Positions 1-64,000 of a stretch of 64,000 nucleotides of DNA are shown one piece after another. Source of the DNA: Endomychus coccineus. Lineage: Eukaryota > Arthropoda > Insecta > Coleoptera > Endomychidae. The position numbers and the translations under genes are program-made. The notes under the pieces are model-generated. The model made no database searches, was not told the origin of the DNA, and saw nothing but the letters and a program-made list of their open reading frames with translations. The stretch spans positions 35,134,297 through 35,198,296 of the forward strand of contig OY294068.1 of NCBI GenBank assembly GCA_958510875.1, in the 5' to 3' direction. How positions within the stretch are numbered: position 1 is the first letter of the stretch; each line of letters starts with the position of its first letter.

Positions 1-533
1 CGGTACCTGGAATATTTTTTGTAAACTGAACCCTGCAAAATCATATATTACAATAAAACCATGAAGTAAACTGAACAGTACAATTACTGTCATGTTAATA
101 AGAGCTCCCATTAAGCTGATATTGGAAAACTGCATACAGATATAGATTTATTAAATGAACTAAATGCAGAATAGTATAAAATACATTTAAAAGTGCAGCA
201 ATATGAATTATATATTAAAAGTTATCCAACATACAATTTATAATATTTATATCAGAAAGATAATGAGTCATAATTTAAATAATGGTATTTGAATGTATTA
301 GTTACAATGAGTAGTAAAATTTAGTGCCATAGATGTTTCTTCCCGATATTTATTAATAAAACACACAATCAATAACTAATACAAAGGGTTTGCATAGCTG
401 GAATATGTTATCCATATTATTTATGCCTACATATCAATTATGTACCATAAAGCTGCATATATCCTAAGAGAAATGGATTGATGATCAGATCATCCTGAAC
501 AGAATATAAGAAAGTCTTGAACACTGAACCTAC

Positions 534-3500
534 CTCACTTTTCAGTAGCTTATCCAATCCTTCTTTGGCTTCAGATTCATAAGCTTCTTTCAATTTATCA
601 TAGTTGATATTATTTTCAGCGAGAAGTCTTCGTAAATGACTAGCATGTTGCCTCTCGATTCTACTGGCTTTTAATAAATCCCCAAAAACTGGTCTGAAGG
701 TATTCTGAATCTTTAGCAAGTCCTTCAAAAAGAAAAGTATTAAAGGAACTTCTTTACAACACATTTTATCCCTATAATAAAGAAATGAGAAATAAAATAC
801 TTTGAATACACAATTTAGCATCCGAAGTATGGCTTCTAATACTAAAGAATTATTGAACATCATAGTAAATTTCAGTTCAATCTAACCAAAGCTACCGAAG
901 CTGACAACTCAATTTTCTGAATAACTATTTAATGTTTTTAAAGGGTATTATTTTCAATCTCAATACTCATTTTCTGTCACCATGATCGAATGTAGTTAAA
1001 TTATCTTGCTGTATATCAGCGTTGCCAGACGTCCCGATTTTTAAATCAAAATTAAATGTCCCGCGCGGGACAGGCTCAGTCGCGCTTTTCGGGGATAACT
1101 CGACCGAGCGTGCAGGGTGCTAAAGGATGGGTTTTCGGCTACCAGACGAGACAGATTTTAAATAAATTGGTTGAATCTGAACGGACCAAAGCCATAGAAG
1201 GCTTCAAAATTTTTTACACAAATTGCCAACAATATATAGACAATACAATAGATATACAAACGTTTTAATTTTTCATATGAAAATATTTTTTCTAGACTTA
1301 AATTCATAAACCTGGAAAGTGAAGTTAGTTTTGACATGATTGAAAATGCTGTATCTTGAATAAAATTGACAGGCGATATTTCGGTACATAACTTATTATG
1401 AAGAATTTAGCTTGTTGAAATCATCCTTGGACGTATTAGTGGGGAATTTGCAAAGACACCACTGCCACCACCACACAGAAATGGCACCAGCTCTTTCAAC
1501 AGTTTCCAAAAAAAGATACCAAGAATATGTTTAAACTAGTGTCTTTCATATTAAGTAACCCAACATCAAACTGCTTTCCTGAACGCGTTTTTTCCCAGAT
1601 GAATTTAAAATGGTCGAATGCCAGAAATAAATGCTCCATAAATTTAATGAAAGCTGAATTACTCATCCAGTTTAATCAGCTATCCTGTGAAGAGTTCTTC
1701 ATCTTTATTAAAGAGAAGGAAACTTTAAAAGAAGTTAAATCTTCACAGAAATATCATGAATAAGTAATTCTTATAAATAATTATTCTCTTACTGTAAGTT
1801 GCAATTTGTAACACTGACCCTTCAGACTATTGTTTGAAACGCCATATTTTTCTAATGAATAAGACTTTTTTAATTTTGATTTGTTTTTTTGTTTTTTTTT
1901 ACTCAGAAGACGAATAAGACTCAACTATTTAACGATAGGGATCTGATTTAAAATATCATATTTTTATTAAAATACATTTTCTATGGCTATTTTTGCTATC
2001 TATTGTTACGTAAACGTAATTTGAACTCAATAAAAAGATAAATATTCAAAAACTTCCGATTATATACGCTTTTTTCACCCAAAAAGTTCCAAAATCCCGA
2101 CTTGGCAAAAAAAAACTGGCAACGCTGGTGTATATTATCCTAAGGATATACTATAATGAATTAGCAAATGTTCATGTGTGAAATATTCAAATGAGAAAAA
2201 ATTAACATGAACATAACATTTTGAATTGATCAATATTATAAATAAGTAACTGACCAAATAATAGTTTATATGCAGATAGTGATGAAAGCAACATGGAGCT
2301 AATGTATGAATTAATACCTAAACTATCCTTGTATTTTAATCTTCAATTATATATAATTCTAGTTATTTTTAATTCAAAAATTTATTTTACATGTAAAACG
2401 TGTTTATACATCACAAAAATGATCAAGAACTCCAACCTAGAACTACCATATGTTCAACTCAGTTTTTGCACCTTGAGATAACATGACAATTTTTTTTAAA
2501 TAAATCTTAACTGATGTGAGTTAAGGATGAAATAAAATATTGTTGCCATCCTAGATAACAAAAAAAAAAGAGTTTTTATCCAGCCACAAAATTATGCTTA
2601 TCAAGATTATCAAAGACAAAAAATTCTTAGGGAAACAACCATTTACTGGAGGCAATTCATATAATCTTATCAACATAATAATTTTCATAGAAGTTAGAGT
2701 TGAGAAATGTATAATATAGGATTTTTTTTAAATATAAAACTACAGCAAAGAATTATATCCAAAAATTGAATTTTAACTGTTCTATTTGCAAACTAGCTAT
2801 TACAAAAAGTTGACCCTATGCAACATAGAAATCATTTGAAATAGAAATTAGAAAATCAATGTCAAAATTTCATATGAATTTTCTAGCTTTTTCCACTCAA
2901 TCTATATAATTCTAAAAAAACAATTATTATCATTCTTACTTTTAGCTCCACAATTTCATTTTCTTCAGCTTCATTTGGGTTTGTGTACGGACATATGAAA
3001 TCAATCAAATGAGGTTCAACACCGGTACTGTCACCACTTGCCTTTGCATCCAGTTCTTGCTTTTCTCCTTGTGCTAAATGAACTGCAATGTCGTATGTTG
3101 CCTGTGCTCTATCTTTAGCACTAGTAAACTCTTCACTATCCTTATTTAAAAGTACTTTGGCCATTACTCTTAGACTGAAGGATTTAGTAGTATTGCCACA
3201 CTTAGCCTGAGCTATATGGAAACCATTTGCAAAGCCTTTTACAACTTTATTGAATCTTTCTACCAAGTCATAACGACGTAGGGCTTCAAGCAACATACCT
3301 GGAGATGCTTTGCGAACTTCATGATAGATCAAAATGATTCCATCAGATGCATCACCTTGATTGTCTTCAAGCCATTGCAAGAAGTCGATTAAAGCCGAAA
3401 TTTCGCTCTTTGTTTTAATGAACTGGTTAGTTTTAAGATCTTTTAGCATACGATAACGACCTGTGTTGACTACACGAATTGCATGTTTCCTTACATATGG

Positions 3501-3719
3501 TGGATTTATATCGGCATGTGGCATAATATATTGGGCAAACTGAGACTTAGGTGTATATGCTGCAATTTGACATATCTCGTCTATGAGACGGCGGCCTGTA
3601 GTGTCGATTTCCCATCCAATTAGCCTGTATTTACCACTAGAAACCCCTTTAGCAGGATTTTCAACAATCGCGGGCACCGAACTCTCATCGCCGGAATTCG
3701 AATTATCGTTTTGTACCAT
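534..3719 (-). CDS. exu: Exuperantia homologue, partial (3' end outside window)
   Basis: Two coding exons are visible on the minus strand: 2940-3719 (260 codons) and 534-704 (57 codons). Both junctions are phase 0, with acceptor ATTCAG before 704 and donors GTAAGA after 2940 and GTAGGT after 534, so the gene continues past the left edge. The first exon carries the exonuclease-like fold of Exu (motif IDTTGRRLIDEICQIAAYTP and a later GIILIYHE). The second carries the SAM-like region (NTFRPVF, then LLAENNINYDKL and EGLD). In Drosophila, Exu is a dimeric RNA-binding protein needed to localise bicoid mRNA in the oocyte; that role in this species is inference. The chosen start, ATG at 3719, has a better context (AAAATGG) than the in-frame ATG at 3737. 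The intron 705-2939 contains a hAT remnant. The gene is head to head with Mfe2. Confidence 0.9.
1017..2127 (+). mobile_element. hAT transposon remnant in the exu intron
   Basis: The 12-bp terminal inverted repeats CAGCGTTGCCAG (1017-1028) and its complement (2116-2127) lie between 8-bp target duplications CTGTATAT (1009-1016) and GTGTATAT (2128-2135), which match at 7 of 8 positions. An ORF at 1527-1763 looks like the hAT C-terminal dimerisation region: CFPERVFSQMNLKWS followed by N-x-C and a leucine/glutamine-rich helix. A second ORF at 1056-1268 may be a decayed upstream part. The catalytic core is missing, so this is an internally deleted copy. It is antisense-oriented to exu. Confidence 0.85.
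1527..1763 (+). pseudogene. hAT transposase C-terminal dimerisation fragment
   Basis: About 78 residues remain. They start near a serine/asparagine/proline stretch and the hATC signature ERVFS, and run to a lysine/glutamate-rich tail and a stop. Complete hAT transposases are several hundred residues long, so this is the end only. It lies inside the bounded hAT copy 1017-2127. Confidence 0.75.
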
Positions 3720-3737
3720 TTTATCTATAAGCAACAT

Positions 3738-4743
3738 AATCTGAATTAATCAAACTTCAATAAAATCTGTCAAAAGTTCTAAACATTAAACACGTGGCGA
3801 ATATTGTTACTATTATTTAATTTGCCCCACCCTTCTCTAAAAACTAAATAATTGTGAATAAATTAAAGTATCTTACCACAATAGTTTTGGAGAAAGAATT
3901 AATAAATTACTTGATTACAAAGACTAGAGTGTTCACTGGATTCACGACTGTTTCTTCTTATATTGCGAATAATGTACTTTCACGAAATTTGCAAAAGAAA
4001 ATGCATATTGCACGTGTGCAGCTACAAATGCTACAATAGTGGGATATCTGCGCGAGCAGCCGACGATTTGCCGGCGGAAGTGGATGCAAACACCGCGCGC
4101 TTTAAATTTTAATAGAATGTTTGGATGACCTACCTTTGTAAGATTAAGCAAACTGATTGATTAGCAAATACTCTTTATAATTCACTGTCTTGCAATAGCT
4201 TATTTATAATAAAAAATTTGAATTTCACTAAAAACAAAACCTTATGTTACTAGACTTTTCGAAGATCAATCGATCAATCAAATCATGTCATTGTTCTCTG
4301 TTCCCTTGGTTCTTTTTTTCTTAGTTCCTATTTCGTAATGAAAAATTAGAAAAACCCTTACATAATAGACACTAGAGATATCTCTTCAAATACGTAATTG
4401 TTTCTATGTCCCAGACATTCAAAATTTTTGGTGGAGCGCCCCAAAAGTTAGATAATTAGATAGACATAGACACCGTGGATATTTTCTTGTATCCATGCAC
4501 AGATCCATATGATGACACCCATTGATCCTAGCTCAATGATGACACCTCACTCCCCAATTTTATAAAATAATAATTATTTTGGTTTACGGTAAGGTAAGAG
4601 ATATTCAAGAAGTTTCAACTATAAATTTCCTTTATTCGACATGCTTCGGTAACTTCCTAGCTTGCAGTAATAGTTTTATTCAACAAGAGGTCTGTATTAA
4701 AATAACAGAAGAACGAAGTCTAGAATAACTAGAATTCTTGAAC
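3738..4743. other. Left part of the exu/Mfe2 divergent intergenic region
   Basis: This holds the presumed 5' untranslated region and promoter of exu. A possible splice acceptor (AATTCAG) lies just upstream of the in-frame ATG at 3737, so the exu start codon may be in its second exon. I see no convincing coding sequence in the rest. Confidence 0.4.
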
Positions 4744-5817
4744 TGATAAAAACAAGAAATTTTATTTTGTTAAATATCACTTTATTTGAAAGAAAGTTGA
4801 TTTACAGTTCATTATCAAAATATACAATGAGCACACTGAAACATCATATTATTTATATGAAATTTACAATGAAGTTAATCGATTCTAAGAATTAATGGTA
4901 CACATATAGCTACTAAGGTTAATTATTTTGAGATAGTAAACGGAAAGGGATTAAATATTCTAAGGATTGTATTACGTGGAATTTAACAGGATGAACAAAA
5001 TGGAGTTTCTTAAACCTATTTGCTGGTTAAGTAGATTGTTTGAAGGATTATTGTGTTTAAATATTTCTATAGATTTTAATAGGTCAAGTTTTCTACCCTT
5101 TGTATTTGTACCCATAGTCAAAGTATATATTATAATTTGAGTTGTTTGTACCTATATAAAATATTTAGGTTTCCTAGAGCAGGAAAACGGTGTTGGGTTT
5201 CTATAAAGTCAAGGTTTGAAAAATTTTAATTACTTTTAATTGAAATGACTTAAAATGTTCATTATATCTAACTTCAAAGATTTGCCTATTTGACCAATGT
5301 ATAGGGCATTACATTCCTTACAGCTTTTTAAGTCATTTCAATGAAATAAAATAAGTAATTCAAATTTTTCAAACCACTTTATAGAAACCAAACACAGTTT
5401 ACCTCCACTAGAAAACTGAAATATTGTACATTCAATTATGAAGGGTAGAAAATTGTATCTATTAGAATATATAGAAATATTTAAACACAATAATTCTTCA
5501 AACAATCTACTTAACCAGCAACTAGATTTAGGAAATTACACGTTGTTCACCCGGATAAATTCCACGTAATACAATCCTTAGAATGTAATTACCGACAGTG
5601 TAATCCCTTTCTGTTTAGTATCTCAACATAATTCATCTTATTAGTGTGTGTACCATTACTTCTTAGAATCGATTCACTTCATGGTAAATTTCATATAAAT
5701 GCTATGATGTTTCAGTGTTTTCTCATTGTATGTTTTGATAATGAACTGTAAAGTTCGAAATTAATTTTCTTTTAAATAAAGTGATATTTAACAAAATAAA
5801 ATTTCTTTTTTTATCTG
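4744..5817. mobile_element. Penelope-like element 3' regions in inverted (head-to-head) arrangement
   Basis: Two arms of about 500 bp are inverted copies, with the centre near 5290-5330. Translation of both arms outward from the centre gives the tail of a GIY-YIG endonuclease domain as found at the C-terminus of Penelope-like retroelements. On the minus strand the left arm reads CKECNALYIGQIGK near 5280-5330, then KGRKL, LLKSIEIFKHNNPSNNLLNQ. The right arm has the matching KGRKLYLLEYIEIFKHNNSS. Both arms carry stops and frameshifts. Inverted and tandem terminal duplications are known for this class of element. The assignment rests on motif reading only. Confidence 0.65.
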
Positions 5818-6701
5818 TAAAAATGGAATATTACAAAGTAACGGTTTTATTCCAATTTCCAATGAACATAGTGTCATAGAGTCTATCTCTAGGAATTCGG
5901 TGCTTACTTGAAGTCAATTCCACTGTCAAGTCAATTCATTTATATGTGAATGTAGAATAGTTGAATTTATTATATAATTTATGAAAGGAATAAAACACAA
6001 ATTTAAATTTACACGAACTGCAAATTTATAAATTTAGGATCGTTTTGTCACACAGTGACATTTTCATAGCGAGTTACCAACAGTTATTCCATAGATATCT
6101 ACTAGTTATCTATGAGTTATTCCCACACAGATCACAGAGTCAGAGAGCTAGAATAATTCTCCAAAAAATATAAATACATAATTTTAAATGAATTTTTAAA
6201 TTTAGGAATGTTCATTTGCATTTTTGACGAAGTATTGATCAACCATAAGTACCATAACCAAACCAGGCTATGGTTGGATCAACTATGAAAATATTTTTTT
6301 AAATAAAAATTCTTTTATAGTAACAATAACAAATTTATGCAGCAAATATTACCTCTATCGCATGTAAACAATTATTATACATGTATGTAGGTACTCTTTT
6401 TATCACAGTGTATTTTGTATTACCAAATATCCTAAGTCATTATTATCAATGTTGAGGCTATTACCAAGATGATATGAATGACTTGCTTTTACTTTAATTT
6501 ATTGCTTATTGGTTATAATTCAAAGTTCGTCGACTCGCGACTGCGACTCCCCTCCATTCCGAATTGACATTTTTCAATATCATCGTATAAACTTTCTTTT
6601 AATTGTTTTATTTCAAGTCAAAACTTCCATGATCGTAGTTTATCTATAATTATTACATGCAAGCCATAGGTCAAAGTTTTAGGGAATTATTTTAAAAAAC
6701 A
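5818..6701. other. Right part of the exu/Mfe2 intergenic region
   Basis: AT-rich sequence holding the presumed Mfe2 promoter and 5' untranslated region. Just before the start codon there is a GC-richer patch near 6525-6570 (CGTCGACTCGCGACTGCGAC). The only structure I recognise is the short palindromic insertion at 6090-6114, listed separately. Confidence 0.4.
6090..6114. mobile_element. 25-bp palindromic P-like excision scar
   Basis: The 25 bp start CATAGATATCTACTA and end GTTATCTATG, so both outer ends are tips of the family C terminal repeat (CATAGATAACTCTACTAC). It is flanked by an exact 8-bp direct repeat AGTTATTC at 6082-6089 and 6115-6122. Two terminal-repeat tips with nothing between them, plus an 8-bp duplication, is what P-type excision leaves. 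Confidence 0.75.
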
Positions 6702-9700
6702 ATGGGTGATTTACGATTTGATGGAAGAGTAGTTATAGTTACTGGTGCTGGAGCAGGTCTAGGAAGAGCCTATGCACTTTTATTTGCATCAAGAGGTGCA
6801 AAAGTAGTAGTCAATGATTTAGGGGGTAGCAGACATGGTGATGGGAACTCCTCGAAGGCAGCTGATAAGGTTGTAGAAGAAATCAAAATTAAAGGTAACT
6901 CAAAACACAGAATGTTTTTGGTATAAGTTAACATTCTGGATTGCACATGCAGGTGGTATAGCTGTAGCTGACTATAATTCAGTTGTCGAAGGAGAAAAGA
7001 TTGTGAAGACTGCTCTTGACAACTTTGGAAGAGTTGATGTTCTTGTGAATAATGCCGGAATATTGCGAGATAAAAGTTTCGCCAGAATATCTGATCAAGA
7101 CTGGGGTAAGAAAATACATCTTAATTTAATAAGAAGAATAATAGTTAAAACTTACATATTACATATCGAAATTACAAACCATTTATAAAACAAATCTGAC
7201 ATCTACCGAGTCAAGTTTTGAAACTAAAAATATTGTTACTGTAACTATGACACTAATAAGTCATCATAACTAATGTACATTGTACATTAAAGCTTTTGAT
7301 TTTTAGAATGGGATTATGTGGGTATACTTATTGGGTTAAGAAATAATTCTTATTTCTGTTATATTAAAAATAACTCGTACACTTTTATGAACAGGCATTC
7401 TTATATAATCTTCTTTTTTCAAAATACCAAAAATAAATCTTAAACCTGCTAGAAATATTTTCCATATCGAACAAATTATTTTGATATTATAAATAAGAAA
7501 TAATCATCCTTCAGCTACCGGAATGGCTATGTGGTAGCTGAAAGGTCCCTTAGAATTTATTAATTATTTTATTTATTGAGGTGTTAATACAACAATTATC
7601 AATACATGACATTTGCCCTGCTGAGATGGGTACTCCAACTAAGCACAGGCCTGATTCTTAACAATAATAACTTAAAAACTAAATTATAAATTCTAATTAA
7701 AACCTATTTCCAATTGCACATTTTTTCCTTATTTAACTAATGAACATTAATCAATCATTAAACTGAATCTTTTTGATAAACTTAATTTATTGCATTTTTC
7801 AATGAAATTTTTACTAATTATATTTTTCCGGTTTACAGCTGTTAAGTTTTTCAAGTTCTTAAAATTATTTGGCAATGCATTAACCAACAATCTCGCAACA
7901 TATCCATTTCTTTGTTGTCCCACAGTTTTGTAACATTTGATTATACTTAAATTATTATTCCTTGTAAAATTTCTACTTCCATAATCAGTATTTAAATTTA
8001 TATAATTGTACAGCAATGCTTCCAATTTGTACTTTTCTTTTATTGTAAGTAACTTATGTTGCTTAAATGGTTCGTCTAGTTCAATTGTTGAATCTTTAAA
8101 GTATATTATTTTTAGCACTCTTAATTGGATTTTCATTATAGGTTTAATATATTTATTATAAGTTCCCCCCCATGCTAGTATTCCATAATAAACTATTGAA
8201 CAGAATAATGCAGCACCTGCAGCAACTCCGGGGTCCCCAAAATGTATCTCAGCAGTACTTTAACAGTATTTTTTTTAGTGGATAAGGGTGATTATTTCTT
8301 ATTTATTCTGAACTCTTTTATAGTTCATTTTGATATTGATTCATTTATGATGATTCTGAATTGAGTTTGGAGGGCAACGTATTTCTCAAATTACTTAGTC
8401 CTTATTAGGATGAGCAGTGAATATGGTGATCACAGCCTGGTCAGTTCCTGAATATGTGGTGAAGTGACACATTTCATAATATGGCTGTGACATTCATAAC
8501 TGGTATATCCAAAATAATAATGCCCGAAACAAAAGTTTGCAGATGTTGGCCTGCTAAACAGTAGTTCACTGATGTTAGTGGAATTGATCAGTTTAATTTT
8601 GTTCTAAAAAAATAGTGACTCAATATGGGTATGAAGACTGGCTGCTATAATAATGAGAAATAAAATATAAATACATACAAAACGACATTAATAGTTAGAA
8701 AATAGTATCCTTCAGATACCTTCCAGAAGTTAACAAGTACAATTCACCAAGCTCTCATGTTTGCTTTAGGTCTGCTGAAGATGACTACCTAGTTGCCAAA
8801 CTACACATTCAGATTTCTAAATATTATAATTTTATTCTTTAGATTTGGTACACGCTGTTCATGTTAAAGGTAGTTTCAAAACTACTCAGGCTGCCTTTCC
8901 CATCTTCAAGAAACAAAACTATGGAAGAATTATCATGACAGCTTCAAATTCCGGAATTTATGGTAACTTCTATTTGAATCATTATTAGACAGAAACTAAT
9001 TTTGTTTTACGTAGGTAACTTTGGACAAGCAAACTATTCTGCTGCAAAAATGGCTGTGATTGGGTTAGCTAATACAATCGCTATAGAAGGAAAGAAAAAT
9101 AACATTCATTGCAATGTCATTATACCAACAGCAGCAAGTCGATTAACTGAAGATATCCTCCCACCTGATATGTTTGATGAACTGAAACCAGAACTTATTG
9201 CTCCAGTGGTTGTGAGTACATTAACATCTACCTGATTTATGATCATCTTGATTTTGAACAAATTTCATGAAAATATTTATCTGGAATTTCTTTGTTAGAA
9301 AGTGTCTTATCAAAAATATGTAAAATTCTTAAGAGGCGGCGTCATAAGAGATTGAGGAAAGCTTTTATAGGTCAACTATAATTTCCCAATTTCGTTAAAT
9401 TTATTTGTACCATAACGGAGATCTCTCAAGTCGATTGGAGCCTCCTTAAATAAATTATTTAAAAATCAGTAACGAAATCAAATGATTTGCATAGAGTAAC
9501 TTTGCCACGCAACTCTAGTTCTGTATTGAAATATAATCTATACAAGAAAAAACGAACATCTACCAATTAACTGCTGACCAAATACAAAGAACCATAATTT
9601 TTAGGCATACCTTTGTCATGAGAGTTGTGAAGAAAATGGTGGTTATATAGATTCGGCTGCTGGTTGGGCTGGAAAATATCAAATAGTTCGATCTAACGGT

Positions 9701-12700
9701 AGTCTTTTGAGGTCAAATATTGGAGATACTGTAACTATCGAAAATGTTAGAAATGCTTGGCCAATAATAACTGATATGAAACAAGCTCAACATTTGGCTA
9801 GCATAGAAGAAGCAACAGGTGCTTTGATGAATGCTATCGGAGGGGCAAAAGATTCCGAACAAATTTCCAGCGAAGATAGTTATGCTTACAATTCAAAAGA
9901 TCTTATTCTCTATGCTTTAGGAGGTACGACATTTTTTCACAAATCTTAAAAAGGAGATAATCTGACACCGTTTTATTTTTATAGTTGGAGCTTCTGTTCG
10001 GGAGCCGGAAGAACTGAAATATTTGTATGAAAGTCACGAAGATTTCACGCCAATACCGACCTTTTTTGTTTTACCTCCTCTTCAACTTTTATTCACGTCT
10101 GATATAGTCCAAAATGCAGTTCCTGGGCAACATATCACTCTAGACCAGATTTTGCATGGAGAGCAATACATAGAAATTTTGGGCGACCTACCAACTGAAG
10201 GTGTTTTGACTTCAAAACTGTCACTAGCAGAAGTGCTGGATAAAGGATCAGCAGCAGCTGTCGTCGTTAATAGTGAGTAGTTCAAATGTATTTAATATAG
10301 CAGTAAAAAGTAATTTGTGAAGTCATTGAAATTTAGAATCGTATTGCTATCACTAGAAAACAATCTTACTTACCTTATTATTTCGAAATTATTGTTATTA
10401 TATTGGAGATTTCTAAGAAATTGATTGTGAAAAAGTTGAAGAACAAAAATTGACTACTGAATTTTATGAATGAATAGTTTTACTTACTTATCCTCGCCCT
10501 TATCTACCATATTATGTAGATGTGACTATCTTTTCCAATTATTTCTATTTGCTGTCTCGCTTCGGTCCAGGTGCTTTTTCGTTTCTATAGGGCATTTGCT
10601 ACTTCTGTACTACTGAACCATCTAGGTCTACCTTTCCTTCTCTTGCCTGCTATTCTCCAATGTCTTCAATCATTTCCAATATATTTTCTGCTCCTGCAAT
10701 CGTTTACATTTGACCCACAGGAGTGTCCTAAAGCTATTTTGCTAACAAAAGTGGTAGAAGTCACGTGATCAAATGATCACCCTTGTTATTTTAAGTCTCC
10801 GATTATATCACTTCTACTTCTAATTTTATCTTGTCATGTGCTCGATTTTTCTAAGTACTTTTCACCTCAAAGTCTATTTTTCGTTTGAGTTGATTAGCTT
10901 AAGACCCATGGTTCGCTTTCCTAAATGAGTAGGTACCAAGACCGATTTGTATATTCCAAATTTTTTTTTGTGAGAAAAAAGGCTTGCATTTAAAAATAGT
11001 TTTTTGTATCTGACTTGGTCTTCCGTCTAGTCTTGTGTATTCAATCTGTTAGTTAATTTTCGTTTCTTCTCCACTATAAGCTGTATCTTTGTACCTTCTA
11101 TCCTGGTTGCAATTTCTATTGTCTACGTCTTCTCAGTGTCTATATTTAGCACAAATTGTCTCATATTTATCCTCCATTATGCCATTCTCTCCTTTAAGTG
11201 TTTCTTTCTGGTTGCAAATATTAATAGGTCATCAGAGTACACTAGTTCACTTAGGAACACTGGACGAAGTTTCCTATATCCTAGGTGTGTTTTCTTTAGA
11301 CCTCGGTTTACCTCTTTGGATATTTCGTCCATTATTATAATGGAGAGTAAAGGGCTCAGTGCACCTGTATCCCCTGTTCTTGGTATGAACTTGTCACGTG
11401 TTTATCTGAACTACATTTTCCGTTAGGAATATACCTACTTTTAATTACTAAGAGACATCAGTCCATGCAAAATCTTAGCCTTCGGCACTGCCTTAGGGCT
11501 GCTGAACTGATTATTGTGTCAAGGAGCGCACAATGGACCCTAACAAGCGGTCTAAGTGCTCCGGACTTGTTCGCCCCCGCTTTGATTGATTGATTGGTTA
11601 TTTTCCGTTTACACTTCTTTTGTTCTAGATCTCTTCTCTTTTTATCCTATCAAATGCTTTCTTTAGGTCCACTGCTCCCTTGAATACTTTGTTGTATATT
11701 TTTTTCATTTAGTTTGAAGGTCACGCTGATCGGACTTCTTAAAGTCATTCATGTTTTTTTTTTGCGAATTGGTGTTATGATACCATTTCCCCACTAATTG
11801 AATAGTTCTATTGTATTTATTTCAGTGGAAACATATTCCCCATCGGGAGAATTATTGGTGAGAAATCAGTCTGTAATCATTGGAAGAGGTGCTGGAAACT
11901 TTGGCGGACCGAGGAGTGGAAAAGAAAGCATACCATGTCAAGTGAAACCTACAAGACAACCGGATATTAGTTTGACGCAAAAAACTACTATCGATCAAGC
12001 TGCTCTTTACAGGCTGAGTGGTAAATTTGCTATTCAATAGTCAGTTTCATCATATTGATTTTATAATTTTTCAGGTGACTTGAACCCACTTCATATCGAC
12101 CCGAATATGGCTCTGGTAACCGGTTTTCCACAACCGATTTTGCACGGTTTGGCTACTCTTGGATTCTCGGTGCGATTGGTATTGAAAGCCTTTGCAGACA
12201 ATGATAGCAAACTTTTCAAGGCCTGCAAAGTAAGTAGTTTTTTAATAAAACAAAAGTAAGAATCAAAGGCTCCTTCAATAATATCAGTTTTGATTTGATT
12301 AGAAATGAGCTCCATTCTAACATCGAGGTTAGGCCGTTTTTTCATGAAAGCGAAAATTTTTGCAACATAATTTCTATGTGCGGGATAATTACAGGAAATT
12401 AAGTTATTTTGCTTTTCTAGGTACGATTCGTTAAACCTGTATTGCCAGGACAAACTTTACGTGTAGACCAATGGAGAGAAGGCAACAGGATTCACTTTGA
12501 AACGGTCGTGGTGGAAACCAATACGGTTGTAATTGGAGGTGAGTCCTGATCGATAATTTATTATTTTTGAATTGAAGTTGATTGGTGGCATTATTCCAAG
12601 ATATGTGGGCTCAATTATAGGCTTGGGTGAAAACAATATTACTTTGTTAGCTCGGTTAAAGAACAACGTTTGAAACAAATGCGTTTGAATAATGCTTTAC

Positions 12701-15700
12701 CAGACATTTTTCTATCGAACAACGAAGTTATGGATCGCCTTACCTACCTCCAAACCTTCAAAAAAAATCGAATGGCTATCTCCTCTCCAAACATTTCACC
12801 GCTGGCTCACACGTAACTGCAAAGCGTTGCAATATAATAACATAACATAACTGTTGCTATTGATAAAAAGCTGATTGCTTTGGGAATATTCGTTGATTTC
12901 AATAAAGCTTTCGATTGTGTTGACCATGAAATTCTTCTCTATAAAATGTATAGATATGGTATTCGTGGTAAAGCTAACCATCTTTTCAGATCGTATCTGA
13001 GTGGACGTTCACAATACGTTAAATTACCCAACGGTGCTATAAGTGAAAAGCAAAAGTTGTATAAAGGAGTACCGCAAGGCTCACTCTTGGGACCGACATT
13101 ATTTTCTAGGAACTGTGTAGTTCATAATTATGACACACGTAATAAGTGTCACTTCATTCCTGATCAGCTTAACTGCCTTATATCAAAAGAACTTTTTTTA
13201 TAATGGGTATAAATACTATAATAGTCTTACACAGTATATAACAGATCTAAAGAAATTTTATCAATTTAAAAAACATTTGAAAAAATATTTATTGGAACAA
13301 AAACTCATACTTATGAATTCCTTTTGTGATTTGTAAATAAAACTCTATTCTATTCTATTCTATTCTAAACACTCATTCTTGGCCGCACTCTTACATCGTG
13401 CCTGTGACACACACACACACACACACACACCCGAGCGCCCCCCCCCCCCCACACATACAAAAAAGTTAATAGAAAAGAGGAAAGGTATTCGTCAATAGGC
13501 TGAATATTAAGTAAAGTCTCGAAAAGTCTTGTGTATACATGTATAATTGGGGCGCTAAGGTATTGTCTTATATAGCAATAAGGACTGCGAAAAATCATAG
13601 TCCTGTAAAAATAGCCTTAAAACTTCGAAAATGAAGCTATTTTGCTGCTATTGACACATTTCGACGTTCTTGGTGTCAAAAAACGTTCGGGAAAGCACCC
13701 CGAACCAGAAGACCCCATTATAAATCCGCGCTTCTGTTATCCCTTTTTTAAATTAACAATTAAGCCTCTAATTAATTGTTGATTTGGACCGACAATTAAC
13801 TAACGTATTTAACAAAAAAATATGAAAGGAAATTGGCCGCAAATTGATACTTCGAGGTCGCTGATAACGAATCCGTTGTCAGAATTGGAAAATTCGGGAG
13901 AACTCGACATATTAATGGACAATTACAACCAAAATCTGCAAACGGTGCATCACTAGCGTAGAAAAAATCACTCGTGGGTTTACGAGGTCGCTGATCACGA
14001 ATCCGTTGTCAGAATCGGGAATTTCTACTTAATGGACCAGAAAACTCGACATTTTCATAGAAAATCTCAAGTCAAAATTTGCAAATGTTGTATTACTAGC
14101 GTAAAAAATACAGGGTGGCAGACAGATAACTACAAAATAATATTAGTTTGTACCATAAACTATATTCGAAAAATGCTTCGTTACAAAGATACAGGGTGTC
14201 AAAATTTTTATAAAAAAATCCAGATTAATAATATTTTTAAAACTGCTTCAGATATTTAAATGAAATTTGGCACGTTTGAATAGATAATTTAAATACATGT
14301 TTTTACGTAAAAAATATTATTTTACTTCTACCAGTGGCGTGCTTACAGACACATCTTCGGCTATTTTTCATAAAAATATGGTACGCCACTGATTTTTTTA
14401 GAAGCAAGAACTATTACTAGAATCCTTGTTCAATTTACGATAAAAAAAGGCTCACTTTCTTTCGTTTGACACATCGTTTGCCAGTAAAAAATTAAAATTC
14501 TTTAAGCAACTGGAATTGAGACAAATTTCAATATGTCGTAGTAAGCCATTAAAAAAACAACTACTACTGTAAGTGTTCTTTCATTATATTATGACAGTTG
14601 ATTGAATTGTGTCAGGTAATTTAATTTCGAGTTATTGTTAACATTGTTATTAGTGTTGCGCAAGTATTAATCTGAAAAATGCTTTTTTTTTAACAACGAA
14701 TACGCAGATATTCGTTTTTGCTACGGATTTTGTGATGAAAATGCATAAGCGGCAGTTCATGAATATCGTAGACTCTATCCAAATAGAAGAGATGCTCGCG
14801 TTTTCATCAGATCACATCAGAATTCAGTCTTATTCAAACATTGCTTGAAATGACTTCGAATATTATGAGTAGATTGCTATATGCAGTGGATTCTTGATAC
14901 ATATTCATATACTTGAAACATTCATGTGTTATAATTTCGATTACTCGCGTTTCTGTTCGTTTCGACAACGTTTTAATTGAATTTGGTGCAATAGGGACGC
15001 TTTGTGCTTGATACAATTAGTTTTAAGAAATACCCTTCTTAGACATTGATACGTCTTCTGTTGATGGTCGTGAGACCGAAACATAGGTCCATCCCATATC
15101 AACCATTTGAAAAATATGCAATTCTTATTGAATTGATTTGTCCGTTATTTTGTTATTGCCATTTTCAATCAATCAGAAATACAATTACTTAGTTACTCGT
15201 AAATCTGTTATCACAAAATATATAACTGTTTGATTGCGAACTTTGAAGGTCATTTTCAAAAACGTGCCATTATTCAGTGAACAACAAATCAATTATATAC
15301 CATAATAGTTTCCTTTTTACTGCTCTATATCGGATAATAATAATGATAACATAATATATTAAACAGATTAGTTCAAAGTTGAGTAAAGAAAGACATTGTT
15401 TACCAAGATATAAATACATCGCTATCTTATCGGTACTAGTAATATTTGTTTGAAGAAGCTACTGTTTTAACGAAACTAGTCACATTTATTCATTAAACTA
15501 GTGAAAATCGAACTTGTAACTTGTAATAGTTATTGTATTTGTGTTCATCGCTATCGGAAGAAAACACTTGTATTTTAATGGAGTCCTCCAACTAATTAAA
15601 TTGTTGAAATACGTTCTGATATCTCCCGTTTTAGCATCCTCTTGATCAGTATTTGGACGGATAATTAATTCATCAATACATTATTGTGTTTACTGATCAT

Positions 15701-18700
15701 TTCAATTCAGTGGAGGAGGAAACAAATAGGGGGAAGCAGTGCTTCTGATATAATATTACAAATTAAGAAAAATCCCTCATTTTTAATTAGCAATGCAGAT
15801 AATTTAATTTTGCAAGTACTAATTTGACTGAAAGTAACATTTCGATGACAAATAATGTAAAAGTTATTACTGAAGTCCAAAAAATTTAATTCAACAACTT
15901 TTGCTTATGCTGCTTAGTCATCAATAATAATAGTTAATCTAACTCTATTTAATTGATTATCTATTTAAAAAAAATTGCGATGTAAATATGTATTATAACT
16001 TAATTCTAGAATTTTGACGTTTTCTCCATGTTAATAAGGATTTTCTTGGAACAGTAATGATTGATAGAAGTGATAGAATTAGCTTTTTGGAGTTTTTAAA
16101 GCTGAGTTCGGAGAAAAAAATTGCCTTAAGTAGATAATTATGATACAAATTGAAGAAACTAAAATCTAACACTTTTTGATCATCGCAAATGGTCCAAAAA
16201 AATGGTAAAAATGGCCAAAACCGGTCGGATTGAGTTAAAAAAAAATCTTCTAATAAGCTTATGCGCCGTAAAAAGAGGGAAAAAAGGAGCTGCGGATGAA
16301 CCCGATTGGTCCAGCGGTGACCCCGTAAATTGCAAAAAAACATCGATTTCGCTCGAAAAACTTTTGTAAAATGGCCCTAAAAAAGTTGTGGTGCGGTAAC
16401 GCGCTATTTTTGATGCTTTCGAATAATTATAAATTCATATGCACATACAATCGGAATGACTTAATTAAATGTCTAACTCTTGAACTTTGGAATTTATTCC
16501 GAGTCTAAAGGTTCATTCTCTCTTACAAGAGTGGAAGTGCGAGTACAAAGTACTACAGAGAAATTTCAAATGCAAAGCAACGCACCGGGATAACGGTAAA
16601 ACTGACGATGTACTGGTACAATGTTGTCGGTATTTGTACACATTGTGTTTTATCAAACCCTATTAGAGGGTATTGGTTTTATCCATTGAAATAATGGTAA
16701 GTCACTATACCCTCTACTGTAGAGGGTATTGACTATACAGGATCATTCACGGTGAATGGACTATTTTAGATTTACGTAGAATATGGATATCTGAATCTTT
16801 TGTTTGCAGCGTTGCCACTTTTATTAAAAAGTAACAAATTCTTTGAATTTTTGTACATTTCTATATCTAATGTTATATTTGAATTATCTATGTAATTATA
16901 AATAACTTTACTCGATGAATGCCTATGTTGCACCGTTTTGAAATATTAATTATTTTATATTTTTTATTGGCAAAATATTACTTTGAAAAGATATTCATGT
17001 CTTCATATTTTATAATTTTCGAAAGTTTAACTCCCGGTAATAATTAACTAGAATCCTAATGCTTTATATCTCACACTTAAATCTTAGGTGCAGTATACAG
17101 AATGGTCCAGTAATATTTTATTTCGGTAGGTTTAGAAAAACCACCCGTTTTTTTTTTTCGAATGAAATATCCTGATGTTTTTCCTTATTCACAAAGCTCT
17201 TTAAATTTGCTTATTCTCTATGTTCGGTGTTCCCATACCTAACTTCAATAGTTATTGACTTATGAGCGTTTTGCAACGTTATATTTACGTCGTTTTGTTG
17301 AATTTGTTATGGGAATAAAAATGTAGAATAACACTGAACGCGTTAGAAATCATTATTTAGTAACATCGTTATAAGTGTATCAAGAGAAATTCGTTCGCCA
17401 TTACCAATATATAAGGCATTGTATTCCGCATCGGCTGTTTATAAACACAAAACATCCGGCAAAAGAATATAAAATTTAATTTCTAATGAGGCCAACAATT
17501 ATCATGTTCATGAACAGTATGTTGAATATTTGTTCCACCTCAAACTAGGTAAAAATGTCGGATATTCTCAGCAAAAAAATCATTGTTACAAAAACTTTAA
17601 AACATGAAAATAAGATTTTTACTCAGTTTATTTGCATAATATACATAGCATAATTTTTATAATGAGATTTTTGCCCAATTTGAATTTATATGGACAAATT
17701 TGAAATACGAATACGAATTTCAATCTACGACAATGAAAGGTGGGGTTGTGATGTCATAATATCAGAGTTATTTTAAATAATTATAGAAATAACTATCGAG
17801 ATAACTCTGTAGTGTTTGACTCTGTGTTTGTTCAATTTCAAATCGTGCGACAAAGGCAGAGCGAAAGGTGGAAGAAGAATAGTAAACTTCTCGTTCGCCT
17901 GAAATTCTCAACTTGTCTTTATATATAGAACTCTTTGGTTAGCAGTAGCTTTATAATGGACCTAACTGGTTGCACAGATGTTCATGAATGGGTTTCCATT
18001 GAGTTAGAACCACGGTCGTATATACAGGTCTGGAAACTCGAGGCTGTTTCGTATGTGAGAAGTGAGTCTGCTAAGCGTCATCTGTTGCGTAGTACCAAAA
18101 GGGTGGCGCATGAGTCGAGGGATGTTCTCTGGCACGTATACGACCGTGTTTGAACCATAGTCAAAGTATACCAGGTCTGCCGGAGCCTCCCTTCCATCGT
18201 TTCTCGCGCTGGGTGACGTCACCCAGCTCCTTCAATCACAGCCTTGCTCTCATCAGCTCGTCGCCGGCACGTAACAACATCATATTATGTCGTCGTCTAT
18301 GACATTAATGATATTACATAAACGACCAATCAGATTGCACTGAAATTTTAAAAAGAGTAGAAGGTAGGCTCCGCCAGACCTGGTCTACTTTGACTATGTT
18401 TTGAACGATATGGCGCCTAATCCTGACAACATACTTCGATTCATGCGCCAGCTGGTGACTGAGCGAGGGACTACGAGTTTGGCGACATGTAAGAGACTCA
18501 TGTCAAAAATAGAGTTTCCAGACCTGTATATACGACCGTTGTTAGAACTCTATGGATTTCTCACATTTTGCTCATTTGACATTTTCAAAGTTTCAACAAA
18601 TTCTAACAATTAGGGAATAAAATAATTGGAAAGAAGTAAAACTTGCGACCTTTAATTATTTACGTTAAATATATATCGATTGAACTGAAAATAACGATAC

Positions 18701-21700
18701 TTGATACTAGAATTACAAATGACAGAGTAAGGTCGATGATTATAGGTTACAGAGATCAGTATAATAAGATTCACTGCTTGCCGTACAGATGTTATTGCGA
18801 ATTTGAATATTCTATGCTTGCAACACTTGCTAATGCCAACCCTGAATTCCTTCACTATTTCCCTTTCGATGATGACTAATTGTTGGCTTGGCAACCTTGT
18901 TAGGCGTGCTGATGGCATGATCGATTGAATCATTCAGTGGTCAGTGGACAGTGCGCACTGGCCTTATGGCCTATAATATTGAGGTTACTGGATGATGAAC
19001 TGTCAGTCAGCGTTTTTAATTATTTAATGTTCGTGTATCTGTTTTCGAGTAGCTAATTGTATATTATCACATTTTAAAGTATTAACGTTTGTCAATTTGT
19101 TAGGTGAGTTCAGATTAGATATGAATTAGAATTAAATGTTTAATTAATCGCCACTTTCCAATGACTTTCACATATCAATGAGTTTGTCCTATTAGAAATG
19201 CAGTGAAAGCACCAGCCACTGGAATTAGTTAGAGTAACTTCATTATTGTCTCTTTTTTCTAGGATCCTACGTAGATTTGAAATCTGTTACAATGCGTCCA
19301 TCAACAAATAAATTATCTGCAGGACTTCTGAGTGATGCCGTTTTTGAATTTATCACAGAACGAGTGAAAGAGGATCCAGCCAAAGCCAAATCAGTGGGAG
19401 GTATTTTCTTGTATAATATCACTAAAAATGGAAAACAAGTTAAACAATGGAGTAAGTATGCATTTTTTTATCTGAATGTAGCATTATTTGGATATTACTA
19501 TTATGGTTTTCAAATAGATGAAGTAGTAAGTACTGTCATATTTGGAAAGTTATAATAATTATGATTAATCGCTCGATTAAATTGAGCTTGTTTTGTTTAG
19601 AAGCAAGTTCTTGGGATTGCATAAACTGAATGCTTTGGGTATTCAATATTTTTTGTCAATTAAGTCATTGGAATGAAACTTGAACTATTTCAGCGAGAGA
19701 ACCCTGTGGATTTTTGATAATAAGCATGAAAAATGTAGTTTGTAGTGTAGAAAGTACTGATGAAAATCTCTTATTGTCCCTTGACAGTTGATACAGTTCT
19801 GTAAAATAGAAAGGTAACATTTGAGACATAAGATCCAGAAATATATAATGGATTTACAAAATAATGATGGATTTCATTTGCATAAATAATTCATTATTGT
19901 TTCAAAAAGTCTAGTTATTTGTATGTAGCTATTATAGCTTAATGTTGTCATGAGAGAAAAATGAAGGTCATACAGACACCATCGAATCTTACATTCATAT
20001 CTAATAGACATATCCTGAACTAATTTGTTTATCAGTTGAGTTGTTTATGAAATAATATTCTCAGTGTTTATTCTTAGTACATACAGCTATAAGTTATCAG
20101 AAAAGTTAAAGTTTAATAATGATAATGGCACAAAATAACAATTATCCATATGATAACCTAACAATGTAAGATAAGATAGATAAAAATCAATTCTACTTGT
20201 AAAGATTGTTAGCTGCATGATGTAGAATCCAATGTTGCTTAAAAGAACTTTTAAAATAATCATAACTAGGTATGGATTATCAAGCAATTGACAATTGAAA
20301 TAGTTCAAAATCTTTCAGTTTCTGCCTCTAATAGATACATCTATTAGTTGTCGTTGAGTTTGAAGGTTTTTTCTGCAGTTACCTTTTTACATTCCTAAAG
20401 CTTGTTCAAGATAAAAAAGAAATTATGTCATAGCAGCATGTGATAGATGTCACGTTTATAATGCTATTGGATAGAATTAACTTAAAAATAAAAATGAATT
20501 TACATGTTATTCACCAATGCCCCCCTCCATCTTATTGCACAACCATGTTAAAATAATAAATATCACTTCACATCTTTACACACTATGTTTATTTTAAATA
20601 TTGCACTGATAACACTAAATTATTCATTTTATCAAACATATACTTGATTTTGCCTAAGAAAGCTTTATTTTTAAATATATTTAATATTCAGATCAAAACA
20701 CTAGTATACACTTATTCCAAAAACCTCCACAATTAAAATTAATTTAGCCCGTTGCTGTTTATTTCTTTGACTTGCATAAGTTAGATTACACTTACTGAAA
20801 AATATGAACACCCGTTGTTAGAATCAACATTGAATTGTTTTAAAATGTGTAAAATTGTAGAACAATGCAATGTTAGATTGTTTGTTCAATGTCATTTTCT
20901 AAATGACATAAGCCTACTACATATTTAGAGTGTTGTGACAACGTTACAACGTTAAGCCGTCATAGTTGGCTTAGACATCATTGGAAAGAGAATTTTTTCC
21001 ACATATCATATCATATTGGGTCGATTTTACCATTTTTAATTAATTTTAGAGAAAATTGTATTTATTGAATAAGTCTTAAAACTTCTAAAAAATAAAAAAA
21101 TAAATATTAAATTTTTTTTGGGAATAGTGACTGCGCCACTGCTTTCCACTTGTAAAAGAGTGAAGAATGTAGAAATTTAACATTTTCACAAAAAAGGAGA
21201 TTGAGGATGGAGTTTTTTTTTGGTATCTCTTATAATTACCGAGATTCTTTATTGAAACATTGAAATTTAGCCACCCTGTACATACTTTGAAAGGGCAAAA
21301 TAAATCTTAAGTTTAAAATTTCTTTCTATTATTTATACCTGTTGCTTTTTCGCACCCTAGACGTATAGAGATCCGGGTAATGAAATTAGGCTTTGGGCGC
21401 TATCCTTCGGACCCCGTTTTTACCGTCTTCAGAGATGCTATTCTTCCAATGAAGCTTTATACCTCCCTGAGATTCTTCATTGCTTTTATTAAGCATAGTT
21501 TTACACAGTATTTTTTATCATTTGAAGGGGGTTAATTCAAGTATTTCCTCCATGCTAGCCATAGGACACGTTACTTATCTAGTATTTTTTCAATATATAC
21601 ATACAATATTTCTTTTTTATGTGTGTTTAAACTCACTTCCATATTCAGAACAAAGGTTTGTTCTTCTTTCATATATTATCATTATTATATTGTAATAATT

Positions 21701-21979
21701 CTATGGTGAATAAATTTATTTAAAAGAGATTCTTTCTTACACAAACTTGTTATTTTTTCTATTGCAGCAATGGATTTGCCAAATGCAAAAGTTTTCCAGG
21801 GCACACCTGAAGGTAAACCTAACACAACATTGACATTATCAGATGAAGATTTTGTAGAATTATCGCAGGGTAAACTCAATCCTCAAGTTGCTTTCATGAA
21901 GGGAAAATTGAAAATAACTGGAAACATCATGCTTGCTCAAAAATTGACTCCCCTACTTAAAGCTAATGCCAAACTATGA
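6702..21979 (+). CDS. Mfe2: Peroxisomal multifunctional enzyme type 2 (D-bifunctional protein)
   Basis: Eleven exons: 6702-6894, 6953-7105, 8843-8962, 9015-9211, 9605-9923, 9985-10272, 11826-12020, 12075-12229, 12421-12538, 19263-19451, 21768-21979. All have GT-AG borders and consistent phases and give 712 residues (human HSD17B4 is 736). Residues 1-300 form a short-chain dehydrogenase: TGAGAGLG at 14-21, NNAG at 97-100, catalytic S150, Y163, K167. The middle is the MaoC-type enoyl-CoA hydratase 2, with [11 protein letters not shown] at 485-495 (D490 and H495 catalytic). About residues 580-712 form an SCP2-like lipid-binding domain ending in AKL, a PTS1 peroxisomal signal. The enzyme hydrates enoyl-CoA and oxidises the 3-hydroxyacyl-CoA in peroxisomal beta-oxidation. 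Introns 2, 6 and 9 hold transposons; intron 9 is 6.7 kb. Confidence 0.96.
7555..8240 (-). mobile_element. LINE 3' fragment in Mfe2 intron 2
   Basis: Minus-strand translation gives the C-terminal part downstream of a non-LTR reverse transcriptase. [18 protein letters not shown] (8135-8210) is followed by a 129-residue open stretch (7747-8136) with the typical end pattern Y-x-S/T-R ... N-x-LP. The lower end holds an A/T-rich 3' tail. The reverse transcriptase core is missing, which fits 5' truncation at insertion. Confidence 0.7.
9452..9511 (+). repeat. Dispersed repeat, copy 1
   Basis: About 60 bp beginning near AAATTATTTAAAAATCAGTA and running to GAGTAACTTT. It recurs with few changes at 49195-49247 in the vulcan intron. 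Its class is unknown. It lies in Mfe2 intron 4. Confidence 0.55.
10490..11790 (-). mobile_element. Decayed LINE reverse transcriptase in Mfe2 intron 6
   Basis: Read on the minus strand, 11640-11700 gives [15 protein letters not shown] (reverse transcriptase block with the first catalytic Asp). Then 11090-11400 gives [19 protein letters not shown] and [14 protein letters not shown], where the usual Y-x-DD box reads YSDD. Near 10600-10680 there is GRPRWF, as in C-terminal parts of this class. Several stops and frameshifts break it. The segment 11440-11610 between the blocks is unrelated and may be a later insertion. Clade not assigned. Confidence 0.65.
12850..13366 (+). mobile_element. Internally deleted LINE in Mfe2 intron 9
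   Basis: The reading [20 protein letters not shown] and [10 protein letters not shown] (12880-13107) marks reverse transcriptase blocks. The sequence then jumps directly to a C-terminal tail (YDTRNKCHF, near 13125-13160), so the catalytic YADD part is deleted. The 3' end is AATAAA followed by (CTATT)n at 13344-13366, a microsatellite tail as in CR1/Jockey-type LINEs. It is related to the LINE at 40086-41804. Confidence 0.75.
13344..13366 (+). repeat. (CTATT)n microsatellite, LINE 3' tail
   Basis: Four to five tandem CTATT units directly after AATAAA at the 3' end of the preceding LINE. Confidence 0.9.
13407..13451 (+). repeat. (AC)n microsatellite followed by a C-tract
   Basis: About twelve AC units (13407-13430), then CCGAGCG and a run of 14 C (13438-13451). 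Length is likely polymorphic and error-prone in sequencing. Confidence 0.95.
13849..14092 (+). repeat. Tandem direct repeat, unit about 130 bp
   Basis: The unit starts with CGAGGTCGCTGATAACGAAT at about 13853 and recurs at about 13983 with CGAGGTCGCTGATCACGAAT. Both units go on to a CTCGACAT ... CAAA ... CACTAGCGTA-like end. This looks like a non-coding transposon-derived repeat; class unknown. Confidence 0.6.
14332..14393. repeat. Short inverted repeat (about 60 bp)
   Basis: CAGTGGCGTG near 14334 and TACGCCACTG at 14384-14393 are imperfect inverted copies around a 40-bp spacer. This is the look of a tiny MITE or a fragment. No target duplication was identified. Confidence 0.4.
14394..17900. 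other. Mfe2 intron 9, middle: no gene seen
   Basis: AT-rich intronic sequence. It contains one copy of a dispersed repeat (14885-15110). At 16707-16729 there is a 23-bp palindrome with arms ATACCCTCTAC, without a target duplication. A 116-codon open frame at 15993-16343 (minus) has Phe/Leu/Lys-rich content, no family resemblance and looks like chance. Confidence 0.5.
14885..15110 (+). repeat. Dispersed repeat E, copy 1
   Basis: Shares blocks with copies at 29401-29600 (inverted), 29612-29825 and 33225-33480: TGGATTCTTGATA, TTTCTGTTCGTTTCG, GGTGCNATA-GGACGCTT, CTTCTGNTGATGGTCGTGAG and ACCGAAAC. No coding content is clear. The family is probably a retroelement 3' region; I could not place it. 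Confidence 0.65.
17914..17935. repeat. Lone end of family D transposon
   Basis: TATATATAGAACTCTTTG, preceded by TTGTCT, matches the right terminal repeat of the bounded element 31752-32485. No partner end was found nearby, so this is a broken copy. Confidence 0.5.
18011..18540 (+). mobile_element. P-like element family A, copy 1 (contains family B)
   Basis: The left end is CACGGTCGTATATACAGG and the right end is its complement, except that the last base is T. The exact 8-bp target duplication GTTAGAAC lies at 18003-18010 and 18541-18548. The first 138 bp (18011-18148) are the same module as the whole element 31418-31555. The THAP exon seen in copies 2 and 4 is deleted. A second element is nested at 18156-18398. 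It lies in Mfe2 intron 9. Confidence 0.85.
18156..18398. mobile_element. P-like MITE family B nested in family A
   Basis: Terminal inverted repeats CATAGTCAAAGTATACCAGG and, complementary, CCTGGTCTACTTTGACTATG bound 243 bp. The target duplications are GTTTGAAC (18148-18155) and TTTTGAAC (18399-18406), a 7 of 8 match. No coding potential. The CATAG start and 8-bp duplication fit the P superfamily. Confidence 0.8.
19452..21767. other. Mfe2 intron 10: no gene seen
   Basis: AT-rich intron of 2.3 kb. Open frames here are short and of simple composition. I recognise no element in it. Confidence 0.5.
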
Positions 21980-24433
21980 GATAAAATAACATTCCTCACC
22001 AGTGTATCAATTTTTGTACTATTCAATGTTTGTGGAGGTGTTTTACTTTTAATTTAGCAATTGTTGAGATTTTATTGTTTTATAAATATGGTCCCTGTTT
22101 TATTACATAATGTTTTTGAAATATATTATCTGTTTATGGTATTTGAGTACTTTTACTTTTTACTACAAATTAATAACATGGCTAACTTCTCCAAACAGAC
22201 AGCAGTGTGAATTTGTATAATTGATGATTTCTATACTTTTAAATTACATCTCAATTCAACAATGATTTGCATATCTGTGAAGTCGAATAAGAGAATATGC
22301 CACTCATTTTTTCGCAGTTCTGACGACCTTTTTGGATACCTCAATCTTCAGAAAATACCTCTTGTATTTTATGTAATGAACCGTTCTTGGTAAGTATAAA
22401 AATGCTAAGCCAGCTTAAGGTAACCTGCTTGTATACTTCATCAATTCAATACAGAAGGCATACATAACAAAATAATAAATTTGGTGAAAATTAACTTTTC
22501 CATTTCCAAAAAATTTGCAATGTTCTAAGTTCCTTTTATATTTTTTACAGGTTACTTATTGTACTTTCCAGATTGTGAGCACTTTTAAAACTGAGACCAG
22601 AGTTGTCAATCCTATAATATAAATATTGAACTAACAACCATTGCCAAACTCGCTTAAATACCACAAGAAAAAACTAACATTTTCGCAGAAGCGTTTGCAG
22701 CAATTTATAAACCCATTGCATTACTATATGAGAATTCTATAGTAATGGAGAAAGCAATCAACAATGAGTTAATTGAAATCTTACGAGCACGAAAATCGTG
22801 AACAACCGAAAATATTGCTTTCGTCACCAGAAATCAACTCCTTATGTAAGACATATGGCAGGCAACCATTAAAGAAATGGCAACTAAACAGGCTCCTTGG
22901 AACCGTAGGAATCCGTGTATAACGTGATGCGCGTACTCTACTCGTCTGGGTAAAAAACCATAGTAAGTGATCAACCTGCCATTTCGAATTAGATCATAAC
23001 ATATGTCGGTAATCTCGAGCTGCAGCATTATGTCTCCAAAGTAGTTGACAGTCTTTCACAAAGGCCTTCTTGGGAATCTTCCAGGCATATGGTTCCGCCC
23101 AGAGCGTTGCGCATGATTGTGCATTTGATATCGCTTTCTCCTCTAAAACCTCATATTATACATTGAAGATATTATACAATGAAGATTGGCAAAAATTTTG
23201 AAAAGGGTACGAGTTTAATGTAGCAAATATTCAAGCTTGTATTTCAAGTTCATTTCGAGTTTCATTTTCAAATATTCATATTCATATGAAGTCCTAAATA
23301 TCCATGATCGGTATCATCACTCTCTCATGGGACGATCATGTAAGGTCCATTGCGAAAGCTGCGTCACAGAAACTTGGTTTTCTAGTGCCAAGAGCTACTT
23401 TACACACAAGTAGCTCCTCATGATCTACAAAATAGATTCTACCTGTCCTGGAGTACTGTCAACATGTTTGAAGTTCACCTCCCAAAAGATACGCTAAAGC
23501 TCTTCGATTCTATTCAGAAGTACGAAAAACGAGACAAAATTGTGAAAATTCTGATTTCTTGTTAAAGATGACAAAAGTTTGGCTAGGCAACACTTTTCCG
23601 AACAGTACGAAAAAAAGTTTTGGACCAGCCTTCGCATCCCGAGCAAATATGTAATTTGGAATAAGCGGAGGAATTGCAGCCGCTAGTAATGTAGTAATTC
23701 ATTGCATTCTCCTGTCATTCAAACATAAATTTTGATGTAAATGATGTTATGAGTAAAATGTAAATAAAACCCCCCCTAGCGGAAAAACTGTTCATTTCTC
23801 GGGGTTTGCGCATGAATAAAATTTGTTCAGAATTACATGGACTACATCATATCAAAAATTCAGAAATATCCATCGAGACCCAATTCCTGTAAGGAAATTT
23901 GTGGGGTCCTTTGATGTTCTTACCCTTTTACCTACCTAACATTTTGATATTTTCTATCTGAAATTTATTTGTGTAAGGACTAGGGAGCAGCAATAGATTT
24001 CTGGCTTTGATAAGTCATTCAACCTAAGACAAGGGTGGAAGGAGAAATCGAAACCATGAAAGGAGAATGAAAATCACATCTTTGATGTGATCAGTCTAAA
24101 ATTCAATGACCAAAAATCCTTTGTTTTTCATTTCTGTCTACATTGTGATACTGGAATATGATTATTTTTGTATCAATTAGATATTTTATATTTATAATAA
24201 TCGCTAATTCGGTTTTGAACTTGAATGAGTGGGGAATAATTATGTACAATTAAAAATAATCAAGTTAATTGCACGTTATTACAAATTAAGTTAAAAACAT
24301 GCTTTGGGATGATTTCTTTTCTTGTAATTAAGAGCTAAATGATGTTACTATTGTGTTTGTGGAATGTTTAAAGCATGTTCCAATAAATTGCTATTAGTAT
24401 TTTGCTTAATTTTGTTTTCAATTACTTCAAGTA
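21980..24433. other. Intergenic region downstream of Mfe2, with a decayed LINE fragment
   Basis: This lies between the convergent Mfe2 and Rad51 genes. It starts with the Mfe2 3' untranslated region; I saw no perfect AATAAA, though ATAAAT occurs near 22082. A broken LINE fragment (plus strand) is at 23290-23560. Nothing else was recognised. Confidence 0.45.
23290..23560 (+). pseudogene. Decayed LINE C-terminal fragment
   Basis: The plus-strand reading gives LSWDDHVRSIAKAASQKLGF, then VPRATL, and after a frame change VLEYCQHV and PPKRYAKAL. This is the region after the reverse transcriptase of insect LINEs (W-x-x-H-V ... K-x-L-G-F-L ... LEYC). It is short and heavily decayed. Confidence 0.6.
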
Positions 24434-25316
24434 CCGGGATATCAAAAATTATTTTGGTCAAGGGTGATTGTGGAATCTAAAACGTGTGTCTTACTTCACG
24501 TTTGAAATAATTAATTAATTATGTCACTGTCACACTGGCATCATCAATAACCTACAAATTTCATACCTATTTATTTCAGTTGTAAAACAATAATGAACTA
24601 CAAATTATGAAATAACGGTTTTAGTAACAATAAAAACTAAATTAATTGTTGGAAAGTCCCCAGTTTTGTTCGATGCACAAACTTGACGCGCATCATCATG
24701 CTGTGCAAACCGTTTTGCAGCATTTCTGGCGTTATGGTTGCACATTGCTGAACTATTCCTCTTCCATACGTTGACGAACGTCATTGACAACTTCTTCTGT
24801 ACGAACTCTTGGTCTACCAGCACCTTTTTTATGAGTCACACAACCAGTTTCGCGAAACACTTCAACACAATTTGTAAGGCACCCGTAAAAATTGTCCGGT
24901 AATATTGCCACGTTTGGGAAGTGCTCTCGAAAATTGTCCAAACACAAACGTTGACTGTATTGCCAATTTCCGTTAATTAGCGCACCCGTTCGAAAATAGG
25001 CTTCAATCATGAAACTTTTGTGCTGTGTGGTAAGAGGCATGATTCAAAAACTGGATTAGAAAATTTCAGCACAATGACTTAACATATTCAAAAATTTAAA
25101 GTAAGACACACGTTTTACATTCCACAACCACCCTTGACCAAGATAATTTTTAATTTGTAGTTCATTATTGTTTTACAACTGAAATAAATAGGTATGAAAT
25201 TTGTAGGTTATTGATGATGTCAGTGTGACAGTGACATGATTATCTCAAACGTAAAGTAAGACACACGTTTTAGATTCCACAACCACCCTTGACCAAGATA
25301 ATTTTTGATATCCCGG
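24434..25316. mobile_element. Long-TIR mariner-like element
   Basis: Starts CCGGGATATCAAAAATTAT and ends with the complement. TA duplications stand at 24432-24433 and 25317-25318, as in the Tc1/mariner superfamily. The inverted arms extend about 170 bp. The right side holds an extra copy of the terminal 60 bp at about 25095-25150, so the right end is partly duplicated. An HTH-type protein is encoded on the minus strand at 24753-25040. Confidence 0.85.
24753..25040 (-). pseudogene. Transposon HTH domain (DUF4817-like), truncated
   Basis: 95 residues start MPLTTQHKSFMIEAYFRTG. They continue with a cysteine/tryptophan helical part and end in VFRETG, KKGAGRPRVRTEEVV. This is the typical N-terminal helix-turn-helix of insect mariner-like transposon proteins. 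No DDE catalytic part follows inside the element, so the copy is non-autonomous. Confidence 0.7.
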
Positions 25317-25908
25317 TAGTAGGCTATAGATAATATTCTCATACCATTTTGCCTATTCTTTTACAGTTATCACCTCTGTCAATGATATATTCAACTTCTG
25401 TGAATTAGCTGTTATATTTTTGTTACCCTTTCCTAGATGGCACACTCGTAATTTAAAAGAATCAAGTTGAACATAATGAGTCTCACATTATGCTCTCCCA
25501 TATATAGGTAACAATACATTTAACCACAATTTTTCTTTCTTAATAAATGTTATTCAAATAAAACATTTAATTATTATGTAACCCATCGCATATATTTATT
25601 GAACAAGATAAAAAGTAACAAATATGAAAATATATATGCTAATTCCTGTTCTTATGCTCTTCACCCAGTTGTAACTGTCTTGGTCTAAGCTGTCACATCT
25701 TCATACTAGCATCAAGACTGGTTTTTCAGATAAACAAAATTTAATAATTTAAGTAACAAATTTCCTATGACGGCACAAGAGGTTTTCATCCCAAAATATT
25801 AGTCTTAAATTTCAATCAACGCAATTCTTAGCATTAAAAAATTAAATACTTTATAGTCAAATCTTAAATTAATAACTGGAAATGATGAAGTGATATATTA
25901 ATCAAGAG

Positions 25909-31192
<5,284 letters not shown>

Positions 31193-31385
31193 GTTTTTTA
31201 CTGATAAATACAATTTTCTTTATTCAAATAGAAATCACAAATCGATCAACAATAAATAAACAAAATAACCCAACAAACTGAACAAACCCAAACTCATAGA
31301 ACCTTACCTTCTTATTACATTGAACAAGGTTAATACCATAGAATCGAACTATGCTCCAGAAACAATTTAATATTTAGGCTTCAAC

Positions 31386-31583
31386 CATAGAGGTAATATA
31401 TACATATTACCTAGAGGCACGGTCGTATATACAGATCTGGAAACTCGAGGCTGTTTCCTATGTGAGAAGTGAGTCCTCTAAGCGTCATCTGTTGCGTAGT
31501 ACCAAAAGGGTGGCGCATAAGTCGAGGGATGTTCTCTGGCACGTATACGACCGTGTCTAGAGGTAATATATATCACCTCTATG
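31386..31583. mobile_element. P-like mini-element family H, interrupted by family A
   Basis: The ends CATAGAGGTAATATATA and TATATCACCTCTATG are inverted copies. Flanking 8-mers GCTTCAAC (31378-31385) and GATTTAAC (31584-31591) match at 6 of 8. Without the inserted family A module and one target copy it is only about 52 bp. It sits about 200 bp upstream of the Rad51 start codon. Confidence 0.6.
31418..31555 (+). mobile_element. 138-bp family A module (copy 3)
   Basis: The whole element equals the left 138 bp of copy 1 (18011-18148). It starts CACGGTCGTATATACAG and ends ACGTATACGACCGTG. Target duplications CCTAGAGG (31410-31417) and TCTAGAGG (31556-31563) match at 7 of 8. The right end is not the normal family A right end but the scar found inside the left half of copy 4 (53396-53411). 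It lies upstream of the Rad51 start codon and may touch its promoter. Confidence 0.8.
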
Positions 31584-32090
31584 GATTTAACTCGCGGATA
31601 TTGAAGTATTTATGTGGATTATATGATGATCTATTAAAGCATTCGATGGAAGTACATTTATTTGAGATGTTCCGTGGTGCGCAAATGTGGTACCTCCCAC
31701 CTATACATTTTCTATTATACTCCTAGCAGCGGGCGACTTAACTGTTGAAATCAAAGAGTTCTATATATAGAGGAGACAAGTCCTATACCTATAATATAAC
31801 ATTGGTTCTCGTGGGTTATCTGATCTTGTCGCACATCACGAGAAGCGCCATCTATTACGTACGCATGAAAGTAATCTTTGACATGCAGCGTCTGATATAA
31901 ACCAAAGAGTATATAAACTGAAATAAAAACAATATAACATAACGAATAATCTTTTGAGTGTTACTGCTATACTTTTTTATTCTGTGTTTTGTTATTATAT
32001 TATTATTATTTGATTATTTTAATTAATAGTCAAAATGGTGAGTAGTTGTAAATATTGTAAGAAAATAATAATTTAAGCCCAACCTGTTAA

Positions 32091-32181
32091 AGCAACAGAA
32101 AGATGGATGTGCGGAAAGTTGTAGCTGAAGAAAGAAAGCAACTTCAGCTACAACTTTCCGCACATCAATCTTTCTGTTGCT
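32091..32181. repeat. Hairpin-forming palindrome inside family D
   Basis: Arms of about 40 bp, beginning AGCAACAGAAAGATGGATGT and ending in its complement with one mismatch, around a loop of about 11 nt (32131-32141). Confidence 0.85.
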
Positions 32182-32189
32182 GTAAAATG

Positions 32190-32391
32190 TGAATGCACCT
32201 CTCTATATCTCGATTCTGAACATGAACAATTGAATTTGTTAACTACAGCTTCCCAGGCCTTGTTCTTTTCATCAACACTGACACTCTGACACCATCAGTT
32301 TGCTTGCATTCAATAATGTGCTTGTATTTATGCACAAGGCTTAAAAGCAGTTGCTTCTTTATTTCCGAATAATTAGGGGTACGGTTCTTCT
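32190..32391 (-). pseudogene. Myb/SANT-like DNA-binding domain fragment
   Basis: The minus-strand reading gives NRTPNYSEIKKQLLLSLVHK, then YKHIIECKQTDGVRVSV, a one-base frameshift, and DEKNKAWEAVVNKFNCS. Its pattern (aromatic/Leu helix, K-x-x-AW-x-x-x-x-x-x-F) fits the Myb/SANT-like domain found in several insect transposons and zeste-type proteins. It is probably a leftover of the family D coding region. Confidence 0.6.
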
Positions 32392-32493
32392 TAACAAAAT
32401 TTCTCTACGGAAATAAAAGTTTTCAGTAGAATTCACTGCGCTAATTGTGTATTCCACTTGTCTCCTCTATATATAGAACTCTTTGGTTGAAAT

Positions 32494-35400
32494 ATCAATT
32501 TCAATGTTCAATCTGAATTGGGCATCGGCGGTAGTGTCCGAGGAAGTATAGCGTTCGAAAATGCATTTTCTTTCCAGATTTCGAAACTTCTAGTGGCAGG
32601 GTTAGTTTTTTCATATTTTTAATACTACTACGTTAGTAGATTATTTGAGAATGATTGATGTTCCTTTTTTGTACACATTTGATTTGTCTTGTCCTTGAAC
32701 ACATGTATTATCATGATTAAACCATTGTAAATTTACAAACTTCGTTCTTCAACACAGTACGTTTTGTACATAATCATGATTACATTAAAAATGTAAATAA
32801 AAATCTTTAATTGAATTTTGATTTATCTCGTATTGAAACCAATCCATTATTACAAGTACTTCAACTCCAGGAACACTTATTTATACAACTATTTGTTTAC
32901 TAATAGCTTTATTGACTACCTGGAACATTTGATACTTATTTCAGCTAAGAAGTACATGTACTTTCATATTCATTAGAATTAGCATAATGGGCGTCTTATT
33001 ATTGGTTGTAATTTGTAGTTAAACCGTTTCCCAAATTTGACTGTTGAATTTACTTTACAAAAATCTTTGATAATTGGCTGCATTGCAGTTGAAATGTGCT
33101 TTATATAAGTTATAATTTTATCATGACATCTGGTTCGAAAGTAAATACTTGAACTCGTCTCTATTGTTAGTCGTTCATAGACTGTGATGAAATGTATTCG
33201 TATTTTTTGAGAGTTCTGCTAAATAGTGGATTCTTGATATATAAGTTATAACATTGTTGTGTTACAATTTCTATTTCATGTTTCTGTTCGTTTCGGCGAC
33301 ATTGGCGTTTTAAACGAAATTGGTGCCATAAGGACGCTTGGTGTTAATACAATTAGTTCTAAGTAATTATTGTTATTGAAATAATAAGTCTTCTGATGAT
33401 GGTCGTGAGACCGAAACGTACTTAAAGACTAAAATATAAAACATAAGTGTTAATGTGACCTATTTCCCGAGAATTTATATATAATTCATACCTGGGTCAA
33501 GAATCTTTATTATAATTTTAATTGGAAAAAGGATGATAGTGTAAACTAAGTTATAAGAATTAGAAATATGATGTGAGCTTGTAGTCTTAGGTCACAGTTA
33601 GATTGGCATAATAAACAATTATAATCAAAGGTGAAGTGAAGTATAGACTCATGCTCTCAAAGCACCTACTTTGTTAATGTATGATTCGATGAAATTATAT
33701 TACATGTTCTAACAGGTTATATCGTAAATCAACTAAAGACGACATGCAACAAAATGAACGTATTCGAAGTATAGCTTATTCCCCGCTTGGAGATGATATG
33801 TTTTCTTATATGTTCAGTAAATGTTGTTGCAAATAACATACCAACCTAGAATTGCCGCTCAGATATAATACATTGTTCCCCTATTTTTAGCAAAGTTGGA
33901 TATTCTTAAATTAATACCCGAATCTTAAACCTATTCGCTTATTAACATCTGGACAATACGCGTTCCAACCAGTTACTATGCGTAATTTGCTGTTCAAGTA
34001 TATTAACCCTAATATATAAATAATTTAGTTACGACAAAAATAAATCTCAACGCAATAGTGTGATAATGTATAACTAAATTGTGGAGAAACATCTAATGTC
34101 ATTGGGGGCAAAATAACTTGCATTTGGATAAGTCAGAATACTACTGTATCAATATTTATATTTTTTTGTTGCATTTCATTTTAAAATGTTTCAATATACT
34201 GCTAGGGTTGTTACTTTCCCAACATATCTATTCAATAATATCAAGAATTCAAGATCGTAAGAAATAACCTATAAGTGTCGATCTAATTTAGTTATTAATC
34301 AATTTTTTAGAAATAAATTTGAATTCGTAGAATTCCTTTTTCATTAGACCGCACGTCAGCACGTCACAAAAGGATCGATTACAAAACAATAATCGCTGAA
34401 AAACACATAATCAATGAAACATTCGGTTAAAAAAGACGGTTTTATTAAATAATGTGTGAAAATATAAAAAAATCATAATTAATAATTTTGAGTCATTATA
34501 ATAAGTTAGCTGCAAAAATAAATTTTGATATTAGAATTAAACTTACTTAATAGAGATACATCCAATATGAACCCAACTACATCGTAAATTTTTTTAACAA
34601 ATTAATAACATATTTAAATATAACAATTAATACATACATGCACAGAAAAATATGAACGATATACCAGTTGTAAAAAGCACTGGGAATGTAAATTTTATTG
34701 TATATATTCACAATTATTTGGTTATTATTGGTAATAATGTAATATAAATATTATTTATTATAAATTTCCAACTCAGTCTTGTGCATACAAAAATTAAATT
34801 CATCACGATTTAAAATGCTCAACACAAAATGTCATGATAACAGATACAATAGTCGACTTTAAAAACTTCACAGCTTCTATTCATTTTACATCTTCCTTAA
34901 AAGCAATCAAGCGAAAATGTTACGTTATTGAACGAACAATATTCATGGTATTCATCATATAAAAAATTATTCAATAGATAGAGGCATTTCCAAAATTACT
35001 TTGATATTAAATAAATAAAATTATGAAATTAATGATCTAATATTTAAAACAATCTACCGTTCGTAAATATTTCCTCATTTATCCAAATCTCACGAAAATC
35101 ATTCATAAATATAAACTATTTACAGGAAAGTTAGAACTACAGTTCATATAAAATGTAATAGAGAATTCATCGAAATCAAAATATTGCGCCAGTATTGCTT
35201 GAAGTCGATCGCAACATTTTCATAGATCTAAGCACCAAAATAATAAAAAAACATGTAGTCAAACCAATATTCCTAACTGCAACTCCAGGAAGATCTAACA
35301 TAAATATATTCTATAACATCAGTAAAATGTTAGAAAAACGATTTCACAGTATTTACTCATACTAATATCAGTTCTAAATTACATGAAAACAATCGAAACA

Positions 35401-35532
35401 AATAATGTATGTGAAAACTCAAGTGTTTTTATTTTTATCATTAGCTGATTGTAGAAATTCAAAAATATTGGATCACTTAATTAAAGCATTTCTATCAATT
35501 TTGAGAACAGAATGCATTTAAATAGCAAACTT
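32494..35532. other. Region between Rad51 and vulcan
   Basis: AT-rich, no gene seen. It contains dispersed repeat E copy 4 (33225-33480). The right 1 kb, next to the vulcan stop codon, probably includes vulcan 3' untranslated sequence. TTTATT (AATAAA on the minus strand) occurs near 35430, about 100 bp after the stop. Confidence 0.45.
33225..33480 (+). repeat. Dispersed repeat E, copy 4
   Basis: Contains TGGATTCTTGATATATAAG, TTTCTGTTCGTTTCGGCGAC, TGATGGTCGTGAGACCGAAA and ATTTCCCGAGAATTTATAT, shared with 14885-15110 and the foldback at 29401-29825. Confidence 0.7.
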
Positions 35533-38500
35533 TCAGCTAGATTCAGGCACAAATATTTCTATATCTTGTTTTTTGTTCTGAACTTTCATAGCTTTCCTCT
35601 TTTCTTCTATCAATTTTCTCCGTTCGGCCTCTCTTTGTTTCCGTGCTTCCTCAGTAGCAGTATTTACTTTTGAGCGCGGTACCACCTTTTTTACTCTGTT
35701 CCCATTGCAGGCTGGCTTTTTAATTTCTGGCTCTGACTGTAAAGAACAAGAATATTGTGAATGAGTTTTGCTTTTAAGCAGCAACCTATAATTAACTCCA
35801 CTTTGTTGAGGCCTTTCTATATTTGTTTCACAAATAAATAAAATTTAAATATTAAATAAGGAAAGCAGCATTATTCTAAAATTAAAAACTTGGATATGAG
35901 GAGGCCTTCACATAGAAAATGTAGATAACAACCTCTTTTATTCCAGACATTACAGAATATCAGGCCAGAACACACCAAAAAATAATAGCTCATATGAGAT
36001 CCTGATTTACAGATTATCTATTAATATTCGCCGATAACTTACCTCTTTCCAATTATTGCTTTTGAGTTTTCCTATTTCCCTAAATAAAGCATCTACTTGA
36101 TCAACTTGGAGCATAACCATATCCCAGAAACCTTGCAAATCTTCATTAGTTGTTGGGAATGCTTGCCCCTCGACCTGGTAAAAGAACATTGCCTTAGACA
36201 CAATAGATAGGTACATATACAGAGCAGTGCTGGGACGTGGGTGGACAATATAAAGCTTTGTACACCAAATGTAGTTTGTGCAGTGACTGTCACAGGTATG
36301 TTAGAAAAAGACATTAAAAGAGATTAAAGTGAATTGGGTAGCATAAACTTGAAGTATTTATTTATTGCAAGTCCTAGTTGTATGAACAACTTATTTGAAT
36401 GATATAAAAAATGCTTCTCCTTTGGAAGAAAGAATATACAATTCTTGCAAATCGTTATTCGTTCTATGCACAGGAATATATGAATGCCTTTTTGGTTGCT
36501 CCTGTACCAACGTAATCTGTCAACAATAATCACTCCGTCAGTGGTGATCTATATTTATTCGTAGATTAACGATGAGCAAAAAAATGTTAGAAATTAATTG
36601 ATAAATTAGTGAAAAACGAGTGCAGAGATGAAGTGATTACAAGGATATAATAAATAAAACACCGTATGGCGTATGCATTTATTAATTTAACGTCGATATT
36701 AGTACCTTTACCAAAGACTGTTATTTAAAATTTCTTACAGCATATATTATATATAATATATATTATATCTTTCGAGTATATTTGAAAAAATGTTTACCAA
36801 AAAGTGTCGGTACAGACATCGTTCGCCCCACTACTGCATACTACACTTTTGAAACCTGAAACCATAGATAACTCTACTACCGTAGAATGAAATGTCTTAT
36901 GGAAGGGACCAACACTGTCATGGCCGGCGAAAGTATTTTCGCTTCCAAAACACAGGTGGGCGCGTCAAGCGTCCGAAATTAATAGAAATTATAATGCGCA
37001 TGCGATTGTTATTGTTTTTCAATAGTAGCCATGTTTAATTCATTTGTGATTTAGTTTCCATAACGACTTGTTGCTTGCTATCATACACGCTATTTCTACA
37101 ATATTATATATATTATATATATATAGCTAATCATGTACAGGTAAACTATAGGTGAATTGACACTCTTTCAGGTTTTCATGCTGCAAGGTATTGAGGGAAA
37201 ATGGAAACAACCAATTATGTATCAATTTATTAAAGGAGCAGCAAAAACTGAAACCATTAAATGTTCAATTCAAAACATTGTACGATCTTGCAGGGATATT
37301 GGTTTCAATGTGGTGGCCACAATTTGCGATCAAGGTACAAATAATGTCAGTACGATAAACAAATTAGTGAAGGAAACGAAAGAGTATGCAAGAGGAGGGA
37401 AAGAATTATATGACTTCATATTTGAAGTCGATGGACAACAAATTATTCCATTGTATGTTCCACCACATTTACTGAAAGGTGTGTGAAACAACCTCCTAAC
37501 AAATACCGTTCATTACACGCTAAACGGAACTGCAAAAAAAGCTAAATGGCAACTGGATGATGTTAGTGGATACTTGAGAGCAATGCCAAAATTGATTGAG
37601 TTTCATGTAACTCCTGATAAAGTGAAGAAAACGAAGGTATCAATATGTGCTCAAGTTTTGAGTAGAACTGTTGCATCGACTATTAACCTTAAGGCAATTA
37701 ATGGTAAGTTTAATTTGTGTCATATTATATAAAATAAGTGTATATCTAAATCTTCAAATTGCAGAACAACCCATTGTAATTAGTCTCGATATTTAATTGT
37801 ATTTATATGTATATTTTAGGTATTTTTGTTTTAACCCATTGTAATTAGTCCCGATATTTAATTGTATTTATATGTATATTTTATGTATTTTGTTTTAACC
37901 CATTGTTATTAGACACGATATTTAATTGTATTTATATGTATTTTTGTTTTAACCCATTGCCATTAGTCTCAATATTTAATTATATTATTATATTATATAT
38001 AGTCATTTCTATTGTTTTTGATGTTTAATTGTATTTATATGTATATTTTATATATTTCTGTTCTAACTCTGTTGTTGAATAAAAACTATTGGTAAAAACT
38101 ATCGACTTTCATTTCCTACTTAAATTGTAAGAAAACAAAATTTGCATTCATGTGCTGTGTAACTTCGAATTTCCCTCCAAACCATCATTTAGTACGCTTC
38201 CAATCCTCACGCGGCGTTCTTGTCGAGGTTTCGGTACCTAACACGAAACATTTCATTCTACGGCAACGAGGTCTATACCTCGTTGTTCTACGGTAGTAGT
38301 TATCTATGCCTGAAACACAGCCGACAAAGTTGGCTGCGCCTGAAGGCAGTAGTCGGATATTGTGAGAGCATATCCGCTTTAGACGAAGACAACGCATAAT
38401 ACAGACTGTCTCTAGTGGGAGTACATAGTTCGTTAGTATACCTTCTACTACGAAATAAATGCTATTGTACCTTTCATCTTTTCTGACCGAAAAGTAACTA

Positions 38501-41500
38501 TTACAAATCAAACAAAAAATAACTTCGAAATACCTAATGAAAGAACTAAAAATGAATCTTTAAAAAAGAAAACGAAATTTGCAACAATTAAATGCTCAAA
38601 ACGACATCCTTTGTTAGCAAGACAATATCCCAACAGATAAAAAAACTTTGCGGCTTATATTCTAACACTAGCATAATCTCGTATCTAATGCTTTATAATA
38701 TAAATGCTAATGTATATAAATTGGAATTACCGTCAGTTCATATATTAAAGAGAAAAATAGAGCTTACCTGTGTAAGGTTGTTAGTACAAAGTCCTTTGAA
38801 CTGTTGCATTTTCTGTGAGACCAGGAGCCTAGCTTTCCCAGAAGCTGCCCGAAGTATTCCTATGACATCTTCAGATAAATCCGTACTGGTATTCAGTTCA
38901 TTCTCTACACCATCGGCTAACTGCAATAACCTAACTGCTTCGTCTTCCAACACTTTCATGAAGTAGTGGCCGTCCTTCTCTTCTGAAGAAACAGAAAACT
39001 CTTGCACTGTTATTGTGTACATAAGACTCAAAAATTTTGTTGTTAAAAAATCCAATGTTGTTTTTAAAAACCTCGAAAATAAAATGAAATCGGATGTTAC
39101 GAGCATCCCGAATGATTACAATGGCATGTTTGGATGAAAATAATTCCCGAAATAGTCACATTTGTGATAAATATAATAAAATCAAGTGTAAAATTACATT
39201 AGTATTGAATGAATAATGTCACTCATGTCTGAATGACATAGTTGACAGTTAATCTATTGAATGAATAAATAAATACTAATCTCTATAGACTTTATATTAT
39301 TGTTTTGTCAGGGGTAACTTGATAAGTGATTATTATCAATATTTTTTTAGAGATATGAAAAATGCTAGTCCCAATTTAAAATGTAAGTACAAAACTCGAG
39401 TCGTATCTTAAAAAAAAAATCGACAACTAATGTGATCATTGAATATAATTAGGTAAGTACTACTGATTATTGATAATCCCCCCCAAATCTCCAATATGAA
39501 CGAAATAGAGTAAATTTCAATGACATTAGTTCGATGAGTATACTTATGTACGTTAGTTTGCCATGAAAATTAACTAAATTACTAACTTCCCTCACTCTAC
39601 TTTTGTTAATTGAAAATTTCCCTTTCGGGCTCTTCTGCAGGTTAAATGTATAATTGTTAATCTTCATATATTTACTAGACCTCTCCCGCGGAAACAACTA
39701 ACAACCGCAGGAAGAATAATATTTGCAACATATTATTGTACTGATACAAAGCTTATCACTGTGCTATCTATGGATAGCTTTGTCCCAGCTAGTCTCAGTG
39801 GAGTAAGTAACCAGAGCTCTTTGGGGTAGAATGAATAGTATTATATTTGCAGGCTTTAATTGCAAAAAAAAATTCTTGGTTACTTCTTGGCTAATTAAAT
39901 AAATTACACTTCCAAGCAAATAAACATGGAATTTCCTAATAATTAATTTATTGCTCGTTATTGTAGAGTAAGAAGAATTATTGAATATAATCAACAATAA
40001 CAAGGATCACAAGAGCAGAAGGAAAAGAAAAAAACTGCTAAAACAAGCAAAACTTTTCACCGAATGATAAATCTTAAATAAGGAGTTGAGGGTGAGCAAT
40101 CCTGCGGTAGCAAACAATCTACAGTCTATGGACTATGCAAGCACCCCGCGGCACACCAGAAGTCACTTCGTGAACTGTATTATATCAGCCAGAACGGTCT
40201 CCGCTATACAATCAATACAAAAAGGTACTGTATCATACAGTTGTAAATTTAATAATGGTTTTTCTTTAGCTGTGATTAAACCTTTACACAAAAAACTTTG
40301 GAAACTTCAGACCCATAAGCCTATTAACATGCTTCTCAAAAATATTTGAAATTGCAATGGCTCGAAGGAAAGTATCCTTCGAAAACTTCAACATGTTTTC
40401 CGCTCATCAACATGGATATATGAAAAAAAGATCAGTTGAAATAGCTCTGGTTCACTTCAGCAGCTTAGTTCTAGAAGTTTTGGAGACTGGAGACTTGTCA
40501 TGTGGAGTCTTTCTGGACCTATTCAAGGCCTTTGACTGCATTGACCATGATTTGCTATTACATAAACTCTATAAATATGGAGTACAAGGAAAGGGATATG
40601 ACTGGTTAGAGTCATACTTGAAAAAAAGACAACAACTCGTGGAACTCAAGCATGAACATGGTACAGTGGGGTCGGAGGTTTTGGAGACTTCTGTGGAGGT
40701 ACCACAGGGGAGTATGCTTGGCCCCATATTCTTCATTATATTTGTGAATGATATACCGAACACAGTAACTGATAAATCTACCACTAACTTAATAAATTAT
40801 GCAGATGATTCAAAATTTTTTAATATCAGGCTCAGATTTTAAAGATATTATGGAATTAGGCAGTCAAATGCTAGAAAGAACAAAAAATATTTTGAGGAAA
40901 ATAGGCTTGTTCTGAACAACGACAAAACAAATTGTATACTTTTCAAGGTAAATAACAGCGTTGAGACCCCCAACAACATTCATTTCGGTAACAGCAAAGT
41001 AGCCTGCGAATCCACAGTTGAATTTTTAGGAGTACACGTAAACGAAACTATGGACTGGGCAGGACACATAGACAATTTGTGTAAGAGATTGTCATCAATA
41101 ATATATGCACTGAGAGTTCTGAAAAAACATATTGATCATGGTGCACTTATGATGGTTTATTATGGAAGCTTTTACTCAGCCGTCAAGTTTGGAGTATCCA
41201 TTTGGGGTTGCAGCTCGGACTTAAAGAGTTTTTTTATGTCAAAAAAAATCTATTAAACTCATTCTCAACATGAAAATAACAGACACATGCAGAGGGGTCT
41301 TTGGAGCCAATAAATTACTGACAGTACCGGGTTTTTATATTTATGAATGTATACAATTTTTAACTAAACAACCTAAGATTTTCGAAGCTTTTAAAAAAAA
41401 TCACACATACGAAACCAGACATAAAGACAATTTTGATTATCCACTGCACAAAAAAGCACTCTATGAAAAGAACACACTATAAGGCAATGAAATTCTATAA

Positions 41501-44500
41501 TAAACTTCCATATGAAATGAAGAGCATTGAAGCTGCAGGTAGGTGCCTTCCTGAAATTTTGTAGAACCTTTTTATGCAACTCAGAGCATTATACCCTGGA
41601 AGAATTTCTGCAGGAGTAATACTTGACTGTGGATCCATTGTTCCTATTGATGTATTTTATATTCATATTGATTTTATATTTTTATTGATCTTTTCGAAAT
41701 GTTTTTACTTGACGTATTTTTTAGACTGTGTATATATAGAATGTGTTTATGTAGGTTGTATGTAGACTACTCTACTGAAATAAAATATCTCTCTCTCTCT
41801 CTCTTTTTGGTATGGATCACAGGTTATATTTTGCTCGCTTGCTTATTTAATTCGAACAACGGGATTCAACTGCTCCCCCGACTGATTGAAGCCACAAAAA
41901 GGAGAACTGTATAAAGGTGTCCGAAAGTGGGTAATTGACAATGAAGCTAGCTTTATTTCATCACAAACCATGTTAAATTTTGATATGAACAAAAACAATT
42001 AAAACGCCTAATTTCCATTTTTTTTCCAAATTTTGCTGTAAAAACAAATTTTCATTTGAAAATAATAAATTCCTTTGTTCTATTAATAAACTTAAACTAC
42101 TAATTAAGCATTTTGTTCCCCAATGAAAATGTTAAAATAAACGGTTTTTCCTTCCTCCTAAAAAGTTTTCAAAGAGGCTTTGGAGGTTTTGCGAGTAAGC
42201 GATATGTTACTGTGTTTGCTGGGTTGAGCAGAAGAAGTTGATAAGAAAGTAAATGCTCGACAAGTTGTTTGAAAACTGTCTTTGACTGAAGATCAACGAT
42301 TATAAAAAAAATAATTATCTAAAAAAAGTTTTACCTAGATTTAGTACAATCACAGGTAATTGTACGTATTTTCATCCTCATTAACACGGATTTGCCAATA
42401 TTCATTTAAACTATAGAATTGCCAAATACCAAGCTTACCGTATTCTTCGTTAGCAGGGATCACTTTGATGTATACCGTATTATCAGTCAGCGGTACAACC
42501 TTCTCTGTCTCTTCCGAATGACCATTCTCTTTGATTTCATCTTTCAATGTAGGAACTGTATTACTCTTTTGCATGTAGTTCTCATTGGTACGTCTCGGAT
42601 TAACTATGGGCAATTGAGCCCTAAATTCTGGCCTAAGATGCCTCATAACTGGCAATGCGGGGCTACTGGAACTCTGTTTCATGGATGGTATATCAGCACC
42701 ATCATCGAGCAATTTATCAGACATAGACTTAGAATGTTTATCACTAACATTATTCGGCTTTAATTCGCATTCGGATAATCTGGTTTTTTGACGTTTACTG
42801 ACGAAGAAACCTTGAGCGAGGGCACCTGGACCATACAACCGTTCGATCCTCTGTTGAATGAAAGATTTAGTTTCTGCACCGTTCGTAGCCTCATGAGGCG
42901 ATGACTCATATGAGAAAAGTTTGTCTCCATTTGTAGCATGAAGGGTTTTACTTTCAAAAGTTATACATTTGTTGGTGAGTCCATTTTCAAAACATGCATC
43001 TACTGTGTCTTTCGTAAAGTAATTTGATGTAAATTGTGATTCTCCTGAGATGTACGACTTTATGGTTTTAGTTGAACTAAAATATTGCTGATGGTGATGT
43101 TGCGAGTTTGAAGTGGTGTCAGTCATGATTGGACTTTTGCTCTTCACTTTTAGGGGCAATGGAACTAAATTAGGCGGAGACAGCAGGTTGTTGTGTATGG
43201 AGTAAGATAGATTAGTTTTTGTTACCAAATTATCGTTATCAGACCGATGTGGTGAAGCATCTCTTGATCGGGCTAGTCGAATGGGATCGTAGTTCGTGGT
43301 AGTGGAATATCCGTTCACCGTGCATGCAAGGCTTAAATATGAAGGTAAATGAGGTTCTGGTATGGGTGTTAGAATACTGGCACTACGTAATGTCCCACCA
43401 GAAGAAATTTCAGACCAATCTGAAACAGAAAAAAAAGTAAATATGTACGTGAAAAATTGTCTTTTTATCCAAAATGGTCCGTACAGATGTATAACAAAAA
43501 AATCATTTTTCAAAATTAATTCGTTACACCAAAAAAAGCCCCAATAGTAACACCAGAAATGTCCAACTTAGTACCACAGGTTGAGACTCAGTGGTGGGAG
43601 AGGTATATAAATTCCACCTTGTGTCGTCAGAGGGACGCGAACCACAGGTTGGGAATCGCTGGTCTAACTAAGGTCAAACGAATTCACTAATTTCTCAAGT
43701 AAAACAATAAGCTCAATTCATTAAGGAGGCCAAAGACATTAAACTTGACGCAGGTACAAAATTGGTTTAATTTGATGTCCCATCTTTTTCCATATCATAC
43801 TTTGAGTGTAGCTACCGTAACGTCGCGCTAGACTGATGGCACTAATCACGAAATCAGTCAAATGTGGAAATGTGTGATGCGGTTATTCGACAACGAATCT
43901 TCACTTCCACTAATAATTTCAGGAGAATTTCCCAGTAAGATACTGCAAAGCCAACCAATCTTTTTTGATTGTTCAAAATATACTGAAGGTGGAAACTTAG
44001 TTACTGATATACGTATTTACGTTTAATGTAATTATGATTTTATATTATTGTATTGCCCACAGTGTCCATAACCTCATTGTTTATTACCTACTGAACCAAT
44101 ACACAAAAACCAAAAAATAGGACTCACTACAACATGGTTATATTTCTACATCTACACCTACACTTTGTGTTATACGTCATCACCTAATTAATAATACAGT
44201 TTCTTTTTTTTAAATACAATTACATACCTACCTTCACCATATTGCACGAGGTTCATATGAACTGACGGCCACGTAAAATTTGGTGTAGGTTTAGAACTAG
44301 TTTATCGTGATCTAATTATCATAACAATTTTTGTATTAGTACCATTAAAGTGAGTAACTTAATTACAATCACTATAATTGCATGATTATTCCCATAGAAA
44401 TGCTGTTAACTGTTACAGCCAGCTGTATAGTTGTGGTATTAATAGGGAAACGTTGAACTCTGCAGAAGTTACTGGAAAGAGGATTCGCAGAACGAGAACT

Positions 44501-47500
44501 GAAATTGAGAAAATAACATTTTTGTTGTACCGAAACGTTACTTTATGTCCAAAGCAACTTCAATCAATCGCTCGATCAATAGGTATGTTTGTTTGTGTTG
44601 CTAGAGATGCATAGAGTAAGTTTAGTAGAAAAACGTCCGTTCGTTTGTGTCGATCATTTGATCTAATTGTGTTCATTTGTTAACGAATTCAAAAATGTCA
44701 ACAGCTTCACAAGATCCTGTCTATATGAGGTTTGATGACTCGCAAACCATAGGAACACCAGAATCGACTTCTTATTATCAATATTTAATCTTATGTTAGC
44801 TAACAAACAAATAATTTACCACAAGGATGAAGTAATTATGATATTCAACTCATTTCAAAAAGTAAACTTACAATTCTTCTGAAGATTTTGGTATATATTA
44901 GAGACTAGAAATTCGTTTGAAAGAATTTAAAATTTATCACGACTAAGTCTGAAACGCATTTTGCGTTCTTGTTCGTTATACATGGATATGACCTAAGATA
45001 TGGATATAGAGACAGTTGAAAGAAACATTTGTTATTGTTTCATGCAATACTCTTACTTCAAAATAATTTTCAATACAATTTCTATTAGCTAAAATGGCTT
45101 CTTAGATCTCCAAATCATCTATTTCTTCATCTTCAGATGAACTAGAAGAGAATAATGTATCATCTGTTGCAAGGCAAAAAATAGCATTTTTGATATTTTT
45201 ATTTGTGTAAGTTTTTGAAAATTTTCTAGGCTATGTTGACTGTGTCGAAAAGTGTTTGTTTGTAGTCATTCTTCTTTGCTAATCTAAGCTACTACTATCT
45301 GCTTTGTGATGACATTAACTGATTTGATCAGCTTGCTCTATGCATTAGCAAGGACACAAATGAACAGACCTAATGACTCTTGAAAATATGGAATAATAAT
45401 ACCATCATGTATTGTCATAGATTCCTGAAGGGCAGCTTTTATATCACTTTTGCAAATTTTTACCACAACGAAAAAATAAAAGTACTATGAGTTTACTACT
45501 CACATATGTACCGAGTTTATATCTGTGAAATTTTTTACTATTAGATATATTAATAATCATTAGACAAAGTACATAAAATTCAGCTATAAACGAAATGATG
45601 GTCGATCTGAGTGAATATTTTAAAAATTGTTAAATTCCAACCATAGAACAATACAGTGGCAGCTAGAGTTGGTGTCACCAATCCCCCTCACTTCAATTAT
45701 ATGAAAATGTATATTTTTTTACCCCAATAGTATTTTTGACACAACGAATAAACCCCAATTGAGAGCTGTTTTCTTATTCGGTAAATATTCTAAATATTTG
45801 TATTCAACCTATCAATGCTGATCGACCATCAATCTTAAGTCAATCTTATGATGCTATGACTAGCGAAGTTTAAACTTAAATGATGCAGCAAAAATTATAT
45901 TGCTGCAATTATTAAAAGGATAGTGGAATTGTGTTGAATTTTCTTTTTGTAAAATTATCTAAATTGTTACTTTCTCTTATGGTAAAATGCCACTCTTAGT
46001 CGAAGTTTGAATTACCTCTTTGCTACAGAAAACAATTTCGTAAAATTCATTGGATATACTCGATCTATATACTTATGGTTTCGTCGATTGCGTGGTGTGA
46101 AATCATTCTAAAACCTTCCAAAGTTGGAGAATTAAACTAAGATTTACAGAAAAACCTGCAGCATTTAATTTTTTAGCTTCCAACTTGGCAGTGTTGAGAA
46201 ACATTTTGTCAGCAATTTTGATTCCTCGAAATCATCAATTCTGTTATTATCAAATCCTACCATTTGAGCAATGTTTCATAGCTGAAATGTGTTGATTACA
46301 AGAATATCTATCTCTCTCTCCAATATTATGTAGAATGGTTTACTAATAGCTGAATTTTATATTTGAAATATGGCCTGAAGATGTTGCAATACATTAAAAC
46401 TTGAAGAACGTTAGATAAAAATACAAATGACAGTTAATAATCACTTTCTATCACAAATAACGCCGTAGAATCATTCACCTCATGTTTCAAACATTAATTT
46501 GAACACTCGAATGTTCAATTACTTCTAGGCAAGCTATTTTACTATTGCATAATAGATTTTTGTTCGGATTCAATCTTTTTGAATAGTTTACCTAACCTTT
46601 TGCCACTTTTCTTCTTAAAATCAAATGGGATCTACATATTGAAGCTTAACACTTAATTCTCATAGTAGGATCAAAATATGTCCGTACCAACTAAATGTAT
46701 AAAACTATATGATTCTATATGATTCATTTTTCAAATCATATTTCACGGTGCTATTTATAAAATCTCTGCATGTAATAATAAGTCGACTCTTGGAATGGGA
46801 CTGCTTTCTTACTATTTACAAATTTTCACTCCGTAATCTGTGAAATGAGTGTCTGTGACAATACCCACCAAAATATATCTCAAATGATTATTTGATCTCA
46901 GAAACGTTACCAAATAGGTGTGATGCAACATAATAATTAAGTGTATACTTATTATGTAGATGTAGAAAGTTCTACATTATTCATTCTGGTTAAAAGTTAA
47001 ATCAAACACAAACTGAAATGAAAACAATTAAAATCAACTCATCATAAACCACGTGTTGATAATGGTGGGCAGGGAGGTATTATCTCTTGCATTCGTTTCG
47101 TATTTTTAAACAGACGTTAATAAAGGAGCGGCGCCTATTGTTTTCTATGAATCGACGTTCAAAATTGGGAGCGACAGTAACAAAAAAGACAAGTCCAAAT
47201 CGAAATCACAGGTGTGGAACATTCATTAAATTAACGTGTAGACAATATTATATTCGAATAGAATCTGGATTGCGACTTTGAATAAATGGAAGATTATTGC
47301 AAATACTGAAAAAGAAAAGTAAAGAAATATCTATGAATTCTTGAAGCTATTCAACTAGTATCTCTTGAAAAATATTCAACTCGACATGATTTCAAGCGCA
47401 GATGAACTGAGAATAACGGAAGAGGATGTAGAACTTTAGAGATCACAAGTGCCTCAGTGCCTGTCGCGTTGTTGGGAGGGACAGATAAGTTCAGAACGAA

Positions 47501-50282
47501 AATTGTAAAAGATGATCCATGTACACTTATACTTTGACTACTACGAACTCACTTGATAGAACCGATAAAGTGGATGAAATTACCTGAAAAACAGAAGAGT
47601 ACCCTGACTGGGATTGACTTTCCTAACGGTTTTTCATTAATTAGCCAAAACTAGAAGGAAAGAAAAATGGGTTGAAATAAGCTGTATAGTGTCAAATTTA
47701 GAGTATGCTGACAATCACCAAAAGAAATAAAGGCGGGAGCATGCATCTGTTGAAAATTTTATGTTTTTTTGTTTTTCAGAAGAAGGATTCAATGCCTATA
47801 TGATTAGGGCTTATACGTGGAAAAAAGCATTGGAAAGTTTCTTGATCCAACGAAGGTCTCCACATCAAGATGCACGCGATAAGCACAAGAAAGGATCAAA
47901 CAAAATTATCCAAACAATATTTTGGAAAAATGCTGCACCATTCTTCTCTTATACATAATCAATTGCAGACGTATGGTACGTCAGGAGACCTATGAAGAAT
48001 GGCGGTATTTGTTGATTCTGTTGACAAATAAATAAATCTACCTAACCCATAATTACATGCATGGTACATATGATAGGAAGCACAGAAAATATTAAACCAT
48101 TGTAACTTCACAAAATTTCAAGATTCTCCAATATAACATGCAATTCCAGAAGGATAATTTATGGATCTACTATATAATTACTTTACTCTCATAAATGCCT
48201 CTTGCGTATTATCAAATATGAAACCACTTATTGAATACAATACATAATTTGAATATCTTAAACAGATTTATCGGATGAAGGTTTTTCCTTCTCTAATACC
48301 CGCTGAAAAAAATTTTGGAACAAAACCTCAAGTTCATGAAACTCTACAGTTTTGTTTTTCATTTGTTTTTCTACAAGGAGAATTCGACAAGACTAGTCAC
48401 ATACGTTCCAATTTACCAAAAGACTAAATATTTTGAAACCTAACGCCATGCTTTATAGCTTTATCGCTTTTGTCTTCATTTAATTTGTACAGTAATTTGA
48501 TAAATAATTATGATAAAACGTTAGTGATTCGACAATTATCTTGTCATTCTCAAACTCGTACTCAAGCTATTTATAAAATCGTTAAAAACATTCATAGAAC
48601 AAAAATCCTTTCACCATAGTATTTTTCATCGAATTTTAAGCAACTTTGAAAAAATCCGTCTCTCTTTGTATGTCCGTGACGAAATGCTTGTCTACAAGAT
48701 AACTCAAAAACGAAAGGTCATCTCATATTCAACTTTTGAACAAAAAAATCGTTTGCTGTTCGACAACGAACCCTATTGTTTTTCGGGGAAATCGGTAAAA
48801 AGCACAACTTTTTCTGAAGAGTTGAAAATTAAAAAAAATCATAACTTCCAAAGTATACATTGAATCGATTCAAAACTGTGACAGTAAATTCAAGTTAATT
48901 TAAAACTGCTTTCACTCAAATTTCAACAAAATCGTTCAACAACAAATATGTAAACTTAAATTTACACCGTACTTTAAATGTTTATAGCAAACAGCAATGA
49001 ACCAAAGGCATGGTCTAGGGTCTAGGATAGTCGGTCGCAGTCAATAGGCTCGGGTTTGATTCCCAGAAACGGAAAATTTGTTTTTGTAATAACATTTTCT
49101 TAAAACCTGATTAATTTGAATATTATTTAGTTGTGTAAAAATAATCAAATAAATAATTTATTTCATTATCTTTACACATATGAGGAGTATGAAACAATTA
49201 TTTAAAAATCAGTAACCAAACCAAATGATTTGCTAAGAGTAACTTTTATATATTCTCCAAGCAGCAATACTAGTTTTTTATATACTTATTTATTCTCTGG
49301 AAACCAATTAACAATTTGTTACAATGATTTGTGATAAAATGTAAAATATCTTTCTCGTATTGAGTGTTCTTTAAGAAGTTTGTATTCTTGAAGTTATTAT
49401 TTCTGTTTTGCTATTAATTGTTGAGCCCTTTTAAGGGGTAATGTATATTATTTAGATATTCAAATAAGTGTTCTCCTATTTGAGAATAAATTCAGTAAAG
49501 CCAAAATAGTGTGTGGAACGTTCGGGGACGCCATTCTATATAAATTGCAGATCATGTTAATGACACATACATATAAATATGAGTATACTACAGCATGCTC
49601 AATTGTTCAAAGATGCATTTTGGCAATTCAAACAATCGTATTCATGTACAAAGCAATTGCATGGCATTGGCGAAAAATAACATTAACATTTCATGATTTA
49701 AAATATCGATAAATCTAATAGAACTAAACAATTCTGGCAATGAAAATATACTTGGATACCAAATTAATTCGTTCATAAAGATACTACCACAGTTGCAAGC
49801 AAGCAATAGAAACATCAACTATCTACCAACAAATTACAAGATGTTCCTTAAAGTCTACCTGATAGATCAACGGAAGCTTCGACGTCCAGGGAACAAGTCC
49901 CAATGGAGTCCACGGAGCGATCCATCACCGTCCCTGGAGTAATTTCATGGGGATTGTTATTCGAAGGTGTGACGCTACCACATGGAGTAGAATCAGAACA
50001 TGACTGCACCTCGGAGCTACTGACACAGCTGCTACTTGGGAACTCACCCAGGGATTCTTCCTGGGGCCTTTTTCTTAGCGAAGAGTTTCTACGCACCACA
50101 GAACGTCTGGCAGAAAATGAAGTTCGTCTTGCTTGTAAAGGAGATTGCGAGTGGGACAAGGGGGTATTCAGGGGAAGGGAGCAGGGACGTCGCGCAGGTA
50201 CCGGTGAGGTAGGAATCCTGGTGACTCCCAATAGCAAGACAGTAGATCGATCTTCTGGTAGGTCACTAAATTCAAACGACAT
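35533..50282 (-). CDS. vlc: GKAP/SAPAP (DLGAP) family scaffold protein, vulcan homologue
   Basis: Five coding exons in transcript order: 49859-50282, 42439-43419, 38768-38982, 36043-36174, 35533-35736. Phases agree and give 651 residues. Start: ATG at 50282 (MSFEFSDLPEDRS). The N-terminal half is Ser/Pro/Thr-rich and looks unstructured. SFIQQRIERLYGPGALAQGF is a conserved block in exon 2. Exons 3-5 form the GKAP domain: HYFMKVLEDEAVRLL, ARLLVSQKMQQFKGLC, FWDMVMLQVDQVDALFREI, a basic helix AEERRK-like stretch, and IEIFVPESS at the end. Family members tie Dlg/PSD-95-type and Shank-type scaffolds together at junctions. The vertebrate C-terminus IYIPEAQTRL ends in a PDZ ligand; here the protein stops six residues after IFV, without it. 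Introns hold a P-like element and a LINE. Confidence 0.9.
37172..37703 (+). pseudogene. P-element-type transposase exon (RNase H-like domain)
   Basis: Between an acceptor (CTCTTTCAG) and a donor (AATG|GTAAGT) one frame reads VFMLQGIEGKWKQPIMYQFI, then TICDQGTNN, then VPPHLLKGV and, after an in-frame TGA at 37484-37486, NNLL. The block KWKQP ... CDQGTNN ... PPHLLKGVRNNLL is characteristic of P-element and THAP9 transposases. The TGA sits exactly where Arg (CGA) is expected, so a single C-to-T change explains it. The exon continues to 37703. The other transposase exons are absent. Confidence 0.85.
37763..38070 (+). repeat. Imperfect tandem repeat, four units
   Basis: Units start with AACCCATTG-AATTAGTC-CGA near 37766, 37834, 37899 and 37951 and share TATTTAATTGTATTTATATG. 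Spacings shrink from about 70 to 52 bp. They lie inside family C, 3' of the transposase exon. Spacing and homology do not fit CRISPR. Confidence 0.8.
38264..38285. mobile_element. 22-bp P-like excision scar in the family C right terminal repeat
   Basis: Palindrome with arms CAACGAGGT and ACCTCGTTG and a 4-bp centre CTAT. An exact 8-bp direct repeat TTCTACGG flanks it (38256-38263 and 38286-38293). The left terminal repeat of the same element has one unbroken CCGTAGAA at the same place, which serves as the empty site. Confidence 0.8.
40086..41804 (+). mobile_element. LINE with reverse transcriptase in a vulcan intron, frameshifted
   Basis: The 40357-40842 frame carries GVFLDLFKAFDCIDHD, VPQGSMLGPIFFIIFVNDIP and the catalytic box YADD (40798-40809). 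Further frames give FLGVHVNETMDWAGHI (41025-41070), FYSAVKFGVSIWGCSSD (41170-41220) and YETRHKDNFDYP (41408-41440). The 3' end is AATAAAATA followed by a (TC)n run at 41788-41804. Several frame changes show it is dead. Related to the copy at 12850-13366. Antisense to vulcan, in the intron between exons 2 and 3. Confidence 0.8.
41788..41804 (+). repeat. (TC)n microsatellite, LINE 3' tail
   Basis: Eight TC units directly after AATAAAATA at the end of the LINE. Confidence 0.9.
43570..43667. mobile_element. Possible hAT terminal fragment
   Basis: Contains AACCACAGGTTGGGAATCGC (43640-43659), whose complement resembles the common hAT-type terminal repeat with GATTCCCAACCTGTGG, and a second, weaker direct copy ACCACAGGTTGAGACTC (43573-43589). 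No clear partner end or target duplication. Confidence 0.4.
49007..49072 (+). ncRNA. tRNA-like sequence, possible SINE head
   Basis: GGGTTTGATTCCC (49052-49064) is a good match to the RNA polymerase III B-box and T-loop. TGGTCTAGGGTCTAGG upstream could be a degenerate A-box. The acceptor and anticodon stems do not close, so this is not a functional tRNA; a tRNA-derived SINE or pseudogene is likelier. Confidence 0.4.
49195..49247 (+). repeat. Dispersed repeat, copy 2
   Basis: Nearly the same as 9452-9511: TATTTAAAAATCAGTAACC, then AATGATTTGC and AGAGTAACTTT. Class unknown. Confidence 0.55.
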
Positions 50283-52137
50283 CGTCAGTCGAGAATCAAA
50301 TATACGGGGGGTGCACCTCAATGAAGCAGCGTGTCAAAATGTAAGCAACATCAAAGGAAAATGAGAAGATAAATATGTGCAGAGTCGGTTTCGTGCAAAA
50401 GCGTGACATACAACATAGCATTAGTATAAAAGCACTAAACCAAATACCTAAATCAAATATATGTAGATAGAAATATTGTTGTTGACGTGTAAACAGAAAC
50501 AAGCGCAATTTATTCACTTCGGAAACTTATTTTATGATTCACAGATTTGCACTTGGAAACACTTCTCAAACCGGTGAAGTGCAGTGGTACCATAGATTAA
50601 ATAACTGTAACACTTTCATCAATGATGGTATATAATTAAGGTCATGCAAAGCTGAAGAATTGAAAGGTCATTAAATTATTTAGGAGGATGAATTGAACAA
50701 GTATTTTTTTACCATAAACTGTGATAATAATTATATTAATCACAAAAACATCTTGAACATCACAGCCCCGTGAATATCGATGATTCTTCACTTTAAAAAG
50801 TATAGTCAGAAAGGACAATAGCCACTTTGTAATTATTTACGGCATAGATTTACACCAACTGTTAAATTCGCTCCAATTTACAACTTAGCCGAACCGGACA
50901 CGATCGTTTAGAACGCGGAGATCGTGCACAATTTCCTTTCATTAATTTAATTACGACAACAAATCCAATTAAGTTTATCTATTATTTGTTATCAATTATT
51001 ATTGTGTTCAAATCGAAAGCATTGTATGTAACAAATGTAGTGCTGCAGTGGATATAAAATAATTGAAGAGAATAATGAATTTCTGATGCTACCTATATCC
51101 TAGTAAATAGTTATTTTGCTCCGGTACGCTCTGCACTGACAGTGGATGAGTGATGAATTATCCAGTAATCACTTTGTATATTGTTTCTAAATTTACCGCT
51201 ACCTCAAACTTATTACATATTGAACAGCGAGACGAAGGGAGTTCATTAGAAAATATGTATTCTAGAAGGGACTATTTACTAACTATTAAGGGAAAACTGA
51301 CAATCAATAATCCCTTCTTGAACTGAAAATTGTACTAGACGAAATCAACACTATATGCGGGATGTTTGGAACTTTGTTTTGACGTGACAACGTCTTATAA
51401 TTCGATGGAGCCGGCTGCACTCACGAGAAAACATGACTCATGAGGCGTTCCATTTAAGCATGCGGCGTTACCTCGCTCTAAGGCGTTCCATTTAAGGCTT
51501 GAAGTGCAAGTGAGAGCGTCTCCTACTTGAGTGAGCGATGCGTCCGCGTGGACAGCTGCTATACAAAATAATACATTTACATGTTTTCGTCAAGTATGAA
51601 GTGTAGTGAAAAGTGAATGTGGTGTCAATTGTTTATAGCAACGATAATTGCGGCGATAAAGGTAATGATTCTTTCGATATTAAGTATATGTTCAGTGATA
51701 TATTGTCGAATATTCGTGCTTTCATCATTAAAATAAATAGCATCGGTCCGCTAGTGCAGCGATTGTAGGTTATGCTATAATTGACAAAACTATAACAATA
51801 AGTTAACAGAACTATTTCACGATGAGTAAAAAATCAATTGCTTTACTATTCGATCGAAATAATTATCGAGCGTAGCTATGATTTCAAAAAATTGAAACAT
51901 AAATGTTAAATCTTCCACATATCATAACATCGTGTCTGAAATGACAGGTTGGACCAGCCAGCCGTCCATTCCATCAGTATTTTCTTATGACGTTGTCACG
52001 TTCAACTATCGTCAGTAAACCGACTTTACAGACAACCGATTTTTTGGAAATGAACTTAGTTCTATATTGTATCTTTGGGATAGATAATTGATACGGAATT
52101 TCGCTTAACCGTTTCAAAATATATTATCACACATTTA
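50283..52137. other. Upstream region of vulcan
   Basis: Presumed 5' untranslated exons and promoter of vulcan. A less AT-rich segment at about 51400-51560 has GGCGTTCCATTTAAG twice (51442 and 51482 region), each near CTCGCTCT- or GAGAGCGTC-like words, and could be a promoter-proximal region. No transcription start can be fixed from sequence alone. Confidence 0.35.
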
Positions 52138-52959
52138 TAGTCGAGGAAAAAAACGCCAAAGTAAAAAAAATATGGCAGAATCGTGTTCAGCGACCCCAAA
52201 ACCCCCCGAGATACGAATTTGGTTGCATTTCAGAGCACATTAAAAAACAATCCATAGAGATGACCTAGTGATCTATACTAGGCGACTATTGAGGGTCATG
52301 GTCACAACCTGCACCCTCAAAAGAACCTCCCTAACAAGTTTCATCCCATTCAAAAAGATAATTTCACCAATTCCCTGGAGACGACGATAGTACCAGGATG
52401 CCCAGTGCCCCAGGTGCGTGGGGCGAATCTAGTACCGGAATCGTGTTCAGCGACCCCTAAAATCCCCGAGATACGTATTTGGTACAATTTCAGAGCATAT
52501 TAAAAACAATCCATGGTCATCAGGGTATTCGGACCACCAGGTTAATATTGAGTCTTGTGGTCATGACCGGCAACCTCAAGAGAACCTCCCCAATAAGTTT
52601 CACTCCATTGCAGAAGATATTTTCTCGAATTCTCTGGATACGACGATAGTACCAGGATGTCTTGAGCCAAACATGCGTCGTAGTTTAAATCTGGCACCGC
52701 AATCGTGATCAGCAACCTCAAAAACCGCCTAGAAAGAAATTCTGGCTATATTTGGCCTTTTTTCCAACATTTTTAATATTATCTTCTGAATATTCATTCA
52801 AAAAGATGCATTTTCCTCTATAGAGATGCTAAAATGCATATCATGAAGAAATAAACTGGTAACTTTTCTTAAATGACTTCTAGAATCGATTAAAAAAAAT
52901 CATAAGAATCGGTTCTGTCGATTTTTTTTTCGACCTTTTCTGCTTTATTTCCTCGACTA
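52138..52959. mobile_element. Transposon-like unit with 12-bp TIR and 260-bp tandem repeats
   Basis: TAGTCGAGGAAA (52138-52149) and its complement (52948-52959) bound 822 bp. Inside, units that start GAATCGTGTTCAGCGACCCC occur at 52178 and 52438, with a diverged third at about 52700, so the unit is about 260 bp. Shared words include ACGACGATAGTACCAGGATG and CCGAGATACG. No ORF. Superfamily unknown. Confidence 0.65.
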
Positions 52960-53084
52960 GATATTCTACAATAAATTCGTCATTTTAGTGTAGAAATATA
53001 ACCATAGATAAAAGTATCACTAAATTACAATCTCGGTCGTATATACAGGTCTGGAATCTCGAAGCTGTTTCGTATGTGAGAAGT

Positions 53085-53324
53085 TATGGGGTTTTCTGAT
53101 ATTAAATCAATCCCATAATAATTAAAACTCCTCGTAAAAATGAAGTGTAAATATGTATGTATATTTATTATTCAATACAATTCAATTATCTTTCCTTATT
53201 AAAATTTATCTCCACGGCAACCTGCCTTCGCTAGCCAAGATACTAGATCTTCTTCTCCCCTCGTTCACCGATACTTCACTGCCATAGAACCTTTGTCATC
53301 GACTTATAATTAAGGGGCGCCACA
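53085..53324. mobile_element. 240-bp insertion in family A copy 4, possible solo LTR
   Basis: The family A sequence GAGAAGTGAGTC is split with AAGT duplicated (53081-53084 and 53325-53328). The insert starts TATGGGGTTTTCTG and ends GGCGCCACA. A 4-bp duplication and TG ... CA-like borders suggest a solo LTR, but no internal retroelement sequence is present to confirm it. Confidence 0.55.
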
Positions 53325-53395
53325 AAGTGAGTCCGCGTAGCGTCATCTGGCGTAGTACCAAAAGGCTGGCGCATGAGTCGAGAGATGTTCTCTGG

Positions 53396-53411
53396 CACGT
53401 ATACGACCGTG
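53396..53411. mobile_element. 16-bp family A excision scar within family A
   Basis: CACGTATACGACCGTG equals the first 4 bp of the family A left end joined to about 12 bp of its right end. The exact 8-bp repeat TTCTCTGG lies at 53388-53395 and 53412-53419. Copy 2 has a single TTCTCTGA at the same point (26350-26357), the unoccupied site. Confidence 0.85.
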
Positions 53412-53476
53412 TTCTCTGGCAACTGTCATTGTTGACTTGTAAACACAAGGAATACCGGCGTTTTCAGAAAAAAATT

Positions 53477-53707
53477 ACGAAACCGTGCATTGTGCCAAAA
53501 TGCAAAACGGGGTACAAAAGTGTAAAGCAAAAAACTCCTGTTTTTAAAGTGTCGAAAGATGCGGAAATGCGAAAAAAGTGGATGCTTGCGATCCCGGAAA
53601 GAAATCGTTTTAACGAGGTCTTTTATGTGTGCGAGCATCACTTCGAAAAAAAATTCTTAAGAAAACAATGCGTCATATATTACGAAAAAGGGGAAGTTAT
53701 TTTTAAG
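53477..53707 (+). CDS. THAP zinc-finger exon of P-like transposase, intact
   Basis: 77 codons, open from ACG (53477-53479) to the splice donor AAG|GTGAGT at 53707. Unspliced, the frame ends five codons later. All C2CH ligands are present: C4 and C9 (C-x4-C, CIVPKC) and C52 with H55 (CEHHF). Also present are the conserved W35 and P40 and a VFKVSKDAEMRKKW core. THAP domains of P transposases bind the internal side of the element ends. THAP-only proteins from deleted P elements repress transposition in Drosophila (KP type). The usual Met is ACG here and also in copy 2, so translation from this codon is uncertain. An in-frame upstream frame reaches back to 53327. Confidence 0.65.
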
Positions 53708-53993
53708 GTGAGTAATACATTTTGACAAGAGTAACAGTTCTATTCCTCTCTCAAATCAGAATAGTAAATATTGCGTTACGAGAAAAATTATTTTACTAAA
53801 AATGTGCGGTTATTATCAATCAATCTTTGTATTGTGGGTCTTGAAATTTGAACGATTTGGCGCCTAATCCTGACAACATACTTGGATCCATGCGCCAGCT
53901 GGTGGCTGAGCGAGGGACTACGAGTTTGGCGACATGTAAGAGACTCATGTCAAACATAGAGATTCCAGACCTATATATGACCGTGATTACAAC

Positions 53994-55142
53994 TCAAAGG
54001 CATGAAACGTTTCTTCATTTATGATTGAAATAGCCGCGAGTTGACCGTGACCTTCCTTCATTATGTGCATGGTGAAATCATAAAAAAATACTATAGAATA
54101 GTGCCATTTGGATGATGAGATACAATATGAACCGTAAAACCTAGCATGTAAGCGCGGTAATCGGTTAACTTCAGATTTATGACAACTTAATGTTGGTTCT
54201 GGCCTGATACCACGATATGTCGTACATAACGCAAGATGATGAGATTATAATAATTATATTGTCATTGATATACGTTCATAGAGTATATTATAACATATGG
54301 AAAGTTCATAATACTACTTTAAATTTGAGCGAGTCAAAGGGCCACCACATGCTTCTCGAATGTTCTATAAATTTCACACAATTTCAAGTGATTAAAAAAT
54401 TGCACAATGTGCAATTAAGGCAATGACGAGCCGATAACTACAAGTACATAGTTAGTACATGATAAAGGTGTGATATTATTTTTCAAAGCGGTCCTTCGCT
54501 CACACAGAACTCGAATAGCACTAACTAGAATTTCAACGTGAACTACAATAGTCTAGGAATCGGAATACCTCTATGAACCGATTGTCGGAGCTTCATCTAT
54601 GTATTCAATTCGTAATCTAAGAATCGCTTACGAAGAACTACAAGTTTAGGTAAAAGCACATACAACTTTGAACTTGGGATTAAAATTAAGGTCTAGCTCA
54701 CATAGAACCTCTGGCCACAGCTTAATAAGCTGTGCTCTGGCACCACTTATGAATCTGTTTCCACAGATATATCATGTGAAAACCATGAATTACTTACTGG
54801 TCTATTATTTTATAGTTTAAATTTTAGCGATGAGCAGGCCTTGCCATTAATTGACTATATATACCACGAACAAAATGCAAGTTTAAGAAATCTATGAATT
54901 GTATACAAATCAATTGTTTTCAGAATTGTTGCTCAGTCAAAATTTTTGTAATCTTCTAGTGTATCTCTGTAAAATTTTGAGTTTACTTTTATTCAAATTA
55001 ATTGATAAGAATAACGATCGATAGAGAATATCCTTTACGATATTGCAACCGTTGAGAAGCGAAATTCAAGATTTAGAAAAAATTTACCAAGTCTTAACCT
55101 AACAGATTCCAAGCCGGGCAATAGATACAGTTGATAAGAGAT
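53994..55142. other. Intergenic, no gene seen
   Basis: AT-rich. It contains the short palindrome 54716-54734 with 7-bp flanking repeats. The last 250 bp precede the Gly-rich ORF and could be its 5' part. Confidence 0.4.
54716..54734. repeat. 19-bp palindrome with 7-bp flanking direct repeats
   Basis: Arms CACAGCTTA and TAAGCTGTG around one base, flanked by CTCTGGC at 54709-54715 and 54735-54741. It resembles the P-like scars at 6090, 38264 and 63219 but has a duplication one base short. Confidence 0.5.
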
Positions 55143-55457
55143 ATGGCACATTTCAGAAACAGACAAGGTGGACAGTCGCAGAATATGTTTGATGGGATGA
55201 ACAATATGGGGGGCCAAGGTGGCTTTCCAGGCGGTAATTTCGGCGGAAGTCCAGGATTCCCAAATAATAACATGATGTCTCCTGGTGGTTTTGGCGGACA
55301 AGGACAGAATTGGTGGCAAGGAAATCAAGGAATGATGAATCCATCATCGAACATGATGAATCAACCAGGAATGTTTGACGGAGCTAATAATAGTCCCTTC
55401 GGCATGTCTCCGATGGGTGGGAATGATCAACAACAATTTGGATATGGATCATACTAA
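55143..55457 (+). CDS. Gly/Asn/Met-rich low-complexity protein, hnRNP-tail-like
   Basis: 104 residues from ATG at 55143 (context GATATGG), with an in-frame TAG 21 bp upstream. The content is GGF, GGN, NNM and MGG repeats with aromatic spacing (NFGGSPGF, NWWQGN) and the end QQQFGYGSY. Such prion-like tails occur in RNA-binding hnRNP proteins, but no RNA-recognition motif is found upstream. AATAAA at 55562 is about 105 bp after the stop. It could be the last exon of a gene (the AG of CATTTCAG at 55158 is a possible acceptor), a truncated retrocopy or a small independent gene. Not identified. Confidence 0.5.
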   Translation: MAHFRNRQGGQSQNMFDGMNNMGGQGGFPGGNFGGSPGFPNNNMMSPGGFGGQGQNWWQGNQGMMNPSSNMMNQPGMFDGANNSPFGMSPMGGNDQQQFGYGSY

Positions 55458-55561
55458 ATTTTGAATCTTAAGTTTTTTAGATGTTTAGCCTTGTGAATGA
55501 TTCTATTGTTGCTTGGTTAGTTCAGTACTCTATGATTTTATTAAAAATTGTATCAAAATTA

Positions 55562-55567
55562 AATAAA
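55562..55567 (+). terminator. Polyadenylation signal AATAAA
   Basis: Canonical hexamer about 105 bp after the stop of the Gly-rich ORF. Supports transcription, or descent from a transcript, of this unit. Confidence 0.5.
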
Positions 55568-57096
55568 TGCCTGTAATTATAAATCCAGAATCTTTTTATG
55601 ATCGAGGACCGAGGTGTAAATATTTAATGATGCCACCCCTCATTCAAAATTGAAGCGTTTCAGTTAAGTTTGTTACTTATGTAATAATAAATACATCTGC
55701 GTAATGAGTAAATATTGTGAAGTGAATCAATAGTATTAATGTTAAAAGGATATCTCCGACCTAACCAACACCTAACGCACCTCAATCCGCTCGATACTTT
55801 TATCAACAACCAAACGTTCATAATCATAAATACGCCTAATGGCTTGATATTTATATCCAGAAAATCCAAATCTCACAAACAGCAGTTTGATGCATATTCT
55901 ATAATAATTTAGCAATTCAGAAAAGTGTAGGTAATGCTGTTATTACTGTGTAGTATTATGGATAGTTATTTAAGGTTTGAGACCAACCACCATCGAAGTA
56001 AAGAACATATTATTGTGTCCCCATAGGTTTATAAAATAACTACATACACATGTTCGACATTCAATCAAAAATTATGGGCAAATACCAAATTCATCCAAAA
56101 TAGTGTTCATATTAGAAATTACAGAAATGTCATCGTTAAATTTAATTGTTTGACATTTCTCGAAATTTGTTTTGAATACAAACATTCTGTATTTCACGGA
56201 ACGATTCAGATTGATTCACTTTGACTTGCATAAGATTTTTAATTTCCAGAGTATTATAAGATATGTAAACAATTCCCAGGAGTTTCAGATGTAGATTGGT
56301 AAGTTGTACTTTTTACTCCTGTTTTGTTCGTAAATACGTGTCAATCTATCATCTAAATCTATACAGGTATTATAAAAAATTGTTCATGTTTGCACTTTTG
56401 TTAACAAAACAGCTTTCGGACATTCCTGCTGGTCGAATGTAAATGATTGTAGGAGCAGAAAATATATTGGAAATGATTTAGAAACTGCTAATGAAAAACG
56501 TTATATTATACTCTATGTTACATTGAAATTGAAAATTAACTGCATAATGTATTTCACAGCTCTATTTTTCATACTGACACCTGCTGTCAGGTGGAGTCGA
56601 AACTATTCACACTATAATATAGAACCTTGTTTCATGAATCCTGCTGTTACATGAACTATCAAAATTTGTCACAGAGTAAACGTACAAAGTAAACTGACTT
56701 TACATCTATGTCACTTGAATCTTAAAATGATAATTTCGGACACTTATGCAGGTTAAATATATACGTGTGATACATATTTATAACCAGAAAAACACGGTTG
56801 TCATTACGGTTGAATAAAAAACTATAATTCCATTTGAAAAACTAAAGATGGATGTCAAAAATACCACTCCAAACGGAGATACCGCGCCCAATAACAATTC
56901 AGTTCCCATTTTCACCACTTTAAAGCAAAATTTCAAATCTATACGACCAATAGGAACGGCGCAATCGTCAGCACAGTGAGTTATGCACTTATGCATACAC
57001 ATATATATCATGTCAAAAATAGTCCAGATCGATTCAGAAATGCTGAAAACGGATATGTCCGCGAGAATCCGGGGAAAAAAATAAAATGGCAAATGC
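55568..57096. other. No gene seen
   Basis: AT-rich intergenic sequence. Short open frames in it (for instance 56778-57092, minus) have hydrophobic, low-complexity content and no recognisable family. Confidence 0.4.
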
Positions 57097-57771
57097 TACT
57101 GACTGATTCACTCACTCATTACGAAATCTCCGAAACTATAAAGACCATCGACTTGAAATTTGGTAAGTAGGTTCCTCATACAACGTAGGCACCCACTAAA
57201 AAGGGATTGTTCGAAACTTAATATAATCAGGTACAATTTACATGACAGACAGTTCCATAGATTAATGGACCATTGTCACGGTTCAGGCTATCTATGGCAG
57301 ACAACACATGTAACGTTTACCATGAAAGCTGATACATTGATAGTCAAATTATGTCCTTGACAGACAACCCAATAACATCGATATCCTTGTCAATACAAAT
57401 ATACGTTCACACGACAAGAGATTAATTTCACCTTTTTCCATTCCTTTAGCAGTTTCTACTCATTTCAAATATTACGCATTTAGTCTTGAAAATTGAGTTG
57501 CCGCTTTTCAGTTTCTGCGGGCATAGCCCGCGGATAACAGCAAGTTTATATATAAAAGACAAATACCACTGAGTCACTCGATCGTCATGAAATCCCCGAA
57601 ACTATGGAGCGGACCGACATGAAATTTGGCATGTAAATTCCTTATACAACATAGGCACGGATTTTTCGGAACTCAATCCCAAACGGGGTAAAACGGATTA
57701 GATATATTTTGACGTTTTTGACAGCCAATATAATCTCATACAATTTACATGACAGTTCCATAGATTAATGG
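57097..57771 (+). repeat. Two direct copies of a transposon-like repeat
   Basis: 57097-57190 and 57563-57660 share CTGA-TCACTC, TACGAAATCTCCGAAACTAT and TTGAAATTTGG. A second block, ACAATTTACATGACAG with TTCCATAGATTAATGGA, is at 57233-57267 and about 57738-57770. The unit period is about 470-505 bp. Between them GCGGGCATAGCCCGC forms a short hairpin (57518 region). Class unknown. Confidence 0.6.
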
Positions 57772-60445
57772 ATAAAATGTATTCCGTCGGTGTTCAAGAA
57801 CATCTAAAAATTCTGTATAGGTTCATTTTTTGAATGCAGGTTACTTCCCATATTTGACTCGGTCATGCATGCCAATACGACGGTCTAGTGACCTAATTTT
57901 ATTTTCAATTACAACATCTATTGTTCATTTTATATAATTATCGCTCCACCTCTGGTTAACTGATTGAACGACTACATGTGGGAATATGTGATAAGGAACA
58001 TACAGATTGAGTCAGATCAAGCGGCGTATAGGATTAATGTGAGAGCCAGACGCGTCGTATTGCTAATAAGATAAACAAGAGAAGAAGTTGGGTTGTGCGA
58101 TAAGGAAAGGGGAGTGTCAATCTGTCAATTGCACGGTCGAATTGTTAGTTAGTAAGATTTAGACATGGGTTATTTAGCGATCTGTGTTATTTACCAACTG
58201 TTGTTTCATAAAATAAACTCCGTCAATGTAGCATATTTTGTCTAATATCAAATAGCAACTGCTATTTTGTAACTCTTATTTGAAACAGTTATTTTGAGAT
58301 TTAATAAAAAGCACTAATAGCACTTGGTATTGTGATTATGGTATTTCTATTTCGAAATACAGTTTTGCCCATCTCTAGTAAAAATACTGGTTTGTGTCGT
58401 TCGTTGAGAGGTACTGACATGCGCCTTATGTGTTTCAGGTTCGGATACATGCTATTCTCATCTGCGTCGATTATTTATCGCACATATCAACTGGCAATAC
58501 ACCGGGCTATTTGACTCAATCTGTATACAAAACAAGGCCTCGTTGAATAATTTATGAAATTGAAAGAGCCAAAAAATCAGAAGCATCGCTACCAAAATTA
58601 TACGTTGAAAGCATTTATGTTCGTCTAGAACAAAATTAAATTAAATTCGTTTTTTTAATATCACTGTTTAGACCCACTTATTACATGCAGTAACAAAAAT
58701 GTTCGGTTGTACTAAAATGAAGACCGATTGTAATTATTTTGTAATTTCACAACCTCGGTGGAACTATGTCTCAATATAAGCGTTTTCAATTTGATAACGG
58801 AAATTTCTCCTGCAACGCAAAAACGAACCAGACAATGCGCAGCTTATGGTGATTTTTCTTCCTTAGAGAAGATGAGGCTATAATTCAAATATCAAAAATA
58901 GAGGTTATAATTAAAAAAAAAGAAAAGATGTATCGGTATGAATGACAAATAAAAGTAACCTAAATCAAAAAATTGACTTGTTCTAATGTTTTTCAATATA
59001 TGTGTATGTACCAAAGAAACTAATGTTATGTGTTAATTCCGTTCCACGCTGTATATTGCAGCACGTGGATAATTATTCAATTTCACGATGGGAGTTGTCT
59101 GCTGTTACTATAAGAACTATTCTTATTATATCTTGGAATTATAACAATTTACGAAATTTTGTAAGTAATACATAATTTTGATGACAAGCCTAAAATAATT
59201 TCTTGCAAAATTCCATGATCCAAAGCAACCACCTGATAAGGCAACTGGTGTTTGTGTTAGCAACATGATGTAAGTATTTCGGATCAGTATGTGATGTTTT
59301 ATAAGTATAACATGACTGCTCGATCGAGTGCATTTTAAACAATTGACTTGATGCATTAAATATGATACTCCAGTAGAAAGTTTAAAAAACTTTCAATAGT
59401 TCAAAGATCTGTTTCGCAATTAAACAAACCAAAATAAACTATATTCTTAGACATTTAAAAATAACATTGCAGTAGCTGAGCGACTGCATTATGTTGACAT
59501 TATCCTGCTAAGTTAGCTTCTATGTAACAACTTTTTCATATAGAAAGCATACACACATCATTCGTAATAATTTATGTGTAATGATCTAGCAAGCGAAACA
59601 TGTCATAACATTCTAATTAACATCTATTCAAAATTCAAAAATAGACATAAATTAATAGTGAATTAATTTGTTTATTTCATGATAATTCTGATATTTACTT
59701 TGTCTGTATCCGTTCTGAGTAGAAATAAACGATAATTTCTTTCAATGAATTTAAAGCATTCCAAGTAAAACAACCAATTATTGACAAAGATATGGTCCTG
59801 AATAAAAATTATCTACACTATTTACTCATGATGTCGTAAAATAATACACTGTTTATATTATTATTGTTCTAATGCTTCAAGGTGGGACATCATATTGATG
59901 TCCCACCTGTCATAAGTATAGTTACTATGGTTAATGACAGCGTTTCTAAATGATTGGTGGAGGGTGGAAGAAGCGAAGCGCAAACGACATTCATAATGTG
60001 CATTATATTTCCATCCCATAGCAAAATATCCAAGAAATTTTTAGAAAATTGTTAAGGAACATTCACAGTAGACTCCTACAAAAACTTTCATCAGAGTTTA
60101 CACCAAACTTTCAAGATAGTTAGCACTTCAGGTTAACTCAATTTGTAGCTACCTCCACGTGGTGTGTTCTGGGTTGGTTTTGACAAATAAGTCCCAAACA
60201 AATATTTATCACAAATGTGCTAAATGGTGCTGTGTGAACTCGAATTTGTCCCATGCCGAATTGCTCACTGGTTGTAAACGTCTATTATCAAGAGCTCATC
60301 AAGTTTATAATGAACATTTTTGGCAAATAAATGCCAACATGCGAGAAATAATCCGAAGAATTCTCGAAATATTCAAGGGTACCTGACCCCATCTAGCTCT
60401 GTGACATAATATTTCGATGTTTCCTGCAAGTAATTCCTAGTATAT
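57772..60445. other. No gene seen; one hairpin
   Basis: AT-rich intergenic sequence. Apart from the perfect 12-bp-arm hairpin at 59881-59907, I recognise nothing. Confidence 0.4.
59881..59907. repeat. Perfect short hairpin
   Basis: Arms GGTGGGACATCA and TGATGTCCCACC around TAT. No 8-bp flanking duplication, so it is not counted among the scars. Confidence 0.8.
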
Positions 60446-60699
60446 GATACTAGATAGACCAGGATAGGAAACTACTTATGTCACGCTATAGAGCACGGTA
60501 AGTCAATAGACAGGAATAACCTACCTACTATAGTAGGCCATGAGTCTTCTTGATTCTTGCTGAAGTAGAGAAAGGTAGCTCGTGAACTATAGTTCTACGG
60601 TTTTTCGCATCCATATTATACAGAGATAAATACTCTTGCTGACCTGGTATCTTATTCCTTCCATCCACTAGAGTTTCCTATCATGTCTATCTAGTATCC
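60446..60699. mobile_element. Inverted-repeat element (MITE-like), family F
   Basis: GATACTAGATAGACCAGGAT and, at the other end, ATCATGTCTATCTAGTATC are inverted copies over about 26 bp (60446-60472 and 60674-60699). The interior of about 200 bp is non-coding. No target duplication was found. Confidence 0.55.
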
Positions 60700-62000
60700 A
60701 CGCATGAAAGTTTTGTCCATATAGTTTTTATAACTATATGGTTTTGTCTCGTGCCTAGACTTATTTGACAGGTGTCAGAGGGTTCCTGTGTTACATTGTT
60801 GGAATCGGCTACTACGACTACGTGACCAAAATATTGTGCGGTGGTCCAAAACTAAATTTTTCAGGTTGCCCACACTGTGAATATGACTATAGAATGCACA
60901 ACAATTAAATGGAATCACAAATAGGGAAATTAGAAACTAGACAAGCGAATGCAAAACGAAATGATGATGTGATTCCAACATTTCGGAAATTCTTGATATA
61001 CATGGGCACGTTATATAATTATCACTACTGGTCATAATTTAATTCTTATTCTTCATTCGAAGAATGGTTGCAACGATGTTGAAATTGATATCATATTCAA
61101 TTAGAAGGCTCTATGAATTGGTACAAACATTTTCATGCACGTGCAAAATAATTTACCTATCATATTCTTCACTCAGGCTTACTTTCATTCACCAAGAGTC
61201 AACTCTGAAAACAATAAATAAGTATGCACCGCAAGCATCAGTTCATTATAATCATTCTAATGTAATGGAGAATTTACATGACATCCTTTGAAACGTCCCA
61301 AATGTATTAAAGTGGAGAGTGCAACGAACTCCAAGAAACTGTAATGACTAACACATTAATAATGTCGAAGACGGTGAAATATGCTCCCTAATAAAGCTAT
61401 CACGATAGTTAGTATTGACAAACGATTACAAGCGGATTAAGTAAAACTTCAAGACATTTCTCTCAAAATCACACAAACCAACCTTTTAATCCATCTAGTG
61501 ATAAATCTATTTAGGCGACGCTTTTTACCCATTATTTCAACGAAATTTTATTACAGACTGGTGCATGTGCATCAAGCGAACATCGTGATTCAGATGGAAC
61601 TGATTCAAAGCGAGGAAATGTAGGAATTCCCTCGGGTGTGTATTTATAGCACCCTAAACTATTCGGATATACTAAGTTTATCACGTGCCAAATCTTAGCA
61701 GATTTAAAACGTTACAAGTCACTTGAATTAAGTTTTGTTAATTTATCTTTAATAAAGATCAACGTTGCACTTAAAATTTCCCCTTCTTAATAAACATGGT
61801 ATGTGGAGAAAATATGACTTTATTATCATCATTAAATCTCGATAGAATTTAGGGATAATTATTCATAGAATGATATCATTAGGTTTAACTTTCAGAAATT
61901 ACAAAGCTGTAACCAAAAATATAGTTTTCGTGGAGATGAGCAGAATTTATCTATATAATCACATCCATTGGACTCATTGGAGGTTGGAGGTATTCATTTA
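60700..62000. other. No gene seen
   Basis: AT-rich intergenic sequence with only short, unremarkable open frames. Confidence 0.4.
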
Positions 62001-62008
62001 TTCAATAC

Positions 62009-62223
62009 CATAGAGATCATATAGAATAGAGGCGTAAAGCCGGTATATTGCCTATACATAAGTTGGTACGCAACGTTTGAAAGATTACCGAGGCCCCACT
62101 CCGCTGTTTAAGCTCTCCTCACTTCGTTACCTTATTTACTAGGAGTGGGGCCCTTGTATACTCCGATGCATCCTGCGCTTTATTACCGCGCGCTTTACAC
62201 CTCTATTCTATATGATCTCTATG
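62009..62223. mobile_element. P-like MITE family G
   Basis: Ends CATAGAGATCATATAGAATA (continuing GAGG-GTAAAGC) and complement, over about 32 bp. Target duplications TTCAATAC (62001-62008) and TTCAACAC (62224-62231) match at 7 of 8. The interior includes the inverted words GGCCCCACTCC and GGAGTGGGGCC (62092-62152). 215 bp, non-coding. Confidence 0.85.
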
Positions 62224-62436
62224 TTCAACACCATATGTCAGTAGAGGTTAAGCTATAGAGTGATTGTAGTGTTAAATGCGAGGACACAGATGAAGAGTTC
62301 ACGGATTGTCAGACTACACTATACATTGGAGAACCACAGATTGATAGGCCATAAAGCACATACAGCAACCATTACCATAAACTTCCTACATGAACGAGGT
62401 ATTCAAATCATGAATTGGCCTGCGATTAGCTCAAAT

Positions 62437-63371
62437 CACGGTATAATATAATGGTAGTGCGTCTCGTATATTAAAAGCGTAGCCAAAGTCTGTGAACTTG
62501 CAACTCTTGCCGCCAGGATCGCTACAGACGGATGTAAGAGGAGCTATACGGCGCACAGAGGGTAAATTCGCAATACACAACTGCCTAATTCCTCAAAGTT
62601 AGAATATCACAAATCGCTATCTGAATATTATGTACAAGTTGTTTCTGCCGTATACAAGTTATACGGCATATAGTTTTTCCTTAACAATGAATATTACTGA
62701 GATAGATAAGACCATATATTTCCATATTTATATTTGATCAATTTTCGACCAAACATCAAACTCTCACAATCCTATGAATAAATTATGGCATTCCTTCGTA
62801 ATGTCTCATATTTTCATGACAAAATGTCAAATAATATCACATTGAAATTATTTTAACCTAATTTTTCTTCGGTGTGAAATTATCTTACCGAATATCCCGA
62901 GTGCACAAATTAATTTCAGGGAATAATTTTGAACATGGGATATTATAAGTGATAATAACTGATATGAATGATAACACGAGGTAAGATATTAATAACGAAA
63001 GTTGCAAAACTTACAACTTGTCACAAATCTGACATCGCAACTAATACACATTCTATAATTCATTGTAGAAATTTAGAAATAGACGATAACTTTCATAATT
63101 TTCGAGAGTTCAATCCTGGTCAGAGCTCAGGTAGATAACGATTTTGTTTACATTACATGTCGGTAAAAAATTAAAAAATCAGCTTATCTTCGTTCTCGCC
63201 GTTTAGCTCCTCTTACATCATAGATAACTTTACTACCGGTAGTAGAGTTATCTATGTCTTACATCCGTCCGTAGCGATCCTGGCGGCAAGAGTTGTAAGT
63301 TCACAGACTTGGGCTACGCTTTCGTCATGTATAACAGTATACGAGACGCACTACCATTATATTATACCGTG
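62437..63371. mobile_element. P-like non-autonomous element family I with long TIRs
   Basis: Starts CACGGTATAATATAATGGTA and ends with the complement; exact 8-bp duplication GCTCAAAT at 62429-62436 and 63372-63379. Terminal inverted repeats run about 110 bp. The right one contains a 38-bp scar (63219-63256) that the left one lacks. The first bases CACGGT resemble family A. No coding sequence in the 935 bp. Confidence 0.9.
63219..63256. mobile_element. 38-bp P-like excision scar of family C in family I
   Basis: Two 19-bp halves, CATAGATAACTTTACTACC and GGTAGTAGAGTTATCTATG, are tips of the family C terminal repeats fused head to head, with one mismatch. The exact 8-bp repeat TCTTACAT lies at 63211-63218 and 63257-63264. 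The left repeat of the host element has one unbroken ATGTAAGA (62532-62539), the empty site. Confidence 0.9.
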
Positions 63372-63379
63372 GCTCAAAT

Positions 63380-64000
63380 CGAACACGTTCGGGATTTGTT
63401 AGACCGGCGTATTCGGAAGCGTCCAAACAAGGTCGAATTTGATCGGGAACCGGCCTAGCATACCTACTTGCACCTCAAACTCTCCTGCAGCTAGAAGTAT
63501 ACCCCTAGAAAATCTACGAAGAATCATAAGGATTATGCCAAGGAGGTGTCACGAAGTTATTTGTACTGGTGGAGAACACACGATATACTGATCCTCACAA
63601 AAAGTCAATTCCAAAATGTTTTGCACTGAAGATCCATCTATCGCCACTTTGATTTTCGTATTGTTTTTAAATCGTTAATCATATCTTAAGAATAAATGAT
63701 TTCTTGATTCTTAAATTTGTTTGAATGTCTCATATGAATATTATCTCTACAATAAATATTATACAGAAACAAAGAAGTGTTCCTGCAATTCTTTTGAGCA
63801 AAGGAACTAAACAAAATAACAGATTCGACGGTTACTCGTATAAATTCATTCAAATTGAGTACTAAAATATGAATCAAACACAAATTTAGACCTATTAACA
63901 ATTATTTTACCAAGTTGGTATCCTTAGAATGATATCTTAACTGGATGTTTCATCGATCTGTCGAATTAAACTATCAACCAACGACGCCGAGATGACATTT
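63380..64000. other. No gene seen at the right edge
   Basis: AT-rich sequence with no recognisable feature up to the end of the window. Confidence 0.4.

Follow-up and report, generated by a model that had tools for sequence, protein, structure and literature searches.

Fused terminal-repeat tips between 8-bp duplications are very probably excision scars of P-like transposons in the beetle Endomychus coccineus

We analysed a 64-kb stretch of the Endomychus coccineus genome (the window; contig OY294068.1, positions 35,134,297 to 35,198,296) and found short palindromes that consist of fused terminal-repeat tips enclosed by 8-bp direct repeats. Each of these structures very probably marks a place that a P-like transposon left and where the break was then repaired. 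An earlier note on this DNA had proposed fossil donor sites of P-like cut-and-paste, and this is supported by an excess over chance, by tips matching elements and by varied cores.

The window was scanned for an exact 8-bp repeat on both sides of a CA..TG core of 12-60 bp whose first 4 bases are self-complementary. The four scars described earlier were recovered, their lengths (25, 22, 16 and 38 bp) and flanking 8-mers all being exact, and two more were detected. The 8-bp target duplication (TSD) is exact on both sides of all six, as the scan rule demands.

4512..4546: scar 5 (new), ATGACACC + 19-bp core 4520-4538 + ATGACACC
6082..6122: scar 1, AGTTATTC + 25-bp core 6090-6114 + AGTTATTC, family-B-like tips
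38256..38293: scar 2, TTCTACGG + 22-bp core 38264-38285 + TTCTACGG, within the right terminal repeat of element B
53388..53419: scar 3, TTCTCTGG + 16-bp core 53396-53411 + TTCTCTGG, family A tips (4+12), within the copy 53032-53985
54709..54741: candidate scar, 7-bp repeat CTCTGGC either side of CACAGCTTAATAAGCTGTG
60710..60748: scar 6 (new), GTTTTGTC + 23-bp core 60718-60740 + GTTTTGTC
63211..63264: scar 4, TCTTACAT + 38-bp core 63219-63256 + TCTTACAT, family B tips, within the right terminal repeat of element D

Allowing 1 or 2 TSD mismatches, or short cores, gave no extra scars in the window, and cores of 4-11 bp were absent from it. Ten window matches of a one-base-short class were weak or repeat-like and were dropped. 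A 32-bp match at 5113 with 2-base tips was unconvincing on reading, and two further 2-base-tip matches were located in a tandem repeat. An outer palindrome at 31386-31583, 52 bp long minus its insert, has a TSD mismatch of 2/8 and stays a mere candidate.

Several scars lie inside other elements, and the related copies and target sites in the window are as follows.

18011..18540, plus strand: family A copy with the scar 3 core; the part right of the scar is deleted and another CA..TG element is inserted at 18156-18398
26243..26828, plus strand: family A copy without scar 3, TSD GTATGTGC, with an empty TTCTCTGA at 26350-26357
31418..31555, plus strand: 138-bp family A derivative with the scar 3 tip as its right end, TSD CCTAGAGG/TCTAGAGG
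36863..38308: element B of 1446 bp, with TSD CCTGAAAC and left end CATAGATAACTCTACTACCG; the tips of scars 1 and 4 resemble its ends
36880..36887, plus strand: empty counterpart of the scar 2 target, CCGTAGAA, in the element B left repeat
53032..53985, plus strand: 954-bp family A copy that hosts scar 3 and has a THAP domain (ORF 53288-53725)
62437..63371: element D of 935 bp, ends CACGGTATAATATA, TSD GCTCAAAT, host of scar 4
62532..62539, plus strand: empty counterpart of the scar 4 target, ATGTAAGA, in the element D left repeat

Three scars had been said to have an unoccupied site in the window, and all three sites are there: for scars 2 and 4 in the left repeats of the elements that carry them, and for scar 3 in the copy 26243-26828, with one mismatch. 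The claim that the tips match element termini holds for families A and B; for scars 2, 5 and 6 no source element was seen within the window. In both families the two repeat tips make up the core, and the break falls within the repeat. Since the scar 3 core is also found in the copies at 18011 and 31418, it represents one event carried along; scars within other transposons or repeats get copied along with them. Scars can also be recycled: one is carried in an abundant repeat, and the tip of another forms an end of the 138-bp element.

The predicted excess over shuffled sequence was present both in the window and in a 100-kb sample from elsewhere in the genome. The six window scars compare with a shuffle mean of 0.05 (maximum 2, 100 shuffles) or 0.028 (maximum 2, 500 shuffles), and with 6-base tips there were five, against none in 500 shuffles. 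The sample was thinner in scars than the window, with three (two with 6-base tips) against a shuffle mean of 0.09; its weakest match, 42 bp with 4-base tips at position 1602 of locus L059, is doubtful. We also compared 1846 palindromic cores of the window (14-45 bp, tips matching at 7 or more of 8 bases). Exact 8-bp flanking repeats enclosed 5 of the 83 CA-ended cores and 0 of the 1763 others, so that all five structures with such repeats are CA-ended. Counted by length, flanking repeats fell to 4 at 5 bp and to 1 each at 6 and 7 bp, and rose to 5 at 8 bp. Displacing the 8-mers over 120 offsets gave 1 match among the 83 CA cores, against 50 when all cores were counted.

Palindromes are common in AT-rich DNA, and chance might thus be invoked. 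Removing the CA rule added five window matches (GT 1, TT 4, three of the latter being copies of one repeat), and TG..CA ends with 2-base tips gave none. In the 100-kb sample, 120 of 131 any-ended matches come from one TA microsatellite, and 8 of the other 11 start without CA. A natural-DNA control of 133,907 bases (viral-contig, prokaryote and T4 loci) contained four any-ended matches and no CA scar; related DNA, found as 6 matches in viral_contigs and in 5 prokaryote contigs of genome_contigs, was judged chance and served only as controls. Against chance stand the shuffle and offset controls, the absence of any match to reverse-read patterns, and family-specific tips at dozens of independent sites. 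Chance has a negligible probability overall, and for families A and B it is refuted.

A pattern with 11 exact bases per end and a core of 22-52 bp, a range that leaves shorter tips and longer remnants outside its scope, gave 312+278 matches to family B fused tips (CATAGATAACT..) in the 906-Mb genome. All 82 listed family B sites were read, and 51 have exact 8-bp duplications and 12 have one mismatch. In the first 80 listed, two TSD mismatches were seen in 7 and at least three in 12. These 80 reduce to 69 sites independent by flank, 45 with exact TSDs (45 distinct) and 54 with at most one mismatch. The 54 sites contain 33 distinct cores, 29-46 bp long, among which joins at microhomology, graded trimming and apparent templated inserts are seen. 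For family A, 12 sites hold 11 distinct cores; 10 of the 12 sites have at most one TSD mismatch, and two have no clear TSD.

These numbers bear on whether the palindromes are themselves tiny mobile units of 16-38 bp, moved by transposase and making 8-bp duplications on insertion. Such units would account for an identical 38-bp core (a CCGG product) at 10 of the 54 independent sites with different duplications; a 37-bp CCG/TAGTAG product recurs 8 times among them. Identical joins recur in Drosophila too, one of them 14 times among the 66 isolates tabulated in PMC2895639, and since the transposase binding sites of Drosophila P lie inside the element (PMC7776569), a naked core should be without them. 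Copying also adds to the counts, 25 of 30 genomic loci of the 38-bp core (17 distinct sites) being one scar amplified inside a repeat. Because one family has many different cores at different targets, insertion of an exact-size unit is disfavoured, and the diversity in families B and A indicates excision scars and not fixed-size tiny elements. We therefore rejected the 38-bp core as a mobile mini-element, and regard mobile palindromes in general as very improbable.

Tip length was informative on how the ends were joined. Three intact family B ends agree over 32 nt, whereas the longer tip is at most 20 nt in 36 of 38 non-overlapping joins (TSD mismatches one or none, repeated flanks left in). 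Among overlapping joins, 9 of 23 can be read as 23-24 nt tips, a reading made ambiguous by microhomology. The alternative is that the cores are internal deletions left by interrupted gap repair rather than by direct joining of cut ends. Incomplete synthesis followed by end joining is common in Drosophila (PMC2895639), and three family B cores with at most one TSD mismatch exceed 40 bp (43, 44 and 46 bp). Gap repair, however, predicts tips of any length, and family B mostly stops at 20 nt despite the longer agreement of its repeats. Moreover, exact 8-bp repeats enclosed no CA..TG core of 61-137 bp, either in the window (3- or 4-base tips) or in the sample (6-base tips), the family B pattern itself ending at 52 bp. 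We consider gap repair unlikely, though less so than the mobile units. Under direct joining, tips that mostly end at 20 nt, where those of Drosophila have 17, suggest a longer stagger. The earlier picture of a 17-nt stagger is thus borne out for the retention of tips and not for their length, which in family B reaches about 20 nt.

A further question is which superfamily left the scars. Elements of the hAT type can start with CA and make 8-bp duplications, and hAT-like ends were present on two elements (1017-2127 of the window and locus L057). However, hAT excision leaves few or no repeat bases, while both tips are retained here, and no CAG..CTG scar was present in the window or the 100-kb sample. 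Family A also contains a THAP domain, found in the copy 53032-53985 only (PF05485, E 8.9e-10); a PDB search with the THAP exon had no match at E 0.001, and an Rfam search had none at gathering score. Elements with CA..TG terminal inverted repeats and 8-bp duplications were found, several copies having one TSD mismatch and two family A copies one altered base in the terminal dinucleotide of one end. A hAT or other 8-bp-TSD source is very unlikely, and family B, judged from its ends, 8-bp duplications and scar type, is probably P-like.

Altogether, the data fit P-like excision as follows. Transposase would make a widely staggered cut within the terminal repeat at each end, and each flank would keep its 8-bp duplication and, as in Drosophila, a single-stranded 3' repeat tip. 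The tips would then be fused by end joining, through microhomology, through trimming or through a short stretch of synthesis that appears templated; the products are observed, and the pathway is the probable route to them. The 38-bp product of family B would fit two 20-nt overhangs that paired through their terminal CG. We give about even chances to a broader proposal, that stagger length varies between P families (17 nt in Drosophila, about 20 nt in family B) and that the self-complementary final dinucleotides of the overhangs (CG; TA in Drosophila) steer the preferred joints. If it is true, natural break-repair junctions in the genome would number in the thousands, their inserts resembling those attributed to polymerase theta, and cut geometry, repair choice and extinct families would be legible without any element present.

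Recognition of a P-type scar needs no donor element, a CA..TG palindrome between two copies of one 8-mer being enough. A single assembly of a non-model animal could therefore disclose its past cut-and-paste, cut geometry and end-joining habits, and in this beetle family B by itself supplies candidate natural junctions in the hundreds. If the scars are P-like excision wounds, which is most likely, they are a natural archive of DNA-break repair and past transposon activity. The apparent cut of 20 nt departs, in a way open to test, from 17 nt, the only stagger value met in the parts of the literature covered. Among the papers surveyed by title and abstract opening, no natural genome-wide set of P-type scars was found.

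The closest known system is P excision in Drosophila melanogaster, where the junctions drawn on here (PMC2895639) are experimental events from one construct with 17-nt tips. They are alike in kept 8-bp duplications, fused repeat tips, microhomology, templated inserts and recurrent identical joins. The same scanner passes 43 of the 66 isolates in Table 1 of that paper, with cores of 16-44 bp (median 30) against 16-38 bp for the window scars. In contrast, the beetle scars are natural, come from several families and, in family B, keep about 20 nt. The P elements and P-MITEs of Anopheles gambiae described in PMC1562414 share 8-bp duplications, terminal repeats, THAP in the P proteins and short non-autonomous copies; the word "footprint" is absent from its main text. 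Excision footprints in rice (PMC4423477) were likewise read from genomes and contain deletions and filler DNA. They differ in belonging to plant superfamilies with small overhangs and in relying on a two-genome comparison, whereas for P-type scars a single genome suffices, by way of palindrome and 8-mers.

The window was scanned for excision scars, that is, a short CA..TG palindromic core of fused terminal-repeat tips between two copies of one 8-mer. The four segments reported in the earlier note (scars 1 to 4, at 6090-6114, 38264-38285, 53396-53411 and 63219-63256) were all present, exactly as claimed. For the scan, we required an exact 8-bp direct repeat and a core of 12-60 bp with a CA start, a TG end and self-complementary first four bases. 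Under this rule, which fits the four, two additional scars were detected at 4520-4538 (scar 5) and 60718-60740 (scar 6). This exceeds chance: six scars were present, whereas 100 shuffles of the window averaged 0.05 and 500 shuffles 0.028. When six-base tips were required, five scars remained, against none in 500 shuffles. Dropping the CA rule gave 11 window matches, namely the six scars, one GT match and four TT matches, three of the latter being copies of one repeat. Among 1847 palindromic cores, flanking repeats fell from 14 at 4 bp to one at 7 bp and then numbered five at 8 bp, all five around CA-ended cores; counted over 1846 cores, exact 8-bp repeats flanked 5 of 83 CA-starting cores versus 0 of 1763 others. 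The scar density of the window may be above average, partly because the window was chosen by a reader who saw scars. No source element for scars 2, 5 and 6 was found in the window, whose other features were as follows.

438-881 and 2883-3749, minus strand: exuperantia (insect maternal gene), two pieces, SAM-like and RNase H-like domains
1017-2127: element whose ends (CAGCGTTGCCAG) are hAT-like; one mismatch in its duplication
21825: weaker element
26243, 31752, 36863 and 62437: CA..TG inverted-repeat elements, each with a perfect 8-bp duplication
18156, 31418 and 62009: CA..TG inverted-repeat elements, 8-bp duplication with one mismatch
27853-28350, minus strand: reverse transcriptase fragment, weak match below cut-off
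31386-31583: outer palindrome with CATAGAGGTAATATATA tips; flanks GCTTCAAC/GATTTAAC, two mismatches
31418-31555: 138-bp family A derivative, its end coinciding exactly with the tip of scar 3
40276-40842, plus strand: reverse transcriptase fragment
54716-54734: seventh candidate scar, repeat of 7 bp only

Eight elements were counted; together they make up 8.7% of the window's length and contained three of the six scars (binomial P 0.011). The unoccupied targets of scars 2 and 4 were indeed located in the opposite arm of the terminal repeats that host them. The end of the 138-bp derivative looks as if a scar tip had been turned into a new transposon terminus or had undergone recombination with the right repeat. 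This insertion sits within the outer palindrome, the middle of which was possibly templated. Within the family A copy at 53032-53985 lies a THAP domain (E 8.9e-10); the GTGAGT after it could be read as a splice donor. Related direct and inverted repeats cluster at 24432-27272, around the family A copy at 26243, and a long, imperfect inverted repeat, each arm measuring about 500 bp, occupies 4742-5818, between scars 5 and 1. Among named matches, Exuperantia at the left end was 81% identical to the Cryptolaemus protein, 78% to Henosepilachna, 76% to Tenebrio and 75% to Harmonia, ladybird proteins being nearest for the 2883-3749 piece. The host is therefore probably a ladybird or a beetle closely related to one.

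We then searched the 906-Mb assembly containing the window for family B (the element at 36863-38308 and its kin). The 19-bp tip gave 1572+1603 matches, but such raw counts are misleading since, among the matches listed, 25 of 30 loci (17 distinct sites) were one scar copied within a repeat, with flanks GTGACAAG/CTTGTCAC. Fused tips were therefore searched instead, with A or T outside, an exact match of 11 bases at both ends and a core length of 22-52 bp. Sites flanked by G or C on both sides escape this pattern, which gave 312+278 matches, against 0 for the reverse-read control. Intact ends (27-mer search) numbered 186+203, which puts scars and remaining elements within the same order of magnitude. 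Among the matches listed, 100 entries gave 82 distinct sites; every one of them was on contig 1, and each was read. In the first 80, the duplication was exact in 50, with one mismatch in 11, two in seven and three or more in 12. Sixty-nine of these 80 were independent by their flanks: 45 had exact duplications, with 45 different 8-mers, and 54 had at most one mismatch, showing 33 different cores of 29 to 46 bp. The last two sites comprised one exact duplication and one with a single mismatch, whose 8-mers were shared with an earlier site.

Family A gave 12 fused-tip sites in the genome, among which 11 different cores, 25-54 bp long, were distinguished; eight duplications were exact, two had one mismatch and two sites had none. 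A scar of another family was found at 1279-1306 of genome locus L048 (ACAAAGAG, a 28-bp palindrome CAACG..CGTTG, ACAAAGAG), with a family B scar lying about 200 bp away. The excess over shuffles also held outside the window: a 100-kb sample, drawn at round coordinates elsewhere in the genome, contained three scars against 0.09, and two against none with six-base tips. Eight more non-CA matches were present in it, outside one TA microsatellite. Extrapolating from these few events, the genome might hold tens of thousands of scars.

Concerning cut geometry, intact family B ends agreed over 32 nt (three ends compared). In 36 of 38 non-overlapping joins (sites with at most one mismatch in the target duplication, without deduplication by flank), the longer tip was at most 20 nt, and the two exceptions may be explained by an insert and a point change. 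Nine of 23 overlapping joins could be read as 23-24 nt tips, a length that microhomology makes ambiguous. The 38-bp product corresponds either to two 20-nt tips sharing a terminal CG or to the flush joining of two 19-nt tips. For family B, a stagger of about 20 nt is likely, short of proof, because tips mostly end by 20 nt though intact ends agree for 32 nt, and because of the geometry of this product.

Altogether, the identification of these segments as scars of P-type excision is most likely right. According to PMC2895639 and PMC7776569, Drosophila P transposase leaves 3' tails of 17 nt, and their end joining produces joins at microhomology, trimmed joins and joins with templated inserts. 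Of the junctions in PMC2895639, 43 of 66 isolates passed our scanner, with cores of 16-44 bp, and the beetle scars fall into the classes known from these Drosophila joins. P-type scars, as a kind, are already known from experiment; what is new, as far as the literature was searched, is a natural multi-family record, a within-family spectrum and longer tips.
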